This document shows positions 1 through 64,000 of a stretch of DNA of 64,000 nucleotides, one piece after another. The notes beneath the pieces are model-generated. The model made no database searches, was not told where the DNA came from, and saw only the letters and a program-made list of their open reading frames with translations. Within the stretch, counting starts at the first letter, position 1. Each line of letters starts with the position of its first letter. The stretch comes from Limnohabitans sp. 2KL-27. GTDB lineage: Bacteria > Pseudomonadota > Gammaproteobacteria > Burkholderiales > Burkholderiaceae_C. The translations under genes and the position numbers were made by a program. The DNA lies in contig NZ_CXOP01000002.1 in the NCBI RefSeq assembly GCF_001269345.1, forward strand, positions 868,853-932,852. The letters are read 5' to 3'.

Positions 1-1206
1 CCAGTCGTTGCCCAGGCCGCCCGCAAACTTGGACAGCAGAGCGTTTTCTTTGATCGACTCGTAAATGCCGTCCAGATCGTCGGGCACGGTGGTCAGGTAG
101 CAGCTGGAGAGTTGCGAACGCAAAGTGCCGCTGTTGAACAGCGTGGGTGTGGAAGACATGAAGTCGAACGAGGACAGGATCTCGTAAAACTCGATGGCAC
201 GGGCTTCGCGGTTGATTTCGTTGAGCGACAAGCCCATGGCCACGCGCATGAAGAAGGCCTGAGGCATCTCGATGCGGGTCTTGCGCACGTGCAGGAAGTA
301 GCGGTCATACAGAGTTTGCAGGCCCAGGTAATCAAACTGCAGATCGCGCTCGGGCTTGAGCGCTGCGGCCAGTTGCTTGAGGTCGAACTGGAGCAGTTTC
401 TCATCCAGCAGGTCGTTGTCCACGCCCTTTTTGATGAATTGCGGGAAGTAGTTGATGTACTCCTCGGCCATCTGGTCTTGCGTCACTTCCTTGCCCAGGA
501 TTTCTTTGGCGATGGTGTGCATCAGCAGACGGGCAGTGACGTAGGTGTAGTCCGGGTCTTTCTCGATCAGGGTGCGTGATGCGAGGATGGATGCTTTGTA
601 GACCTCTTCCATGGGCACGCCGTCATACAGGTTGCGCATGGTTTCAGCCACGATGGGCTCGGGGCTCACATCCTTGCCCAAGCCTGCGCAGGCATTGATC
701 ATCAGCGTTTTGAGGTAATCCAGGTCCAGTGCGACGCGTTGACCGCCATCGATCACGTGCAGACGTGGCTCGGCAGGTGTGGGCGCCACTTGCTGTTGTT
801 GCGCACGCTCTTGGGTGCGACGCTCACGGTAAAGCACATAGGCGCGTGCAACTTCGTGGTTGCTGCTGCGCATCAGGCCCAGCTCGACTTGGTCTTGGAC
901 GTCTTCGATGTGGAAGGTGCCGCCCCCGGGACGTGAACGGACCAAAGCGCGAACCACGTTTTGGGTCAATTCTTCGACCACTTCCCGCACGCTGGCAGAC
1001 GCTGCGCCTTGGGTGCCGTGTACCGCCAAAAACGCTTTCATCAGGGCAACGGCGATCTTGTTCGGTTCAAAGGGCACCACGGCGCCATTGCGGCGAATGA
1101 TCTGGTAATTGGCAAGTGCCTGCAAGCTGGGGAGGCTGCTTTGTCCAGCTTCAGGCTGGCGAATCAGGGCAGGTGATGGGGAGGCGATGTTCAGGGCTGA
1201 TTGCAT
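1..1206 (-). CDS. nrdA: Ribonucleoside-diphosphate reductase class I alpha subunit, 5' part (runs off window)
   Basis: This is the N-terminal 402 codons of the large subunit of class I ribonucleotide reductase, which makes deoxynucleotides for DNA synthesis. An ATP-cone allosteric domain lies near residues 30-120 (NYQIIRRNG, VPFEPNKIA). It is followed by the catalytic-barrel N-terminus, with the motif TPTLFNSGT and then SSCYL, whose Cys is the first of the redox pair. The frame is open to the window edge and ends in GGLGNDW. The ATG at 1206 is chosen because the family homology begins shortly after it. The C-terminus and nrdB should lie to the left, outside the window. Two NrdR boxes sit over its promoter. 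Confidence 0.95.
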   Translation of the reverse strand, partial: MQSALNIASPSPALIRQPEAGQSSLPSLQALANYQIIRRNGAVVPFEPNKIAVALMKAFLAVHGTQGAASASVREVVEELTQNVVRALVRSRPGGGTFHIEDVQDQVELGLMRSSNHEVARAYVLYRERRTQERAQQQQVAPTPAEPRLHVIDGGQRVALDLDYLKTLMINACAGLGKDVSPEPIVAETMRNLYDGVPMEEVYKASILASRTLIEKDPDYTYVTARLLMHTIAKEILGKEVTQDQMAEEYINYFPQFIKKGVDNDLLDEKLLQFDLKQLAAALKPERDLQFDYLGLQTLYDRYFLHVRKTRIEMPQAFFMRVAMGLSLNEINREARAIEFYEILSSFDFMSSTPTLFNSGTLRSQLSSCYLTTVPDDLDGIYESIKENALLSKFAGGLGNDW

Positions 1207-1293
1207 GGTTATTTCTTTGAATTTTGGTGATCTTGGGCTGTGAGACAAGACACTTGAACTGGCGTCTTGTTTAATTGTGAAAATTTGTAAGAG

Positions 1294-1341
1294 ACACTAT
1301 ATCTGGTGTCTGCCATCTACACAAGCCACTACAGGTAGTGT
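1294..1341 (-). promoter_or_regulatory. nrdA promoter with two tandem NrdR boxes
   Basis: Two 16-bp NrdR-box-like palindromes are present: acactatatctggtgt at 1294-1309 and ccactacaggtagtgt at 1326-1341. Their centres are exactly 32 bp apart, about three helical turns, the usual spacing of NrdR box pairs. On the minus strand a -10 element TATAGT (1301-1296) lies inside box 1, and a -35-like TTGTGT (1324-1319) lies 17 bp upstream, between the boxes. Bound NrdR would therefore cover the promoter. The box and promoter geometry is seen in the sequence; repression by NrdR is inferred from the family. Confidence 0.85.
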
Positions 1342-1631
1342 ACCGGCCTGTTTTATCAGTCAACTGGGAAGTGGGCCAAAAAATCCATGCGCCAGCGTTG
1401 GGGCTGCGATCTTTCACTTGCTGAAAAAAAGCCCGGGAAGGCCGGTTTTGACTGGTTTGCATGTGGCCGATTCAGGCCTGATGCGGCTTGCCAAGCAATT
1501 TTTGTTTTGAAAGCCTTGATTGACGCGATGCGCGTGATCGCAGTTGTCTCCCAAGTCCAAACCACCCGTCTCCTGGATGCTTGAGTTGGGGCCATGAAAA
1601 TATATTTTTTGCCTTGGGCGGCGAGGACGGA
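1342..1631. other. Intergenic stretch between nrdA promoter and ampD
   Basis: Together with the leader at 1207-1293 and the NrdR sites, this makes the only gene-free stretch longer than 300 bases. The leader contains a perfect 7-bp inverted repeat, ACAAGAC at 1245-1251 and GTCTTGT at 1264-1270. In 1342-1631 no open frame looks like a real protein. An AT-rich patch lies at about 1595-1615, just beyond the ampD stop codon, but no clear terminator hairpin was found. Confidence 0.5.
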
Positions 1632-2231
1632 TCAGGGAAACACCTGAGGCGGAAAATCCAACAGTTGCTGCAAACGCAGCCATTGGAAGCCCGGGCCCGG
1701 ATCCATTTTTCTGCCCGGCGCAATGTGTTCGTGCCCAGCCAGATGGGCGATGGGATAGTGGCGGCGGATATCCCCGCACAGTTGGGCCAGTTGTTGGTAT
1801 TGCGCGTCTTCGAAGGTGTCGCCTTCCAGACCTTCAAGTTCAATACCGATCGAGTCGTCGTTGCAGTGGGGCCGGCCCCTGTATTGGGACTGTCCGGCAT
1901 GCCATGCCCGGTCGTCGCAGCTGACAAATTGCCAAAGCGAGCCATCACGGCGGATGTAAAAGTGCGATGAGACTTCCAGCCCTCGGATGCTCTGGAAATA
2001 GGGATGGGCATCCCAATCGAGTTGGTTGGTGAACAGGCGCTGCACGCTGTCTCCGCCATATTGTCCGGGAGGCAGACTGATCGAGTGGATCACGATCAGG
2101 TCAATGCAGGCCCTTGCTGGCCGTGGCCCGAAATTGGGCGACCTCAGCCGTTGAGCATGTGCATGCCAGCCTTCTTGCCAAGTGGCAGGCGAGGTGTGGT
2201 CTGAATCAGGCACCCGCATGAATGCCATCAT
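1632..2231 (-). CDS. ampD: 1,6-anhydro-N-acetylmuramyl-L-alanine amidase AmpD
   Basis: This is a zinc amidase of the N-acetylmuramoyl-L-alanine amidase type 2 family. It removes the peptide from anhydro-muropeptides during cell-wall recycling in the cytoplasm, and in many bacteria it indirectly sets AmpC induction. The first zinc His is in IVIHSISLPPG. The acidic centre is IGIELEG, and the second His and the Asp ligand are in AGHEHIAPGRKMDPG. The length of about 199 residues is normal. Candidate ATGs occur at 2231, 2228 and 2219, none with a clear Shine-Dalgarno. I take the first because it lies just after the upstream stop codon. It appears to be the last gene of a three-gene minus-strand run. 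Confidence 0.93.
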   Translation of the reverse strand: MMAFMRVPDSDHTSPATWQEGWHAHAQRLRSPNFGPRPARACIDLIVIHSISLPPGQYGGDSVQRLFTNQLDWDAHPYFQSIRGLEVSSHFYIRRDGSLWQFVSCDDRAWHAGQSQYRGRPHCNDDSIGIELEGLEGDTFEDAQYQQLAQLCGDIRRHYPIAHLAGHEHIAPGRKMDPGPGFQWLRLQQLLDFPPQVFP

Positions 2232-2232
2232 T

Positions 2233-2469
2233 TCAGATGGGGTTGCGGTCTTGCGCTGCAGTCCGATGCTCGGTGCTGCAGTAAAGCCCTTTTTGGCCTG
2301 ACACCGCTTCTTCTTGCGGCAGATGAATCCCGCAATGGGCACAGGTGACCATTTCCGAGGGCGTCGGAGCCTTTGGGGTGGATGGCGGCTTGTCCTGTTT
2401 TGCCACTTTGCCGCGCTTGATCGCCCAGATGACCAACAAAACCACCAACAGCAAAAACAGATATTTCAT
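2233..2469 (-). CDS. Small membrane-anchored zinc-ribbon-like protein (PP0621 family)
   Basis: This 78-residue protein has one N-terminal membrane helix (MKYLFLLLVVLLVIW), a short basic linker, and a C-terminal metal-binding-looking module with CAHCG followed by YCSTEH. That arrangement matches the small PP0621-type proteins of unknown function found beside ampD and ccsA-like genes. Its start overlaps the stop of the upstream CcsA-like gene by 4 bases (ATGA), so translation is probably coupled. It may act with its membrane-protein neighbour; that is a guess from context only. Confidence 0.8.
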   Translation of the reverse strand: MKYLFLLLVVLLVIWAIKRGKVAKQDKPPSTPKAPTPSEMVTCAHCGIHLPQEEAVSGQKGLYCSTEHRTAAQDRNPI

Positions 2470-3269
2470 CCCATGCGCCCCAGCAAGACTTCCATGACAA
2501 ATCGGGAACCTGCATAAGACAGGAGCAACAAACTCGCGCCGATGTAGAGCACCCGCACGGCCCGGCGACCTCGCCAGCCCCATTGGCTGCGGCCCAAAAG
2601 CAAGACGGCAAATGTCAACCAGGACAGCATGGCAAAAATGGTTTTGTGGTCCCACCGCCAGCGGCCTTGTCCCTGTCCATAAAGCGCATCACCAAACAAA
2701 ATGCCCGCCACCAAGGTGGCGGTCAGCAAAACAAAACCGGCCAGCACGAAACGGAAGGTCAGGCGCTCCAGCGTCAAGAGTGGCACGCCACTGCTCGCGT
2801 CATGGGCTTGCCGAATATCCCGTTCAGCGCGGGTCATCATCCAGGCGTGCGCCACGGCTGCACCAAACATGCCGTAAGCAGACAAACCCAAAGCCCAATG
2901 CAAGGGCAACCAAGCCGAAGCTTGCGCTGACAGGGGGGTGCCCGGGAAAAACCAGGCCAGAACGACGGCGATGGCCCCCAAACTGCCCATGGCCCAGCGG
3001 GCTTTGAATTTGGGGAAAAACTGACTCTCTAATATATAAGCGCTCACCACCAGCCAAGCGGTCACCGAAATCGCTGGTGCAAAGCCGAAGTGGACAGGGC
3101 CGACCAGCAAGCTCAAGAGCGCTAGGGCATGCGCGGCCCAAGCGAGCCACAACAGGCGACGTGCTTGCGTGTGTGTCAGCCGCTCTCCCGCCAAGGCTGG
3201 CAGGCCATAGGCCAACGCCGCCAGCACGGTGGCGGGCAGCATCCAAAATGGGGGACTCGCTAAAATCAT
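2466..3269 (-). CDS. CcsA/YpjD-type cytochrome c assembly membrane protein
   Basis: This is an integral inner-membrane protein of 267 residues with about eight hydrophobic helices. It carries the family signature near residues 205-235: a Trp-rich WRWDHKTIFAMLSW segment followed by a basic loop. Relatives in the CcsA/HemX superfamily handle haem in cytochrome c biogenesis, but the YpjD-like branch beside ffh has no firmly assigned role. It is divergent from ffh, a common arrangement in proteobacteria. Its ATG at 3269 overlaps an AT-rich taaaat element (3261-3266) that may belong to the ffh promoter. Confidence 0.88.
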   Translation of the reverse strand: MILASPPFWMLPATVLAALAYGLPALAGERLTHTQARRLLWLAWAAHALALLSLLVGPVHFGFAPAISVTAWLVVSAYILESQFFPKFKARWAMGSLGAIAVVLAWFFPGTPLSAQASAWLPLHWALGLSAYGMFGAAVAHAWMMTRAERDIRQAHDASSGVPLLTLERLTFRFVLAGFVLLTATLVAGILFGDALYGQGQGRWRWDHKTIFAMLSWLTFAVLLLGRSQWGWRGRRAVRVLYIGASLLLLSYAGSRFVMEVLLGRMG

Positions 3270-3347
3270 GACACCGAGTTTAGCCTTTCAGGCGCTGCCG
3301 CTGGGGCGGTGCCAACAAGCTGGACCGGAAAATTCTGGATTTTCCCC

Positions 3348-4730
3348 ATGGCCTCCGCCCTGACCGACAAACTCTCACGCCTCGTCAAGACCCTCAGCGG
3401 ACAGGCCCGCATCACCGAATCCAACGTGGCCGACATGCTGCGCGAGGTGCGCATGGCCTTGCTCGAAGCCGACGTGGCCCTGCCGGTGGTGCGCGATTTC
3501 ATTGCCCGCGTGAAGGAAAAAGCCTTGGGCCAGGAGGTCATGGGTTCTTTGAAGCCTGGCCAAGCCCTGGTGGGGGTGGTCAACCGCGAATTGGCCGCCA
3601 CCATGGGCGAGGGCGTGTCGGACATCAACCTGGCCGCGCAGCCGCCCGCCGTGATCCTGATGGCCGGTTTGCAAGGTGCCGGTAAAACCACCACCACCGC
3701 CAAGCTGGCCAAGCACCTGATTGAAAAGCGCAAGAAAAAAGTGCTGACGGTCTCGGGTGACGTCTACCGACCCGCCGCCATTGAGCAGCTCAAAACCGTG
3801 ACCGCACAAGCTGGGGCCGAGTGGTTTCCCAGCTCACCCGACCAAAAGCCGATCGACATCGCCCGCGCCGCCATCGACTACGCCCGCAAGCACTTCTTTG
3901 ACGTGCTGCTGGTCGACACCGCCGGTCGCTTGGCCATTGACGAAGCCTTGATGGCCGAAATCAAGTCGCTGCACGCTGAACTCAAGCCGGTTGAAACCCT
4001 GTTCGTGGTCGACGCCATGCAGGGCCAGGACGCGGCCAACACCGCCAAGGCCTTCAGCGACGCGCTGTCCTTGACAGGCATCGTGCTCACCAAGCTCGAT
4101 GGCGACTCACGCGGTGGAGCAGCCCTGTCGGTGCGCCAGATCACGGGCGTGCCGATCAAGTTTGCCGGTACCAGCGAGAAAATTGACGGTCTGGAGGTGT
4201 TTGACGCCGAGCGCCACGCCGGGCGCATTCTGGGCATGGGCGACATCGTGGCCCTGGTCGAGCAGGTCACCGCTGGCGTGGACATGGAGGCCGCGCAAAA
4301 GCTGGCCGCCAAGGTCAAGAGCGGGGGCGGGTTTGATCTGAATGACTTTTTGGCCCAGATCCAGCAGATGAAACAAATGGGCGGCTTGTCGAGTCTGATG
4401 GACAAATTGCCCAGTCAGCTGACGGCCAAGGCCGGTTCCATGGACATGGACAAGGTCGAAAAAGACATTGGCCGCAAGCAAGGCATCATCCACAGCATGA
4501 CGCCGCAAGAGCGGAGAAAGCCAGAGCTGATCAAAGCCACCCGCAAGCGCCGCATTGCGGCGGGGGCTGGTGTTCAGGTGCAGGACGTCAACCGCATGCT
4601 CAAAGAATTTGAGCAGATGCAGGACATGATGAAAAAAATGTCTGGCGGCGGGATGATGAAGATGATGAAACGCATGGGTGCCATGAAAGGCATGATGGGC
4701 GGCGGTGGCTTTCCTGGCATGCCGCGCTGA
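3348..4730 (+). CDS. ffh: Signal recognition particle GTPase Ffh (SRP54)
   Basis: This is the protein component of the bacterial SRP, which binds 4.5S RNA and signal sequences and delivers ribosomes to FtsY. Its 460 residues hold an N helical bundle (1-95), a G domain with P-loop GLQGAGKTTTTAKLA, DTAGRL and TKLDGDSRGG, and a C-terminal M domain with the RNA-binding helix followed by a very Met-rich tail (MKKMSGGGMMKMMKRMG). The ATG at 3348 is preferred over the in-frame ATG at 3309 because MASALTDKLSR is the usual Ffh N-terminus. Confidence 0.97.
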   Translation: MASALTDKLSRLVKTLSGQARITESNVADMLREVRMALLEADVALPVVRDFIARVKEKALGQEVMGSLKPGQALVGVVNRELAATMGEGVSDINLAAQPPAVILMAGLQGAGKTTTTAKLAKHLIEKRKKKVLTVSGDVYRPAAIEQLKTVTAQAGAEWFPSSPDQKPIDIARAAIDYARKHFFDVLLVDTAGRLAIDEALMAEIKSLHAELKPVETLFVVDAMQGQDAANTAKAFSDALSLTGIVLTKLDGDSRGGAALSVRQITGVPIKFAGTSEKIDGLEVFDAERHAGRILGMGDIVALVEQVTAGVDMEAAQKLAAKVKSGGGFDLNDFLAQIQQMKQMGGLSSLMDKLPSQLTAKAGSMDMDKVEKDIGRKQGIIHSMTPQERRKPELIKATRKRRIAAGAGVQVQDVNRMLKEFEQMQDMMKKMSGGGMMKMMKRMGAMKGMMGGGGFPGMPR

Positions 4731-4750
4731 TCTTCACAGCACAACAGCGG

Positions 4751-5143
4751 ATGACGCTTCTCTTCATTTACGGCACGCTCATGCCTGGACTTCGGCTCCA
4801 AGCTGAAATGCAGGGCGCCCGTTTTTTGGGGGCAGCTCAGGTGCCCGGTCGTTTGGTCGATCTGGGACGCTATCCCGGTTTCGTTCAAGGCGAGGGATTG
4901 GTGACGGGGGAGGTCTATGCGGTCGATGACGCGCACCTGGCCCGTCTGGATGGGGTGGAGGGCGTGGCGCCCGGTGACCGCGCCGCATCACACTACTGGC
5001 GCGAAGTGGTCACGGTGACGGGCGGCCCGATGCAAGGCCAGCCGGTACAAACCTATGTGTACAACCGCCCTGTGGATGGCTGCACAGCCATCGCGCACGG
5101 GGACTACCGCCGCTACATCCGAGAGGTCGGGCGCGAATCTTGA
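4751..5143 (+). CDS. Gamma-glutamylcyclotransferase-like (AIG2/YtfP) protein
   Basis: This 130-residue protein of the gamma-glutamylcyclotransferase fold begins with the diagnostic FIYGTLMPG substrate-loop motif. It continues with GRLVDLGRYPGFV and GEVYAVDDAHLARLDGVEG, where the family places its catalytic acid. Members act on gamma-glutamyl amines or peptides, but the substrate here is not known. It follows ffh by 20 bases and may be read from the same transcript. A 6-bp perfect stem (GCCCAC/GTGGGC, 5159-5174) lies between its end and the convergent miaB gene, with no T run. Confidence 0.85.
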   Translation: MTLLFIYGTLMPGLRLQAEMQGARFLGAAQVPGRLVDLGRYPGFVQGEGLVTGEVYAVDDAHLARLDGVEGVAPGDRAASHYWREVVTVTGGPMQGQPVQTYVYNRPVDGCTAIAHGDYRRYIREVGRES

Positions 5144-5183
5144 GTGTCATGCGCGGCTGCCCACCCCTGTGGGCGATTCATGG

Positions 5184-6521
5184 TCAATCCCGGATCACCA
5201 GCTCACCGCGCAGCGAGTGCGACAGGCCTTGCGTGATGCGCACATCGGCCATCTGACCGATCAGGCGGTCCATGTTTGGGCCGCCGGGGAAGTTGACCAC
5301 GCGGTTGCACTCGGTGCGCCCAGCCAACTCGGTCGCGTCCTTGCGGGAAGGGCGCTCGACCAAAATGCGTTGCACCGTGCCGACGCGGTGGTCACCGATG
5401 CGCTGCACGTTCTCTTCGATGGTCGCTTGCAGGTGGTGCAGTCGGCGCAATTTCACCTCGTGCGGCGTGTCGTCGTGCAGGTTGGCCGCTGGCGTGCCCG
5501 GGCGGGGGCTGAAGATAAAACTGAAGCTGGTGTCAAAACCCACATCGGTGATCAGCTTCATCATCTTGTTGAAGTCGTCCTCGGTCTCGCCGGGGAAGCC
5601 CACGATGAAATCGCTGCTGAGCGACAGGTCAGGGCGGATCGCCCGCAGCTTGCGGATGGTGCTCTTGTATTCCATGGCGGTGTAGCCGCGCTTCATGGCC
5701 ATCAAAATGCGGTCCGAGCCGTGCTGCACCGGTAAGTGCAAATGGCTCACCAGTTTGGGGATCTTTTCATAAGCGTCGATCAGGCGCTGTGTGAATTCAT
5801 TGGGGTGGCTGGTCACATAGCGGATGCGCTCGATGCCTGGCATGTCTGCCACGTATTCCAGCAGCAGCGCAAAGTCGGCAATGTCTGAGGTGCAGCCCAT
5901 CTTGCCCCGGTAGGCGTTCACGTTTTGGCCCAGCAGGGTGATCTCTTTCACGCCCTGGGCGGCCAACCCGGCCACCTCGACCAGCACATCGTCAAACGGG
6001 CGAGAAACTTCTTCGCCCCGGGTGTAGGGCACCACGCAGTAGCTGCAATATTTGCTGCAGCCTTCCATGATCGACACAAAGGCCGTCGCGCCGTCCACCT
6101 TGGCGGGTGGCAGGTGGTCAAACTTTTCAATCTCGGGGAAGCTGATGTCCACTTGCGGGCGCTGCTTGCGCTCGCGTTCGGCCAGCAGCTCCGGCAGGCG
6201 GTGCAGGGTCTGTGGGCCAAACACCACGTCCACGTAGGGCGCCCGCTTGATGATCTCGGCGCCTTCCTGGCTGGCCACGCAGCCGCCCACGCCAATCAGC
6301 ACGCCCTTGGCTTTGAGGTGCTGCACCCGCCCCAGATCGCTGAACACTTTTTCTTGCGCCTTCTCGCGCACCGAGCAGGTGTTGAACAAGATCAGATCGG
6401 CCTCGTCCACGTCCTGCGTAGGCACATAGCCTTGGGCCGCGCCCAGCACATCGGCCATCTTGTCCGAGTCGTACTCGTTCATCTGGCAGCCAAACGTTTT
6501 GATGAAGACCTTCTTGCTCAT
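5184..6521 (-). CDS. miaB: tRNA-2-methylthio-N6-isopentenyladenosine synthase MiaB
   Basis: This radical-SAM methylthiotransferase adds the 2-methylthio group to N6-isopentenyl-A37 of tRNAs reading U-starting codons. Its 445 residues show the N-terminal UPF0004 domain ([15 protein letters not shown]) with its cluster cysteines, the radical-SAM triad [15 protein letters not shown] near residue 155, and a C-terminal TRAM domain. Both the length and the start at [11 protein letters not shown] are standard. It is read alone on the minus strand. Confidence 0.97.
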
Positions 6522-6672
6522 GCGGCCTCCACGGAGGTCATGGGTTCAAGGCAAAGCAGAGCATGCCCGCGAAGGGCCAAAGTGCAGCGGTTCATGGTGT
6601 AGATCCAGAGGCTGTTGGGAAAAGCGCTGGGGGCGCCGCAGGAGAGGGATTATCGCAGTCGGAGCCCGCAGC

Positions 6673-7296
6673 TCAGTTTTCGGCGCCCTCGGCCGCCTTC
6701 GGCCTGAAAAACATCGGATACGCCCTTTGCACCGTCGGGCTGTCATACGCCCAGCTGTGGCATTGGCCCAGGTGGTACGGCGGTTTGGTGACTTCAGGGT
6801 GGGGCTGGCCGGCCTGTTCGCGGCGCTGCCATTGGCCTGCGGGCAGGGTTTGGTAGGCCGCGGTGGCCATGTTGAACAGCAACTCGCGCAGGTGGGTGCA
6901 GCCTTGGGTGCCGCCCACGTGCTCGTTGATGACTTTGCGCCAGCCCGGGCCCATGGTTTGCCCGATCAGTGTGTGCATGCCGTGCGGTGCGCCCGCGCAT
7001 TCGGGGTGGGGGATGTCGTCCATGGCGGTCACGATGTCTTGGATGACCATTTTGTTGTTCAGCGTGACGCGGATTTTCAAGCCGTGGATCGGTTCGTTGG
7101 CCGGAAAGGGCCGCTCATTGGGGACCGAAAAACCATAGGTTTTCACGTCGGTCAGTTCGGCTTCGATGTCCCACAGGCCGTCTTCGCGGTCATAGCCCTG
7201 GTAAACCACGGTTCGCGTATGTGACAGTTTTCGGGGGGATGCTGGGGGTAGTGCCAATGGATTTCTCGCGGGTCTGGTGTTCAATCTCCCGATCAT
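6673..7296 (-). CDS. DUF2889 family protein
   Basis: This is a conserved protein of about 207 residues and unknown function. The conserved stretch starts at SHTRTVVYQGYDREDG and includes AELTDVKTYGF, LNNKMVIQDIVTAMDDIPHPEC and GCTHLRELLFNMATAA. The His/Cys-containing motifs are typical of DUF2889. The start at 7296 gives a short N-terminal extension; a Leu start nearer the domain is possible. The same frame stays open far upstream into the divergent synthetase gene, but that part is a shadow. DUF2889 genes often sit beside acyl-CoA synthetase or aromatic catabolism genes, and here the neighbour is a divergent synthetase 21 bp away. Confidence 0.85.
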   Translation of the reverse strand: MIGRLNTRPARNPLALPPASPRKLSHTRTVVYQGYDREDGLWDIEAELTDVKTYGFSVPNERPFPANEPIHGLKIRVTLNNKMVIQDIVTAMDDIPHPECAGAPHGMHTLIGQTMGPGWRKVINEHVGGTQGCTHLRELLFNMATAAYQTLPAGQWQRREQAGQPHPEVTKPPYHLGQCHSWAYDSPTVQRAYPMFFRPKAAEGAEN

Positions 7297-7317
7297 ATCG
7301 ATGCAGGAGCCCAAGAC

Positions 7318-8889
7318 ATGTCGCACGAAGCCCCAACCGCTGTTCACCCCGCTGTTCGCCGCCAGACCATCGCCGATGCCTTGCGTCGCACCGCCATCCG
7401 CTTGCCCAGCAAAACCGGCATCGTGTGCGGTGCCACCACCTGGACCTATGCCGAGTTCGATGCGCTGGTGAGCCGCCTGGCCGCAGGCCTGGCCAGCGTG
7501 GGCGTGGCCGAGGGCGACAAGGTGGCGGTGCTGGCGCGCAATTCGCACGGTTTTGCCGCGCTGCGCTTTGCGCTGGCCCGCCGTGGCGCGGTCATGGTGC
7601 CGATCAATTTCATGCTCAAGGCCGAAGAGGTGGCCTTCATCTTGCGCCACGCGGGTGCCCAGTTTTTGGCCACGGACAGCGGCCTGGCCGAGCTGGCGCA
7701 GGCTGCGGCCAAACTGGATACGAAAGTTCAGCAGTTCATCTGGCTGCCGTCCGAAGACCCGAGCCAGCCCGTGCCGGGCATGCACAGTTTTGACACATTG
7801 GCCGCGTGCCCCGATGCGCTGCCCGATGTGCAGCTGGGCAGCTATGACGTGGCGCAAATCGTCTACACCAGCGGCACCGAGTCCTCGCCCAAAGGTGCGC
7901 AGCTCACGCACGACGCGGTCATGTGGCAGTACGTTAGCTGCGTGATCGACGCCGAAATCGCCGAGGCCGACGTGGCCCTGCACGCGCTGCCGCTGTACCA
8001 CTGCGCCCAGCTCGATGTGTTTTTTGGCCCGGCCATTTACATGGGCAGCACCAACGTCATCACGGCCAAACCTACGCCCGACAACCTGCTGCCCATGCTT
8101 GAAAAGTTCGGTATCACCAGTTTCTTTGCGCCGCCCACGGTCTGGATCGCGCTGCTGCGTTCGCCGCTGATGGATGCGGGCAAGCTCTCCAAGCTGGCCA
8201 AGGGCTACTACGGCGCATCGATCATGCCGGTCGAGGTGCTCAAGGAACTGGCCGCGCGCCTGCCCAAGGTGAGGCTGTGGAATCTGTATGGCCAAACCGA
8301 AATCGCGCCTCTGGCCACGATGCTGGGCCCAGAGGACCAGCTGCGCAAACTGGGTTCATGCGGTAAAGCGGTGCGCAACGTCGAGACCCGTGTGGTGAAC
8401 GACGACATGCAGGATGTGGCCGTGGGTGAGGTGGGTGAGATCGTGCACCGCTCGCCGCACCTGATGCTGGGCTATTTCCATGATGACGAGCGCACCCGAG
8501 CCTCGTTTGAAGGCGACTGGTTCCACAGCGGCGATTTGGGGGTCATCGACGAGGAGGGCTATATCTCGGTGGTGGACCGCAAGAAGGACATGATCAAGTC
8601 CGGTGGGGAAAACGTGGCCAGCCGCGAGGTCGAGGAAATGATTTACCGCTTGCCGCAGGTGAGCGAAGTGGCAGTGATCGGGCTGCCCGACCCCAAGTGG
8701 GTCGAAGCCGTGACGGCGGTGGTGGTGGTCAAGGTCGGGCAAACGCTGGACGAGGCCGCCGTGATCGCGCACTGCGCCCAACACATGGCGGGTTTCAAGA
8801 CGCCCAAACGCGTGGTCTTCACCGATGCGCTGCCCAAGAACCCCAGCGGCAAACTGCTCAAGCGCGATTTACGGGTGCGCTACGCGTGA
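7318..8889 (+). CDS. AMP-forming acyl-CoA synthetase
   Basis: This 523-residue ANL-family adenylate-forming enzyme activates a carboxylic acid to acyl-AMP and then acyl-CoA. The P-loop-like motif is YTSGTESSPKGA (residues about 180-191). The A5 motif is LYGQTEIAP, the A7 motif SGDLGVIDEEGY, the hinge DRKKDMIKSGGENV, and the C-terminal catalytic Lys is in NPSGKLLKRDLR. The exact acid is not predictable; medium-chain and branched acids are typical of this clade. It lies 169 bases upstream of the GntR gene in the same direction, so it could belong functionally to the catabolic cluster, though no overlap ties it in. Confidence 0.9.
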   Translation: MSHEAPTAVHPAVRRQTIADALRRTAIRLPSKTGIVCGATTWTYAEFDALVSRLAAGLASVGVAEGDKVAVLARNSHGFAALRFALARRGAVMVPINFMLKAEEVAFILRHAGAQFLATDSGLAELAQAAAKLDTKVQQFIWLPSEDPSQPVPGMHSFDTLAACPDALPDVQLGSYDVAQIVYTSGTESSPKGAQLTHDAVMWQYVSCVIDAEIAEADVALHALPLYHCAQLDVFFGPAIYMGSTNVITAKPTPDNLLPMLEKFGITSFFAPPTVWIALLRSPLMDAGKLSKLAKGYYGASIMPVEVLKELAARLPKVRLWNLYGQTEIAPLATMLGPEDQLRKLGSCGKAVRNVETRVVNDDMQDVAVGEVGEIVHRSPHLMLGYFHDDERTRASFEGDWFHSGDLGVIDEEGYISVVDRKKDMIKSGGENVASREVEEMIYRLPQVSEVAVIGLPDPKWVEAVTAVVVVKVGQTLDEAAVIAHCAQHMAGFKTPKRVVFTDALPKNPSGKLLKRDLRVRYA

Positions 8890-8994
8890 CACAGACTGCC
8901 GCGTCGCTGCGCTCCTCGCAGTGACAGGAAAAATCAGCGATCGCGCGATTCGCAGCAAGCATGGCTCATAACCAAGGGAAATCCCTGATCAAAT

Positions 8995-9040
8995 GTCCCA
9001 TGCATAAGACCTGAATGTTCTATTGACAGGACAATGGGAC
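8995..9040. promoter_or_regulatory. Inverted repeats upstream of the GntR gene, candidate operator
   Basis: A perfect 7-bp inverted repeat, GTCCCAT (8995-9001) and ATGGGAC (9034-9040), flanks an imperfect 18-bp palindrome at 9016-9033 (TGTTCTATT / GACAGGACA, 6 of 9 paired). A TTGACA hexamer lies at 9023-9028. The position, 20-65 bases ahead of the regulator start, suits autoregulation by the GntR protein. Only the symmetry is seen; binding is inferred. Confidence 0.35.
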
Positions 9041-9058
9041 TGTTCCACGATCGAGGCC

Positions 9059-9862
9059 ATGGATGCCCATCTGCCTTTGCCCAAGTACCACCAAATTTAT
9101 TTGGTGCTGCGCGAGCAGTTGCGCGAAGGCCGCTTTGACGACGGTTTGCCGGGCGAGATGGCCTTGATGGGGCAGTTTGGTGTGGCCCGTGTCACGGTTC
9201 GGCGTGCCTTGTCGCAACTGGCCGAAGAGGGCTTGATACAGCGCGAGCCCGGGCGTGGCACAAGGCCGGTGACCGCGCGTGCGCAAGAGGTTCAGATGCA
9301 GGCCTCGACCATGGCCACAGGCCAGCAGGCACGCCTGACGGGATTGCTGGAGAACCTGGTCACCATGGGCATGCGCACCAAGGTGAAGGTGCTGAGCGTG
9401 GAGCGCATGCGCGCCCCAGTGGACGTGGCCGCCGCGCTCAAGCTCCACAGCGCTGCGCTGGTGCAAAAAGCCGAGCGCGTGCGCAGCACGCCCGAAGGCC
9501 CCCTGTCGCACATCACCACCTGGGTGCCCGATGCGATTTCAGCCGGCTTTGGCAAGCGCGAGCTGGCGCAAAAACCCATTTTGGTGCTGCTCGAAGAGTC
9601 GGGCGTCAAGGTGGGCCGGGCCGAGCAAACCATTTCGGCCCGTCTGGCCGATGTGGGCATGGCCCAACATCTGGATGTGTCCGTCGGATCGGCCTTGATG
9701 GCGGTGCGGCGTTTGATTTATGACGAGGACGAACGTCCCGTCCAATGGCTGCATGGCTTGTACCGACCGGACCGGTACGAATACCAGATGCAGTTATCCC
9801 GCGTTGGCAGCATCGATGCCAAGGTGTGGGTAAGCCAAGAGCTGTCCGCCAACTTTCATTGA
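9059..9862 (+). CDS. GntR family transcriptional regulator (HutC/UTRA type)
   Basis: This 267-residue regulator has an N-terminal winged helix (KYHQIYLVLREQL, then FGVARVTVRRALSQLAEEGLI) and a C-terminal UTRA effector-binding domain (from about residue 80; conserved end ALMAVRRLIYDEDERPVQWLHGLYRPDRYEY). HutC-type GntR proteins usually sense a pathway metabolite and repress the adjacent catabolic operon. The ATG at 9059 is chosen over an in-frame TTG at 9023, which is part of a TTGACA hexamer. The gene is 20 bases ahead of the ABC transporter genes, so it may be the first gene of the operon as well as its regulator. Confidence 0.9.
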   Translation: MDAHLPLPKYHQIYLVLREQLREGRFDDGLPGEMALMGQFGVARVTVRRALSQLAEEGLIQREPGRGTRPVTARAQEVQMQASTMATGQQARLTGLLENLVTMGMRTKVKVLSVERMRAPVDVAAALKLHSAALVQKAERVRSTPEGPLSHITTWVPDAISAGFGKRELAQKPILVLLEESGVKVGRAEQTISARLADVGMAQHLDVSVGSALMAVRRLIYDEDERPVQWLHGLYRPDRYEYQMQLSRVGSIDAKVWVSQELSANFH

Positions 9863-9882
9863 CCTACTTAAAGGATGTTCTC

Positions 9883-11085
9883 ATGACCTCACGTCGCACT
9901 TTCATGGGCCAGTCCGCTGCGGCGGCCTCGGCACTCGCGTTTCCACTGGTGGGCGGGGCTCAGCCCAAGCCCATCAAAGTGGGTGTTTTGCACCCCGTCA
10001 CCGGTGCCTTGGCTTATTCGGGCCAGCAGTGCCGCATGGGTGCCTTGATGGCGATTGAAGACATCAACAAAGCGGGCGGCATCAAGTCGCTGGGCGGCGC
10101 CAAAATCGAAGCCATGCTGGGCGATGCACAGTCCAGCCCGCAAGCGGGTACGGCCGAGATCGAGAAGATGAACGAAGCCGGCGTCAGCGCCGTGGTCGGG
10201 GCTTTTGCTTCGGCCATTTGCCTGGCCACCACGCAAGCGGCTGCCAAATACAACCTGCCCCACGTGGTCGATGTCGGCGTGGCCGACCAGATCGTCGAGC
10301 GCGGCCTGAAAAACACCTTCCGCTTTGGCCCTGGCTACAGAAAGTGCGCCGAAGTGGCGGTGTCCAGCCTGCACGTCTTGAACACCGCCGCAGGCAAACC
10401 GGCCCGCACCGTGATGATCGTGCACGAAGAGTCGCTGTTCGGCACCGGCACCGCCAACCTTTTGGCCAAAGAGCTGCCGGGCTATGGCTACGAGGTCAAG
10501 GAAATCATCAAGCACGCCAACCCCACGCGTGACTTCAACAACATTGCGCTGCGCATCAAGCAGGTCAACCCCGACATCCTGATCCCCGCGAACTATTACA
10601 ACGAATACGCCCTGCTGGTGCGCACCTTGCAACAGCAAAAAATCACGCCCAAAGCCATTTACTCGGTCTTGGGTGGTGCTGCGTCGAGCTACAAGTTTGT
10701 CAAGGAGTTTCCAGAGGCGGCCAACGGCATCATCGACTGCAACCACTGGTTCAACCCCAAGGACAAGCGCTCGGCCGAATTGCGTAAACGCGTGGAAGCA
10801 CAAGGCCAGTTCTTCAGCTACGAAGTGTTCATGACCTACACCGCCATGATGCTGCTGGCCGATGCCATTGAGCGTGCGAAGTCAACAGACCGCGCCGCCA
10901 TCATCGATGCGCTGGCTTCGAGCAAGTTCGCCAACCACATCATGCCCTACGGCCCCACGCAGTTTGTGAACGGCCAGAACATGGGCGCACAGCCTTTGAT
11001 GACCCAGGTCCACAAAGGCGACATCAAGGTGATCGTGCCGCGCGACTACCGCGAGATTGAGCCGATTTTCCCGCTCAAGGGTTGA
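9883..11085 (+). CDS. Branched-chain-amino-acid-type ABC transporter substrate-binding protein
   Basis: This 400-residue periplasmic binding protein of the LivJ/LivK (Peripla_BP_6) family has an N-terminal twin-arginine-like signal, SRRTFMG, followed by an Ala-rich stretch. Mature motifs include IKVGVLHPVTGALAYSG, GGAKIEAMLGDAQS and GAFASAICLATTQAA. A Shine-Dalgarno AAGGA (9871-9875) lies 7 bases before the ATG. Members bind amino acids, aromatic acids, amides or urea, so the ligand is open. It is followed by livHMGF homologues that complete the transporter. Confidence 0.92.
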   Translation: MTSRRTFMGQSAAAASALAFPLVGGAQPKPIKVGVLHPVTGALAYSGQQCRMGALMAIEDINKAGGIKSLGGAKIEAMLGDAQSSPQAGTAEIEKMNEAGVSAVVGAFASAICLATTQAAAKYNLPHVVDVGVADQIVERGLKNTFRFGPGYRKCAEVAVSSLHVLNTAAGKPARTVMIVHEESLFGTGTANLLAKELPGYGYEVKEIIKHANPTRDFNNIALRIKQVNPDILIPANYYNEYALLVRTLQQQKITPKAIYSVLGGAASSYKFVKEFPEAANGIIDCNHWFNPKDKRSAELRKRVEAQGQFFSYEVFMTYTAMMLLADAIERAKSTDRAAIIDALASSKFANHIMPYGPTQFVNGQNMGAQPLMTQVHKGDIKVIVPRDYREIEPIFPLKG

Positions 11086-11109
11086 TTGACGTTGACCTGA
11101 AAGACCCCG

Positions 11110-11982
11110 ATGCTGGACTTCAACATCCTGTTTCCTTCGGTGCTCAACGGCATCACCACAGGTGCCGTGTACGCGCTGATCGCGCTGGGCCTCACGCTGA
11201 TTTATGGCGTGTTGCACATCATCAATTTCGCGCACGGCGCGTCTTTGATGGTGGCGCTGTATGGCGTGTACATGTTGAAGCAACACTTCGGGGTCGATCC
11301 CTACATGGCCCTGCCCATCATGGTGCCCGCCATGTTTGTGCTGGGTTATGCGCTGCAGCGCGGGGTCATCAACCGCGCCAGCCATGGCAAGGATGAAAAC
11401 ATCCTGCTCGTCACGCTGGGCATCTCCATCGTGCTTGAGAATTTGGCGCTTTTGTACTTCAAGTCAGACACGCGCACCATCGAGACAGCCTACACCTTGA
11501 CCACCGTTGAGATCGGGCCAGCCTTCATCGCCCTGCCCAAGCTGGTGTCCTTTGCTGGCGCCCTGGTGGTGTCGGCGGTGATGTTGCTCATTGTGCAAAA
11601 GACCGACTTGGGTCGCGCCATTCGCGCCGTGTCCAAAGAGAAGCAAGGCGCGCGTTTGATGGGCATCGATGTGGACCATGTGTACGCCATGTGCTTTGGC
11701 CTGGGCCTGGCCAGTCTGGGCGCGGCCGCCTGCTTTTTGATGCCGGCCTATTACGTCAACCCGCAAGTGGGCAACGGCTTTGTGCTGGTGGCCTTCACGA
11801 TCGTGGTGCTGGGCGGCATGGGCAGTTTTGCCGGGGCTTTGCTGGGAGGACTGCTGATCGGCGTGGTGGAGTCGCTAGGGGGCTTGCTGCTGGGTGAGTC
11901 ATTGGGCCAGGTGGGTATTTTTGTGATTTTCATTGCAGTGCTTTTGCTCAGGCCGCAAGGATTTTTCGGAGCGAAGGCATGA
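11110..11982 (+). CDS. livH: ABC transporter permease, LivH type
   Basis: This 290-residue inner-membrane permease has eight or so hydrophobic helices and the LivH signature segments GITTGAVYALIALGLTLIYGVLHIINFAHG near the N-terminus and AFTIVVLGGMGSFAGALLGG near residue 235. It forms the channel with the LivM-type partner. Its stop overlaps the next start (ATGA, 11979-11982). The symbol marks the family, not the substrate: in this cluster the cargo is probably the precursor of the downstream pathway. Confidence 0.92.
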   Translation: MLDFNILFPSVLNGITTGAVYALIALGLTLIYGVLHIINFAHGASLMVALYGVYMLKQHFGVDPYMALPIMVPAMFVLGYALQRGVINRASHGKDENILLVTLGISIVLENLALLYFKSDTRTIETAYTLTTVEIGPAFIALPKLVSFAGALVVSAVMLLIVQKTDLGRAIRAVSKEKQGARLMGIDVDHVYAMCFGLGLASLGAAACFLMPAYYVNPQVGNGFVLVAFTIVVLGGMGSFAGALLGGLLIGVVESLGGLLLGESLGQVGIFVIFIAVLLLRPQGFFGAKA

Positions 11983-12956
11983 AAGACTTTCGCAACATCG
12001 CGCTGTTTGTGGTGCTGGTGGGGGCGGTACCCTTGTTCACCGATTCGGGCGTGATGCTCAACTTCGTCATGACCTCGTTGTACGCCTGCTTGCTCTCGCA
12101 AGCCTGGAACGTGCTGGGTGGTTATGGGGGGCAGTTTTCTTTTGGCCATGCGCTGTTTTTTGGCACAGGCGCTTATGTGCAGGCGATTGCGCAAATGCAG
12201 TGGGGCCTGAGCCCCTGGGTGGCATTGCCTTTGGCCATGGCTTTTGCGGCGGGCGTGGGGGCGTTTGTGGGCGCGGCTTCGTTCCGCTATGGCCTCAAGG
12301 GTTCGTACTTTGCGCTGGTCACGCTGGCCTTTGCCGAGGTGTTCCGCATTGTGGCCACTTCGGTGCCTTTCACGGGCGCCGGTGTGGGCCTGATGCTGCC
12401 ACTCAAGGAGTCGGCGGCCAACATGCAGTTTGGCAGCCGTGCCGGTTTCATCTGGCTCATGCTGGGCCTGGTCACGCTGGCGCTGTGCATCACGGCTTGG
12501 CTGCGCCATTCGCGCTTTGGTGCTTACCTGCAAGCGGTGCGTGACAACGAAGACGCGGCCCGCGCCATCGGCGTGAACCCCTTCAGCGTCAAGCTGATTG
12601 CCACCATTTTGTCCGGTGGCCTGATGGGTGCAGGTGGCGCTTTTTATGTGCAGGTGTTCCAGTACATCGACCCTGGCATTGCCTTTGGGGCGCACACTTC
12701 TGTCGAGGCCTTGGTGGGTGCGATCGTCGGCGGCATGGGCACGCTGTGGGGCCCGCTCTTGGGCGCGGTGAGTTTGCACATCCTGGCCGATGTCACGCGC
12801 AACTTGTTTGGGCAGCTGCCCGGCATCAACATGGTCATTTATGGCGTGGTGCTGATCGTGATCGTGATGTTCTTGCCGCGCGGCATTGCGGGGCTGGGCA
12901 CCATCACGCCGCTGCAATGGTTGCGCGGCAGCAAGTCGGATGGAGACAAATCATGA
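11979..12956 (+). CDS. livM: ABC transporter permease, LivM type
   Basis: This second transmembrane subunit of the Liv-type importer has 325 residues. The conserved LivM blocks are LSQAWNVLGGYGGQFSFGHA near residue 40, AVRDNEDAARAIGVNP in the coupling region, and GGMGTLWGPLLGA near the C-terminus. It is coupled to its neighbours by 4-base overlaps at both ends. Confidence 0.92.
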   Translation: MKDFRNIALFVVLVGAVPLFTDSGVMLNFVMTSLYACLLSQAWNVLGGYGGQFSFGHALFFGTGAYVQAIAQMQWGLSPWVALPLAMAFAAGVGAFVGAASFRYGLKGSYFALVTLAFAEVFRIVATSVPFTGAGVGLMLPLKESAANMQFGSRAGFIWLMLGLVTLALCITAWLRHSRFGAYLQAVRDNEDAARAIGVNPFSVKLIATILSGGLMGAGGAFYVQVFQYIDPGIAFGAHTSVEALVGAIVGGMGTLWGPLLGAVSLHILADVTRNLFGQLPGINMVIYGVVLIVIVMFLPRGIAGLGTITPLQWLRGSKSDGDKS

Positions 12957-13729
12957 GCACGCTGCTGCAGATCGAGGGCGTGTCCAAGTCCTTTGGCGGT
13001 TTGAAGGCCGTACAAAATGTGAGCCTGTCGGTGACCGAGGGGCGTCTGAGCGCCTTGATTGGCCCCAACGGTGCAGGCAAGACGACCTTGTTCGCACTCA
13101 TGTCGGGCTTTCTGACGCCGGACACGGGCCGTGTGGTGTTTGCAGGCCAGGACATCACCGGTCAGCCGCCGCACCTGAACGCCCGCATGGGCCTGACGCG
13201 CACCTTCCAGATCGTGCAGCCCTTTGCCGCGCAAACCGTGCGCGAGAACATCGCGGTGGGGGCGCACCTGCATTTGCCACGCCGCGCCGAGGCCCTTGAC
13301 TGGGCTGAGTCGGTTGCGCAGCAAGTGGGTCTGAGCCCGCAACTGGACAAGCTGGCCAGCGACTTGACGGTGGCCGGACGCAAACGGCTGGAGCTGGCCC
13401 GTGCATTGGCCACGCGGCCGCGCCTGTTGTTGCTCGACGAGGTGCTGGCCGGATTGAACCCGCAAGAAATCGCCGAAATGATCCCGGTGGTGCAAGGCAT
13501 TGCCCAAAGCGGTGTGACGGTGCTGATGATCGAACACGTCATGCAAGCGGTGATGAGCCTGGCGCAAGAGGTTTGGGTGCTCGCGCAAGGCCAGTTGATT
13601 GCCCAAGGCACACCCGCCGAGGTGACGAACAACAAAGCCGTGGTCGAGGCTTATCTGGGCCACGGCACGGCCGAGCGCTTGCAAAAGAACGCAGCCCAAG
13701 ACAAAACAGCGCAGGAGGCACAGGCATGA
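12953..13729 (+). CDS. livG: ABC transporter ATP-binding protein, LivG type
   Basis: This 258-residue ATPase has a Walker A GPNGAGKTTLFA, an intact Walker B core LLLLDE, and LivG features such as RTFQIVQPF. The signature is unusual: LTVAGRKRLELA where LivG proteins commonly have LPYGQQRRLE, and the Walker B is followed by VLAGLNP rather than PAAGLNP. This variant recurs in some family members, so it probably marks a subfamily and not an inactive copy. The ATG at 12953 overlaps the livM stop. A longer upstream in-frame extension is inside livM and is not used. Confidence 0.92.
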   Translation: MSTLLQIEGVSKSFGGLKAVQNVSLSVTEGRLSALIGPNGAGKTTLFALMSGFLTPDTGRVVFAGQDITGQPPHLNARMGLTRTFQIVQPFAAQTVRENIAVGAHLHLPRRAEALDWAESVAQQVGLSPQLDKLASDLTVAGRKRLELARALATRPRLLLLDEVLAGLNPQEIAEMIPVVQGIAQSGVTVLMIEHVMQAVMSLAQEVWVLAQGQLIAQGTPAEVTNNKAVVEAYLGHGTAERLQKNAAQDKTAQEAQA

Positions 13730-14436
13730 CCGCTTTGTTGAATGTGCAGGGCCTCAAATCCGGCTACGGTGTGGTCGAGGTCTTGCGCGGTGTGGACCTG
13801 CAGGTCATGCCCGGCGAGCTGGTGGCGCTTTTGGGCAGCAACGGCGCGGGCAAGACCACACTCAACCTCACACTCAGCGGCTTGGTGGCCACGCGCGCGG
13901 GTCGGGTGGGGTTCGATGGGCAGGACATCACCGGTCTGCATTCACGCCAGGTGGTCAAGCATGGCTTGATCCAGGTGCCTGAGGGCCGAAAAGTGTTCCC
14001 CAACCTGAGCGTGCACGAGAACTTGGAGCTGGGGGCCTTCACCCGAGGGCGTGAGCGACGCTTGCAGAACCTGGACAAGGTCTACGAGACATTCCCACGG
14101 TTGAAAGAGCGCGTGGCCCAGTTGGCGGGCACGCTCAGCGGTGGCGAGCAGCAGATGTTGGCCATTGGCCGGGGCCTGATGGCCGAGCCGCGCTTGTTGA
14201 TCCTGGACGAACCCTCACTGGGTTTGTCGCCCCTGCTGGTGGAAGAGTTGTTTGGCTTGATCGCCTCGCTGCGCAGCAGCGGCCTGTCGATCTTGCTGGT
14301 GGAGCAAAACGTGGGCCAGTCTCTGGACATCGCCGACCGGGCTTATGTGATGGAAAACGGACAAATCCGTTTCACGGGCACACCCGCCGAGTTGTTGGGC
14401 AGTGACACGCTCAGGCAAGCCTATTTGGGGATGTGA
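13726..14436 (+). CDS. livF: ABC transporter ATP-binding protein, LivF type
   Basis: This second ATPase of the importer has 236 residues with a Walker A GSNGAGKTTLN, a canonical signature LSGGEQQMLAIGRGLM, Walker B LLILDEPSLGLSP, and the LivF motif VPEGRKVFPNLSV. Its start overlaps the livG stop (ATGA). A 73-base gap follows before the Bug-type gene, the widest break in this part of the operon. Confidence 0.93.
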   Translation: MTALLNVQGLKSGYGVVEVLRGVDLQVMPGELVALLGSNGAGKTTLNLTLSGLVATRAGRVGFDGQDITGLHSRQVVKHGLIQVPEGRKVFPNLSVHENLELGAFTRGRERRLQNLDKVYETFPRLKERVAQLAGTLSGGEQQMLAIGRGLMAEPRLLILDEPSLGLSPLLVEELFGLIASLRSSGLSILLVEQNVGQSLDIADRAYVMENGQIRFTGTPAELLGSDTLRQAYLGM

Positions 14437-14509
14437 GGCCGCAGTGCAGCGCCTGGCCTGTTGCGGTTTTTCAACCCGTTTGACCCCTTGATCTTCCATC
14501 TTGTTTGAC

Positions 14510-15487
14510 ATGACCGTACGCATTGCTTTTGACCGCACCGTTCTGATGTGGACCACCGCTATGGCGTTGGTGTGCTGGGCGGGCATGGCCCGTGCCCAAG
14601 CGCAGCCGCCCATCAAAATTCTGGTGGGTGCTCCCGCAGGCGGCACCACCGACACCATGGCCCGCACGCTGGCCACGGTGCTGGGCACACAGCTGGGGCG
14701 CACTGTGGTGGTCGAGAACAAACCCGGTGCAGGTGGCAACTTGGCCGCCGACGCGGTGGCCAAGGCCGCGCCCGATGGCCATACGCTGCTCATGAGCTTC
14801 ACCAGCCACGCCATCAATGCCTCGCTGTACCCCCGCTTGCCTTTTGATCCGGTCAAAGACTTCACCCCTTTGACCATGGTGTCGACCTCACCGTCGATCC
14901 TGGTGGCCCACCCCAGGGTCTCGGCCAACAGCGTCCAAGAATTGATCACTCTGGCCAAGTCCAAGCCCGGGCAGCTGAACTTTGCGATTGGCGCAATGGG
15001 CTCGTCCTTGCACATGGCGGGTGACGCCTTCAAGATGCAGTCGGGTGTGTACATCGTGAACATCCCCTACCGGGGCACGGCCCCTGCGGTGCAAGACGTG
15101 TTGGCCGGGCAAGTGGACTTGATGTTCGCCGCCATTGGCAACGTGCAATCGCACATCAAGGCGGGCAAACTCAAGGCCCTGGGCGTGACCAGCGCCAAAC
15201 GCCTGCCCGCTTTTGCGGACGTGCCCGCCATTGGCGAGAGCTTGCCCGGTTACGAGTCGAGTGCCTGGTTTGGATTGTTTGGCCCGGGGCGCATGAGCCC
15301 TGATCTGAGCAAGCGCCTGGCCGATGCGGCCCGCGCTGCGGTGCAGTCGCCCGATGTCAAGCGGCGCATTGAAAGCGAAGGGGCCACGGCCGTGGGCAAC
15401 AGCCCGGAAGAATTTGCCCGTTTTGTGGACAGCGAGATCGTGCGTTGGCGCGCGGTGGTGCAGTATGCCGGAGCCAAGCCCGAATGA
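14510..15487 (+). CDS. Bug/TctC-type periplasmic binding protein (orphan)
   Basis: This 325-residue member of the Bordetella uptake gene family has a Sec signal (hydrophobic segment to about residue 30, cleaved near MARAQA). It continues with IKILVGAPAGGTTDTMAR, VVENKPGAGGNLAADAVAKAAPDGHTLL and the IPYRGTAPAVQDVLAGQVDLMF block. Bug proteins bind carboxylates such as citrate, and also amides and nicotinate-like compounds. No TctA/TctB membrane partner is present, so it may sense ligand or pass it to another transporter. Its stop overlaps the start of the LeuC-like gene, which ties it to the catabolic genes. The ATG at 14510 is preferred to a TTG at 14501. Confidence 0.9.
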   Translation: MTVRIAFDRTVLMWTTAMALVCWAGMARAQAQPPIKILVGAPAGGTTDTMARTLATVLGTQLGRTVVVENKPGAGGNLAADAVAKAAPDGHTLLMSFTSHAINASLYPRLPFDPVKDFTPLTMVSTSPSILVAHPRVSANSVQELITLAKSKPGQLNFAIGAMGSSLHMAGDAFKMQSGVYIVNIPYRGTAPAVQDVLAGQVDLMFAAIGNVQSHIKAGKLKALGVTSAKRLPAFADVPAIGESLPGYESSAWFGLFGPGRMSPDLSKRLADAARAAVQSPDVKRRIESEGATAVGNSPEEFARFVDSEIVRWRAVVQYAGAKPE

Positions 15488-16770
15488 AACCCAGCGATTT
15501 TCAGCCACAAACATTGGCCCAAAAACTCATCGCCCGCGCCGCAGGCCGCAGCCATGTGGCCGTGGGCGAGTTGCTCACCTGCAACGTGGACTTGGCCATG
15601 TTCCACGACTCGTCGGGTCCGCGCCGCTTGAAGCCTATGCTGGACGAATTGGGCGCCGAGATCTGGGACAAAAACAAAGTGGTGCTGGTGCTGGACCACT
15701 ACGTGCCCGCGCAAGACGCGGATGCCCAGCAGATTGTGCAGATCGCGCGCGACACCGCCAAGCAGTGGAAGCTGCCCCACGTCATTGACAGCGAGGGCAT
15801 TTGCCACGTGGTTCTGCCCGAGCGCGGCCATTTGAAGCCGGGCATGTTTTGTGTCGGTGGCGACTCGCATTCGCCCACGGGCGGGGCCTTTGGTTGCTAC
15901 ATGTTTGGCATCGGTGCGACCGAGATGCTGGGCGTGTGCGTCACCGGCCAAATTTGGGTGCAGGTGCCGCGCACCTTGCGCATGCACTGGTCGGGTCGCT
16001 TGCAAGCCGGTGTGTCGGCCAAAGACATGATGCTGCACATGGTGGGTCGCTTTGGCATGAATGGCGGCCAATACCAGGCGGTGGAGTTTGCGGGGTCTGC
16101 GGTGCAGGCCCTGTCCATGGCCGAGCGCATGACCCTGTCCAATATGAGCGCCGAGATGGGGGCTCAGGCCGGTTTGATCGCGGCCGATGAGACCACCTTG
16201 AACTACCTGCGTGGCGTGGGCGTGGCCTCTGAGCATCTGGCCGGGGCCGAGCAATGGCACACCGATGAAGACGCCGAATACGAGCAGCACACCTTTGATG
16301 CCGCCCGCCTCAGCCCGCAGGTGGCCGCACCGCACAGCCCGGCCAACACCCGAGATGTGGCCGAATTTGCGGATGTGGCGCCAAGCATTGCCTACATCGG
16401 TGCCTGCACCGGCGCCAAACTCGAAGACCTGCGGGCCGCCGCCTCGGTGCTCAAGGGTCAGCGCGTGGCCGCTGGCGTGCAGCTGATGGTGGCGCCTGCC
16501 AGTGCCCGCGAACAAGCGCAGGCCACGCAAGAAGGCGTGATGCAAATCTTGCTGGACGCCGGCGCCACGGTGCTGCCCAACAGTTGTGGTGCGTGTGCGG
16601 GTTACGGCGCGACTTTCCCCGAAGGCGCCACCGTGATTTCGACCACCGCCCGCAATTTCAAGGGCCGCATGGGCCCGGCCAGCGTGAACGTGTATTTGGC
16701 CTCGCCTTACACCGTGGCCGCTTCGGCTTTGCGCGGGCGCATCAGCGATGCACGCGAGGTGCTGGCATGA
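15484..16770 (+). CDS. Aconitase-family hydratase, large subunit (LeuC/DmdA-like)
   Basis: This 428-residue subunit resembles the large subunit of 3-isopropylmalate dehydratase and related two-subunit hydratases such as dimethylmaleate hydratase. All three [4Fe-4S] ligands are visible: C308 in IGACTGAKLEDLR, and C368 and C371 in NSCGACAG. The GGDSHSPTGGAFG motif near residue 127 is also conserved. The clustered small subunit, hydantoinase genes and lyase argue against a role in leucine synthesis. The likely reaction is reversible hydration of a substituted maleate to a substituted malate (inference). It starts in an ATGA overlap with the Bug gene. Confidence 0.88.
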   Translation: MKPSDFQPQTLAQKLIARAAGRSHVAVGELLTCNVDLAMFHDSSGPRRLKPMLDELGAEIWDKNKVVLVLDHYVPAQDADAQQIVQIARDTAKQWKLPHVIDSEGICHVVLPERGHLKPGMFCVGGDSHSPTGGAFGCYMFGIGATEMLGVCVTGQIWVQVPRTLRMHWSGRLQAGVSAKDMMLHMVGRFGMNGGQYQAVEFAGSAVQALSMAERMTLSNMSAEMGAQAGLIAADETTLNYLRGVGVASEHLAGAEQWHTDEDAEYEQHTFDAARLSPQVAAPHSPANTRDVAEFADVAPSIAYIGACTGAKLEDLRAAASVLKGQRVAAGVQLMVAPASAREQAQATQEGVMQILLDAGATVLPNSCGACAGYGATFPEGATVISTTARNFKGRMGPASVNVYLASPYTVAASALRGRISDAREVLA

Positions 16771-17270
16771 ACAAACACGTTTTTCAAAACGCCCGTGTTT
16801 GGCGGCTCGGTGCCGATGTGGACACCGATGCCCTGGCCCCCGGGGCTTATATGAAGCACGGTCTTGAGGTGATCGGCTGGCATTGCTTGGAGGCGGTGCG
16901 CAGCGACTTTGCTTCGGGCGTGCGCGAAGGCGATGTGATCGTGGCCGGGGCCAACTTTGGGATTGGCTCATCGCGCGAGCAGGCCGCCGGTGTGCTGCGG
17001 CATTTGGGCTTGGCGGCAGTCATTGCGCCGTCTTACAGCGGTTTGTATTTTCGCAATGCCTTCAACTTGGGCCTGCTGCTCTTGACCTGCCCCGAGGCCG
17101 ATCAAATCGAAGAGGGCGAGCGGGTGGGTGTGACGTTGGAAGGCGACACACCGGTGGTGGTGCGGGCCAAAGGCCAGCGTTTGGCTTGCGCGCCGATCCC
17201 TGAATTTTTGATGGACATGGTCAATGCAGGCGGCTTGTTGCCCCTGCTCAAACAAAGAAAGCCAGCATGA
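16767..17270 (+). CDS. Aconitase-family hydratase, small subunit (LeuD/DmdB-like)
   Basis: This 167-residue swivel-domain subunit pairs with the preceding gene. It shows the LeuD-type start RLGADVDTDALAPGAYM and the loop ANFGIGSSREQAAGVLRHLG, where the family usually has NFGCGSSREHA. The Ser-Ser-Arg substrate loop is kept. It overlaps both neighbours by ATGA. It could be mistaken for leucine biosynthesis, but leuB and leuA are absent and the neighbours are catabolic. Confidence 0.88.
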   Translation: MNKHVFQNARVWRLGADVDTDALAPGAYMKHGLEVIGWHCLEAVRSDFASGVREGDVIVAGANFGIGSSREQAAGVLRHLGLAAVIAPSYSGLYFRNAFNLGLLLLTCPEADQIEEGERVGVTLEGDTPVVVRAKGQRLACAPIPEFLMDMVNAGGLLPLLKQRKPA

Positions 17271-18967
17271 ACCCGATGGATTCCAAATCTCAACCGACGG
17301 GCGTCCACCCTGTGATGGACCCGGTGACCCTTGCGGTGCTGCGCGGCCGTCTTGAACAGATCGCCGATGAAATGGACGCGACGCTCTACCGCAGCGCCTT
17401 CAATCCCATCATTGCCGAGGCGCACGACGCTTGCCACGGTCTGTACGACGCCACCACCGGCGACACTCTGATCCAGGGCAAGTCCGGTCTGCCGGTGTTT
17501 GTGGGGGCGATGGCCTTTGCGGTGCGCGCGGCCATGCGCGTGGCCGCCGAGCGTGGCGGCATGCAGCCGGGCGATGTGTGGCTGTTCAACGACCCCTATG
17601 AGGGCGGCACGCACGCCAACGACTTCAAGCTGGTCAAGCCCTGCTTTCGCCAAGGGCAGCTGTATTGCTTTCTCGCATCGGCTGCGCATTGGCACGACGT
17701 GGGCGGCGCGGTGCCCGGCAACTACAACCCGGCCGCCACCGAATGCTGGCAAGAAGCGGTGCAGATCCCGCCGGTGCGCATCTTGCGCGCTGGTGTGCTG
17801 GACGACGATGTGCTGGCCATTTTGCGGGCCAACACCCGCTTGCCCGACAGCCTGTGGGGTGACCTGAACGGCCAGCTGGCCGCCCTCGAATTGGGCGCAC
17901 GCCGCCTGGACGGTTTGCTGGACGAATACGGCGACGCCAAAGTGGCCCAAGCCTTGGTGGAGCTGCGCAGCCGCGCTGTGCGCCTGATGCGCTCGCACAT
18001 CGGCAGCTTGCCCGATGGCCGCTACAGCTTTGAAGATGTGCTGGACAACGACGGCGTCAAAGACGAGCTGCTCACCATTGCGCTGGACATGACCGTGGCC
18101 GGCGATCGCCTGACGCTCGACTTTTCGCGCACCTCGGCGCAATGCGCAGGCCCGGTGAACATCTCGCGCGCCACGGCGGTGGCCGCGTGCTACGTGGCCT
18201 TGAAGCACGTGTTTCCCGATGTGCCGGCCAACGCCGGCGTGCTCGACGCGGTGGACTTTGTGATTCCCGATGGCCTGGTCATCAGCGCTTCGCGCCCGCG
18301 CCCGGTGGGGGGCTACACCGAGACCATCTTGCGCATGATCGATGTGATCTTCAGCGCCACGGCACTGGCCGACCCGAAGCGGGCCGTGGCCCATGCCTAC
18401 GGCACCATCAACGCCTTGTCGATCGCGGGGCACCGCACCGACGACAAACGCAAGGGCCAGCGCTGGGTGATGTTCAGCTTTTTTGGCGGCGGGCACGGCG
18501 GCCACTCGGACGGCGACGGCTTGTCGCACGGCAATGCGCCGATCTCGACCGCCACCATCCCACCCATGGAAATTTTGGAGGCCGCCTACCCGGTGCGCTT
18601 CACCCAATGGGCTTTGCGCCCCGGCTCGGGCGGCGATGGCCAGCACCGAGGCGGGCTGGGGGCGATTTACGAGATGGAGTTGCTGGAAGACAGTGCCGAA
18701 GCTTTTATTTTTGGCGAGCGCGGCAAATCCGCGCCCAAGGGCATCCACGGCGGCCAGCCCGCGCTGCCCAATGTGTTTGAGTACTGCCAAAACGGCGAAT
18801 GGAAAACTCCGCCCATGGTTTCGAAAATGCTGGGCATTCACCTCAAAAAGGGCGACCGCGTGCGCCTGCAAACCCCGGGTGGCGGCGGCTGGGGTGCCCC
18901 CGCCGATCGCACGTCGCAGGACCGCGCCAAGGACAGCGCACTGGGTTACACCAAGGAACAAGCATGA
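17267..18967 (+). CDS. hyuB: Hydantoinase B/oxoprolinase family subunit
   Basis: This 566-residue HyuB-family protein carries MDPVTLAVLRGRLEQIADEM at the start, the conserved block GDVWLFNDPYEGGTHANDFKLV, AAHWHDVGG, and a C-terminal Gly-rich GSGGDGQHRGGLG and TPGGGGWG. With HyuA it forms ATP-dependent enzymes that open or hydrolyse amide rings (N-methylhydantoinase, 5-oxoprolinase, caprolactamase) or carboxylate ketones (acetone and acetophenone carboxylases). The substrate is unknown here. No carboxylase gamma subunit is present, so ring opening is the better guess. ATGA overlaps join it to both neighbours. Confidence 0.9.
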   Translation: MNPMDSKSQPTGVHPVMDPVTLAVLRGRLEQIADEMDATLYRSAFNPIIAEAHDACHGLYDATTGDTLIQGKSGLPVFVGAMAFAVRAAMRVAAERGGMQPGDVWLFNDPYEGGTHANDFKLVKPCFRQGQLYCFLASAAHWHDVGGAVPGNYNPAATECWQEAVQIPPVRILRAGVLDDDVLAILRANTRLPDSLWGDLNGQLAALELGARRLDGLLDEYGDAKVAQALVELRSRAVRLMRSHIGSLPDGRYSFEDVLDNDGVKDELLTIALDMTVAGDRLTLDFSRTSAQCAGPVNISRATAVAACYVALKHVFPDVPANAGVLDAVDFVIPDGLVISASRPRPVGGYTETILRMIDVIFSATALADPKRAVAHAYGTINALSIAGHRTDDKRKGQRWVMFSFFGGGHGGHSDGDGLSHGNAPISTATIPPMEILEAAYPVRFTQWALRPGSGGDGQHRGGLGAIYEMELLEDSAEAFIFGERGKSAPKGIHGGQPALPNVFEYCQNGEWKTPPMVSKMLGIHLKKGDRVRLQTPGGGGWGAPADRTSQDRAKDSALGYTKEQA

Positions 18968-21036
18968 GTGAGCAGTCAGTGAATCAACCTCATTGGGTGG
19001 TGGGCGTGGACGTGGGCGGCACCTTCACCGACCTGTTCGTGCTGGACGAAAAAACCGGCCAAGCCCGTATCGTCAAAGTGCCCTCCACCCGGGGGGAAGA
19101 AGCCCGGGGCTTCATGAACGGCATCGCCCAAGTGACCGGCAACACCGGCGCTGATGGCGCCAAGGACATTGCCACCATCGTGCACGGCACCACGGTGGGC
19201 ACCAACGCCTTGCTCGAGCGCAAGATCGCGCGCACCGGCATCATCACCACGCGGGGTTTCCGCGATGTGCTGGAGATGCGCCGCCGCGACCGCCCGCAAA
19301 CCTGGGGACTGCGCGGCAGCTACACCCCAGTGGTGCCCCGCGCTTTGCGGCTGGAGGTGGACGAGCGTGTGCTGGCCGATGGCCAGTTGCACACGCCGGT
19401 CGATCTGGCGCAGGTGCGCGAACAGGCCCGCGCTTTGCTGGCCGAAGGCTGCGAAGCGGTGTGCGTGTTCTTTGTGCACGCCTATGCCAACCCCTCCAAC
19501 GAGCAAGCCGCAGTGGCGGCGGTGCGCGAGATCTGGCCCAACAGCCATGTGACGGCGGCCAGCGAAGTGCTGCCTGAAATACGCGAGTTCGAGCGCTGCT
19601 CGACGGCCACGCTCAATGCGGCCTTGCAGCCCGTGGTGGGCAGCTATTTGCAGCGCCTCGATGGCGATCTGCGCGCGCAGGGCTTTGGCGGTGAATTGCT
19701 GATCGTGCAAAGCAACGGCGGCGTGATGTCGCGACAGACGGCCTGCGATGTGCCGGTGCGCACCGCGCTGTCGGGCCCGGCTGCGGGCGTCATGGCTTGC
19801 GCCGAGATTGCGCGCGCTTCGGGTTTTGACAATGTGATCACCGGTGACATTGGGGGCACCTCGTTTGACGTGTCGCTGGTGGCGGGGGGGGAGGCGGCTT
19901 TGGCTGCGCAAACATCCATCGAGTTTGGCTTGGTGGTGCGCTCGCCCATGATCCAGATCGAGACCATTGGCGCCGGTGGCGGCTCGATCGCCTCGGTCGA
20001 TGCGGGCGGCATGCTGCAAGTGGGCCCCGAATCTGCGGGCAGCAATCCCGGTCCGGCTTGCTATGGGCGGGGCAACACCCGCCCCACGGTGACCGACGCC
20101 AACGTGCTGCTGGGCCGCATTGCGGCCGACCGGCCTTTGGGCGGCGGTCTGCTGCAAAAACTCGATGCGGGCTTGTCCGAAAAAGCCATTGCCCAGCATG
20201 TGGCCGAGCCTTTGGGCTTGACGGCCTTGGCCGCGGCCGAAGCGATTTTGACGGTGGCCAACGCCCGCATGGCCGGCGCGATCCGCGTGGTTTCGATCGA
20301 ACGCGGGCACGATCCGCGCCAGTTCGCCTACATGCCCTTTGGCGGTGGCGGTGGCCTGCATGTGTGCGCCATGATGCGCGAGGTGGGCGTGACCACCGGC
20401 ATCGTGCCGCGTTACCCGGGCGTGACCTCGGCGCTGGGCTGCGTCATGGCCGACATGCGCCACGACGCGGTGCAGACCCTGAACGTGGCCTTGGCCGATG
20501 TGGCCTGGCCCGCCTTGATCCAGCGTGTGGACAGCTTGGCCGAGGCCTGCCAACTGCGCCTCGATTCCGCCGGGGTGCATTTTGTGAAGGTGGACGAGGT
20601 GATCAGCTTTGACATGCTCTACATGGGCCAAACCCACACCTTGCAAGTGTCCGTCAAGCGCGATCAGCTGCATGCCGCAGGGGTTCTGGCGGCGTTTGAA
20701 GCGGCTTACCAACACGCTTTTGGCCGTGTGCTGCAAGGCCCGGTGATCCGCGTGATGAACCTGCGCTATGCCCGCATCGGGCGGCGTCCCAAGTTCGACT
20801 TGGCGGTGCTGGCCCCACAAGGTGAAGGTCGCACCACCCCGGTGGGCGAGCAGCCCGTTTACCACCAGGGCCAGTGGTGGACGGCTCAGCGCTACGAGCG
20901 CCTGAGTCTGCCCGTGGGCACCGTGGTGCAAGGCCCGGCCATTTTGGAGCAGCCCGACACCACGGTGTGGCTGGAACCCGGCTTTGAAGGCCGGGTCGAC
21001 AAACTGGGCAACTTGTTGGTGGAGCGCACGGCATGA
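18964..21036 (+). CDS. hyuA: Hydantoinase A/oxoprolinase family ATPase subunit
   Basis: This 690-residue HyuA-family protein carries the ASKHA-type phosphate loop GVDVGGTFTDLFVLDE at the N-terminus, HGTTVGTNALLERK, the second loop GDIGGTSFDVSLV, and the GAGGGSIASVDAGG motif. This subunit phosphorylates the amide or carbonyl so that the HyuB part can hydrolyse or carboxylate it. It follows hyuB, so the gene order is B then A. Its stop overlaps the next start by ATGA. Confidence 0.92.
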   Translation: MSEQSVNQPHWVVGVDVGGTFTDLFVLDEKTGQARIVKVPSTRGEEARGFMNGIAQVTGNTGADGAKDIATIVHGTTVGTNALLERKIARTGIITTRGFRDVLEMRRRDRPQTWGLRGSYTPVVPRALRLEVDERVLADGQLHTPVDLAQVREQARALLAEGCEAVCVFFVHAYANPSNEQAAVAAVREIWPNSHVTAASEVLPEIREFERCSTATLNAALQPVVGSYLQRLDGDLRAQGFGGELLIVQSNGGVMSRQTACDVPVRTALSGPAAGVMACAEIARASGFDNVITGDIGGTSFDVSLVAGGEAALAAQTSIEFGLVVRSPMIQIETIGAGGGSIASVDAGGMLQVGPESAGSNPGPACYGRGNTRPTVTDANVLLGRIAADRPLGGGLLQKLDAGLSEKAIAQHVAEPLGLTALAAAEAILTVANARMAGAIRVVSIERGHDPRQFAYMPFGGGGGLHVCAMMREVGVTTGIVPRYPGVTSALGCVMADMRHDAVQTLNVALADVAWPALIQRVDSLAEACQLRLDSAGVHFVKVDEVISFDMLYMGQTHTLQVSVKRDQLHAAGVLAAFEAAYQHAFGRVLQGPVIRVMNLRYARIGRRPKFDLAVLAPQGEGRTTPVGEQPVYHQGQWWTAQRYERLSLPVGTVVQGPAILEQPDTTVWLEPGFEGRVDKLGNLLVERTA

Positions 21037-21635
21037 ACCTGCACAACGCGAAACTGGGCATGGTCATCGTGGACCTGCAAAACGATTTTCTGGCCCCCGA
21101 TGGGGCTTATGCCCGGGGCAACACCCTGAGTGCCGAGGCGGTGCTGCTGCCCGAACGCATGGCCCCGGTGGCGCGTGCCATCAAGGGGCGCGGTGGCCTG
21201 GTCACCGCCAGCCTGTTCACGCTGTGGCCCAACGCACAAGGCGAGCCCATGATCTCGGCGCATCTGAAAGAGCGCCGCCCGTTTTTGCGCCAAGGCGATT
21301 TCGCGCCCGGCAGCCGTGGCCAGGCCAATGTGGACTTGCTGGCACCGCTGGTCGATGTGTCGGTGTTCAAGGTGGCCTATTCGGCCTTCTTCAACACGCA
21401 GCTGGACTGGGTGCTCAAGAAGTCGGGCATCGACACCTTGGTGGTGTGCGGCATCGTCACCAACGGTGGCGTGGCCAGCACGGTGCGCGACGCCCATGTG
21501 CGCGACTACGATGTCATCGTCTTGTCGGACGGTTGCGCCGCCTTCAGCGATGCCGCCCACCAGGCCGCGTTGGCCGACATGGCCTCGGTCGCCACCGTCA
21601 TGGACAGCGCCTCTTTCTTGAAACAGCTGGGCTGA
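21033..21635 (+). CDS. Isochorismatase-fold protein lacking the cysteine nucleophile
   Basis: This 200-residue protein of the isochorismatase-like hydrolase superfamily begins with the catalytic Asp motif MVIVDLQNDF (D14) and has the catalytic Lys K113 in VFKVAYSAFF. The amidases of the family (N-carbamoylsarcosine, maleamate, ureidoacrylate) have a Cys in a TNxCVxST motif. Here the sequence reads VTNGGVAST, with Gly146 (codon 21468-21470) at that position. True isochorismatases also lack the Cys. The protein may therefore not be a thiol amidase, even though its operon context would favour one. It is coupled to hyuA by ATGA. Confidence 0.85.
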   Translation: MNLHNAKLGMVIVDLQNDFLAPDGAYARGNTLSAEAVLLPERMAPVARAIKGRGGLVTASLFTLWPNAQGEPMISAHLKERRPFLRQGDFAPGSRGQANVDLLAPLVDVSVFKVAYSAFFNTQLDWVLKKSGIDTLVVCGIVTNGGVASTVRDAHVRDYDVIVLSDGCAAFSDAAHQAALADMASVATVMDSASFLKQLG

Positions 21636-21639
21636 AGCC

Positions 21640-23043
21640 GTGAGCGCACCGCAGCCGCAAGTTCGCCCTGCCGCCCAATTGCAAGCCGAGGTCCACACGC
21701 CGGTTGTGGTGGTGGGGGCCGGCGCGTGTGGACTCACGGCGGCGCTGGCCTTGCACCGCTTGGGTGTGGAGTCTGTGGTGCTCGAGCGTGACGCGTTTGC
21801 CGCAGGCTCCACCGCCTTGTCGTCGGGGTTCATTCCGGCGCCCGGCACACAGGCGCAACAGGCCCAGGGCATCACCGACAGCGTGGCCGCTTTTGCGGCC
21901 GACATCCAGGCCAAGGCCCACGGTCAGGCCGCGCCGCACCTTGTGCAGGCCTATGCCCAACACATCGGCCCGGCCATGGACGCCTTGGCGACCCACCACG
22001 GCTTGCCTTGGCAGGTGCTGGACAACTTTTTGTACCCCGGACACAGCGCCCACCGCATGCACGCCGTGCCCGAAAAAACCGGGGCGGGCCTGATGAGCCG
22101 CCTGCAAGCGGCCGCCGACGCCGCGGGCGTGGTGGTGCTCACGCAGGCGCAGGTCACCGAGTTGTGGGCCGACGCCAGCCAGCGCATCCAGGGCGTGGGC
22201 TTTGTGCGGCCCGATGGGCAGGTCGAGCGCATCCGCTGCGATGCGGTGCTTCTGGCTTGCAATGGTTTTGGCGGCGCTGCGGCCATGGTGCAAGACCTGC
22301 TGCCCGAGATGGCCGAGGCCACCTATGCCGGCCATGTGGGCAACGACGGCAGCGCCATCGCCTGGGGACGGCAACTCGGCGCACGCCTGGCTGATCTGGG
22401 GGCTTACCAGGGCCACGGCTCTTGGGCCGTGCCGCAAGGGGCCTTGATTTCCTGGGCGCTGATGATGGAGGGCGGTGTGCAGATCAACGCCCAAGGCCAG
22501 CGCTTTCACGATGAAACCCAGGGTTACTCGGAGGCGGCGGTGCACGTGCTCGCGCAGCCGGACGGTGTGGCCTGGAATGTGTTCGACGACGCATTGCTGG
22601 CCTTTGCGCAAGAGTTCCCCGATTTTGTGGCGGCGCAAGGCGCAGGCGCGGTGCAGCACGCGGCCGATGCGGTGGCGCTGGCGCGCCTGATCGGCTGCCC
22701 GCCCGAAGCTTTGCAAGCCACCTTGAACGCGGTGCAGCCAGGCACCGACCCGGCCACTGGCCGCACGTTCCAGCGCGCATTGCAAGCCCCTTTTCACGCC
22801 ATCCAGGTCACCGGGGCCCTGTTCCACACCCAAGGCGGGCTCGACATCGACGCGCACGCCCGTGTGCTGCGACAAGACGGCACGCCACTGCCCAATTTGC
22901 TGGCCGCAGGCGGCGCGGCGCGGGGCGTGTCGGGGCAGGCGGTGTGGGGCTATCTGTCGGGCAATGGTTTGCTCAGCGCCATCGCCGGTGGCCACATCGC
23001 CGCGCACACGGCGCAACAACTGTTGAAGGATTCGGCATCATGA
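21640..23043 (+). CDS. FAD-dependent dehydrogenase, fumarate reductase/KstD type
   Basis: This 467-residue flavoprotein of the FAD_binding_2 family has the N-terminal dinucleotide fold VVVVGAGACGLTAALALHRLG with LERD about 25 residues later. The C-terminal flavin-capping block is GGLDIDAHARVL followed by NLLAAGGAARGVSG. Members introduce or remove a double bond next to a carboxyl or carbonyl (succinate dehydrogenase, ketosteroid dehydrogenase). In this operon a desaturation of a succinyl-like intermediate would feed the hydratase (inference). The start is GTG, 4 bases after the previous stop, with a weak ribosome-binding site. The stop overlaps the lyase start. Confidence 0.88.
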   Translation: MSAPQPQVRPAAQLQAEVHTPVVVVGAGACGLTAALALHRLGVESVVLERDAFAAGSTALSSGFIPAPGTQAQQAQGITDSVAAFAADIQAKAHGQAAPHLVQAYAQHIGPAMDALATHHGLPWQVLDNFLYPGHSAHRMHAVPEKTGAGLMSRLQAAADAAGVVVLTQAQVTELWADASQRIQGVGFVRPDGQVERIRCDAVLLACNGFGGAAAMVQDLLPEMAEATYAGHVGNDGSAIAWGRQLGARLADLGAYQGHGSWAVPQGALISWALMMEGGVQINAQGQRFHDETQGYSEAAVHVLAQPDGVAWNVFDDALLAFAQEFPDFVAAQGAGAVQHAADAVALARLIGCPPEALQATLNAVQPGTDPATGRTFQRALQAPFHAIQVTGALFHTQGGLDIDAHARVLRQDGTPLPNLLAAGGAARGVSGQAVWGYLSGNGLLSAIAGGHIAAHTAQQLLKDSAS

Positions 23044-23921
23044 GACACCCCCACACCTTGGCCAAGCGACTGCAGCAGCCCCAAGCGCTGCTGGCCCCCG
23101 GCGTGTACGACGCGCTCACCGCCTTGGTGGCGCAGCAAGCTGGCTTTGAGGCCGTTTACTTGTCTGGCGCCTCCATCGCCTACACCCGCCTGGGCCGCTC
23201 TGACATCGGTCTCACCACCGCCACCGAAGTGGCGCAGACCTTGGCGCACATCACCGACCGGGTGAGCATTCCTGTGATCGTGGACGCTGATACTGGTTTT
23301 GGCAACGCGCTCAACACCCAGCGCACGGTGCGCGACTTCGAGCGGGCCGGCGCTGCCATGGTCCAGATTGAAGACCAGACCTTCCCCAAACGCTGCGGAC
23401 ATTTGGACGGCAAAGGCGTGGTGCCCGTGGCCGAAATGCAGGGCAAGCTGCGCGCAGCACTTGATGCCAGGCACGACCAGAACACCTTGATTCTGGCGCG
23501 CACCGATGCGGTGGCGGTCGAAGGCTTGGACGCCGCGCTGGAGCGGGCCGAACGCTATCTGGAATGCGGGGTGGACGCGCTGTTCATTGAAGCCCTGCGT
23601 TCGGACGAGCAGATGAACCGGGCTTGTGCGCAGTTTTCAAAGCGCGTGCCGCTGCTGGCCAACATGGTCGAAGGCGGCAAGACGCCGGTGCAAAGCGCGG
23701 CCGAGTTGGGCGCGCGCGGTTTCAAGATCGTGATTTTTCCCGGCGGCACAGCGCGGGCGGTGCTGCACACCTTGCAAGGCTATTACGCGAGCTTGCATGC
23801 GCACCAGACCACGCGCCCCTGGCAAGACCACATGCTCGACTTTGATGGCTTGAACGCGGTCATCGAAACTCCGCAACTGCTGGCCCTGGGGCAGCGTTAC
23901 GAAGGCCTTGAAAAGACATGA
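23040..23921 (+). CDS. Isocitrate lyase/PEP mutase superfamily C-C lyase
   Basis: This 293-residue TIM-barrel enzyme resembles PrpB, oxaloacetate decarboxylase and 2,3-dimethylmalate lyase. Key parts are [27 protein letters not shown], the Mg-binding VDADTGFGN (residues 81-89), [12 protein letters not shown] with the catalytic Cys119, and ARTDA. The KRCGH motif marks a true lyase and not PEP mutase. Next to a LeuCD-type hydratase it probably cleaves a 2-alkyl or 2,3-dialkyl malate to pyruvate (or another oxo acid) and a carboxylic acid. It is coupled on both sides by ATGA. Confidence 0.9.
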
Positions 23922-24415
23922 CGCAGCCCCTTGTTTTGCGGGGTTTGCAAGTTGGTGACATCGGTTGGGTGGTGCACCGCCAGGGGATTTTGTATGCCCA
24001 GGAATACGGCTGGGATGGCACCTTCGAGGCGTTGGTGGCTGAGATTGCAGCGCAGTTCGTGAAGAACTTCGACCCTGATTGGGAGAACGCCTGGATGGCC
24101 GAGCGCGACGGCCAGGTGGTGGGCTCGGTGTTTCTGGTCAAGGTGTCCGAGCAAGAAGCCAAGCTGCGTTTGCTCTATGTGGAGCCCGATGCGCGTGGCG
24201 CAGGCTTGGGTCGTCGCCTCACGGCCCAGTGCATCGCGTTTGCCCGAGCCAAAGGCTATGCCCAGCTCACTTTGTGGACCAATGACATCCTGCATGCTGC
24301 TCGCCGCATTTACCAGGAGGCGGGTTTCACCTTGGTGTCCGAAGAGCCGCACCATTCTTTTGGCGCCGACCTGGTGGGGCAGTACTGGTCACTGGACCTT
24401 CGCGCCATCCCATGA
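23918..24415 (+). CDS. GNAT family N-acetyltransferase
   Basis: This 165-residue acetyltransferase has the acetyl-CoA motif [21 protein letters not shown] near residue 95 and a GNAT C-terminus, [22 protein letters not shown]. It is the last gene of the catabolic operon, overlapping the lyase stop by 4 bases. Its substrate is unknown. In such operons these enzymes may detoxify amines or side products, but nothing here proves that. It faces a convergent minus-strand gene 28 bases away. Confidence 0.87.
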
Positions 24416-24443
24416 TCTGACACCGCTTGCGCCCGTGTCTGCC

Positions 24444-25160
24444 TTATGGACGCGTTATCCGGGGCGGGCACCAGCCCATTTCAAGCCAGTGCGCATAGCC
24501 AGGCTTGAAGGGCCAGGCCGTGTGTTGTACCGGCGTGCCGGCCGGCAAGACCTTTTCGGTCAGATGGTCCAGCCAGGGGCTGACGGCGCCCAACTGTTGC
24601 AACCAAGCTTGCCCTTCGTGCGTCTCCATCGCCACCCCGGCCAGACCTTGGCGTGACACAGGCATGGCGGTGCCAGGCAAGGTGCGGCCAGACAAGCGGT
24701 CGTGCACGCTGCCCCAAGCGACATGCTGCAGGGTCGTGGACAGCGATTGCAAACGGTGGCTCACCGCATTGAGGGATTCGTCGGTGAACCGCAGCTGGCC
24801 CAACAGATTGTCGAACCAAAAAAAGGCTTCAGGCATGTCCCGCGTGCATGCGGTCAACTGGGCCAGTCCGTCGCCGGTGTGCAAGTGCAGCCGCGTGCCC
24901 TGTTGAGGCAAGTGCCGACCGTGCCGCCAGCGAAACAGGGGGGCGGCCAAGGGGTCAATGTCCCAAGCGTGGACTTCTTCAAATTGCGCCAGCCAGTCGG
25001 TGGGCAGCATCCAGCCAGCACTCGCCCCCAGCAAAACCAGCTGTTTGCGTGGCATGGTTTGGGTGGTTAACCAGTTGGCAATTTGTGCCGACGCACTTGC
25101 CCAACGTTCTTGGGAGCGCCAAGCGCGCCAATGCCAATGCCATCCGCCAGTCAGGTTCAT
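24444..25160 (-). CDS. Unrecognised protein with a methyltransferase-like Rossmann start
   Basis: I do not recognise this 238-residue protein. It is Trp-rich (WHWHWRAWRSQERW at the N-terminus). At about residues 40-75 it has QLVLLGASAGWMLP followed by VHAWDIDPLA, which looks like motifs I and II of a SAM-dependent methyltransferase. A later segment, PEAFFWFDNLLGQL, could be motif IV. No catalytic residues can be assigned. It stands alone between the catabolic operon and the VWA cluster. Confidence 0.6.
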   Translation of the reverse strand: MNLTGGWHWHWRAWRSQERWASASAQIANWLTTQTMPRKQLVLLGASAGWMLPTDWLAQFEEVHAWDIDPLAAPLFRWRHGRHLPQQGTRLHLHTGDGLAQLTACTRDMPEAFFWFDNLLGQLRFTDESLNAVSHRLQSLSTTLQHVAWGSVHDRLSGRTLPGTAMPVSRQGLAGVAMETHEGQAWLQQLGAVSPWLDHLTEKVLPAGTPVQHTAWPFKPGYAHWLEMGWCPPRITRP

Positions 25161-25209
25161 GAACGAACTTTAAACCCTGTGCGAGGCGTTTTGACCGACA
25201 TCGGTGGAT

Positions 25210-26313
25210 TCAAATGATCCGCCCATGTCGCCACCAGGCCCAGGCGCAGCCCCAGCACACCAACAGCATGCCGAGCAAGGCGCACACAGCGGAGACTTCG
25301 GTGCGGCGGTGCTTTTTGAGCACGATCTTGCTGCTCAAAGATTGGTAAATCTGCAGCAGGTCCTGGCGGTTGTCGGCGCTGAAGTATTCGGCGCGGGTGA
25401 TCTCGGCGATTTTTTTCAGGCTGGCCTCGTCGAGCTTGACCCGCATTTGCATGCCCTGGGCCTTGAGCACAGTGCCCTGCGCTGTGCCCACACCCACGGT
25501 GTAGACACGCACCCCCAGATCGGCAGCCACCTGGGCCATTTTCAGGGCGTCAGGCCCCACATTGCTCTGGCCATCGCTGAGCAAGACGATGGCCGCTGCG
25601 CTGTTGGAGCCGGGCGGCACTTTGGGCAGGTTGACGGACTTGGATGGCAAGGCGTTGGATGGGGAGCCGGGTGGGGCGGTCGTTGACCCGTCCAAAGGCT
25701 TCCCTGCTGGAGTTTGAGGGCTGGCTTCGCCGTCGATCAAACCACGCACGTCCAGGCCCGAGCCGGGCAGCATCGCATGCAGCGCGATCACAATGCCGCT
25801 GCCCAGGGCCGAGCCTGGCTGCAGACTGAGTTGATCGATGGCTTGGATGATCAGATCGCGCTGGTCGGTGGGGGCTTGCACCAGCGCAGCCGCCCCTGCC
25901 ACGCTGACCACGCCCAATTTGACCTGAGCAGGCTGCCCCAGCACAAAGCTTTTGGCGGCAGCTTGTGCCGCTTCGATGCGGCTGGGTTGCACATCGCTGG
26001 CCCGCATGCTGCCCGAGCTGTCGATGGCCAGCATCACGGTGTCGATGCGGCTGGGCAAGAGCAAGATGGCCTGGGGTCTGGCCATGGCCAGCAGCAAGCC
26101 CGCCAGGCCCAGCCAGATGAGCAGCACAGGGGCGTGACGTGTGATTCGCCCGGAGGGAACGCCAGGGCCCGAGCGCGCCTGGGCCGCCGCGGGCCAAGCC
26201 CGCTGCACGCCGCGTGCTTGCCATGCGATGTACAGGCCCAGCCACACAGGCAAGGTGGCCAGCAGCCACAACAAACGTGGCCAGACAAACTGGATCGAGT
26301 GCCATTCAGGCAT
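25210..26313 (-). CDS. VWA-domain membrane protein (BatA/BatB-like)
   Basis: This 367-residue protein has an N-terminal membrane helix, a second helix near residue 65, a von Willebrand A domain and a C-terminal helix (VCALLGMLLVCWGCAWAWW). The MIDAS metal site AIDSSGSM is intact and is followed by SRIEAAQAAAKSF. The domain is interrupted by a Pro/Ser-rich insert (about residues 195-235). MoxR-linked VWA proteins act in the assembly or stress tolerance of membrane complexes. Its start at 26313 overlaps the DUF58 stop by 8 bases. It is clearly paralogous to the plus-strand VWA gene at 29387. Confidence 0.88.
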   Translation of the reverse strand: MPEWHSIQFVWPRLLWLLATLPVWLGLYIAWQARGVQRAWPAAAQARSGPGVPSGRITRHAPVLLIWLGLAGLLLAMARPQAILLLPSRIDTVMLAIDSSGSMRASDVQPSRIEAAQAAAKSFVLGQPAQVKLGVVSVAGAAALVQAPTDQRDLIIQAIDQLSLQPGSALGSGIVIALHAMLPGSGLDVRGLIDGEASPQTPAGKPLDGSTTAPPGSPSNALPSKSVNLPKVPPGSNSAAAIVLLSDGQSNVGPDALKMAQVAADLGVRVYTVGVGTAQGTVLKAQGMQMRVKLDEASLKKIAEITRAEYFSADNRQDLLQIYQSLSSKIVLKKHRRTEVSAVCALLGMLLVCWGCAWAWWRHGRII

Positions 26314-27352
26314 GCGCGCCCCCCGCCGCCATCGGCCGCGTGCTTGCGGCACTGAGCTGGCTGGCGCGTTTGCGCAGTTGTGCAAAACGCAGCAGAGCCT
26401 GGTCCAGTGCTTCGTCGGTGCTCAACTCCAGGCAGTCCACGCCAGCGCGGGCCAGGCTGTCCAGCAAAGCCGCTTCACGGTCTTGGGCGTGTTGTGCAAA
26501 GCGCTGGCGAAAAGCCGCATCGTTGCCATCCACCAGCAGTTGCTCACCCGACTCTGCGTCTTGCACCAGCAGCATGCCGGTGTTGTCAGGCCAGGCCATC
26601 TCGAGTGGGTCGTGCAGGCGCACAGCCACCACTTCATGGCGTCTGGCCAATTGGGCCAGGGGTTTTTCCCAGCCGGTTGGGCTGATGAAGTCCGACACCA
26701 CAAACACGGCCGAGCGGCGTCGCAGCACCGACTGCGCCTGCGCCAACCATGGCCCCAGCGCGCTGGTCTGCACGGCCTTGGCATGGGTTGGGGGTGGGTC
26801 TGCGCGCAGCATCTGGTGCACGATGTGCAGCAAGTGGCGTTTGCCAGAGCGCGCGGGCACCACGCTGTGGGCGCGCGCTTGCCCCGTGAACAGCATCAGT
26901 CCCACGCGGTTGCCGTGTTGAGACAGCAGTTTGGACAACACGGTCACGATGCTGCAAGCCAGTTCGCGCTTGCTGGTGGGGCCCGAACCGAAGGCCACGG
27001 AGCCAGACAGGTCCAGCACAAACCAAGCGGCGATTTCCCGGTCCTCCTGATGTTCACGCACATAGGGCGTTTGCATGCGCGCGGTCACGTTCCAGTCGAT
27101 GTGGCGCACGTCATCATGGGCTTGGTATTCGCGCAGATCGGCCAGCACCAGTCCACTGCCCCGGAACAGGCTGCGGTAGTCACCTTGCAGCTGTCCATCG
27201 AGCCGTTTGAGCACGGTCCATTCCAGTCGCTGCAGCCATTGCGCTGCATCGGGCAGGCGCGTGTCGGTACCCGCCGAGCCCGCGACCGGGGCCTGGGGCT
27301 GGTCTGGTCTGGCTGCGGCCTCAGTGGGTGGTTTGCGCAGAAAGCTGAACAT
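26306..27352 (-). CDS. DUF58 domain protein (MoxR-associated)
   Basis: This 348-residue cytosolic DUF58 protein carries the signature GDYRSLFRGSGLVLADLREYQAHDDVRHIDWNVTARM near residue 60 and a degenerate VWA-like core (FVLDLSGSVAFG). It always travels with MoxR ATPases and VWA proteins, and probably serves as their adaptor. Its start lies inside the end of the moxR gene (32-base overlap), and its end overlaps the VWA gene, which supports one transcription unit. Confidence 0.9.
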   Translation of the reverse strand: MFSFLRKPPTEAAARPDQPQAPVAGSAGTDTRLPDAAQWLQRLEWTVLKRLDGQLQGDYRSLFRGSGLVLADLREYQAHDDVRHIDWNVTARMQTPYVREHQEDREIAAWFVLDLSGSVAFGSGPTSKRELACSIVTVLSKLLSQHGNRVGLMLFTGQARAHSVVPARSGKRHLLHIVHQMLRADPPPTHAKAVQTSALGPWLAQAQSVLRRRSAVFVVSDFISPTGWEKPLAQLARRHEVVAVRLHDPLEMAWPDNTGMLLVQDAESGEQLLVDGNDAAFRQRFAQHAQDREAALLDSLARAGVDCLELSTDEALDQALLRFAQLRKRASQLSAASTRPMAAGGAHA

Positions 27353-28370
27353 GGCGGTCCAGGGGTTTGTCGGGGGCGGGCACGGCCTGGAGGATTTTCA
27401 AAATCAATGCATCGGCTGTCATGCCATCGGACAAGGCTTCGTAGGTCAGCACCAAGCGGTGGCGCAACACATCGGGCACCAAGTCGATCAGGTCTTGGGG
27501 CAGGGCGTAGGGCCGACCGCGCAGGAAAGCCAATGCCCTTGCTCCTTCGATCAGGGCGATGGTGGCGCGAGGGCTGGCACCAAAACTCAAATAGGGCGCC
27601 AAGTCGGGCAAACCGCAGCGCAGGGGATCGCGCGTGGCGGCCACCAGCTTGACCGCGTACTGAACCAGAGCCGGGTCCACATAGCCTTGGCGGCACTGCG
27701 CTTGCAGCGCCATGAGTTGTGCCGTGTCGGCCACGGCCGCTGCGGTGGCGGGCATGCCGGTGACGCGTTGCACGATGACGAACTCTTCTTCCTCCGTGGG
27801 GTAGCCCACCAGCACCTTCATCATGAAGCGGTCGACCTGCGCTTCGGGCAGAGGGTAGGTGCCTTCGGTTTCGATGGGGTTTTGTGTGGCCATCACCAAA
27901 AAGGGGCGGGGCACCGCATGGGTTTCGCCCGCAATCGTCACTTGTCGCTCCTGCATCACTTCAAGCAAGGCGCTTTGGACTTTGGCTGGGGCCCGGTTGA
28001 TTTCGTCGGCCAGCAACAAGTTCGCAAACACCGGCCCCAGCACGGTGCTGAATTCGCTGCTTTTTTGGTTGTAGATGCGGGTGCCCACCAAGTCGGCGGG
28101 CAGCAGATCGGGTGTGAATTGGATGCGCTTGAAGCTGCCGCGCACGGCCTGTGCCAGGGTGTTGACGGTGAGGGTTTTGGCCAGACCCGGCACGCCTTCA
28201 ATCAACAAGTGGCCTTGTGCCAAGATGGCCACCAAAATGCGTTCGAGAAAGGCGTCTTGCCCGACCACCACGCGCTTGACTTCGTAGAGCACGCGTTCCA
28301 TCAGGGCGGCGTTGACGGTAACACTTTGGGGCGTCTGGCCTTGGTTCCAAGCCAATTCAGTGGGGTTCAT
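27321..28370 (-). CDS. MoxR family AAA+ ATPase
   Basis: This 349-residue AAA+ chaperone-like ATPase has Walker A GVPGLAKTLTV, Walker B LLADEINRAPAKVQSALLEVMQE, sensor 1 ATQNPIETEGTYPLPEAQVDRF, and an arginine-finger region. MoxR proteins remodel or insert cofactors into partner complexes together with VWA proteins. The ATG at 28370 is preferred over a TTG at 28376. It is followed at once by the DUF58 and VWA genes. Confidence 0.93.
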   Translation of the reverse strand: MNPTELAWNQGQTPQSVTVNAALMERVLYEVKRVVVGQDAFLERILVAILAQGHLLIEGVPGLAKTLTVNTLAQAVRGSFKRIQFTPDLLPADLVGTRIYNQKSSEFSTVLGPVFANLLLADEINRAPAKVQSALLEVMQERQVTIAGETHAVPRPFLVMATQNPIETEGTYPLPEAQVDRFMMKVLVGYPTEEEEFVIVQRVTGMPATAAAVADTAQLMALQAQCRQGYVDPALVQYAVKLVAATRDPLRCGLPDLAPYLSFGASPRATIALIEGARALAFLRGRPYALPQDLIDLVPDVLRHRLVLTYEALSDGMTADALILKILQAVPAPDKPLDRHVQLSAQTTH

Positions 28371-28404
28371 GCGCAATGCCTTTCAGGATTGGGGGTGGTC
28401 TGAA

Positions 28405-29331
28405 TCAGAACGGCGGCATGCCCATGCCACCACCGGCGCTTTCGATGGTGGCTGCAAACACGATGCCGATGAAGGTGCGGGCCGAGGTGGGGTTGAGGAT
28501 GGCGGTGACAATGCCCACCACCTCTCCGGCCATGTTGATGAGCGGTCCGCCCGAGTTGCCGGGGTTGGCGGCCGCATCGGCCTGGATCAGGCCACGCATC
28601 ACGGGTTTGTCTTTGGCGCCAAATTGCCGGTTCAGCCCTGAGACCACACCGGCCGAGACCGAGGGTCCGATGCCAAAGGGAAAGCCCACGGCCACCACCT
28701 CGTCACCGGGCACAAGGTTCTGGCTGCTGCCCAAGGTGGCGGGCTGCAAGTCGTCGGGCAAGCGTTGGGCTTTGAGCACAGCCAAGTCGTTTTCAGGCTG
28801 CACGCCAATCACTTGCGCATCCGATTCCAGTCCATCGGCAAAGGTGACCTTGATGCGTTTGGCGCCCTGCACCACATGCAAATTGGTGAGGATCACGCCT
28901 TCTTCTGAAATCACCACACCCGAACCCACACCGCTGTCTTGCAAACCACGCTGGGGGTTTTTCTGGTCTTCATCCTGGGTGCGCACATGCACCACCGAGG
29001 GGGCAATCAGCTGAGCGGCGCGGGCGGCCCGCGAGGGCAGGTCCTGGGTGTTCAGGGTGTGCAGCACTGCCGCGTTGATGTCGTCTTGTGTGAGCCGCTG
29101 TGGTGTGCCGACTTGCCGGCTCAAAGCCCACATCAGTGTGGCTGAGAGCAGGGCGCACAGCAGCAAAGCAGCCCAAAGAGGCAGACGCACAAAGCCCTTC
29201 AGGTCGATGCGGATGGGACTGGAGGCCGTTGTGTGTGATGGGCTGGGTGCGGCCGCTGAGGCGGGCGATGAAGTCAGCCTCTGGGCACCTGGTTCAAGCT
29301 GCTTTCGGCTGTAGAGTGCGGCGCGTTTCAT
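28405..29331 (-). CDS. DegP/HtrA-like trypsin-type serine protease without PDZ
   Basis: This 308-residue S1C serine protease has one membrane anchor (about residues 50-70, LPLWAALLLCALLSATLMW). The triad is visible: His in TNLHVV, Asp in ENDLAVL, Ser in GNSGGPL. The chain ends soon after the protease domain with a Gly/Met tail (SAGGGMGMPPF) and has no PDZ domain, unlike DegP/DegS. It is probably a periplasmic, membrane-tethered protease. It precedes moxR on the same strand by 34 bases. Confidence 0.9.
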   Translation of the reverse strand: MKRAALYSRKQLEPGAQRLTSSPASAAAPSPSHTTASSPIRIDLKGFVRLPLWAALLLCALLSATLMWALSRQVGTPQRLTQDDINAAVLHTLNTQDLPSRAARAAQLIAPSVVHVRTQDEDQKNPQRGLQDSGVGSGVVISEEGVILTNLHVVQGAKRIKVTFADGLESDAQVIGVQPENDLAVLKAQRLPDDLQPATLGSSQNLVPGDEVVAVGFPFGIGPSVSAGVVSGLNRQFGAKDKPVMRGLIQADAAANPGNSGGPLINMAGEVVGIVTAILNPTSARTFIGIVFAATIESAGGGMGMPPF

Positions 29332-29386
29332 CGTCGTTGGGGCCTTCGGTGATACAGTGGCCAGACTTCATCGCCCGCCACACACC

Positions 29387-30460
29387 ATGCACTTTATCTG
29401 GCCTGAGCTGCTTTGGCTATTGTTGTTGATCCCCTTGTTGGTGGTGGGGTACATCCGGGCTTTGCGACGCAAACGCACCATGGCGGTGCGTTACCCCAGC
29501 TTGAACCTGATTCGGCCTGCATTGGGTCCGGGACACCGGATCCGCAGACACATCCCCCCCGCCTTGCTGTTGTGTGCCTTGTCGCTCGTGTTGCTGGGTG
29601 TGGCCCGGCCCAGTGCTCGGGTGACCCTGCCTGCAGATTACCTGACCCTGGTGCTCGCCATGGATGTCTCGCGCAGCATGTTGGCCGAAGACGTGCCGCC
29701 CAGCCGCATCGTGGCCGCCCAGCAGGCGGCCAAATCCTTTCTTCAGGAACTGCCCGGTCATGTGCGCGTGGCCGTGGTGTCCTTTGCAGGCAACGCCCAG
29801 CTGGTGCAGGGCGTGACGGACCAAAAAGACCTTTTGTTGGCCGCCATCGACGGCTTTCAGTTGCAGCGGGGCACCGCCACGGGCAGCGGCTTGTTGGTGG
29901 CACTCAACACCTTGCTGCCCGAGTCGGCCATCGACTTGGAGTCGGTGTTGTACGGCGCCGAGTTCAAGTCCGGCAGCCTGGTCGCCCAAGGGGGGAGCTT
30001 GGCGGGGCGATCGCTGGACCAGCGACCCGCGCCAGCGGCGGCCGAGGGGCCCAAGTCGGTGCCTGTGGGCTCATACACGGCTGGGGCGGTGATCTTGTTG
30101 TCCGATGGTCGCCGCACCACAGGGCCTGACCCGGTCGAGGTGGCCAAGTGGGCGGCCTCCAAAGGGGTGCGGGTCTACACCGTGGCTTTTGGTACGCCCA
30201 ATGGCTTCATTCCGGGCTTCGAAGGTTTTTCTTTTTACGCCAAGGTCGATGAAGAAGCCTTGCAAAAGGTGGCCGAGACCACGGGCGCTGAGTTTTTCAG
30301 GGCCACCAATGCCAATGACTTGGCCATGATTTACCAGCACCTGTCGTCCAAGTTCACCTTGGAGCGGCGCGATACCGAAATCAGCGCTTTGATGGCGGCG
30401 CTGGCGGGCGTGTTGGTGCTGTTGGCCATGGGCTTGTCCATGCGCTGGTTTCGCCATTGA
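29387..30460 (+). CDS. VWA-domain membrane protein (BatA-like)
   Basis: This 357-residue protein has two N-terminal membrane helices, a VWA domain with intact MIDAS AMDVSRSM, the following SRIVAAQQAAKSF, and a C-terminal helix (LMAALAGVLVLLAMGLSM). It matches the minus-strand VWA gene at 25210 segment by segment, including the start FIWPELLWLL versus FVWPRLLWLL and the ending DLLQIYQ/DLAMIYQ, so the two are paralogues in opposite orientation. ATG 29387 is used, not the in-frame GTG at 29357. It is divergent from the protease gene. Confidence 0.9.
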   Translation: MHFIWPELLWLLLLIPLLVVGYIRALRRKRTMAVRYPSLNLIRPALGPGHRIRRHIPPALLLCALSLVLLGVARPSARVTLPADYLTLVLAMDVSRSMLAEDVPPSRIVAAQQAAKSFLQELPGHVRVAVVSFAGNAQLVQGVTDQKDLLLAAIDGFQLQRGTATGSGLLVALNTLLPESAIDLESVLYGAEFKSGSLVAQGGSLAGRSLDQRPAPAAAEGPKSVPVGSYTAGAVILLSDGRRTTGPDPVEVAKWAASKGVRVYTVAFGTPNGFIPGFEGFSFYAKVDEEALQKVAETTGAEFFRATNANDLAMIYQHLSSKFTLERRDTEISALMAALAGVLVLLAMGLSMRWFRH

Positions 30461-30470
30461 AGGGGGCGCA

Positions 30471-30491
30471 GGCCCCACGCGGCGTGGGGCC
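30471..30491. other. Perfect GC-rich inverted repeat between convergent genes
   Basis: Arms GGCCCCACGC (30471-30480) and GCGTGGGGCC (30482-30491) are perfect complements separated by one base. The element sits between the ends of the VWA gene and the glutathione transferase gene, so it could work as a factor-independent or bidirectional stop structure. There is no T run, so terminator function is uncertain. Confidence 0.5.
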
Positions 30492-30529
30492 CGCAAGCCG
30501 CTTGGGGCATGCGTTGAAGCTCAGCCCTG

Positions 30530-31219
30530 CTAGAGCCGCTCGTTTTGCGGAAACATGAACTTTTTGGCGTCCGCGTCCATCTCGGTCTTGAAGGTGTATT
30601 TCGCTTTGAACGCTTCGGCACGCTGGGCCGCTGGACGGGCGTTGACCCCATCGAGCAGGCGTTTGATGTGGGGGTATTGCGTCCAGGTGGCATCACCCGT
30701 GCCCAGCACATAAGGCAGCATGCGGGCCCAGCCCCACAGGGCCATGTCCACCACGCTGTAGTGTTCACCCAGCATGTAGGTGTTGTGCGCCAAGTGCTTT
30801 TCCAGCACGGTCCAGTGGCGGTGGGCTTCAAAGTCGTAGCGGTTCAGGGCGTAGTCTTTGGGCTCGGGCGCGGCGTGGCGAAAGTGTACCGACTGACCAG
30901 AAAAAGGCCCGATGCCGCTGGCAATGAAAAGCAGCCAGGACAGGGCCGCACCCCGCTCCTTGGCCTGTGCGATGCCGGGCATGAATCTTTGCTCGCGGTC
31001 GGCCAGGTACAGCAAGATGGCGTTGCTGTCGAACACGGTCACGTCGCCATCGGTGATGGCGGGCACTTTGGCATTCGGGTTGACGGCCAAGAAGGCGGGC
31101 GCGAATTGTTCGCCTTTGCGCGTGTCCACCGGCACGGGTTCAAAGGGCAGCCCCAGCTCTTCGAGCAGCAGGGCAATTTTCATGGGATTGGGGGCGGCGT
31201 TGAAGAAGAATTTCAGCAT
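30530..31219 (-). CDS. Glutathione S-transferase family protein
   Basis: This 229-residue protein has an N-terminal thioredoxin-like GST domain (MLKFFFNAAPNPMKIALLLEE; VNPNAKVPAI with the cis-Pro; DSNAILLYLAD with the glutathione-binding Ser region) and an all-helical C-terminal domain (SVVDMALWGWARMLPYV). It is closest in style to YfcG/Ure2p-like enzymes, which often act as disulfide reductases. Substrate unknown. It is monocistronic, with a 291-base spacer to the next gene in which I see no gene. Confidence 0.9.
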   Translation of the reverse strand: MLKFFFNAAPNPMKIALLLEELGLPFEPVPVDTRKGEQFAPAFLAVNPNAKVPAITDGDVTVFDSNAILLYLADREQRFMPGIAQAKERGAALSWLLFIASGIGPFSGQSVHFRHAAPEPKDYALNRYDFEAHRHWTVLEKHLAHNTYMLGEHYSVVDMALWGWARMLPYVLGTGDATWTQYPHIKRLLDGVNARPAAQRAEAFKAKYTFKTEMDADAKKFMFPQNERL

Positions 31220-31510
31220 GAGAGGACTCCATCCAAAAGAGCGTGAAGGTCAAGGGGTTCAGGCCAGAGGCCCAGCCTGATGCGAGTGTCACCCAGGCTG
31301 GGCTCACAAGGGGCGAGGGGTCAGTCATTTGGGCGACTCGGTGGTCGGTGCTTTGTCACTGCGGTGGCGCAAGGTATTGAGCGGGCTGCGGCCATGCATG
31401 GCGCCGCTTGCCCCCAGTGGTCTAGGCCTTCTGGCTTGTTTGAGATGCGCCGTTGTTCGGCGCGGGATGTTCTCAGGGCATCTTCACCAGGGTGAATCAG
31501 CCCCCTGAAT

Positions 31511-32320
31511 TCAGTCCGAAAAATGCATGTGGACTTGTCCCAGAGTCCCAAAGTTGGCCCAAGCGCTGTCACCGGGCTCCAGCTCCAGTGGGACCATGCA
31601 GGTGCCTGTGGTCACCACCTGCCCCTTTTGCAACGGGATGCCCAGACGCGACAGCTGGTTGGCCAACCAAGTCAGGGCGGTGCGGGGGTCACCCAAGACC
31701 CAAGCGCCTGAGCCAGTGCGGCTGTATCGAATGGCATCGCCTTTCAACACTTGGGCTTGCACGGCATGCTGGCTCAAGTCGTTGTGGCGCCACCCTTCGG
31801 GTGCGGGTGAGCCCAGTACGAAATGACGCGCGCAAGCGTTGTCGGCCAGCAATTGCGCCTCGCCCGCTTGGGTAAATGGCGCAAGCCGCGAGTCCGGCAC
31901 TTCGATGGCCGGGTGCAGCGTGGCCACGGCAGCCATCACGTGTTCCTGGCTGTAAAGACTTGTTTGTGGCGGCAGGTCTTGCCCCATGGTGAAGGCAAAT
32001 TCTGGCTCGGCCACCCGCATGCGGTTGTGCTGGGAGGGCACGCTGGCCCCGCTTGAAAACACTTGGCCTGATAACAAGCGCCCGGCCAGAGGGCCACTCA
32101 CGTTGATGTGGGCTTGCCCATTGCTGCTGGTGGCAGCAATTTTCCAGCCCACCACAGCCCGGCCGGAAACGGCGGGCAGCTGCGCCTGTGCGGCATAACC
32201 GGCCACGCTGGTCATGGGCCTGCAAGCTTGGGGCAGCACTTGAACGACCTGTCCCGATTGCCACAGATCCCAAAGCAATTGGGCAGCGGCGTTGGATGGG
32301 TGGCTTGTTGGGTGAGTCAT
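31511..32320 (-). CDS. 2-keto-4-pentenoate hydratase/decarboxylase family protein
   Basis: This 269-residue protein of the MhpD/fumarylacetoacetase-like hydratase family has the characteristic blocks VVGWKIAATSS, RVAEPEFAFTMGQDLP (metal-binding Glu pair) and HPAIEVPDSRL, and a C-terminal VVTTGTCMVPLELEPGDSAWANFGTLG. Members hydrate 2-oxopent-4-enoates in meta-cleavage pathways; no other meta-cleavage genes are near. The ATG at 32320 is preferred to an upstream Met because the conserved region begins soon after it. It is divergent from the tRNA gene. Confidence 0.85.
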   Translation of the reverse strand: MTHPTSHPSNAAAQLLWDLWQSGQVVQVLPQACRPMTSVAGYAAQAQLPAVSGRAVVGWKIAATSSNGQAHINVSGPLAGRLLSGQVFSSGASVPSQHNRMRVAEPEFAFTMGQDLPPQTSLYSQEHVMAAVATLHPAIEVPDSRLAPFTQAGEAQLLADNACARHFVLGSPAPEGWRHNDLSQHAVQAQVLKGDAIRYSRTGSGAWVLGDPRTALTWLANQLSRLGIPLQKGQVVTTGTCMVPLELEPGDSAWANFGTLGQVHMHFSD

Positions 32321-32366
32321 TTTCGGATTGTCCAGCAGGTCAGGACGAGTGACCTTCAATTGTGTG

Positions 32367-32372
32367 TATAAT
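32367..32372 (+). promoter_or_regulatory. Putative -10 element of the tRNA-Met promoter
   Basis: A perfect TATAAT hexamer sits 32 bases before the mature tRNA 5' end, giving a short precursor leader. No good -35 hexamer is seen at 16-18 bases upstream, so the assignment rests on the -10 match and its position. Confidence 0.5.
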
Positions 32373-32404
32373 TTTTGGCTTGACGAATCAAGTCAACCTT
32401 TACC

Positions 32405-32481
32405 GGTGATATAGCTCAGTTGGTTAGAGCGCAGCATTCATAATGCTGATGTCGGTGGTTCAAATCCACCTATCACCACCA
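32405..32481 (+). tRNA. tRNA-Met (CAU), elongator type, with encoded CCA
   Basis: The cloverleaf is complete. The acceptor stem is GGTGATA/TATCACC, the D arm is TAGCTCAGTTGGTTAGAGC, and the anticodon stem-loop is GCAGCATTCATAATGCTG with anticodon CAT. The T arm is GGTGGTTCAAATCCACC, with CCA at 32479-32481. A G1-C72 pair excludes an initiator tRNA. A lysidine-modified tRNA-Ile2 cannot be fully excluded by eye, but the stem sequences suit elongator Met. Confidence 0.93.
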
Positions 32482-32485
32482 AATC

Positions 32486-32522
32486 AAAAGCCCACAGTTT
32501 TGCGACTGTGGGCTTTTTGTTT
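32486..32522 (+). terminator. Rho-independent terminator after tRNA-Met
   Basis: The perfect 13-bp arms aaaagcccacagt (32486-32498) and actgtgggctttt (32505-32517) have a 6-base loop and a T-rich tail. The A-rich 5' side means it may also terminate the convergent-side transcript of the enoyl-CoA hydratase. Confidence 0.9.
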
Positions 32523-32542
32523 TTGCGTTCTGGGCAAAGAGC

Positions 32543-33334
32543 TCAAGCGTTGACAAATTTCGGTGCACGTTTGTTCAAAAACGCCTCCATGCCTTCCTTT
32601 TGGTCGGCGGTGGCAAACAAGCCGTGAAACAGGCGGCGCTCGAACATCACCCCGTCGCTCAAGCCGCTTTCAAAGGCGCGGTTCACGCTTTCCTTGGCAG
32701 CCATGGTGGCCAGCTGGCCGTAGCCACAAATCATCAAAGCCGCCCCCAGGGTCTCCTCCATCAGCTTGTCCAAAGGCACCACGCGGCTGACCAGGCCGCC
32801 GCGCTCGGCCTCGGCCGCGTCCATCATGCGGCCTGTCAGGACCAGATCCATGGCCTTGGATTTGCCCATGGCGCGGGGCAAGCGCTGCGTGCCGCCTGCG
32901 CCGGGAATGATGCCGATCTTGATTTCGGGCTGCCCGAACTTGGCGTTGTCGGCCGCGATGATGAAGTCGCACATCATGGCCAGCTCGCAGCCACCACCCA
33001 GTGCAAAGCCGCTGACGGCCGCGATCACGGGCTTGCGGATGCTGCGGATGGTTTCCCAGTTGCGGGTGATGAAGTCCTGTTTGTAGACCTCGTGGAAGTT
33101 GAACTTGGCCATGGCGGCGATGTCGGCACCCGCTGCAAAAGCTTTTTCGCTGCCGGTGATGACGATGCAGCCAATCGCCTCGTCGGCGTCAAAGGCTTTG
33201 AGGGCCAGGCCCAGTTCGTCCATCAGGGCGCCGTTGAGCGCGTTCAAGGCCTTGGGGCGGTTCAGGGTGATGATGCCAACTTGGCCGCCTTCGGTGCGGA
33301 CTTCGATGTTTTCGTAGCTCAAGGGTTTCTCCAT
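32543..33334 (-). CDS. Enoyl-CoA hydratase (PaaF/crotonase type)
   Basis: This 263-residue crotonase-fold hydratase has [16 protein letters not shown], oxyanion-hole segments [12 protein letters not shown] and [15 protein letters not shown], and the two catalytic Glu regions ([25 protein letters not shown]). It probably serves beta-oxidation of phenylacetate-pathway or fatty acyl intermediates; the divergent paaG and a shared palindrome support the former. The ATG at 33334 is used because the longer form would begin at TTG. Confidence 0.9.
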
Positions 33335-33420
33335 CAGTGGGGTCAAATCAATCGCTGACTATAACCACGCCAGCCATGCTGAGTCTGTCGCTCCGGCGCT
33401 GGGCCTGCATAGGGGAAAAC

Positions 33421-33446
33421 ATTAACCAACCGTGCGGTCGGCTAAT
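33421..33446. promoter_or_regulatory. 26-bp palindrome, candidate PaaR-type operator
   Basis: Arms ATTAACCAACCG (33421-33432) and CGGTCGGCTAAT (33435-33446) pair at 10 of 12 positions around a 2-base centre. It lies 29 bases upstream of paaG and 86 bases upstream of the divergent enoyl-CoA hydratase. Phenylacetate genes in Burkholderiales are controlled by a TetR-type repressor (PaaR) that binds ACCGACCGGT-like palindromes; this site resembles them. The regulator gene itself is not in the window. Confidence 0.7.
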
Positions 33447-33475
33447 GGTACAGTCATGCATTCTGGAGACCGAAG

Positions 33476-34276
33476 ATGACCGAATCGACCGCAACGGTGT
33501 TGTACGAAGCGCGAGGCGCAGTGGCGCTCATCACCCTCAACCGCCCTCAAGCCCTCAACAGCTTCACCCGCGCCATGCACCACGACCTGTGGGCCGCGCT
33601 CGATCAGGCCGAGGCCAACCCGGCCATCCGGGCTGCGGTCATCACCGGCGCAGGGCGTGGCTTTTGTGCCGGGGCCGATTTGTCGGACTTCGATTTCACA
33701 CCGGGCCCTAACCGTGTCGAACGCGCCGATCCCGGCCCGATCATTGAACAAGCCTTCAATCCGAGCACGCGCCGCTTGCAATCGCTGCGCATGCCCACCA
33801 TCGCGGCCGTCAACGGCGTGGCCGCAGGCGCTGGCGCTTCGATGGCCATGGCCTGCGACATCGTGATTGCCGCGCCCGCAGCCAGTTTCATCCAGGCCTT
33901 CAGCAAAATCGGCTTGATCCCTGACGCCGGCGGCAGCTGGTTGTTGGTCGAGCGCCTGGGTCTCGCGCGCGCCATGGCGCTGGCCATGACCGGGGACAAA
34001 TTGACGGCCGACAAAGCCAAAGAGTGGGGCATGATTTGGGACGTGGCCGACGACGCATTGGCCGCCGCGCTGGCGATGGCCGAGCGTCTGGCGAACATGC
34101 CGACCAAGGCCTTGGTCGCCACCCGCGCCTTGCTGCAGTCCGCGACCACCCGCACCCTGTCCGAGCACTTGGACGCCGAGCGCGACACCCAATCGGCCCT
34201 GGGCCGCACGCATGACTATTTCGAGGGGGTACAAGCCTTCCTCGAAAAACGCCCCGCACAATTCAAAGGCGAATGA
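33476..34276 (+). CDS. paaG: Ring-1,2-epoxyphenylacetyl-CoA isomerase PaaG
   Basis: This 266-residue crotonase-fold isomerase converts ring-1,2-epoxyphenylacetyl-CoA to the oxepin-CoA in aerobic phenylacetate degradation. Visible features are ALITLNRPQALNSFTRAMH, GRGFCAGADLSDFDF, GVAAGAGASMAMACD and FSKIGLIPDAGGSWLLVERLG. The catalytic Asp is in the GLIPDAGG loop, as in PaaG. A GGAG Shine-Dalgarno (33465-33468) precedes the ATG. It overlaps paaI by ATGA. Confidence 0.92.
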   Translation: MTESTATVLYEARGAVALITLNRPQALNSFTRAMHHDLWAALDQAEANPAIRAAVITGAGRGFCAGADLSDFDFTPGPNRVERADPGPIIEQAFNPSTRRLQSLRMPTIAAVNGVAAGAGASMAMACDIVIAAPAASFIQAFSKIGLIPDAGGSWLLVERLGLARAMALAMTGDKLTADKAKEWGMIWDVADDALAAALAMAERLANMPTKALVATRALLQSATTRTLSEHLDAERDTQSALGRTHDYFEGVQAFLEKRPAQFKGE

Positions 34277-34707
34277 TGAGCGATCCCCACACCTTGGCCC
34301 GCCGGGTCGGCGAAACCATGTTCGCCGTCGATGTGGCCTCCAAAGACACCATGGGCATGGAACTGCTCGCTTGCGAGCCGGGCCGAGCCCTGATGCGCAT
34401 GCAGGTCAAAGCACTGCACCTGAACGGGCACCAAATCTGCCACGGTGGCTTCATCTTCACGCTGGCCGATTCGACCTTTGCCTTTGCCTGCAACAGTTAC
34501 AACAAAAACGCGGTGGCAGCCGGTTGCAGCATCGAGTTTCTCAAGCCCGGTCAACTCGGCGATGTGCTCACCTGCGAAGGTCTGGAGCAGACCCTGAGTG
34601 GCCGCCACGGCATTTACGACATGAAGGTCACCAACCAGCACGGCGAAGTGATCGCCATGTTCCGTGGCAAGAGTGCGCAGATCCAGGGCACGGTGGTGCC
34701 GACATAA
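34273..34707 (+). CDS. paaI: Hydroxyphenylacetyl-CoA thioesterase PaaI
   Basis: This 144-residue hot-dog-fold thioesterase hydrolyses stalled phenylacetate-pathway CoA esters. It has the PaaI motif NGHQICHGGFIFTLADSTFAFACNS with the catalytic Asp in LADST, and the end-strand GRHGIYDMKVTNQHGEVIAMFRG. Translation is coupled to paaG through ATGA; a second ATG follows immediately and could be the real start. Confidence 0.93.
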   Translation: MMSDPHTLARRVGETMFAVDVASKDTMGMELLACEPGRALMRMQVKALHLNGHQICHGGFIFTLADSTFAFACNSYNKNAVAAGCSIEFLKPGQLGDVLTCEGLEQTLSGRHGIYDMKVTNQHGEVIAMFRGKSAQIQGTVVPT

Positions 34708-34765
34708 ATCAATGCAGAGGGAGCAGGGTTCGCCCACGTTCTCCCGCTGATCCAGTGGAGTTTTC

Positions 34766-36067
34766 ATGAGTCCAAAAGCCTTCCCCCTCGAGCCAATTGA
34801 AAAGGCCAGCATCGACGAGCTGCGCAGCCTGCAGCTCAAGCGCCTGCAGCAAACCCTGCAGCACGCCTATGCCAATTCACCGGTGTACCGTGCCAAGTTC
34901 GATGCCGCTGGCGTGCACCCCGACGACTGCAAAAGCTTGGCCGACATTGCCAAGTTTCCCTTCACCACCAAGTCGGACCTGCGTGACAGTTACCCCTTTG
35001 GCATGTTTGCCGTGCCGCGGGAAAACTGCGCCCGCATCCACGCCTCCAGCGGCACCACCGGCAAACCCACCGTGGTGGGCTACACCCTCAAGGACATCGA
35101 CACCTGGTCCACCGTGGTGGCGCGCAGCATCCGCGCAGGTGGGGCCAAGCCCGGCGACATGGTCCATGTGAGCTACGGCTACGGCCTGTTCACCGGCGGC
35201 ATGGGCGCGCACTACGGCGCCGAAAAATTGGGCCTCACAGTGGTGCCTTTCGGTGGCGGCCAGACCGAGCGCCAGGTGCAGCTGATCCAGGATTTCCAAT
35301 CCAACATCATCATGGTCACGCCCAGCTACATGCTGGCGATTGCCGACGAGTTCGAGCGCCAGGGCATCGACCCCAAGAGCAGCTCACTGCGCATCGGCAT
35401 CTTCGGCGCCGAGCCCTGGACCAACGACATGCGCGCCGCCATCGAAAAACGCATGGCCATCGACGCGGTCGACATCTATGGCCTGTCTGAAGTGATGGGC
35501 CCAGGCGTGGCCAGCGAGTGCATAGAGACCAAAGACGGCCCGACCATCTGGGAAGACCATTTCTTCCCGGAGATCATCCACCCCGAGACCGGCGAACCGG
35601 TGGCCGACGGCGAAATGGGCGAGCTGGTCTTCACCAGCCTGACCAAGGAAGCCCTGCCCATCATCCGCTACCGCACGCGCGACCTCACGCGCCTGTTGCC
35701 CGGCACCGCCCGCAGCATGCGCCGCATGGAAAAGATCACCGGCCGCAGCGACGACATGATGATCATCCGGGGTGTGAACGTGTTCCCCAGCCAGATCGAA
35801 GAGTTGATCTTGAAGCGTGCCGAACTGGCCCCGCACTACCAGTGCGTGCTGACCCGCGAGGGCCCAATGGACGACCTGAAGGTGTTGATCGAGACCAAGC
35901 CCGGCGTGTCACCCGAGAGCAGGCAAGCCCGCGCTGCAGCCCAGCAACTGCAGCACGAGATCAAGGTCTTCATTGGTTCGAGCGTGGCCATCGAGCTCAA
36001 GCCCGAAGGCGGCGTTGAGCGCAGCCAGGGCAAGGCCAAACGCGTGGTGGATTTGCGACCCAAGTGA
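34766..36067 (+). CDS. paaK: Phenylacetate-CoA ligase PaaK
   Basis: This 433-residue adenylate-forming ligase makes phenylacetyl-CoA, the entry step of the pathway. It has the P-loop HASSGTTGKPTVVGYT, the A5 region DIYGLSEVMGPGVASECIE, the A7 region YRTRDLTRLLPG, the hinge GRSDDMMIIRGVNVFPSQIE, and the C-terminal Lys region VERSQGKAKRVVDLR. It follows paaI by 58 bases. The ring epoxidase genes paaABCDE are not in this window. Confidence 0.94.
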   Translation: MSPKAFPLEPIEKASIDELRSLQLKRLQQTLQHAYANSPVYRAKFDAAGVHPDDCKSLADIAKFPFTTKSDLRDSYPFGMFAVPRENCARIHASSGTTGKPTVVGYTLKDIDTWSTVVARSIRAGGAKPGDMVHVSYGYGLFTGGMGAHYGAEKLGLTVVPFGGGQTERQVQLIQDFQSNIIMVTPSYMLAIADEFERQGIDPKSSSLRIGIFGAEPWTNDMRAAIEKRMAIDAVDIYGLSEVMGPGVASECIETKDGPTIWEDHFFPEIIHPETGEPVADGEMGELVFTSLTKEALPIIRYRTRDLTRLLPGTARSMRRMEKITGRSDDMMIIRGVNVFPSQIEELILKRAELAPHYQCVLTREGPMDDLKVLIETKPGVSPESRQARAAAQQLQHEIKVFIGSSVAIELKPEGGVERSQGKAKRVVDLRPK

Positions 36068-36124
36068 AGCCAAGCTTGGAGCAGGCATGCTGCTGCGGGG
36101 GCGGCCTCCCACAGGTGCTTTGTC

Positions 36125-37906
36125 TTAGATGGCTGGCCAGCCTGGAGGCCGTCCTGCGGGCACCGTCAATTTCCAAACGCTCGCTTGCTCAGGCACGGTC
36201 AGAGGCAAGCGCAGCAGGCGTTTGTCGCGCGAGACCAGGGCGGTCAATTGGCGCTCTTTGCCCAGCAAGGCGCTCAGCTCGTCGAGTTTGCTCAGGCGCC
36301 AGCTGCCGCCGAGCCCCTTGGCTCCCACTTCCAGGCCCAGCCATTCGTCGCCAGCGGCCAGTCCCGCGGCTTCGCCCGCGCTGCCGCGCAGCACCATTTT
36401 GACCTGCACACTGCCTGCAGCTTCGCTCACGCGCAGGCCTAGGCGCTGCGCCATGCCCGACGTCTCGGCCTCCACCTGGATGCCATGCGCCGAGAGCAGA
36501 TCGCGCAGTGGCAGCTCTTGGGTGCTGTGCGCCCAGCGCTGGATCTCGCTCGCCCAGCTGCGGCCGGTCAGGGCTTGGAGCTCATCGAGCAAGTCCTGCT
36601 CACGCATGGGCCCGGCCTTGCAGCGCTTCCACAGGCCGCGCATCACGCTGTCGAGCGTGTGGCCTTCCGCTTTGAATTCGCTGCGCAGTGCCAGGTCCAG
36701 GCACAAAGCCACCAGCGAGCCCTTGGTGTAATAACTCACGGTGGCGTTGAGCGTGTTTTCGTCCTGGCGGTAGTACTTGACCCAAGCGTCAAAGCTGGCC
36801 TGCGACACGCTTTGAACATGCCGGCCAGGTGTTTGCTGCACCTGTGCGATGGTTTTGCCCAGCAGCTCGATGTAAGTGGCATCGTCGATCAGCCCTGCGC
36901 GGCGCAACAAAATGTCGTCGTAATAACTGGTGAAGCCTTCGAAAAACCACAGCAGTGGCGTGTAGTTTTCCTGGCTGTAGTTGTAGCGGGCAAAGGCATC
37001 GGGGCGCAGCTGCTTGACGTTCCAGGTGTGAAAGTACTCATGGCTGATCAGGCCCAGCAGCGTGGTGTAGCCCTCATGCTTGCGGGGGCTGGCGGACAGA
37101 CCGGTGTGGCGTGGCAAATCATCGCGCTTGCAGATCAGGGCGGTGCTGTTGTAGTGCTCCAGCCCGCCATAGCCGTCGTGCACGGCGTTGAGCATGAACA
37201 GGTAGTTTTTGTGTGGCGTTTTTCGGCCTGCAGCCTTGCCAGAGCCATGCCAGAACCGAATGGCCGCCTCGCAGATTTTTTGCGTATCGGCCAGCAAACG
37301 GGCACCGTCAAATGAGGGCAGAGCCCCCGCCACCACAAAGCGGTGGGGCACACCGCAGGCGTTGAAGCTGCCGCTCCAAAATGCGCCCAGCTCCACCGGG
37401 CAGTCCACCAGTTCGTCGTAGTTCTTGGCCGAGTACAGACCAAAGCCTTTTTTGTCGGTTTTGACGGCGGTCAGGCCCGTGGCGGCCTGCCAGTTGGGCT
37501 GGCTTGGAATGGGGGGCAGTTGCAGCTGGTGCGGCACATGTTCTTGCCCGTGCACCCGCAGGCACACACTCGTGCCATTGAAGAAGCCGCGCTGGCTGTC
37601 CAGCCAGGCGGTGCGCACCGAATGGTCAAAGGCATAGACTTCGTAGCTCAGCACCAAGGGCTGCTCGATCTTGCAGGCCAGGGTCCAACTGCACTTGTCC
37701 TGCTGCTGGATGGGCACGTTGCGCCGGCCCTGTTTGGCCTGGAGGTGTTGCAAGTTTTTGGAAAACTCCCGCACCAGATAACTGCCTGGAATCCACACCG
37801 GCAGCGACACGGTTTGCAAAGCCTGCGGCTGCGCAATGGTCAAGGTGACGCGAAACAGATGCGCATGCAGGTCGGCGGCTTCAACGGTGAAGTGGATGGC
37901 AGTCAT
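36125..37906 (-). CDS. M61 family metallopeptidase with PDZ domain
   Basis: This 593-residue glycyl-aminopeptidase-like M61 protein has an N-terminal beta-rich domain, the zinc motif HEYFHTWNVKQLRP followed by the third ligand region WFFEGFTSYYDD, and a C-terminal PDZ-like domain (VLRGSAGEAAGLAAGDEWLGLEVGAK). No signal peptide is seen, so it is probably cytoplasmic. It starts at 37906 in an ATGA overlap with the upstream DUF3429 gene; the much longer frame upstream is a shadow. Confidence 0.92.
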   Translation of the reverse strand: MTAIHFTVEAADLHAHLFRVTLTIAQPQALQTVSLPVWIPGSYLVREFSKNLQHLQAKQGRRNVPIQQQDKCSWTLACKIEQPLVLSYEVYAFDHSVRTAWLDSQRGFFNGTSVCLRVHGQEHVPHQLQLPPIPSQPNWQAATGLTAVKTDKKGFGLYSAKNYDELVDCPVELGAFWSGSFNACGVPHRFVVAGALPSFDGARLLADTQKICEAAIRFWHGSGKAAGRKTPHKNYLFMLNAVHDGYGGLEHYNSTALICKRDDLPRHTGLSASPRKHEGYTTLLGLISHEYFHTWNVKQLRPDAFARYNYSQENYTPLLWFFEGFTSYYDDILLRRAGLIDDATYIELLGKTIAQVQQTPGRHVQSVSQASFDAWVKYYRQDENTLNATVSYYTKGSLVALCLDLALRSEFKAEGHTLDSVMRGLWKRCKAGPMREQDLLDELQALTGRSWASEIQRWAHSTQELPLRDLLSAHGIQVEAETSGMAQRLGLRVSEAAGSVQVKMVLRGSAGEAAGLAAGDEWLGLEVGAKGLGGSWRLSKLDELSALLGKERQLTALVSRDKRLLRLPLTVPEQASVWKLTVPAGRPPGWPAI

Positions 37907-38370
37907 GTTGCACCCGCCGCCAAAAAGCAGCTCAGGCTGGCCACGGTGGTCAGTTGCAGGCGCATCGGCAGCCAGGGGGCCAAGCCCGCAGCGGGCCAGG
38001 TGCGGCGGTCCATCACATAGCATCCGATCAGCACAAAGCCCAACAGGGGCAAGCCGGCGAAGGCGGGCATCATCACGCCCACCCAGGCCAGCAGTGAGGG
38101 CACCACGCCCCAGGTGAAGTAGATGCGAGGCGCGTTGGGGCTGATCAAGGCGTTGCGAAAGCCCACGCCCCAATGGATGCCCCCCAAAAACGACACGATC
38201 ACCGCGCCATAGCCTTGCATGGACAGGGCCACATACGGGTGCAGTTCGGGACCGACCAGCCACAGGCACAGGGCCAGAAATACAAAAGGGATCAGACCGG
38301 CGTAACCGAGGCGGCGGATCAGTCGCCAGGTTGGGTCTTCGGTCATAGGTGTGGAAATTGGAATCGTCAT
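37903..38370 (-). CDS. DUF3429 membrane protein
   Basis: This 155-residue integral membrane protein has about five helices and the DUF3429 landmark YGAVIVSFLGGIHWGVGF. The function of the family is unknown. It is sandwiched between dsbC and the M61 peptidase with 4-base overlaps at both ends, so the three genes are almost certainly co-expressed. A Met-rich start leaves a choice of ATG; the first gives the overlap. Confidence 0.9.
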   Translation of the reverse strand: MTIPISTPMTEDPTWRLIRRLGYAGLIPFVFLALCLWLVGPELHPYVALSMQGYGAVIVSFLGGIHWGVGFRNALISPNAPRIYFTWGVVPSLLAWVGVMMPAFAGLPLLGFVLIGCYVMDRRTWPAAGLAPWLPMRLQLTTVASLSCFLAAGAT

Positions 38371-39083
38371 TTGATCTCGGCGAGCAATTTTTCAACTTGG
38401 GCCATGGGCACGGCGCCGGGCACGCGGGTGCCATCGGCAAACAAGAGCAACGGTGTGCCCGTGATGCGGTTTTTCTGGCCAAAGGCCACGATCGCGTCCA
38501 CCGCCGAGGCGTCGCAGTTGGCAGTTGGGGGGAGCGTGCCGTTGATCATCCAGTCGTTCCAAACCTTGGCCTTGTCTTTGGCGCACCAGATGTTTTTGGA
38601 CTTGGTCTTGGAGTCTTCGCCCAGGATCGGGTAAAGGAAATGGTGGATGGTCACGTTGTCCAGTTTTTGCAGGTCTTTTTCGAAACGCTTGCAGTAGCCG
38701 CAGTTGGGGTCGGCAAAGACGGCCAGCTTGCGTTTGCCATTGCCGCGCACCTGGGTGAAGGCGGTTTTCAGGGGCAACTGGTCAAAGGGGATGGCTGAGA
38801 GTTTGTCCATGCGCTCTTCGGTCAGGTTGCGCTTTTGTTTCACGTCAATCAGTGCGCCCTGGATCAGGAAGTTGCCATCGGCATCGCTGTACATCACCTC
38901 GTTGCCCATGCGGATCTCGAACAGCCCGTTCATCGGCGTCTTGCTCACTTCGTCGATCTTGGGCAGGTTGGGCAGCCGTTCGCTCAGGTTTTTTCGGAGG
39001 GTCACTTCTTGGGCCATCACACTGCCCAGCGACAAGGCGGTGGTGGCCACGATCAGGGCCCATTTGGAGAGAACGAACTTCAT
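38367..39083 (-). CDS. dsbC: Thiol:disulfide isomerase DsbC
   Basis: This 238-residue periplasmic disulfide isomerase has a signal peptide (MKFVLSKWALIVATTALSLG, cleaved near VMAQ), an N-terminal dimerisation domain, and a thioredoxin domain with the active site DPNCGYCKRFEKDL. A second Cys pair (WCAKDKA; TANCDAS) matches the structural disulfide of DsbC. The ATG at 39083 is chosen because the signal starts there. It is first in the dsbC-DUF3429-M61 run. Confidence 0.93.
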   Translation of the reverse strand: MKFVLSKWALIVATTALSLGSVMAQEVTLRKNLSERLPNLPKIDEVSKTPMNGLFEIRMGNEVMYSDADGNFLIQGALIDVKQKRNLTEERMDKLSAIPFDQLPLKTAFTQVRGNGKRKLAVFADPNCGYCKRFEKDLQKLDNVTIHHFLYPILGEDSKTKSKNIWCAKDKAKVWNDWMINGTLPPTANCDASAVDAIVAFGQKNRITGTPLLLFADGTRVPGAVPMAQVEKLLAEIK

Positions 39084-39118
39084 GGAGGGGGCTTTCGGGT
39101 TCAAAAAATAAAGACGGA

Positions 39119-40306
39119 TCAGCGGGTGCTCTTGGCGCTGGCTTGGTTTGGCGAGGTGCTTTGGCCCATCGCGCGTTGCGTCATCCAGTGTTTGAGAGGG
39201 CCGCTGCGGTCAAAGCCGCTCATGCCCCAGTTGCGCAGGTTTTGCCAGACCGGACCGGGTTGGGCAAACAGACGTTGCAAGCCATCGGTGACCCAGCCCA
39301 TGGCCTGTACATCGGCTTGGCGTGCGCGTTCGTAGCGGCGCAGCAGCTTGAGGTCGTGCAACGGTCGCCAAAATTCTTTCGCGCGGATCACCCGCACCAG
39401 CTCGGCGACATCGGCCAAGCCCACATTCAGGCCTTGGCCTGCCAGCGGGTGGATGGCATGGGCCGCGTCGCCCGCGAGCGCGAAAGACTGCTTGGCCTGG
39501 CCCGGCATGGGGCCAATCCAGCGCTCGGCCCGGGCCAGTTGCAGCGGCCACAGCGCACGCTCGGCCGACAACTGCATGCCGCCCAAAGCTTGGCCACAGG
39601 CCCGGGCCAGCGCGTCGGCAAAATCTTGGGCACTGAGCGCCATGAGTTCTTGCGCCCGCAGAGGGTGCACCGACCAGACCAGCGCGACTTCGCGCCCGCC
39701 TTCGCCCCCCAGGGGCAGCAGGGCCAGCACTTCGGCTTGAGGCTGCGACAGCCCGGGCGCGTGGCTCCAGCCGAACCATTGCCGGGCGATGCCATGGTGC
39801 GGGCGCTCGCACAACAGGCGCGCGGCCAAGGCGTGTTGATCGTAGTGCGTGATGTCAAAGCCCACGCCCAGCTCGGCACGCGTGTGGCTGGCACGGCCTT
39901 CGCAGACCACTGTGAGCGGTGCAGCCACCGGTGCCTGCACCACCTGAATCTGGGGCTGAAACTGCACGGCCTGGGTCAGCAGCGCTTGCAGCACGGGCAC
40001 ATCCACCATCCAATTGAGCTCACCCACACCCTGCTCGCGGGCTCCAAAGTTGAGTTGGCCGCCATCGTCGCCCCACACTTGCATCTGGTGCACAGGCGTG
40101 ACGGCGGGGGCCTCAGGCCAGCAGCGCAGGTCTTGCAACAAGGCCATGGCCGCGCCGTTGAGCGAATAAGCGCGCACATCAGGGGTGGTTGTGGGGGAGG
40201 GGACGTCGACCAAGGTCACGTTCAGCCGCTCACGGGCCAGCAGCAAAGCCAAAGTGCGGCCCACGATGCCAGCGCCGCGGATGCAAATGTCAGGTGGAAG
40301 AGCCAT
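39119..40306 (-). CDS. UbiH/UbiF/VisC family FAD monooxygenase
   Basis: This 395-residue flavoprotein hydroxylase of the ubiquinone-biosynthesis type has an N-terminal dinucleotide motif IRGAGIVGRTLALLLARERL, the mid-chain VVCEGRASHTR, and the second FAD motif FALAGDAAHAIHPLAGQGLNVGLADV. It probably hydroxylates a polyprenyl-phenol ring; which position (C1, C5 or C6) cannot be read from sequence alone. It precedes dsbC by 35 bases on the same strand. Confidence 0.9.
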   Translation of the reverse strand: MALPPDICIRGAGIVGRTLALLLARERLNVTLVDVPSPTTTPDVRAYSLNGAAMALLQDLRCWPEAPAVTPVHQMQVWGDDGGQLNFGAREQGVGELNWMVDVPVLQALLTQAVQFQPQIQVVQAPVAAPLTVVCEGRASHTRAELGVGFDITHYDQHALAARLLCERPHHGIARQWFGWSHAPGLSQPQAEVLALLPLGGEGGREVALVWSVHPLRAQELMALSAQDFADALARACGQALGGMQLSAERALWPLQLARAERWIGPMPGQAKQSFALAGDAAHAIHPLAGQGLNVGLADVAELVRVIRAKEFWRPLHDLKLLRRYERARQADVQAMGWVTDGLQRLFAQPGPVWQNLRNWGMSGFDRSGPLKHWMTQRAMGQSTSPNQASAKSTR

Positions 40307-40439
40307 GCCCGCATTGTAAGGAGGCGGCCCATGGCGCTGGGCAGCCGGGGACTTTGGGGCCGGGCCGGTGGCATTGGGCTGAGCCGTTAAAATCGTCGCC
40401 TGATTTCCGAACCTTCCCCCGAATCACCGAAAGCCTTCC

Positions 40440-41531
40440 ATGAGCCTCAAATGCGGCATCGTGGGTCTGCCCAATGTGGGCAAATCCACCCTTTTCAACG
40501 CCCTGACCAAAGCTGGCATTGCCGCTGAAAACTACCCCTTTTGCACCATCGAGCCCAACACCGGCGTGGTGGAGGTGCCTGATCCGCGCTTGCAGCAGTT
40601 GGCCGAGATCATCACGCCCGAGCGCATCGTGCCCGCCATCGTGGAGTTCGTGGACATCGCCGGCTTGGTGGCCGGGGCCAGCACCGGCGAAGGCCTGGGC
40701 AACAAGTTTTTGGCCCACATCCGCGAGACCGACGCCATCGTCAACGTGGTGCGTTGCTTTGAAGACGACAACGTGATCCACGTGGCCAACAAGGTGGATC
40801 CGATTGCCGACATCGAAGTCATTCAGACCGAGCTGTGCCTGGCCGACCTGGCGGCTGCCGAAAAAGCCATCCACCGGGTGAGCAAAATCGCCCGCTCGGG
40901 TGACAAGGACGCCGCCAAGCAATTGGCGATCCTGGAAAAGTGCCAAACGGCCCTGAACGACACGCAGCCGGTGCGCACCATCGACTTCAGCAAGGAAGAA
41001 CGCGCCGAGCTCAAGCAGTTCTTCTTCATCACCGCCAAGCCAGCCATGTTTGTGGCCAACGTGTCCGAAGACGGTTTCGAGAACAACCCCTTCTTGGACC
41101 GCCTCAAGGCCTTTGCCGCCAAGCAAAACGCACCGGTGGTGGCCATTTGCGCCAAGATCGAAGCCGAGCTGTCCGAAATGGACGACGCCGATCGCTTGGA
41201 GTTCCTGAAGGAAATCGGTCAGGACGAGCCAGGTCTCAACCGCCTGATCCGCTCGGCCTACACCTTGCTCGGCCTGCAAACCTACTTCACCGCAGGTGTG
41301 AAGGAAGTGCGCGCCTGGACCATCCATGTGGGCGACACCGGCCCGCAAGCCGCTGGCGTGATCCACACCGACTTTGAAAAGGGCTACATCCGCGCCCAGA
41401 CCATTGCGTTTGACGACTACATCGCTTTCCAGGGCGAGCAAGGCGCCAAGGACGCAGGCAAGATGCGCGCAGAAGGCAAGGAATACGTCGTCAAGGACGG
41501 CGATGTGATGAACTTCCTGTTCAGCTCCTGA
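40440..41531 (+). CDS. ychF: Redox-regulated ATPase/GTPase YchF
   Basis: This 363-residue OBG-family nucleotide hydrolase prefers ATP. The P-loop is [18 protein letters not shown], switch II is [20 protein letters not shown], and the specificity motif region is KVDPIADIE and KPAMFVANV. The C-terminal TGS domain is [14 protein letters not shown]. YchF binds ribosomes and tunes stress responses. A TAAAAT element at 40388-40393 lies 46 bases before the ATG, and a strong terminator follows the gene. Confidence 0.96.
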
Positions 41532-41550
41532 TTCGAGGTCTGAGGCCAGC

Positions 41551-41580
41551 AAAAAACCGCGCCAGGGCGCGGTTTTTTTG
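41551..41580 (+). terminator. Rho-independent terminator after ychF
   Basis: An A run, CCGCGCC (41558-41564), a short loop, GGCGCGG (41567-41573) and a run of seven or more T residues form a classic terminator 20 bases past the ychF stop. The mirrored A/T runs could also stop the convergent transcript. Confidence 0.92.
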
Positions 41581-41614
41581 TGCCATCCCGTTGACGAGGC
41601 TGGTTGAGGGCGGC

Positions 41615-42568
41615 TCAGTGGCTGGAGGTCAAGAACGTCAGCACCGGAGCCACGCTGCGTGCAGGGTCTTCTTCTTGTGGCACATGGCTCAGCCCCTCGA
41701 ACACCACGTATTGGCTGGCCGCAATGTCCTGGTGAAAGCGCTGGCCAGAGGGCTCTGTGATGAGCTTGTCTTGCGCCCCCCAAAGGATGAGGGTGGGCTG
41801 CCGGATGGTTTTGATGAGCCCGGCAGATTGCGCATCGGTCTCTCGCAGCTTCAGGCGCTGTGTCAGGCTCTCACGGTTGCCTGCGCGCAGCGTCAATTCG
41901 ACATAGCGGTCCACCAGCTCGGGCGTGACTTTGCCCGGGTCTGCATACACGTTGCGCACACTGGACTCGATCATGCGCCGCGGCAAGAGCTGGCGCATGA
42001 CGGGTTGGAGCCAGCTGATTTGTGCCAGCCGAAAGCCCAGCGGTACAGACGTCGACTGCAAAGGGTAGCCGCTGGCATCCACCAGCACCAAACGGGTGAC
42101 GCGCGTGGGGTGCCGCACGGCGGTGTGCCATGCAATGCCACCGCCCAGCGAATTGCCCGCCAGCACCGCTTGGCGCACGCCCAGTTGGTCCAGCAGCGCC
42201 ACGATGAAGTCGGCGTAGCGTTCCATCCGGTAGTCGCCATCGGGGGCGGGGCCGGTCAGGCCAAAGCCAGGCAAGTCCATGCGGATCACGCGCCGCTGCC
42301 CTTTGAGCGCCTGCGTCCACCCGTCCCAGGTGTGCAGGCTGGCCGAGGTGCCGTGGATCAGAACGATGGGTTCGGGGTCGTCCCTGGGGCCCTCGTCGCG
42401 CAGGTGCACTGGCATGCCTTGCAAGGTCACAAATTGAGAAGGGGCAGTGGCCCAGCGGGCCTTGAGGCTGTCCACGCTTCGATCGGGCGCCCATGACAGA
42501 CCGATGCCCGCCAGCAGCATCAAGATCACCGCCAAAACCAACCAAGGCAGCAGACGAAGCGTTCTCAT
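41615..42568 (-). CDS. Alpha/beta hydrolase with N-terminal membrane anchor
   Basis: This 317-residue hydrolase has one N-terminal hydrophobic helix (LLPWLVLAVILMLLAGIGLSW). The alpha/beta core has the oxyanion loop VLIHGTSASLHTWDG, the nucleophile elbow LAGNSLGGGIAW with Ser, an Asp region TLILWGAQDKLI and the His in EGLSHVPQEE. It is probably a periplasm-facing esterase or C-C hydrolase; substrate unknown. The ATG at 42568 overlaps the stop of the YqaA-like gene by 4 bases; the longer frame upstream is a shadow of that gene. Confidence 0.9.
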   Translation of the reverse strand: MRTLRLLPWLVLAVILMLLAGIGLSWAPDRSVDSLKARWATAPSQFVTLQGMPVHLRDEGPRDDPEPIVLIHGTSASLHTWDGWTQALKGQRRVIRMDLPGFGLTGPAPDGDYRMERYADFIVALLDQLGVRQAVLAGNSLGGGIAWHTAVRHPTRVTRLVLVDASGYPLQSTSVPLGFRLAQISWLQPVMRQLLPRRMIESSVRNVYADPGKVTPELVDRYVELTLRAGNRESLTQRLKLRETDAQSAGLIKTIRQPTLILWGAQDKLITEPSGQRFHQDIAASQYVVFEGLSHVPQEEDPARSVAPVLTFLTSSH

Positions 42569-43047
42569 GCCATCACCCCTTGAGGAAAAAACCAGAGCAA
42601 CACCGTCGTCATGACCAGGTAGCGGGCAAATTTGCCGATCGCCATGTACAGCGCGCAGGGCCAAAAGGGTTGTTTGAGCCAGCCCGCCACGGCGCACAGC
42701 GGGTCTCCCACCACGGGCAGCCAGCTCAGCAGGCAGGCTTTGGGCCCCAGCTTTTCGAGCCAAGCCAGCGCCCGCAAGTGGGTGCTGGAGTCCCGCCATT
42801 TGTCGACCGCCTGGTGCGCGCCCCAGCCCATCCACCAGCTGACCATGCCGCCCAGCGTATTGCCCACTGTGGCCACCAAAATGGCGGGCCAAAACAGCTC
42901 GGGGTTGAGCTTGACCAGACCAAACACGGCAGGCTCAGAGCCCAAGGGCAACAAGGTGGCCGAAATGAAGGAGACCACGAACACAGTGCTCAGGCCGTGT
43001 TGCGGCAGGGCCAGCCATTGCAGTAGTTCATTGAGCCAAAGTTCCAT
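42565..43047 (-). CDS. YqaA/DedA-like SNARE-associated membrane protein
   Basis: This 160-residue inner-membrane protein of the YqaA branch of the DedA-type family has three or four helices and the conserved block LVATVGNTLGGMVSWWMGWG, followed by KACLLSWLPVVGDPLCAVAGWL. Family members are linked to lipid carrier transport and membrane homeostasis; this branch is uncharacterised. The start at MELWLNELLQW is chosen over an upstream Met. It is coupled to the hydrolase by ATGA. Confidence 0.9.
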   Translation of the reverse strand: MELWLNELLQWLALPQHGLSTVFVVSFISATLLPLGSEPAVFGLVKLNPELFWPAILVATVGNTLGGMVSWWMGWGAHQAVDKWRDSSTHLRALAWLEKLGPKACLLSWLPVVGDPLCAVAGWLKQPFWPCALYMAIGKFARYLVMTTVLLWFFPQGVMA

Positions 43048-43203
43048 GGCCGCCAGTGTAGCGGCCGGCCCATGGCAGGATGGCAAGCAAGCCTCTGAGC
43101 AAGGCGATTTATATAACACAGTCAGCTTTCATTTGCTGAAAAATTAAGCAACTACAATCGTGCCTCCTTTTTGAGCAATCCACCTTTCGCACACCCACCT
43201 GTC

Positions 43204-44250
43204 ATGCAGATTGGCCCCTATTTGTTGCCGAACAATTTGTTTGTCGCCCCCATGGCGGGGGTGACTGACCGGCCATTTCGCCAGCTGTGCAGGCAGTTCG
43301 GGGCGGGCTATGCGGTGAGCGAAATGGTGACCTCGCGCCCCGACTTGTGGGCCTCGCTCAAAACCTCGCGCCGGGCCAACCACGATGGCGAGCCGGGCCC
43401 GATCGCGGTGCAGATCGCGGGTACCGAAGCGCAGATGATGGCCGATGCCACGCGCTACAACATCGACCGGGGTGCGCAGATCATCGACATCAACATGGGC
43501 TGCCCGGCCAAAAAAGTTTGTAACAAATGGGCCGGCTCTGCCCTGATGCAAGACGAGCCGCTGGCGCTGGCCATCATCAGCGCCGTGGTCGAAGCGGCTT
43601 TACCCCATGGCGTGCCTGTGACCCTGAAGATGCGCACCGGCTGGTGCGATGCCGAAAAAAACGCCCTGAGCCTGGCCCGTGCCGCCGAGAGCGCCGGGGT
43701 GCAGATGGTCACCGTGCACGGCCGCACCCGCGAGCAGGGTTACAAAGGCTGGGCCGAATACGACACCGTGGCGGCCGTCAAAGCCGCCCTGAAGATCCCG
43801 GTGGTGGCCAATGGCGACGTGGATTCGCCCGAAAAGGCGCGCGAGGTGCTGAAAATCACCGGTGCCGACGCCGTGATGATCGGCCGCGCCGCACAAGGCA
43901 GCCCCTGGATCTTCCGTGAGATCGGCCATTTTTTGGCCACGGGCGAACACCTGGCGCCGCCCTTGGTGGCCGAAGTTCGCCGCGCCTTGCTGGAGCACCT
44001 GCAGGACCACTACGGCCTGTACGGCGAATACACGGGGGTGCGCTCGGCGCGCAAACACATCGGCTGGTATGTGCGCACGCTGCCCGGTGGGGACACCTTT
44101 CGCGAACACATGAACACCTTGGAGACTGCAGCCGGGCAACTGGCCGCCGTGGCCGCTTATCTGGACGGCTTGGCCGAGCAGATGGAGCGCCTGCCCCAAC
44201 GCCAGCCCCTGAGCCCTGAGGCCTGCACCGATTTAGAGACCACGCCATGA
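43204..44250 (+). CDS. dusB: tRNA-dihydrouridine synthase DusB
   Basis: This 348-residue FMN enzyme reduces uridine in the tRNA D-loop. The start is MQIGPYLLPNNLFVAPMAGVTD. The catalytic Cys is in INMGCPAKKVCNKWAGSALM, and the FMN-binding segments include TVHGRTREQGYKG and NGDVDSPEKAREVL with MIGRAAQGSPWIF. The ATG at 43204 is used instead of a TTG at 43171. A TACAAT hexamer at 43153-43158 may be the -10. It overlaps fis by ATGA, the conserved dusB-fis order. Confidence 0.96.
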   Translation: MQIGPYLLPNNLFVAPMAGVTDRPFRQLCRQFGAGYAVSEMVTSRPDLWASLKTSRRANHDGEPGPIAVQIAGTEAQMMADATRYNIDRGAQIIDINMGCPAKKVCNKWAGSALMQDEPLALAIISAVVEAALPHGVPVTLKMRTGWCDAEKNALSLARAAESAGVQMVTVHGRTREQGYKGWAEYDTVAAVKAALKIPVVANGDVDSPEKAREVLKITGADAVMIGRAAQGSPWIFREIGHFLATGEHLAPPLVAEVRRALLEHLQDHYGLYGEYTGVRSARKHIGWYVRTLPGGDTFREHMNTLETAAGQLAAVAAYLDGLAEQMERLPQRQPLSPEACTDLETTP

Positions 44251-44486
44251 GCGAACCCCAATCCATTGAAAACTGCATCCGGGACAACCTGGACATTTAC
44301 TTTCGCGACCTGGACGGCACCGACCCCGCAGGTCTTTATGACATGCTGGTCAAGCTGGTCGAAAAGCCGCTGCTCGATGTGGTGATGACCCAGTCGGGCC
44401 AGAACCAGTCGCGCGCTGCCGAATGGCTGGGCTTGAACCGCAACACCTTGCGCAAGAAACTGCTCGAACACGATTTGTTGAAATGA
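44247..44486 (+). CDS. fis: Fis family DNA-binding protein
   Basis: This 79-residue nucleoid and regulatory protein has the diagnostic C-terminal helix-turn-helix SGQNQSRAAEWLGLNRNTLRKKL. The N-terminal region is shorter than in E. coli Fis (98 residues), as is usual in betaproteobacteria. Translation is coupled to dusB. Fis-type proteins bend DNA and adjust growth-rate-dependent transcription. Confidence 0.95.
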   Translation: MSEPQSIENCIRDNLDIYFRDLDGTDPAGLYDMLVKLVEKPLLDVVMTQSGQNQSRAAEWLGLNRNTLRKKLLEHDLLK

Positions 44487-44583
44487 AACGTGAGCGGCCT
44501 GGCCTCGCCAAGCCCTTGCCCATTGCGGCAAACACCTGTCGGCACTTTTTTCCCGGCCCCGCCTTGAACCCTCCAGAATTTTG

Positions 44584-46182
44584 ATGAAAGTCCCCATGAG
44601 AGCCCTCATTTCCGTTTCAGACAAAACCGGCATCGTCGAACTGGCGAAAGAACTGCACGCCTTGGGCGTGGGCCTGATCTCCACGGGTGGCACCGCCAAA
44701 TTGCTGGCCGAGCAAGGGCTGCCCGTGACCGAGGTGGCCGAAGTCACCGGTTTCCCCGAAATGCTGGACGGTCGCGTCAAAACCCTGCACCCCAAAGTGC
44801 ACGGCGGCTTGTTGGCGCGTCGCGACACGCCCGAGCACATGGCGGCCTTGCAGGCGCATGGCATCGACACGATCGACATGCTCATCGTCAACCTCTACCC
44901 GTTTGAAGCCACTGTGGCCAAGCCCGGCTGCACGCTGGCCGATGCGATTGAAAACATCGACATCGGTGGCCCTGCTATGGTGCGCTCTGCGGCCAAGAAC
45001 TGGAAAGACGTGGGCATCGTCACCGACGCCAACCAATACCCTGCGGTGATCGCCGAGTTGAAGGCCAATGGAAAACTCAGCGATCCACTGCGCTTTGCGC
45101 TGTCGGTGGCGGCGTTCAACCGCATCAGCCAATACGACGGTGCGATCAGCAACTACCTCTCCAGCGTGAACTTTGACGCGGACAAGTTGAGCGACAGTGA
45201 TGTGCCCGAACGCGCCCAATTCAGCGCCCAGTTCAATGAGCAGTATGTCAAGGTGCAAGACCTGCGCTACGGTGAAAACAGCCACCAGCAAGCCGCTTGG
45301 TACCGCGACCTGGCCCCGGCAGCGGGTTCGCTCGCGACCGGCGTGCAACTGCAAGGCAAAGAGTTGAGTTACAACAACATTGCCGATGCCGACGCGGCTT
45401 GGGAGTGCGTCAAGAGTTTTGAGGGCACGGCTTGCGTCATCGTCAAACACGCTAACCCCTGCGGCGTGGCCGTGGGCGCCACCGCACTCGAGGCCTACAG
45501 CAAGGCTTTCCAGACCGACCCGACCAGCGCCTTTGGCGGCATCATCGCCTTCAACCGGCCCGTCGACAAAGCCGCCGCCGAAGCGGTGAGCAAGCAGTTC
45601 GTCGAAGTGTTGATGGCCCCCGACTTCAGCGCCGAAGCCCTCGAAGTGTTCAAGAGCAAAGTGAATGTGCGCTTGATGAAAATCGCCTTGCCCGCTCACT
45701 ATGGCGACGTGCGCAATGCCTTGGAAACCAAACGTGTGGGCTCAGGCCTGTTGCTGCAAAGCGCCGACAACCACGAGTTGGCATTGGCCGACATGAAGAT
45801 CGTCACCGTGAAACAACCCAGCCCTGAAGAACTGCACGATTTGCTGTTCGCGTGGAAGGTGGCCAAGTTCGTCAAATCCAACGCCATCGTGTTCTGCAAA
45901 AACGGCATGACCATGGGGGTGGGGGCTGGCCAGATGAGCCGGCTGGACTCGGCCCGGATTGCCAGCATCAAGGCCGAAGCGGCCAAGCTGAGCCTGCAAG
46001 GCACCGTGGTGGCCAGCGACGCGTTCTTCCCCTTCCGCGACGGCCTCGATGTGGTGGTGGATGCAGGCGCCACCTGCGTGGCCCAGCCCGGCGGATCCAT
46101 GCGCGACCAGGAGGTGATCGACGCCGCCAACGAGCGTGGTGTGGCGATGGTGTTCACCGGTGTGCGACATTTCCGCCATTGA
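44584..46182 (+). CDS. purH: Bifunctional AICAR formyltransferase/IMP cyclohydrolase PurH
   Basis: This enzyme of about 532 residues performs the last two steps of IMP synthesis. The N-terminal MGS-like cyclohydrolase domain shows [34 protein letters not shown] and [18 protein letters not shown]. The formyltransferase domain shows [29 protein letters not shown] and [12 protein letters not shown]. The start could be 44584 or the ATG at 44596; neither has a good ribosome-binding site. Confidence 0.96.
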
Positions 46183-46192
46183 TCGGCTTATT

Positions 46193-47443
46193 TTGAACTT
46201 TGACCAACTCGGCCTGACCCCTGCGCTCTTGCGTGCCGTGGGTGACATGGGCTTGTACGCCCCCACCCCCATTCAGGCCGAAGCGATTCCTGCCGCTCTG
46301 AACGGGGCCGATGTTTGGGCCACCGCACCCACGGGCTCGGGCAAGACGCTGGCCTTTGCTTTGCCGCTGTTGCAGCATTTTCTGGCTTCGCCGCGCCAGA
46401 CCAACTTCCGCCGCCCAGTGCGCACGCTGGTGCTGGTGCCCACGCGCGAATTGGCGGTGCAGGTCGGCGATGTGCTGGCCAACCTGGCCTACAAACTGCC
46501 GCAGTCCCTCAAGGTGAACACCGTGTTTGGCGGCGTGTCGGTCAACCCGCAAATGATGGCCTTGCGCGGAGGTGCCGATGTGGTGGTGGCCACGCCCGGC
46601 CGTTTGCTCGATCTGATCGACCAGAACGCCGTGCGCTTGGCCGACGTGCAGCACCTGGTGCTGGACGAGGCCGACCGCCTGCTCGATCTGGGTTTTGCCG
46701 AGGAGTTGCAACGCGTGCTGGCGCTGTTGCCCGCCCAGCGCCAGACGCTGCTGTTTTCGGCCACGTTTGCGCCCGAGGTGCAGGACCTGGCCGCCAGGCT
46801 GCTGCGCGATCCCCAGCGCATCACTGTCGAAGCATTTGAGGGCCACCAACCCGACATCACCCAACGCGCCATCCGTGTGGACGAAAAAAGCCGCACGGCC
46901 TTGCTGCGCCACCTGATTCAGGAAAACGGCTGGAAGCAAGTGCTGGTGTTTGTGGCCACGCGCTACGCCTGCGAGCATGTCGCAAACAAGCTCTACAAAG
47001 CAGGGGTGTTTGCCACCCCTTTTCATGGCGAGATGAGCCAAGGGGCGCGCCAGGATGTGCTGAGCGAATTCAAAGCGGGCCGATGGGATGTGGTGGTGAC
47101 CACCGATCTGGCTTCACGCGGCATCGACATCGCCATGCTTCCCGTGGTGGTCAATTACGATCTGCCGCGTTCGGCCACCGATTACACCCACCGCATCGGC
47201 CGCACGGGCCGAGCGGGTGCGCATGGCGATGCGGTGAGCTTTGTCACGGCCGCCGCGCTGGCGCACTGGCAATTGATTCAAAAACGCGAAAGCCTGGAAC
47301 TCGCTTTGGAGCAAATGCCAGGATTTGAGCCCACAGAATCTCCGCCACCACCATCTCCTAGCAATGGGGGCATCAAGGGTTCTCGGCCGAGCAAGAAAGA
47401 CAAATTGCGGGCCGCAGCGGCTGCGGCGAATTTGTCAAAGTAA
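46193..47443 (+). CDS. rhlE: DEAD-box RNA helicase, RhlE type
   Basis: This ATP-dependent RNA helicase of about 416 residues has the Q motif region APTPIQAEAIPAAL, motif I TAPTGSGKTLAFALPLL, motif II VLDEADRLLDLGF, motif III FSATF, and motif VI HRIGRTGRAG. It ends in a basic, low-complexity tail. No ATG exists near the homology start; a TTG at 46193, 10 bases after purH, gives the family-like start NFDQLGLTPALLRAV. A GTG at 46136 inside purH is the alternative. Confidence 0.9.
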   Translation: MNFDQLGLTPALLRAVGDMGLYAPTPIQAEAIPAALNGADVWATAPTGSGKTLAFALPLLQHFLASPRQTNFRRPVRTLVLVPTRELAVQVGDVLANLAYKLPQSLKVNTVFGGVSVNPQMMALRGGADVVVATPGRLLDLIDQNAVRLADVQHLVLDEADRLLDLGFAEELQRVLALLPAQRQTLLFSATFAPEVQDLAARLLRDPQRITVEAFEGHQPDITQRAIRVDEKSRTALLRHLIQENGWKQVLVFVATRYACEHVANKLYKAGVFATPFHGEMSQGARQDVLSEFKAGRWDVVVTTDLASRGIDIAMLPVVVNYDLPRSATDYTHRIGRTGRAGAHGDAVSFVTAAALAHWQLIQKRESLELALEQMPGFEPTESPPPPSPSNGGIKGSRPSKKDKLRAAAAAANLSK

Positions 47444-47551
47444 AGCCCGACGCCCGCCGCGGTGGGGCACTGTTCCCCAAGATGTCGTGTCACGCCTTGC
47501 CAAACGGCTGGGGGAGCAGGCGCTGCTTTCCCCGGCCCCCGTCAGCACGGC

Positions 47552-47890
47552 TCAGGTCTGTTGCAGATCGTCAAAGGGGTCTGCGCCACCGTCTTCTTGA
47601 ACGGGCGTCTTGAGCACGCGCACGCCGTGCTTGCTCAAGATCTCCACATACACCGATGGGGCACCTGCTTTGGCCGCAGCGTCCACGGCTTCGATCACGC
47701 CGCTCACGCGCACCACTTCAGCGCTGTCAGCGCTCAAGCCCACCTTGCAGTCAAAGTCCCAAAAGTCCACACCCTTGGGCACGTCGCGGTTGCGTTCGCG
47801 TTTGAAGTATTTGCGGATGTCATGCTTGACAGCTTCGAGCACGCGATCGGGGTGCTTGCCTTCGGCTTGCAGGGGAAAGTTCTTTTTCAT
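47552..47890 (-). CDS. DUF6172 family protein
   Basis: This is a small 112-residue conserved protein of unknown function. The start MKKNFPLQAEGKHPDRVLEAVKHDIRKYFKRER is rich in basic residues. The middle segment DVPKGVDFWDFDCKVG and the acidic end QEDGGADPFDDLQQT are typical of the family. It is monocistronic, convergent with rhlE and divergent from the flavin monooxygenase gene. Confidence 0.85.
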   Translation of the reverse strand: MKKNFPLQAEGKHPDRVLEAVKHDIRKYFKRERNRDVPKGVDFWDFDCKVGLSADSAEVVRVSGVIEAVDAAAKAGAPSVYVEILSKHGVRVLKTPVQEDGGADPFDDLQQT

Positions 47891-48093
47891 GGAGGTTCTC
47901 GTTGGCAGGGCAATCGCCCGGTCCGGACGTGAATGCAGAGGCCGGATTATCGCTGGTTTGTGGGGCCAGCCCGGGGCTGGCGCACGGGCAGGTGGGGGCG
48001 CTTTCTTGCATGTTGGGATGCGTTCACGCAAAAAGCAGACCTGTGCACCCGTTTCACGCAGCGGCCCGGGTGGGATCTGTGGTGTCGGGCTTC

Positions 48094-48113
48094 TGGTAGC
48101 ATGCTAACGATAA
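48094..48113. promoter_or_regulatory. Candidate MarR operator upstream of the monooxygenase
   Basis: The 20-base site TGGTAGCATGCTAACGATAA, with the perfect palindrome TAGCATGCTA at its centre, lies 17 bases upstream of the monooxygenase ATG. It matches the site at 50361-50380 at 15 of 20 positions. The match is seen; binding by the nearby MarR protein is inferred. Confidence 0.6.
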
Positions 48114-48130
48114 CCATCAGGAGTCAAACC

Positions 48131-49318
48131 ATGGACATTGCACTGGTCGGCGGGGGAATTGGCGGCTTGACAGCCGCGGCTTGTTTGTTGCGCGATGGGC
48201 ACCGTGTGCGCATCTATGAACAGGCCCGTCATGTGGGTGAAATCGGTGCTGCGGTTCAAATGAGCGCCAATGCGGTCAAGGTGCTCTACCACCTGGGTCT
48301 CCAAGAGCGCCTGGAAGCCCAAGCCGTCAAACCCACCGCGTTTGAGTTTCGGCGCTTTGACTCGGGCGAGTTGCTACACGAGATCAAGCTGGGCGAAGAC
48401 CATGCAAAGCGCCATGGTCACCCTTATTACCAAATCCACCGGGTTGACCTGCATGCTGCCTTGCTGGAAGTGGTCGAGCAACTCGATCCGCAGGCTTTGC
48501 AGTTGGGCTACAGGGCGATCGAGGTGCAAGAAGACGAGCACAGCGCCTCCATCGTGTTCGAAGACGGACGCCAGGTCAGGGCCAGTTTGGTGATCGGCTC
48601 GGATGGCATCAAGTCGGTGGTGCGCAAGCATGTGGTCGATGCCGATCCTCCGGTGTTCACCGGGCAGGTGGCTTGGCGACTGGCCATTCCCATCGAACGC
48701 ATTGCACCCGAGCTGCGACCCCCATTGGTTTCGTCCATCTGGTGCGGCCCCAACAACCACGCGGTGATGTATTACATGCGTGCAGGCCAGGTGCTGAACT
48801 TTGTGGGTTGCGTGGAACGCCCTTGGGAAGAAGAGTCCTGGACTTCACGCCAGCCTTGGGAGGAACTGGACCAAGATTACGCCGGTTGGCATCCGATTGT
48901 GCGTGCGGCCATCGACAACGTGGACCGCGACCAATGTTTCCGTTGGGCGCTGAACAACCGCAAGCCGGTGATGAATTGGTGCACGGACCGCGTGGCGTTG
49001 CTGGGTGATGCGGTTCATCCGACCTTGCCCTACATGGCGCAGGGCGCTGCCATGGCGATCGAAGATGCGGCGGTGCTGAGCCGGGCCTTGGCACTGGACA
49101 TGCCCATGGCCCAAGCGCTGCAGGTCTTCCAAAACCACCGTGCGCCCCGTGCAGCGCGGGTGGTGCGAGAGTCCACAGAGATGGGGGACCTGTACCACAT
49201 TGCCGATGCGCAGCAAATGAAGCAGGCTTTCAAAGACCGCAACATTGCGGCTTCACGCAACAACTGGTTGTACCCCTACGACCCGCTGAATGTGGATCTG
49301 ATGAGCCAGGCAGGCTGA
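48131..49318 (+). CDS. FAD-dependent aromatic-ring monooxygenase (salicylate/3-hydroxybenzoate hydroxylase type)
   Basis: This 395-residue class A flavoprotein monooxygenase has an N-terminal fold MDIALVGGGIGGLTAAACLLRDG with YEQA. The DG motif is VIGSDGIKSVVRKHV, and the second FAD motif is ALLGDAVHPTLPYMAQGAAMAIEDA. The family hydroxylates phenolic acids such as salicylate, 3-hydroxybenzoate or 6-hydroxynicotinate; the substrate is open. A Shine-Dalgarno AGGAG (48119-48123) precedes the ATG. No ring-cleavage dioxygenase is nearby. A Bug binding protein and a MarR gene follow and share an operator motif. Confidence 0.9.
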   Translation: MDIALVGGGIGGLTAAACLLRDGHRVRIYEQARHVGEIGAAVQMSANAVKVLYHLGLQERLEAQAVKPTAFEFRRFDSGELLHEIKLGEDHAKRHGHPYYQIHRVDLHAALLEVVEQLDPQALQLGYRAIEVQEDEHSASIVFEDGRQVRASLVIGSDGIKSVVRKHVVDADPPVFTGQVAWRLAIPIERIAPELRPPLVSSIWCGPNNHAVMYYMRAGQVLNFVGCVERPWEEESWTSRQPWEELDQDYAGWHPIVRAAIDNVDRDQCFRWALNNRKPVMNWCTDRVALLGDAVHPTLPYMAQGAAMAIEDAAVLSRALALDMPMAQALQVFQNHRAPRAARVVRESTEMGDLYHIADAQQMKQAFKDRNIAASRNNWLYPYDPLNVDLMSQAG

Positions 49319-49360
49319 AAGGGCTGGGCTGCCTCACCCCCGCGCCATTCGGCAGCCGAC

Positions 49361-50344
49361 TCAGTCGGCCTTGATGCCTTGGTCTTTGATGAGGCGCACC
49401 CAGCGCTCGGCATCGCGTTCGACCAATTGGGCAAAGGCTTGCGGCGTGCTGCCACTCGGGTCCATGCCTTGCGAGACAAACGCTTTTTGGACGTCTTCGC
49501 CGCTGAGCAGTTGGTTGATCTCGCGGTTGTAGAGGTTCACGGTATCGGCCGGCGTGCCTTTGGGGGCAAAGATGCCGTACCACATGTCCACGTTCACATG
49601 GCCTGCTTTGGCCTCGGCCAGGGTGGGTAAATCGGGCAACAGGGCGTGACGCTTGTCGCTGCCGATGCCCAAGGCCACCAGCCGGCCGGATCGGATGTGC
49701 GGCAAGGCCACGTGGATGGGCAGGAACATCGCGTCCACCTGGCCGCCGAGCAAGTCGGTGACCGCCGGGCCGGTACCCCTGTAGGGAATGTGGGTCAGAA
49801 ACACCCGTGCCGTGTTCTTGAACAGTTCCATCGACAAATGGTGCGGCGTGCCCACACCGGGCGATGCGTAGTTGATGCGGCCTGGTTGTTGGCGTGCAGC
49901 TTGCACCAGTTCGCCAGCGGTTTTGTAACTGGTTTTAGGGTGGGTCACCAGCAGCAATTGGCCCCAGCTGGTTTGCGAAACGGCCGTCAGGTCTTTCACG
50001 GCGTCAAAACTCAGTCCTGGGTAAAGAGCCCGGTTCATGACCAAGGTGTTGACGCTCACCAACAGGGTGGAGCCGTCCGGGGCAGAGCGCACCACCGCTT
50101 CGGTGCCGATGTTGCCCGATGCACCCACGCGGTTCTCGACCACAACGGGCCGGCTCAGGCGCTGCGACAGTTTGGGCCCCAGGGTGCGGGCGATCAGGTC
50201 AATGCCAGTGCCGGGGGTGAAAGGCACGATCAGTTTCAGAGGGACTGCGCTGCCAGCGCTTTGGGCCAGGGCCCAAGGGGAGGCGCCCCACATGCAAAGT
50301 CGTGCGCCCAAGAGGGCAGAGACGTTTCGGCGTGACGGGTTCAT
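49361..50344 (-). CDS. Bug/TctC-type periplasmic binding protein
   Basis: This 327-residue Bug-family solute-binding protein has a signal peptide (cleaved near PWALAQS) and the blocks LKLIVPFTPGTGIDLIAR, VVENRVGASGNIGTEAVVRSAPDGSTLL and THIPYRGTGPAVTDLLGGQVDAMF. A Shine-Dalgarno AAGGAG lies just ahead of the ATG. No TctAB membrane genes are near. It is divergent from marR and convergent with the monooxygenase, so it probably binds the aromatic substrate of that enzyme. Confidence 0.9.
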   Translation of the reverse strand: MNPSRRNVSALLGARLCMWGASPWALAQSAGSAVPLKLIVPFTPGTGIDLIARTLGPKLSQRLSRPVVVENRVGASGNIGTEAVVRSAPDGSTLLVSVNTLVMNRALYPGLSFDAVKDLTAVSQTSWGQLLLVTHPKTSYKTAGELVQAARQQPGRINYASPGVGTPHHLSMELFKNTARVFLTHIPYRGTGPAVTDLLGGQVDAMFLPIHVALPHIRSGRLVALGIGSDKRHALLPDLPTLAEAKAGHVNVDMWYGIFAPKGTPADTVNLYNREINQLLSGEDVQKAFVSQGMDPSGSTPQAFAQLVERDAERWVRLIKDQGIKAD

Positions 50345-50360
50345 GGGCGGGCTCTCCTTG

Positions 50361-50380
50361 CGTTAGTATGCCAACGATTA
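50361..50380. promoter_or_regulatory. Candidate MarR operator in the Bug-marR intergenic region
   Basis: CGTTAGTATGCCAACGATTA contains the inverted repeat CGTT (50361-50364)/AACG (50373-50376). It lies 16 bases from the Bug start codon and 44 bases from marR, so one bound dimer could control both divergent genes. It matches the site ahead of the monooxygenase at 15 of 20 positions. Confidence 0.6.
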
Positions 50381-50424
50381 TTGTCGAATTGGGCTTTGAC
50401 GCTCATCCATAGAATCCCTGACAC

Positions 50425-50904
50425 ATGGCCACAGAAGATCTTTATCAGCGTCCGGGCTTTTTGCTGCGCAGAGCGCATCAGATATCGGCCGCCATTTTTG
50501 AAAGAGCTTGTTCTGAGTTGGCTTTGACGCCTGCCCAGTACGGTGTGTTGCGTGTGATGCAAGATCACCCGGGCATTGACCAATCCAGTCTGGCGAGGGC
50601 CTTGGCTTTTGACAAAGTCACGGTGCTCAGGGTGATCAAAGGCCTGCAGGAGCGTGGATTGTGTCAGCGCGCTTTGTCGGCCGACAACCGCAGGCAGATG
50701 GCCGTGAGACTGACCCCCCAAGGCACCGAGTTGTTGCGCCAAGCGCGGCTGCCGGTGCAAAAAGCCTATGAAACCCTGTTGAGCCCCTTCGATGAGGCCC
50801 AGCGCCAACAGTTCATGGGCCTGTTGTCTTTGCTCAACGCCCAACTCGATGGGGAAGCGCGCGCCAGCTTTGTGCCGATGGGGTCCGGATCCATGGGCGC
50901 CTAA
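50425..50904 (+). CDS. MarR family transcriptional regulator
   Basis: This 159-residue winged-helix regulator has the MarR core LTPAQYGVLRVMQDHPGIDQSSLARALAFDKVTVLRVIKGLQERGL with the wing RQMAVRLTPQGTELL. MarR proteins of this branch usually repress genes for aromatic acids and are released by the acid or its CoA ester. It is divergent from the Bug gene, with the palindromic site between. No ribosome-binding site is obvious. Confidence 0.92.
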   Translation: MATEDLYQRPGFLLRRAHQISAAIFERACSELALTPAQYGVLRVMQDHPGIDQSSLARALAFDKVTVLRVIKGLQERGLCQRALSADNRRQMAVRLTPQGTELLRQARLPVQKAYETLLSPFDEAQRQQFMGLLSLLNAQLDGEARASFVPMGSGSMGA

Positions 50905-50929
50905 GGGGCACAAAGGCAGCTTGTCGGCT

Positions 50930-51394
50930 TCAATCGCTGCGCAACCTGTACTTGAGTTGAAAACTGAGCGCGCCATACAGCCGGTCCTTGAGCGGAGGCA
51001 CCAGTGCCACGTTCAGGCCCCAGTGCCCGCTTTCCCAGCTGGCCGTCGGGATGAGCGCCGGAAACCAGCCGCCGTTGAACGCTTTGGGGTAGCCGTTGAA
51101 GGCGCCACCCACCACGCCCACTTTGAGCGGGCCCACACGCCAGGGCTGGTAATACGCCCCGACGTAGCTGGAGTGGGCGTTGTCGCTGTTGATGAAGCGC
51201 CCGGCGGTGGCACGCCAGTCGTCGTTCAGCGTGTATTCCAGACCCAGTCCCGGGTTGGCGTTGCGCAGCCCTTTGTCGGTGTCAAAGTGGACCGAATAAA
51301 ACCCGGCGTTGACCCACAGGCGGCTGGCATCGAACTCGGCGTGGGCCGTCAGCGCGGCCGTGCAGGTGCACAGCAGGCCAGCCAGACGTTTCAT
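50930..51394 (-). CDS. Small secreted beta-barrel-like outer-membrane protein, function unknown
   Basis: This 154-residue protein has a signal peptide (MKRLAGLLCTCTAALTAHA). The mature part alternates in a strand-like pattern (GLGLEYTLNDDWRATAGRF, SSYVGAYYQPWRVGPLKVGVVGG, LYGALSFQLKYRLRSD), as expected for an eight-strand barrel. It resembles the size class of PagP-like enzymes, but I see no PagP catalytic residues. It starts 8 bases after the hemL stop and may be read through from hemL. Confidence 0.7.
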   Translation of the reverse strand: MKRLAGLLCTCTAALTAHAEFDASRLWVNAGFYSVHFDTDKGLRNANPGLGLEYTLNDDWRATAGRFINSDNAHSSYVGAYYQPWRVGPLKVGVVGGAFNGYPKAFNGGWFPALIPTASWESGHWGLNVALVPPLKDRLYGALSFQLKYRLRSD

Positions 51395-51402
51395 GCCCGG
51401 GC

Positions 51403-52698
51403 TTACAGGGTTTTGAACACGTCGCCCGCCACCCGCACCGTCTCGGCAATGTCGGCTTCGGTGTGTGCAGCGCTCACAAAACCGGCTTCGTACAGGGCCG
51501 GGGCGATGTAGACGCCGCCGTCCAGCAGACCGTGGAACAGCTTGTTGAACTTGGGGCTGTCGCTGGTCATCACCTTGGCGTAGTTTTGCGGCAGCTCGGG
51601 CAGCAAGAAAAAGCCGAACATGCCACCTTGGCAATCGCCCACGAAAGGAACGCCCGCTGCAGCGGCAGCGCCGCTCAGGCCATCCACCAAGCTTCGCGTG
51701 CGGGCACTCAGGGCATCAAAAAAACCGGGCTTGGCGATCTCGCGCAGCGTGGTCAGGCCGCAGGCTGTGGCCACCGGGTTGCCACTCAAGGTGCCAGCTT
51801 GGTAAACCGGGCCGGTGGGGGCCAGTTGGCGCATGATCTCGCGCGGGCCACCAAAAGCGGCCAGCGGCATGCCGCCGCCAATCACCTTGCCCAGCACCGT
51901 CATATCTGGCTTGAAGCCGGGGATCAATTGGGCGTACACGCTTTGCGCGCTGCCCAAAGCCACGCGGAAACCGGACATCACTTCGTCAAAGACCAGCAGC
52001 GCGCCGTGCTCTGTGCACAGCTCGCGGCAGCGCGTCATGAAAGGTACGCTGGCGCGCACAAAGTTCATGTTGCCCGCGATCGGCTCGATCATCACGCAAG
52101 CCAGTTCCTTGCCGTGCAGGGCAAAAGCCTCTTCCAGCTGCTGGATGTTGTTGTATTCGAGCACCAGGGTGTCGCGCACCACTTCCGGGGGCACGCCTGC
52201 GCTGGTGGGGTTGCCAAAGGTGGCCAGGCCCGAGCCGGCCTTGACCAGCAGCGCGTCGGCGTGGCCGTGGTAGCAGCCTTCGAACTTGATGAACTTGCTG
52301 CGGCCGGTGGCCCCACGGGCCAGGCGCAGCGCGCTCATGCCCGCTTCGGTGCCCGAGCTGACCAAGCGCACCATTTCCATGGACGGCACGTGTTTCAGGA
52401 TTTCTTCGGCCAGCTCGATCTCCCGCTCGGTGGGGGCGCCGAAGGAGAAGCCATCGAGGGCCGCTTTTTGCACCGCTTCGAGCACGGCGGGGTGGCCGTG
52501 GCCCAGGATCATCGGGCCCCAGGAGCCGATGTAGTCGATGTATTTTTGGCCGTTGGCGTCCCAGAAGTAAGCGCCTTGGGCGCGCTGCACAAAGCGCGGT
52601 GTGCCGCCCACGGCGCGAAAGGCGCGCACAGGGGAGTTGACCCCACCGGGGATCACTTGGGCGGCGCGGTCAAAAAGGGTTTGGTTGCGGTCGGTCAT
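51403..52698 (-). CDS. hemL: Glutamate-1-semialdehyde 2,1-aminomutase HemL
   Basis: This 431-residue PLP enzyme makes 5-aminolevulinate from glutamate-1-semialdehyde in the C5 haem pathway. Visible parts are the start [18 protein letters not shown], the [10 protein letters not shown] block, the cofactor Asp in [13 protein letters not shown], and the Schiff-base Lys in [17 protein letters not shown]. Length and start are standard. It lies 17 bases after the thiD-like gene on the same strand. Confidence 0.97.
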
Positions 52699-52715
52699 GG
52701 TTTTTGTCTCTGGCT

Positions 52716-53657
52716 TCAGTGTTTGGTTTCGTTAAATGGCACTTCAAAATAATCCGCCCCCGGGTGCACTTCGGGGCCATCGTCGTCGGTTTCTTCGCCT
52801 TCGGGCAGGGCCCAGAAAAGGCGGTCTGGAATGACTTGTCCCATGCCCGGCCGAAAGCCTTCGTCCAGGCAACGGTCCAGGTAATGCAGGGCTTCGCTGG
52901 TGGCTTCGGGCAGGTCCATGCCGGTGGCCAGCAAGGCGGCCAAAGCTGCGGTGAGCGTGTCGCCAGCACCCGCAAAAACCGCCTCAATGCGTTCAAACTT
53001 TTCGTGGGCCAGCACGGTCTCGGGCGAAGCCAGCACGTTGTCGATGTGTTGCTCGGGCAAGGGCAGCCCGGTCACCAGCGTGTAGGGCACGCCCAACTCG
53101 GCGGCCGCTTTGGCAATGTCGCGCGGGCCGGGGTTGCGATCGCCGCTCCAGTCGGGCAGCAACCAGCGGCGCAGCGTGCTGTGGTGGCCCACCAGCACGC
53201 TGGTTTGCGGCAGCAGCAATTCGCGAAAAGCGTCCAAGTAAGCGTCGATCTTGTCTTCTTCCCACCATGACAGGTTGGGCATGTAGGCAACGACCGGCAC
53301 ACCGTCGTAGTCGTCCGACAGCTCGGCAATCACCGCCAAGCTCTCGGGCGTGCCGACAAAGCCCACTTTGATGACCTGCACTGGCACGTCCTCGGCCACG
53401 GCGCGGGCCTGGTCATGAACGGCTTCGTCGTCGAGTGCAAAAAAGTCGGTGATGCTGCTGGTGTCGCGCACATAAGTGCCGGTGCAAATCGGCATGCAGT
53501 GCGCGCCCACCGAAGCCATGGCCACCGCGTCACTGCTCAAGCCGCCCGCACCGCTGGGGTCGTTGGCATTGAAGGACAGCACACAGGCCAAAGAGGCCGA
53601 CTCTTCGTCATCCGGAAGTTGGTCGGTGTCGGCGATGGCGGGCTTGGGATCGGTCAT
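52716..53657 (-). CDS. thiD: Hydroxymethylpyrimidine/phosphomethylpyrimidine kinase ThiD
   Basis: This 313-residue ribokinase-fold enzyme of thiamine synthesis has the N-terminal [21 protein letters not shown] block and the anion-hole motif [19 protein letters not shown] near residue 230. The C-terminus is extended and acidic ([15 protein letters not shown]). The long acidic N-terminus (residues 1-22) is also atypical of E. coli ThiD but common in Burkholderiales. It is divergent from rubredoxin and upstream of hemL, a conserved neighbourhood. Confidence 0.88.
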
Positions 53658-53759
53658 TGAAGGTCAAATGTCAGGGCCATCACACCCGGATCCGGGTGTG
53701 TGTGGAATGGGCCGATACAATCAAATCATTCTATTCGACTCTCTGATTGCGACACTGTG

Positions 53760-53930
53760 ATGGAACACAAAACTTGGATGTGCCTGATTTGCGGCTGGAT
53801 CTACGACGAAGCCGCAGGTGACCCCGAGCACGGCATCGCCCCTGGCACCAAATGGGAAGACGTGCCCATGAATTGGACTTGCCCCGAATGCGCGGCCCGC
53901 AAGGAAGACTTCGAGATGGTCGCCATCTGA
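53760..53930 (+). CDS. Rubredoxin
   Basis: This 56-residue electron carrier has the two iron-binding CxxC knuckles: MCLICGWIYDEAAGDPEHGI and the later WTCPECAARKEDFEMV. The length is typical of a free rubredoxin. The ATG at 53760 is used. A TACAAT hexamer at 53716-53721 could be its -10. Its TGA stop abuts the stop of the convergent photolyase with no spacer. Confidence 0.96.
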   Translation: MEHKTWMCLICGWIYDEAAGDPEHGIAPGTKWEDVPMNWTCPECAARKEDFEMVAI

Positions 53931-55406
53931 TCAGTCCGCGTTCTTTTTGACCACCGCATACCGGGCCAGCGTTTTCTCGCGGGCTTGGGCATGGTCGACG
54001 ATGGGTGCCGGGTAGGTTTGGCCGATCACCACCCCCGCCGCTTGCAATTCCATGGGCTTGGCCAGCCAGGGGGCGTGCAGCGCGGCCGTGGGCAGGGCCG
54101 CCAACTCGGGCATGTAGCGGCGGATGAATTTGCCCTCCGGGTCAAACTTTTCGCTTTGGCTGATCGGGTTGAAGATGCGGAAATACGGCTGCGCGTCGCA
54201 CCCGCTGGAACTGGCCCATTGCCAGCCGCCGTTGTTGGCCGACAAGTCAAAGTCGTTCAGGTGGGTGGCGAAGTACGTCTCGCCCCAGCGCCAGTCGATG
54301 CCCAAATCCTTGACCAAAAAGCTCGCCACCACCATGCGCAGGCGGTTGTGCATGTAGCCGGTCTGGTTGATCTGGCGCATGGCCGCGTCCACCAGCGGGT
54401 AGCCGGTGCGCGCTTGGCACCAGGCCTCAAACAGCTTGTGGGCATGCGGGCCGCGTTCCCAATGGATGGCGTCGTAGTCGGACTTGAAACTTTGGCCCCG
54501 GCCCACATGGGCAAAGTTGTGCAGCACCTGCACATAAAAGTCGCGCCAAATCAACTCCGAAAGCCACACGCTCGCCCCTACGCTGCCTGCCAGCATGCGC
54601 GGGTGCGCCTCACGCGCCAGCTGACGGATCGACACGGTGCCAAAGCGCAAATGCACGCTCAGATAACTGGGACCTTTGACCGCCGGGAAGTTGCGGGTGT
54701 CTTCGTACTGGTCAATGCGGGTCAAAAAGTCGTGCAGCAAGGCCTGCGCGCCCGACTCGCCCGTGGGGATTTTCAGGGCCTGCAGGTTGGTGGGCTCAAA
54801 GCCGATGTCTTTGAGGCTGGGCACCGGGTGGGCCAGGTCCTCGGGGCGCGGGGCCAGGCGCTGGGCCAGAAGGGCCACGTCGAAAGCTTGCAGGTCCTGC
54901 GGCGTGACTTTTTTCAGCCAGGCGTTTTTGTAGGGCGTGAACACGCTGAAGGGCTTGGCCATCTGGGTCAGCACCTCATTGCGCTCAAAGACCACATGGT
55001 CCTTGAAGGTGTGCAGCACGATGCCGTGGTCGGCCAAGTGGCCGCGCACCTGGATGTCGCGGGCCAGGGCCTGAGGCTCGTCGTCATGGTTGGCAAACAC
55101 GGCCTGCGCCTGCAGGTGCTGGGCCAGTTTGACGATTTTGTCCTGAGCCACGCCGTGGCGCACGATCAGGCCAGCCTGGGGGTGACCCGCTAACTCGCGC
55201 AAACGCGCATCCACCTCGACCAGTGACTCGCGGATGAACTCGACCCGGCGGTCGGCGCGGGGCAAGGCGTCCAAAATGGCCGTGTCGAACACGAACACCA
55301 CATGCACCCGCTGGCAGTGCTTCAGGGCCTGGTGCAGGGCGGCGTGGTCACTCACGCGCAGATCGCGCCGCAGCCAGACCAGGCCACAAGAAAAAGGGGT
55401 TTCCAT
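53931..55406 (-). CDS. phrB: Deoxyribodipyrimidine photolyase
   Basis: This 491-residue light-dependent DNA repair flavoprotein of the class I CPD photolyase/cryptochrome family has an N-terminal antenna-binding Rossmann domain (LVWLRRDLRVSDHAAL). The C-terminal FAD domain has LSVHLRFGTVSIRQLA, SELIWRDFYVQVL, LVDAAMRQINQTGYMHNRLRM, and NNGGWQWASSSGCDAQPYFRIFNP. The ATG at 55406 is preferred over a TTG at 55433. Confidence 0.95.
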   Translation of the reverse strand: METPFSCGLVWLRRDLRVSDHAALHQALKHCQRVHVVFVFDTAILDALPRADRRVEFIRESLVEVDARLRELAGHPQAGLIVRHGVAQDKIVKLAQHLQAQAVFANHDDEPQALARDIQVRGHLADHGIVLHTFKDHVVFERNEVLTQMAKPFSVFTPYKNAWLKKVTPQDLQAFDVALLAQRLAPRPEDLAHPVPSLKDIGFEPTNLQALKIPTGESGAQALLHDFLTRIDQYEDTRNFPAVKGPSYLSVHLRFGTVSIRQLAREAHPRMLAGSVGASVWLSELIWRDFYVQVLHNFAHVGRGQSFKSDYDAIHWERGPHAHKLFEAWCQARTGYPLVDAAMRQINQTGYMHNRLRMVVASFLVKDLGIDWRWGETYFATHLNDFDLSANNGGWQWASSSGCDAQPYFRIFNPISQSEKFDPEGKFIRRYMPELAALPTAALHAPWLAKPMELQAAGVVIGQTYPAPIVDHAQAREKTLARYAVVKKNAD

Positions 55407-55468
55407 CGGGGTATGCCGGTTTGAGTGAAACAATGCACCTGTGGACCCTTGCGCAGAAACGGGGCCGC

Positions 55469-55474
55469 TAAAAT
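55469..55474 (+). promoter_or_regulatory. Putative -10 element directly ahead of yqgE
   Basis: TAAAAT, in the context GCTAAAATC, ends 6 bases before the yqgE ATG, so the expected transcript start would fall on or next to the start codon. There is no Shine-Dalgarno before the ATG, and no good -35 hexamer at the ideal spacing. This suggests, but does not prove, a leaderless mRNA. Confidence 0.4.
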
Positions 55475-55480
55475 CAGTGC

Positions 55481-56092
55481 ATGACCGCCGATTCTGCCTC
55501 CATTGACCTCAAGCATCATTTTCTGATCGCCATGCCCGGGTTGGAGGACGAGACATTTGCCCGCAGCGTCATCTACATGTGCGAGCACAGCGAACGCGGC
55601 GCCATGGGCCTGATCATCAACAAGCCCGCTGACATCAGCATGCGCCTCTTGTTTGACAAGGTGGATCTGCCCCTGCGCCGGGAAGACCTGATGCAAAACC
55701 CGGTGGGCCATGGCGGGCCGGTGCAAACCGAGCGTGGCTTTGTGCTGCACGACCCTTTGCATGATCCCAAGGCCACGGCCAAACCCGAACAAGAAGGCTC
55801 GGCCTATGCTTCCACGCTCACCGTGCCGGGTGGGCTGGAGATGACGACCTCGCGCGACGTGCTCGAAGCCCTGTCTTCGGGCGCCGGGCCGCGCCGCGTG
55901 CTGGTCACGCTGGGTTATGCGTCCTGGGGTGAGGGCCAACTCGAATCCGAGCTGGGCGAAAACACCTGGCTGACCGTGCCCGCCTCGGTCGATGTGATTT
56001 TTGAGGTGCCCATGGCCGAGCGCTACGACCGCGCTCTGGACCTGCTGGGCCTCAAAAGCTGGATGCTCTCGCCAGATGCGGGACACGCATGA
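55481..56092 (+). CDS. yqgE: YqgE/AlgH family protein
   Basis: This 203-residue conserved protein has the family hallmarks LKHHFLIAMPGLEDETFARSVIYMCEHSERGAMGLIINKP, GHGGPVQTERGFVLH and VTLGYASWGEGQLESEL. The role is unclear; in pseudomonads the name AlgH comes from alginate control. It is followed by ruvX with an ATGA overlap, the usual order. Confidence 0.94.
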   Translation: MTADSASIDLKHHFLIAMPGLEDETFARSVIYMCEHSERGAMGLIINKPADISMRLLFDKVDLPLRREDLMQNPVGHGGPVQTERGFVLHDPLHDPKATAKPEQEGSAYASTLTVPGGLEMTTSRDVLEALSSGAGPRRVLVTLGYASWGEGQLESELGENTWLTVPASVDVIFEVPMAERYDRALDLLGLKSWMLSPDAGHA

Positions 56093-56505
56093 GCCGCACC
56101 CCCGAGAACACCGTCCCTGCCGAGCACCAGAGTTTTCTGGCTTTTGATTACGGCCTCAAGCGCACCGGCGTGGCTGTGGGCAACCGCCTGTTGAAAACGG
56201 CCACGCCCCAAGGCACCATCGCCGCCGAGGGTGATGCCCGCTTTGAGCGCATCGCCCAACGCATCCAAGAGTGGCAACCCGATGCGCTGGTGATCGGTGT
56301 CCCCACCCACCCCGACGGCGGCGAGCACGACAACACCTTGCGCGCCCGCAAGTTCGGTCGGCAGCTGCGCGGTCGTTTTGGCCTCGTTGTGTACGAGGTA
56401 GATGAGCGCTACACCACCACCGAAGCCCATTCTTATGGGGCCAAAGACGCCGATGCGGCGGCCGCGGCGATCATCCTGGACCAATTTTTAAGGAACATTC
56501 CATGA
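56089..56505 (+). CDS. ruvX: Putative pre-16S rRNA nuclease/Holliday junction resolvase-like YqgF
   Basis: This 138-residue RNase H-fold nuclease has the first catalytic Asp in LAFDYGLKRTGVAVGN, the Glu/strand region ALVIGVPTHPDGGEHDN, and the final acidic motif YEVDERYTTTEAHS. The family matures the 16S rRNA 5' end. 4-base overlaps join it to yqgE and pyrR. Confidence 0.94.
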   Translation: MSRTPENTVPAEHQSFLAFDYGLKRTGVAVGNRLLKTATPQGTIAAEGDARFERIAQRIQEWQPDALVIGVPTHPDGGEHDNTLRARKFGRQLRGRFGLVVYEVDERYTTTEAHSYGAKDADAAAAAIILDQFLRNIP

Positions 56506-57011
56506 GCGCACTGGCCCTGAACGCCGAGGCTTTGTACCTGGAGCTGCTGCGCGGTGTGCGCAGCCTGTGCACGGCCAACACCCGCTTGGTGGGCATCACC
56601 TCAGGCGGTGCCTGGCTGGCCGAGCGCCTGCAGCGTGATTTGGGCTTGCCTGGCGACTCCGGCCAAGTGTCCTCCGTCATGCACCGCGACGATTTTGCCC
56701 AGCGAGGCCTGTCTGCGGGCGGCCAGACCCATCTGCCTTTCGAGGTTGATGGCGCGGATATGGTGGTGCTCGACGACGTGCTCTACACCGGGCGCACCAT
56801 CCGCGCCGTGCTGAACGAAATTTTTGACTACGGCCGCCCCGCCCGTGTGCAGCTGGCCGTGCTGGTGGACCGGGGTGGTCGCCAATTGCCGGTGCAGGCC
56901 GACTATGCCGCCGCCCGCGTGGCCCTGCCCGAGACCCAATCGCTGGCGCTGGCCCGCGACGAGGCGGGCCGATTCAGTTTTGAAGTGGAGACCAAAGCCC
57001 CGCTTTCTTGA
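56502..57011 (+). CDS. pyrR: PyrR-type uracil phosphoribosyltransferase/regulator
   Basis: This 169-residue phosphoribosyltransferase has the PRPP-binding loop [20 protein letters not shown] and the PyrR-like segments [17 protein letters not shown] and [18 protein letters not shown]. In Gram-positive bacteria PyrR controls pyr mRNA attenuation. In Gram-negative bacteria the homologue sits at the head of pyrB, and its regulatory role is less clear. No attenuator is evident in the 31 bases before pyrB. Confidence 0.92.
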
Positions 57012-57042
57012 ACGCGCATCCACAGGCCACGAGGTGAAAAAC

Positions 57043-58008
57043 ATGCTCTACAAACGCAACAACCCCCAACTCAACAAGAACGGCGAGCTGATCCACCTGC
57101 TCTCCACCGAGGGTCTGTCCAAGGACATCCTGACGCACATCCTGGACACAGCCGCCAGTTTCGTGAGCGTGAGCGACCGTGAAGTGAAAAAAGTCCCTCT
57201 TTTGCGCGGCAAGAGCGTGTTCAACCTGTTTTTTGAAAACAGCACCCGCACCCGCACCACCTTTGACATCGCGGCCACCCGCCTCTCGGCCGACGTGTAC
57301 ACGCTCGACATCGCCCGCTCCTCGGCCAGCAAAGGCGAATCGCTGCTGGACACCATCGCCAACCTGAGCGCCATGGCGGCCGACATCTTTGTGGTGCGCC
57401 ACAGCGAGTCGGGCGCGCCGTATCTGATTGCGCAACACGTGGCGCCCCATGTGCACGTGGTCAACGCCGGGGACGGGCGCCACGCCCACCCTACCCAGGC
57501 GCTGCTGGACATGTACACCATCCGGCACTATAAGAAAGATTTTTCCGACCTGACCGTGGCCATCGTGGGCGATGTGCTGCACTCGCGGGTGGCGCGCTCG
57601 GACATCCACGCGCTCACCACGCTCGGCTGCGCCGAAGTGCGGGTGGTCGGCCCCAAAACGCTGGTGCCGGCGGACATGGCCCAGATGGGTGTGCGCGTGT
57701 TCAACAACTTGGAAGAGGGCCTCAAGGGCTGCGATGTGGTCATCATGCTGCGCCTGCAAAACGAGCGCATGAGCGGTGCGCTGCTGCCCTCTAGCCAGGA
57801 ATACTTCGAGAGCTTTGGCCTGACCCCCGAAAAACTCCAACTGGCCAAGCCCGACGCCATCGTCATGCACCCCGGCCCGATCAACCGGGGTGTGGAGATC
57901 GACTCTGCTGTGGTCGACGGCCGGCAAAGCGTGATCTTGCCGCAGGTGACTTTTGGCATCGCGGTGCGCATGGCGGTCATGAGCATCGTCGCGGGCAACG
58001 TGGCGTAA
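57043..58008 (+). CDS. pyrB: Aspartate carbamoyltransferase catalytic subunit PyrB
   Basis: This 321-residue enzyme is the first committed step of pyrimidine synthesis. It has the carbamoyl-phosphate loop [31 protein letters not shown], the [14 protein letters not shown] block and [17 protein letters not shown] Shine-Dalgarno (57031-57034) supports the ATG at 57043; a GTG at 57034 is in frame. The N-terminal extension is short. It is followed by the non-catalytic dihydroorotase homologue, the arrangement of the pseudomonad-type PyrB-PyrC' complex. Confidence 0.95.
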
Positions 58009-58032
58009 ACACAAGCCGACAAGGAAAAAAAG

Positions 58033-59328
58033 ATGAAACTCATCATCCAAAATGGCCGCGTGATCGACCCCGCCAGTGGCTTTGACCAAACGGCCGATGT
58101 GGCGATCGCCGCAGGCCGCATCGTGGCCATGGGCCAAGTGCCCGCCGATTTCAAGCCCAACCGCGTGATCGAAGCCAAGGGCTGCATCGTCGCACCTGGC
58201 CTGGTCGATTTGGCTGCGCGTCTGCGCGAGCCTGGCCAAGAGCACGCAGGCATGCTCGAGAGTGAAATGGCCGCTGCCGTTGCGGGTGGTGTGACCAGCC
58301 TGGTCTGCCCGCCTGATACCGACCCAGTGCTGGACGAACCCGGCCTGGTCGAGATGCTGCGCTACCGCGCCGAAAAATTGAACCAGGCCCGTGTGCTGCC
58401 GCTGGGCGCTCTCACCGTGGGCCTCAAGGGCGATGTGCTGACCGAAATGGTGCAACTGACCGCAGCCGGCTGTGTAGGCTTCTCACAAGCCGAGGTGCCG
58501 ATCCCCAGCACCCAAGTGCTGCAGCGCGCGCTTCAATACGCCAGCACCTTTGGCTTCACGGTCTGGCTGCGCCCACAGGAGCTGCACTTGGGCAAGGGCG
58601 TGGCCGCCAGTGGCCCACTGGCCACGCGCATGGGGTTGTCCGGCGTGTCGGTGGCCGCCGAAACCATCGCCCTGCACACCATCTTCGAGCTGGTGCGCTC
58701 GACACAAGCGCGCGTGCACCTGTGCCGTATCAGCAGTGCCCAAGGGGTGGAGCTGATCCGCAAGGCCAAGGCCGAGGGCTTGCCGGTCACGGCCGATGTG
58801 AGCATCAATGCCTTGCACCTGACCGATGCCGACATGGGCTACTTTGACAGCCGTGCCCGCCTCACACCTGTGCTGCGCCAGCAGCGCGACCGCGATGCCT
58901 TGCGTGCAGGCTTGGCCGATGGCACGCTGGATGTGCTGGTGTCGGACCACACCCCGGTCGACGCGGACGCCAAGGCCCTCCCGTTTGCCGAGGCCGAACC
59001 CGGTGCCACCGGCATGGAACTGCTGTGGAGCTTGGCGCTCAAGTGGGGGCAGGAGGCCGGTCTGCCTGTGGCCCAAGTGCTCTCGCGTATCACCGCCGAA
59101 CCCTCCCGTGTGCTGGGCGCCACCTTGGGTGGCTTGCAAGATTCGGTCGGCCATCTGGCCGTGGGGGGCGTGGCCGATGTGTGCGTGCTGTCCACCGAAG
59201 GCCACTGGTTGGTGACCGAGGCCTCGCTGCGCAGCCAGGGCAAGAGCACCCCGTTTTCCGGTTACGAGCTGCCCGGGCGCGTGCTGGCCACGGTGGTCGG
59301 TGGGCAAGTGGCGTTTGAGGCCACTTGA
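58033..59328 (+). CDS. pyrC': Dihydroorotase-like protein lacking metal ligands (PyrC' pseudo-enzyme)
   Basis: This 431-residue amidohydrolase-fold protein lies in the pyrB operon. Active dihydroorotases have PGxVDxHxHxREPG; here residues 56-68 read PGLVDLAARLREPG with Ala61 and Arg63 replacing both metal histidines (codons 58213-58221). The HCED-like site is also altered (WLRPQELHLGKG). It is therefore almost certainly inactive and serves as a structural partner of PyrB, as shown for the pseudomonad PyrC'. An active PyrC should be encoded elsewhere. Confidence 0.92.
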   Translation: MKLIIQNGRVIDPASGFDQTADVAIAAGRIVAMGQVPADFKPNRVIEAKGCIVAPGLVDLAARLREPGQEHAGMLESEMAAAVAGGVTSLVCPPDTDPVLDEPGLVEMLRYRAEKLNQARVLPLGALTVGLKGDVLTEMVQLTAAGCVGFSQAEVPIPSTQVLQRALQYASTFGFTVWLRPQELHLGKGVAASGPLATRMGLSGVSVAAETIALHTIFELVRSTQARVHLCRISSAQGVELIRKAKAEGLPVTADVSINALHLTDADMGYFDSRARLTPVLRQQRDRDALRAGLADGTLDVLVSDHTPVDADAKALPFAEAEPGATGMELLWSLALKWGQEAGLPVAQVLSRITAEPSRVLGATLGGLQDSVGHLAVGGVADVCVLSTEGHWLVTEASLRSQGKSTPFSGYELPGRVLATVVGGQVAFEAT

Positions 59329-59354
59329 GCACTCTGAAACAGGGTGCTGCTTAG

Positions 59355-60098
59355 ATGAGTTCTTTGATCGCTGTCTGGAAATTCTTGAGAGGGCTTTGGC
59401 ATGTCTTCACGGGCATGTGGACCATTTACATCCGTTTTCCACAGCTCAGTCCCGAGCAGCGGGAAATGCGTGTGCAGGCCTGGGCGCTGCAATTTCTAGC
59501 GCTGTGGGGCATCCATTTGCGGGTGCTGGGCCAACCGGTGGCCAACGGTCCGGCACTCATGGTGGCCAATCACATCTCCTGGCTGGACATCCTGGTCATT
59601 CACGCGGCCAGGCACTGCCGTTTTGTATCCAAGTCGGATATCCGAGACTGGCCGCTGGTCGGCATGTTGGCCACTGGGGCGGGAACGCTATACATTGAGC
59701 GGACGAGCCGCAAGGACGCTTTGCGCATGGTCAAAGACATCGCCAACGCCATGCAAGAAGGCGATGTGGTGGCGATTTTTCCGGAGGGCACCACCAGTGA
59801 CGGGCGTGACTTGCTCCCTTTTCATGCCAATTTGATCCAGTCAGCGATTCATGCCCAGGCGCCCGTTCAGCCCATGTCGCTGCAGTTTTTGGACAATCAA
59901 ACCGGTGCAATCACCTTCGCGCCTTGTTATATAGGCGATGACACCTTGATTGGCTCCATGTGGCGCACGCTCAAAGCCCCTGGCATCACGGCCGTGGTCC
60001 ATTTTGGTGATCTGCAGCATGCCCATGGGCGCGATCGCCGCACATGGGCCCATGATTTGCGCGAAGAAGTGATCCGATTGCGCGACACCGGCCATTGA
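59355..60098 (+). CDS. plsC: 1-acyl-sn-glycerol-3-phosphate acyltransferase
   Basis: This 247-residue membrane acyltransferase of phospholipid synthesis has one N-terminal hydrophobic segment and the catalytic HX4D motif VANHISWLDILVIHAA. Block II is GTLYIERTSRKDALR, and block III is IFPEGTTSDGRDLLPFHANL. It follows the pyrimidine genes by 26 bases and is probably co-transcribed. Confidence 0.92.
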   Translation: MSSLIAVWKFLRGLWHVFTGMWTIYIRFPQLSPEQREMRVQAWALQFLALWGIHLRVLGQPVANGPALMVANHISWLDILVIHAARHCRFVSKSDIRDWPLVGMLATGAGTLYIERTSRKDALRMVKDIANAMQEGDVVAIFPEGTTSDGRDLLPFHANLIQSAIHAQAPVQPMSLQFLDNQTGAITFAPCYIGDDTLIGSMWRTLKAPGITAVVHFGDLQHAHGRDRRTWAHDLREEVIRLRDTGH

Positions 60099-60121
60099 GA
60101 CTGAGCCCGTCAAGGCCCTGG

Positions 60122-60523
60122 TCAGCAAATTTTCCGTGCAATTTTGTGAATGGGTGAGGATGGGTCGATGACCATCCATTCATGCAACATGCCTTGGCGG
60201 TACACCGTTTTTCCTGCCTGCATGGGACCGGAGTAATAGGTCATGTGCAAAACACGGGCCATCTTCTTCTTGCAATGGATTTCGATCTGAGACTGTAAGG
60301 ACAGGTAGGGTTTGCCGTCACCGGTGAGCTGTTGTTTCTTGTAATCCAAGACGCTCCACACTTTTTTACGACCGTCTTCCTCTGACATGGACGTGGTGTC
60401 TATGAAAAACGTACCTTGCTCGTTGAGGGTGATGGGCTCCCACTTGGGGGTGGCATTCGCCCCCACACCCCAGAGACTAAACCAGCTCAAAACTGCCAAA
60501 GCTTTGAATTGCTTGATTCTCAT
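60122..60523 (-). CDS. Secreted protein with surface-adhesin E-like domain
   Basis: This 133-residue protein has a signal peptide (AVLSWFSLWGVGANA). The small domain shows the pattern TTSMSEEDGRKKVWSVLDYKKQQ, QSQIEIHCKKKMARVLHMTYYSG and a terminal Cys, which suggests one disulfide. This resembles the surface-adhesin protein E-like domain found in many betaproteobacterial secreted proteins of unknown role. It is preceded on the same strand by ispB at a distance of 49 bases. Confidence 0.7.
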   Translation of the reverse strand: MRIKQFKALAVLSWFSLWGVGANATPKWEPITLNEQGTFFIDTTSMSEEDGRKKVWSVLDYKKQQLTGDGKPYLSLQSQIEIHCKKKMARVLHMTYYSGPMQAGKTVYRQGMLHEWMVIDPSSPIHKIARKIC

Positions 60524-60572
60524 GGGTCAGTCGATGAGCCAGACGGACGCGATCGGTCGTGGGAAAAGGCCA

Positions 60573-61556
60573 TCAGGTCCTGCGGTTGAGCAGCTGGGAG
60601 GCCAGCACCACCATGGCTTGCCGATGGCGGTTGTTAGGCAGCTGCATGGCCGCATCGATGGCACGTTGGGCCTCGGATGCCGCCGCATTGCGTGTGGCTT
60701 CGAGCGCACCGGTTTCGCGCACGATGGTCACGATGTCGGCTAGGCGTTCGACGCTGCCCGTCTCAATCGCTTCGCGCACAGTTTGTCTTTGGCTGTCGCT
60801 GCCCAGTTGCATGGCCAAAATCAAAGGCAGGGTGGCCTTGCCTTCACGCAGGTCATCACCCAGATTTTTGCCCATTTCGGTGGCATTGCCGTCGTAATCG
60901 AGCACATCGTCGATCACTTGAAAAGCCGTGCCCAAAGCCTGGCCGTATTGGGCGCAAGCGGCCTCGGTGGCAGCGGGGCTGCCCGCCAAAATCGCTCCGA
61001 GGCGCGCGCTGGCTTCAAACAGTTTGGCAGTTTTGGACCGGATCACGCGCAGATAGTCTTCTTCGTCGAGCGAGGCATCGTGCATGTTCATCAGTTGCAG
61101 CACTTCGCCCTCGGCGATCACGTTGGTGGCATCGGCCAGGGTTTGCATGACCCGCATGCTGTCCGCATCGACCATCATTTGGAAAGCGCGGGAATACAAA
61201 AAGTCCCCCACCAGCACGCTGGCCGGGTTGCCAAAATTTTCGTTGGCCGTAGGGCGTCCACGCCGCAAGGTGGATTCGTCCACCACATCGTCGTGCAGCA
61301 AAGTAGCGGTGTGGATGAATTCGACGACAGCGGCCAGGTTGTGGCGCTGGCTGCCGGTGTAACCCAAAGCGCCACAAGTCAAGAGCAAAAGGACCGGGCG
61401 CAGGCGTTTGCCACCCGCAGAGATGATGTAACGCGCCACTTCACCGACCAAGGGCACACCGGAATCGAGCCGTTGGGCGATCACCTGGTCCACCTCGGCC
61501 ATGTCGGGGGCTACCAGTGCCAGGACGGTGGCTGTGCTGTGTTCAGAGTCAGACAA
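60573..61556 (-). CDS. ispB: Octaprenyl diphosphate synthase
   Basis: This 327-residue trans-polyprenyl synthase builds the ubiquinone side chain. The first Asp-rich motif is LLHDDVVDESTLRRG, preceded by GGKRLRPVLLLL, and the second is QVIDDVLDYDGNATEMGKNLGDDLREGK. It is divergent from rplU, the standard ispB/rplU-rpmA-obg arrangement. Confidence 0.95.
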   Translation of the reverse strand: MSDSEHSTATVLALVAPDMAEVDQVIAQRLDSGVPLVGEVARYIISAGGKRLRPVLLLLTCGALGYTGSQRHNLAAVVEFIHTATLLHDDVVDESTLRRGRPTANENFGNPASVLVGDFLYSRAFQMMVDADSMRVMQTLADATNVIAEGEVLQLMNMHDASLDEEDYLRVIRSKTAKLFEASARLGAILAGSPAATEAACAQYGQALGTAFQVIDDVLDYDGNATEMGKNLGDDLREGKATLPLILAMQLGSDSQRQTVREAIETGSVERLADIVTIVRETGALEATRNAAASEAQRAIDAAMQLPNNRHRQAMVVLASQLLNRRT

Positions 61557-61691
61557 ATGGAGGATCCGGCTGGGTGTCTCGGCATGACCGGGGCGGCGAG
61601 GGCGGTCAACGGGGTGGGTTTTGTAACTGCGTGCATTATAGGGACCGCCTGGGTCGGTTCCTGCCTAGTGATGTGGTGAACGGCTTGGTGT

Positions 61692-61721
61692 TTGCCTGTT
61701 TGGCCTGGATCATGCTAAAAT
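61692..61721 (+). promoter_or_regulatory. Putative promoter of rplU-rpmA
   Basis: TTGCCT (61692-61697) and TAAAAT (61716-61721) are separated by 18 bases, with a TGC extension directly before the -10. The distance to the rplU start gives a leader of about 45 bases. Confidence 0.6.
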
Positions 61722-61773
61722 CGCCGGTTCCTTGGGGATCAGCCCTTGGAAACTTCCATTCAAGAGGTCTAAT

Positions 61774-62085
61774 ATGTACGCGGTCATAAAAACCGGTGGC
61801 AAACAGTATCGTGTTGTCGCTGGCGAAAAAATTAAAGTAGAACAGATTGCTGCGGACGTTGGCCAGGAAATCGTGATTGATCAAGTTCTTGCAGTCGGCA
61901 ACGGCGCAGACCTGAAGATCGGCACGCCCCTGGTGTCCGGCGCCACAGTCAAAGCCACTGTTTTGGCACATGGCAAGCACGACAAAGTGCACATCTTCAA
62001 GATGCGCCGTCGCAAGCACTATCAAAAACGTCAGGGTCACCGTCAGCAGTTCACCGAACTGCAAATCGGCGTGATCGCTGCCTGA
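61774..62085 (+). CDS. rplU: 50S ribosomal protein L21
   Basis: This 103-residue large-subunit protein starts [23 protein letters not shown] and has the C-terminal rRNA-binding [22 protein letters not shown] strong AAGAGG Shine-Dalgarno (61762-61767) selects the ATG at 61774. It is followed by rpmA 12 bases later. Confidence 0.98.
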
Positions 62086-62097
62086 GGAGAATAGGTC

Positions 62098-62358
62098 ATG
62101 GCACAGAAAAAAGGCGGCGGCTCTACGCGCAACGGTCGTGATTCCAAGCCAAAAATGCTCGGCGTCAAGGCTTTCGGTGGTGAACTGATCAGCGCAGGCT
62201 CGATCATCGTTCGTCAACGTGGCACCAAGTTCCATGCTGGCAACAATGTCGGTATCGGCAAAGACCACACTTTGTTTGCTCTGGTGGACGGCCACGTGTC
62301 GTTCTCGACCAAAGGCGAGCTCAGCAAGCACATGGTCAACGTGACACCGGCTGTTTAA
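62098..62358 (+). CDS. rpmA: 50S ribosomal protein L27
   Basis: This 86-residue protein reaches the peptidyl-transferase centre. The N-terminal [27 protein letters not shown] is canonical, with no Firmicutes-type cleavable extension. A GAGGAGA Shine-Dalgarno precedes the ATG. A terminator hairpin follows the stop. Confidence 0.98.
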
Positions 62359-63588
<1,230 letters not shown>

Positions 63589-63645
63589 CCCTCCCAGCCA
63601 CGGTCCTTGTCCAGCGCTGTTTCAACGCCAACTCCACACCCCAGC

Positions 63646-64000
63646 ATGACCACTGCCGCCGTTTCCACCCTCTTGCGCGATGCACGCCGCATCGTCGTCA
63701 AAGTGGGCTCCAGCCTGGTGACCAACGAAGGCCGGGGGCTTGACGAGGGCGCGATTGGGGAGTGGTGCCGTCAAATGGCGCTGCTCAGTGCCCAGGGCAA
63801 GGAAGTGGTCATGGTGTCCAGCGGCGCGATCGCCGAAGGCATGAAGCGCCTGGGTTGGACCACCCGCCCCAGCGAAGTGCCTGCGCTGCAAGCTGCGGCT
63901 GCTGTGGGTCAGATGGGGCTGGCGCAGATGTACGAAACCAAGTTGCGCGAAAACGGCATGGGCAGTGCCCAGGTGCTGCTCACGCATGCCGATCTGGCCG
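63646..64000 (+). CDS. proB: Glutamate 5-kinase, 5' part (runs off window)
   Basis: This is the N-terminal 118 codons of the first enzyme of proline synthesis. The amino-acid-kinase start [18 protein letters not shown] is followed by [18 protein letters not shown] and [15 protein letters not shown]. It stands 57 bases after obg, the usual gene order. The C-terminal part, including any PUA domain, is beyond the window. Confidence 0.95.

Follow-up and report, generated by a model that had tools for sequence, protein, structure and literature searches.

We propose, with a confidence somewhat short of even and on the basis of the predicted enzyme content, that a gene cluster of Limnohabitans sp. 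2KL-27 may serve to take up a cyclic imide, probably hematinic acid (3-(2-carboxyethyl)-4-methylmaleimide), a carboxylated monopyrrole left by the decay of heme, chlorophyll and bilins, and to break it down to pyruvate, glutarate and ammonia. Among related loci, the ring-opening enzyme is exchangeable beside a constant hydratase-lyase core. The swapping of unrelated ring-opener families beside the same core gives independent support to an outline of import, ring opening, desaturation, hydration and cleavage. This outline, put forward in the preliminary description of this DNA, is still its best reading; the order of steps given there differs from the one favored here, and the lactam, named there beside the cyclic imide as a possible substrate, is less likely.

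The window, i.e., the whole analyzed stretch of 64,000 nt, comprises positions 868,853-932,852 of contig NZ_CXOP01000002.1, and cluster positions are counted within it (Table 1). The host is closely allied to Limnohabitans, a freshwater genus. As judged by open frames and domains, the genes at 9059-24415 are all encoded on the + strand, as was described previously, their number being 15 and not fourteen; the earlier domain assignments were borne out by the open frames and profile matches. Adjacent genes overlap by 4 bp at 10 of the 14 junctions (ORF coordinates), a pattern like that of a single transcript. The gene picker used was crude, and some listed frames, including the first flank family, are shadow frames.

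Table 1. Genes of the cluster, in their order, and the gene upstream of it.
Gene	Product	Position	Strand	Basis
	Fatty acyl-CoA synthetase, upstream and co-directional	7318..8889	+	PRK08316 over cut-off
gntR	GntR/UTRA-type regulator	9059..9862	+	Pfam GntR and UTRA
livK	LivK-like Liv-type ABC transporter binding protein	9883..11085	+	NCBIfam branched-chain amino acid binding-protein family, below cut-off; conserved
livH	LivH-like Liv permease	11110..11982	+	Open frame, conserved; name by reading
livM	LivM-like Liv permease	11979..12956	+	Open frame, conserved; name by reading
livG	LivG-like Liv ATPase	12953..13729	+	Open frame, conserved; name by reading
livF	LivF-like Liv ATPase	13726..14436	+	Open frame, conserved; name by reading
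bug	Bug/TctC periplasmic binding protein	14510..15487	+	Pfam TctC 2.2e-69; ORF opens at 14501 with TTG
leuC-like	LeuC-like large subunit, predicted alkylmaleate hydratase (Fe-S)	15484..16770	+	NCBIfam hacA/IPMI subfamily over cut-off
leuD-like	LeuD/DmdB-type small subunit	16767..17270	+	TIGR02087 over cut-off; GSSRE motif; YMK loop
hyuB	HyuB subunit, predicted ATP-dependent cyclic amide/imide hydrolase	17267..18967	+	Pfam Hydantoinase_B 1.6e-166
hyuA	HyuA subunit, predicted ATP-dependent cyclic amide/imide hydrolase	18964..21036	+	Pfam Hydantoinase_A
isochorismatase-fold	Isochorismatase-fold protein with Gly in place of the nucleophile Cys	21033..21635	+	Pfam Isochorismatase 7e-37
FAD flavoprotein	FAD flavoprotein, soluble fumarate-reductase type, predicted ring dehydrogenase	21640..23043	+	Pfam FAD_binding_2; aligned to Fcc3-type enzymes
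ICL-family lyase	Isocitrate-lyase/PEP-mutase-family lyase, PrpB-like, KRCGH	23040..23921	+	TIGR02317 prpB 293 bits, cut-off 354
GNAT	GNAT acetyltransferase	23918..24415	+	Pfam Acetyltransf_1

The neighborhood which the preliminary description suggested looking for in other genomes was indeed found there. The sample consisted of 120 loci, all picked via the LeuC-like gene, and completeness was assessed on the 91 of them that extend at least 7 kb downstream of this gene. The LeuD-like gene was present in 91/91 of these loci, the lyase in 87/91, and HyuBA in 67/91; the 67 HyuBA loci carried the isochorismatase-fold gene in 66 cases and the flavoprotein gene in 62. Such an arrangement is far from chance. 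The LeuC-like, LeuD-like and lyase genes are linked across Burkholderiales and, by inferred kinship, in Alphaproteobacteria. The lyase gene was not within reach in four of the 91 loci (L098, L107, L108 and L109), whose genomes encode only distant members of the lyase family (39-45% at best), and in two sister genomes of that of L109, sharing its glutaryl-CoA dehydrogenase (GcdH) neighbor, the best match to the family was 36%. In relatives, 52-98% identical copies of the GntR/UTRA regulator stand within the cluster or head it. The Bug protein accompanies LeuCD and the lyase in loci devoid of a ring opener (L020, L028, L091, L093, L101, L102); several Hyu loci have no copy of it in the cluster. 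The GNAT gene, found in 16 of the 120 loci, is accessory. MmgE/PrpD, AtuA and DUF4387 genes, which have no place in the proposed route and count against it, were seen among the cluster neighbors in relatives. Ferrochelatase near the cluster, considered as a link to heme, was set aside, being confined to one clade and L097.

By the type of ring opener, the 120 loci comprise 77 with HyuBA, 13 with another context that has a distant PuuE-like gene (the gene itself being within reach in nine of them), seven with a PuuE-like CE4 pair and a Cys amidase (CE4 type), three with a DHPase/allantoinase-type amidohydrolase (DHPase type) and 20 with none, of which nine are shortened loci. When the ring-opener label ('core only' included) is mapped on a quickly made LeuC tree with 88 rows, 16 changes are required, the minimum being 4. 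Strict mutual exclusion of the ring openers had to be dropped: the first count, which recognized only the CE4 protein of L103, gave no double, and the recount revealed both HyuBA and a PuuE-like gene in L048, the sole double among the 120 loci. The Hydantoinase_A and Hydantoinase_B domains of HyuA and HyuB exceed the gathering score, placing the proteins in the ATP-dependent hydantoinase/oxoprolinase superfamily, and the nearest solved relative of HyuA is N-methylhydantoinase (7hk5, E 4.5e-124), with 5-oxoprolinase (6yra) nearly equal. By analogy, all the swapped families point to cyclic imides or ureides, as these are the rings that their relatives open: the CE4/PuuE relatives described in part of PMC9304392 include HxnM, assigned by genetics as a cyclic imidase, and a Pseudomonas putida cyclic imide hydrolase homolog, and imidase is classed together with the DHPase-type enzymes (PMC4437985, in part). 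The isochorismatase-fold amidase of the CE4 loci bears the Cys and has N-carbamoylsarcosine amidohydrolase and, farther off, 3ot4/3uao as solved relatives; GGSTSGC occurs in 7/7 of these separate proteins (ich2). Of the two substrate kinds named previously, an imide is favored, and a lactam was set aside as less likely, since its opening leaves an amine and the window's fifteen genes include no amine-removing enzyme (deaminase or transaminase).

The isochorismatase-fold protein of the Hyu loci has the fold predicted previously (E 7e-37 for the window protein). The Asp and Lys are kept in 62/62 rows, and the catalytic Cys is replaced by Gly in all of them, so that the Asp-Lys-Cys triad of the Cys amidases of this fold (NicF, CSHase, RutB) is incomplete. 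This weakens an amidase role and counts against the proposed route, and the protein was set aside as the half-amide amidase of these loci, whose ammonia release is thereby left without an assigned enzyme. In the flavoprotein, Tyr replaces R402 in 73/73 rows and R544 in 69/69 rows with a letter, and both His are kept; we take R402 (the acid) and R544 (carboxylate-binding) to be the positions of the Shewanella Fcc3 fumarate reductase. The score of 223 bits against TIGR01813 (cut-off 285) likewise places the protein outside the soluble fumarate reductases. Tyr at both substrate-Arg positions suggests a neutral ring as the substrate. The flavoprotein probably acts on the ring before its opening, unlike the order of steps in the preliminary description. 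Its gene was not within reach in five of the seven CE4-pair loci.

The LeuC-like/LeuD-like pair is, by its motifs, a predicted hydro-lyase of the aconitase superfamily: the three cluster-binding Cys of the large subunit are conserved in 100/100 aligned rows and GSSRE of the small subunit in 96/96 rows with letters. Its assignment as the 3-isopropylmalate dehydratase of leucine synthesis was rejected, as the LeuC-like protein reaches only 251 bits against the LeuC equivalog TIGR00170 (cut-off 560), and this genome also encodes a separate LeuC over the cut-off, as was seen in 45 of 49 genomes. The preliminary description would have let its scheme fall if the pair complemented a leuCD mutant and was the only genomic copy; the genome does contain another LeuCD. 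For homoaconitase-type specificity, the small subunit is expected to carry a basic residue in its YLRT loop. A role of this loop in specificity is covered in PMC7308503 (in part). The Lys of the corresponding YMK loop, present in 92/96 rows with letters of the LeuD-like protein, aligns with the Arg of homoaconitase 2pkp and also with the Lys of 3h5e and of the genome's own LeuD. It at first seemed strong evidence for a third carboxylate but is ambiguous, as ordinary bacterial LeuD possesses the same Lys.

The lyase was correctly recognized earlier as a member of the isocitrate lyase family with a catalytic Cys; this Cys stands in a KRCGH motif. The K, C and H of KxCGH are present in 77/77 rows, and alignment with 1mum revealed the complete PrpB-type set (Y43, S45, D85, D87, C123, H125, R158, E188, N210, in what we take to be E. 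coli PrpB numbering) in the same 77/77. No residue accounting for the second product was found in the available parts of the literature on methylisocitrate lyase specificity.

GcdH genes beside the cluster suggest that the substrate has a carboxyethyl side chain and that one of the products is glutarate. They lie divergently upstream of the cluster in L034, L035, L092, L109, L125 and L126, which represent four lineages (each distinct rounded identity to the window being counted as one). Of 45 genomes with GcdH, six have it no more than 10 kb from the cluster LeuC, whereas none of the 42 genomes with both GcdH and a canonical LeuC has the two that close. The L109 protein has glutaryl-CoA dehydrogenase 3gnc as its best solved match (E 3.4e-188); the score against the curated glutaryl-CoA dehydrogenase model did not reach the cut-off, nor did that against any acyl-CoA dehydrogenase model. 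In L034, a class III CoA-transferase and a LysR gene stand beside GcdH, an arrangement like gcdR-gcdH-gcoT (PMC6667623, in part). The genome of the window encodes GcdH far from the cluster. The six genomes represent only three genera, in each of which the two may be neighbors by chance or through mere synteny. 'Glutarate or butyrate' had been written down as the product before GcdH was recognized.

Under the proposed route, the imide, which forms from heme and chlorophyll (PMC10343206, PMC12860425, both in part), would be imported by the Liv and Bug proteins, its dihydro (succinimide) form being oxidized to the maleimide by the flavoprotein; the maleimide itself would not need the latter, whose role rests on dihydro forms. 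HyuBA would open the ring with ATP. Ammonia would leave the resulting half-amide, either spontaneously or through the isochorismatase-fold protein, and the 2-methyl-3-(2-carboxyethyl)maleate so formed would exceed the 2-methyl-cis-aconitate of the propionate pathway by one carbon. After addition of water by the LeuCD-like hydratase, the PrpB-like lyase would cleave the product to pyruvate and glutarate, and glutarate would be finished by the glutaryl-CoA dehydrogenase encoded elsewhere in the genome. No pigment-cleaving gene was seen among the window's fifteen.

The same route might act on alkyl-substituted maleimides or succinimides that lack a carboxyethyl group, such as ethylmethylmaleimide from chlorophyll or methylsuccinimide, yielding pyruvate and butyrate or another monoacid activated by the upstream acyl-CoA synthetase. 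We consider this unlikely, although the ring-opener and lyase evidence fits it equally, sedimentary maleimides are typically dominated by methylethyl maleimide (PMC12860425, in part), and the synthetase gene is the immediate upstream neighbor in the window and is present in 26 of the 120 loci. The occurrence of this gene is patchy, down to 76% LeuC identity, and it is not kept outside the closer relatives (absent in the 79-82% identity group and farther out); it is possibly a partner activating the acid product and possibly synteny only. The GcdH genes of four lineages also speak against this substrate. Improbable is a hydantoin or ureide pathway, in which HyuBA, the DHPase-type or the PuuE-like enzyme would open a hydantoin-like ring, an isochorismatase-fold amidase would remove the carbamoyl group, and LeuCD and the lyase would process the skeleton. 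The best solved relatives do act on ureides (N-methylhydantoinase, PuuE allantoinase, N-carbamoylsarcosine amidohydrolase), and L048 also possesses an Asp/Glu/hydantoin racemase-family gene, but the Hyu-locus isochorismatase-fold protein lacks its Cys, and no aminotransferase or ammonia-lyase occurs among the window's fifteen genes to turn an amino acid into an unsaturated dicarboxylate. A 2-methylcitrate-like side route, with MmgE/PrpD, the hydratase and the PrpB-like lyase acting on alkylcitrates or branched diacids and the ring openers forming a separate nitrogen-scavenging module, appears quite improbable: core-only loci (Bug, LeuCD, lyase) exist and 12 of the 120 loci have MmgE/PrpD within the cluster or next to it (including L103, L105, L113 and the L080 context), but the other 108 have no PrpD neighbor within reach, ring openers and lyase occur together in 66 of the 67 complete Hyu loci, and the window's fifteen include no citrate-synthase gene. 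A tail of nicotinate breakdown via dimethylmaleate and dimethylmalate, of the kind found in Eubacterium barkeri, is highly improbable: it shares the two enzyme kinds (LeuD/DmdB-family two-subunit hydratase of the aconitase family and ICL-superfamily lyase), but the fifteen genes (10/15 searched with Pfam) include none of the upstream enzymes of nicotinate fermentation (enamidase, methyleneglutarate mutase, methylitaconate isomerase), and ring openers of another kind are present.

It is possible, though less likely than not, that the hematinic acid route would be the first bacterial pathway for this compound and its dihydro form, a carbon-homologous copy of the 2-methylcitrate tail with several unrelated ring openers interchanged. 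Few nitrogen-containing pigments are as abundant as chlorophyll and heme, and, if the proposal is true, the last step of tetrapyrrole recycling would be closed in lakes and other habitats. Maleimide remains of pigments occur in modern and ancient sediments (PMC12860425, in part). No described microbial pathway using such maleimides was found in the open-licence literature at the level of titles and listings, nor was any work on maleimide, hydantoinase and lyase together. The concrete predicted substrate and products, and the wide spread in Burkholderiales and, by inferred kinship, Alphaproteobacteria, make the question directly testable, and unrelated ring openers swapping beside one constant tail represent a natural experiment in convergent pathway assembly.

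Among known systems, DmdAB (dimethylmaleate hydratase) and Dml (2,3-dimethylmalate lyase) of anaerobic nicotinate fermentation are alike at the enzyme-family level, a LeuCD-like two-subunit hydratase being followed by an ICL/PEP-mutase-family lyase to give pyruvate and an acid; the window has both a LeuD/DmdB-family small subunit (TIGR02087) and a KxCGH lyase of the ICL superfamily, but differs by its cyclic-amide ring openers and flavoprotein and by having no nicotinate enzymes. Literature searches gave nothing on dimethylmaleate hydratase together with the lyase and nothing of use on the lyase alone. In the 2-methylcitrate cycle (AcnB/AcnD or PrpD, PrpB), PrpB is the closest model to the window lyase, whose predicted substrate is one carbon longer than 2-methylisocitrate; the lyase nevertheless scores below the prpB cut-off (293 against 354 bits), the hydratase is of the IPMI/homoaconitase type, not AcnB/AcnD, and citrate synthase is absent from the fifteen genes. 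HyuBA shares its two subunits and Pfam families with N-methylhydantoinase, 5-oxoprolinase and caprolactamase but falls far below the caprolactamase cut-offs (523 and 273 bits against 1000 for NF050156/NF050157) and has different neighbor genes. HxnM/HxnN of Aspergillus nidulans nicotinate use resemble the CE4 version in the succession of a PuuE/CE4-related cyclic imidase and an amide hydrolase, and differ, as far as the available part of PMC9304392 describes, in a six-membered imide and in having no hydratase-lyase tail. Finally, the flavoprotein shares the FAD_binding_2 fold and, as predicted, the alkane-alkene chemistry next to a carbonyl with the tricarballylate dehydrogenase TcuA and flavocytochrome c fumarate reductase, differing from them by scores below both cut-offs and by Tyr at both substrate-Arg positions.

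All the domains named in the preliminary description were found in the cluster, the gene count being fifteen. Adjacent genes overlap by 4 bp at 10 of the 14 junctions, so a single transcript is likely. The host genome, which contains the window, comprises 2.97 Mb in two contigs.

Locations of the cluster and of features discussed with it (L-numbers, loci chosen by their cluster-type LeuC-like gene)
Feature	Location	Strand	Remarks
Fifteen-gene cluster	window 9059-24415	+	
Isochorismatase-fold gene	window 21033-21635		
Second HyuB (with HyuA)	own genome, G000:C2:2412399-2413952		30% identical to cluster HyuB
Second ICL-family protein	own genome, C2:266311-267036		adjoins Bug protein; 38% identical to cluster lyase
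PuuE-like, Asp/Glu/hydantoin racemase-family and SnoaL-like genes	L048 18352-20383		behind Hyu-type cluster
Region with near-identical lyase	L063 11748-14591		
Sister cluster type (relatives also occur)	L080 2-9936		further genes (MmgE/PrpD and others) ahead of GntR-LeuCD-FAD-lyase
Tautomerase-SnoaL fusion gene	L113 1487-2056	-	upstream of cluster; domain search in L113

Scanning public genomes for the LeuC-like protein returned 318 relatives, of which the best 80 were taken; 40 of the 53 other matching genomes were added from whole-genome searches, giving 120 loci in total. Among the best 80 of the 318 relatives, the named records closest to the window protein belong to Limnohabitans and Comamonadaceae (94–96% identity). 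The isolate L. planktonicus II-D5 (L015) is among the carriers of the cluster. Whole-genome searches with set E limits gave cluster-type LeuC at the phylum level for 13 of 398 genomes and at the order level for 23 of 399, the own genome included in both, as well as for 4 of 292 genomes from the order of genome G333 and 24 of 289 from the class of genome G285. G333 and G285 have only the phylum in common with the window and are presumed to be Alphaproteobacteria. Core composition was counted on the 91 of 120 loci extending at least 7 kb beyond the LeuC-like gene: the LeuD-like gene is found in 91/91 and the lyase in 87/91 of them, so that hydratase and lyase constitute a constant core. The core is incomplete in the four exceptions (L098, L107, L108 and L109), as the best lyase relatives in those genomes are only 39–45% identical. 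Two contigs titled Akkermansia muciniphila and Singulisphaera (L029, L070) carry Limnohabitans-like clusters and are probably mislabelled or contaminated MAGs. At the loci of two close Limnohabitans relatives (L020 and L028, the latter a short contig), the acyl-CoA synthetase, Bug, LeuCD and lyase genes are kept, and Liv, HyuBA, isochorismatase-fold and flavoprotein genes are absent.

The LeuCD-like pair, for which a role outside leucine synthesis had been proposed, is indeed not the only copy in the genome; as a leucine-synthesis enzyme it is ruled out by the score of its large subunit (251 bits against the LeuC cut-off of 560 in a curated profile search), together with the canonical LeuC and LeuD encoded separately. 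The LeuC-like protein passes only broad IPMI/homoaconitase subfamily models, and the small subunit lies above the cut-off for the LeuD/DmdB family. A LeuC over the curated cut-off is additionally present in 45 of 49 genomes with cluster-type LeuC.

The ring openers beside this constant core are exchangeable. HyuBA with an isochorismatase-fold gene occurs in 77 of the 120 loci, a CE4/PuuE-like pair with a different, Cys-bearing isochorismatase-fold protein in 7, and an allantoinase/dihydropyrimidinase-type amidohydrolase in 3; 13 loci of Limnohabitans relatives have the L080-type context (SDR, DUF4387, AtuA and MmgE/PrpD, with a distant PuuE-like protein in 9 of them), and 20 have no ring opener within reach, 9 of them with less than 7 kb downstream. 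Only one locus of the 120, L048, combines two kinds, HyuBA and one PuuE-like gene behind the lyase. In a LeuC tree built quickly from 88 rows, in which 28 of 85 forks are open, the ring-opener label changes 16 times against the least possible 4, and a CE4 locus (L103) pairs with a Hyu locus (L105). In L063, identity to the window proteins is 94% for the lyase and 88% for GNAT, although LeuC reaches only 74% and the ring opener is of another type; this suggests a lyase that works in both versions. The near-identity of the lyase and GNAT proteins also reads as a recent lyase exchange.

Relatives of the swapped ring openers have in common that they open the rings of cyclic imides and ureides. The nearest solved relative of HyuA is N-methylhydantoinase. 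The CE4-version amidase carries the motif GGSTSGC in 7/7 loci, its best solved relative being N-carbamoylsarcosine amidohydrolase; 3ot4 and 3uao, the latter presumably the maleamate amidohydrolase NicF, are more distant. According to PMC9304392, the Aspergillus cyclic imidase HxnM was assigned from deletion and metabolite data and has PuuE and an imidase homolog of P. putida as relatives, and imidase is placed in one group with dihydropyrimidinase and allantoinase in PMC4437985. None of the cluster ring openers passed a curated equivalog cut-off in the profile search, so each of them could act on ureides instead.

The lyase keeps the PrpB-type residue set in 77/77 rows, including KxCGH and a Phe which we take to line the methyl pocket of PrpB-type enzymes. 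In the flavoprotein, of the soluble fumarate-reductase type, Tyr occupies the positions of Arg402 (73/73 rows with a letter) and Arg544 (69/69), in Fcc3 numbering, and both substrate-site His are retained; these residues point to a predicted dehydrogenase of a neutral ring, not of a free dicarboxylate. Among complete loci, its gene is present in 62/67 of the Hyu type and 4/4 of the L080 type; it was further found in 3/3 amidohydrolase loci, 2/7 CE4-pair loci (L103 and L113; 1/6 at shorter reach) and 1/11 core-only loci. The Hyu-version isochorismatase-fold proteins form, by sequence, a Cys-free subfamily, in which the nucleophile position is Gly in 62/62 (the window protein and 61 relatives), with Asp and Lys kept; E. 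coli YecD (1j2r) shows the same pattern in the alignment, and true isochorismatases likewise have Gly at this position, with Asp and Lys present. Disubstituted maleamates lose ammonia with the aid of the neighbouring carboxylate, and a Cys-free catalyst of this step is thus conceivable, if speculative.

Before glutaryl-CoA dehydrogenase (GcdH) was recognized beside the cluster, a possible split into pyruvate and glutarate or butyrate had been envisaged for opened hematinic acid or ethylmethylmaleate. In L034, L035, L092, L109, L125 and L126, a GcdH gene with divergent orientation lies upstream of the cluster; L039 has an edge piece. The best solved matches of the L109 protein are glutaryl-CoA dehydrogenases (from 3.4e-188), and the other five proteins are 70–76% identical to it; with the NCBIfam glutaryl-CoA dehydrogenase model Acd, the candidate reached 193, short of the cut-off of 470; the top NCBIfam model, a FadE, was likewise below its cut-off. 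In L034, a class III CoA-transferase gene follows GcdH and a LysR gene stands between GcdH and the cluster, a layout matching gcdR-gcdH-gcoT of P. putida as given in PMC6667623; L035 has the same appearance, and a LysR gene is present in L092. GcdH occurs in 45 of the 49 genomes with cluster-type LeuC and lies within 10 kb of it in 6 of these 45, from three genera (G454, G567, G596, G1042, which has a second GcdH at another site, G1159 and G366), at less than 250 bp in five of the six; the estimated chance expectation is about 0.2 of 45. Within 10 kb of canonical LeuC it was found in 0 of the 42 genomes having both; many of the genomes analysed are fragmented. Unguided clustering of flanking frames ranked GcdH, with 5 identity bins, near the top of the real families for breadth of spread, next to a tautomerase/SnoaL group (7 bins) and a MiaB-like gene (5, mostly close Limnohabitans). 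The GcdH lineages cover the Hyu, CE4 and amidohydrolase versions. We regard this adjacency as a pointer to glutarate as the product, against which count the lyase relatives of only 36–39% identity in genomes of the genus of G454 and the long distance between GcdH and the cluster, which is seen in 39 of the 45 genomes and in that of the window.

Considering gene content, conservation, residues and neighbours, from which every reaction is predicted, our best reading, still a tentative one, is the conversion of hematinic acid, 3-(2-carboxyethyl)-4-methylmaleimide, to pyruvate, glutarate and ammonia. Hematinic acid or its dihydro form would be imported and brought to the maleimide by the flavoprotein; HyuBA would open the ring, ammonia would be lost, the LeuCD-like pair would add water to the maleate, and the lyase would release pyruvate and glutarate. 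Hematinic acid is described as a real environmental compound derived from heme, bilirubin and chlorophyll (PMC10343206, PMC12860425), and the bacterial protein ChuS is reported to release it from heme (PMC10343206); the accessible parts of the open-licence literature yielded no report of its microbial use as food.

Several further neighbours were noted. In the L080 type, MmgE/PrpD, distant PuuE-like, Liv transporter, SDR, DUF4387 and AtuA genes precede GntR-LeuCD-FAD-lyase. MmgE/PrpD-family genes in or next to the cluster (12/120 loci: L103, L105, L113 and nine L080-type loci) possibly encode a second dehydratase or isomerase. Frames resembling the tautomerase-SnoaL fusion of L113 were seen by eye in L112 and L119, and L110 is in the same flank group. 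In one clade (L059, where the domain was checked, L062, L064, L073, L074 and L077), a ferrochelatase gene follows the lyase at a short distance, and L097 has a ferrochelatase-like gene near the core, which may be a coincidence.

Each cluster enzyme belongs to a known family, and none of the cluster proteins passed the equivalog cut-offs for LeuC, PrpB, caprolactamase and TcuA or the flavocytochrome c subfamily cut-off. The new aspect would be a catabolic route, predicted from sequence, that is assembled from known chemistries for this substrate class, for which we know of no described pathway. Its hydratase-lyase tail would work like DmdAB with Dml, or else like the final part of the 2-methylcitrate cycle.
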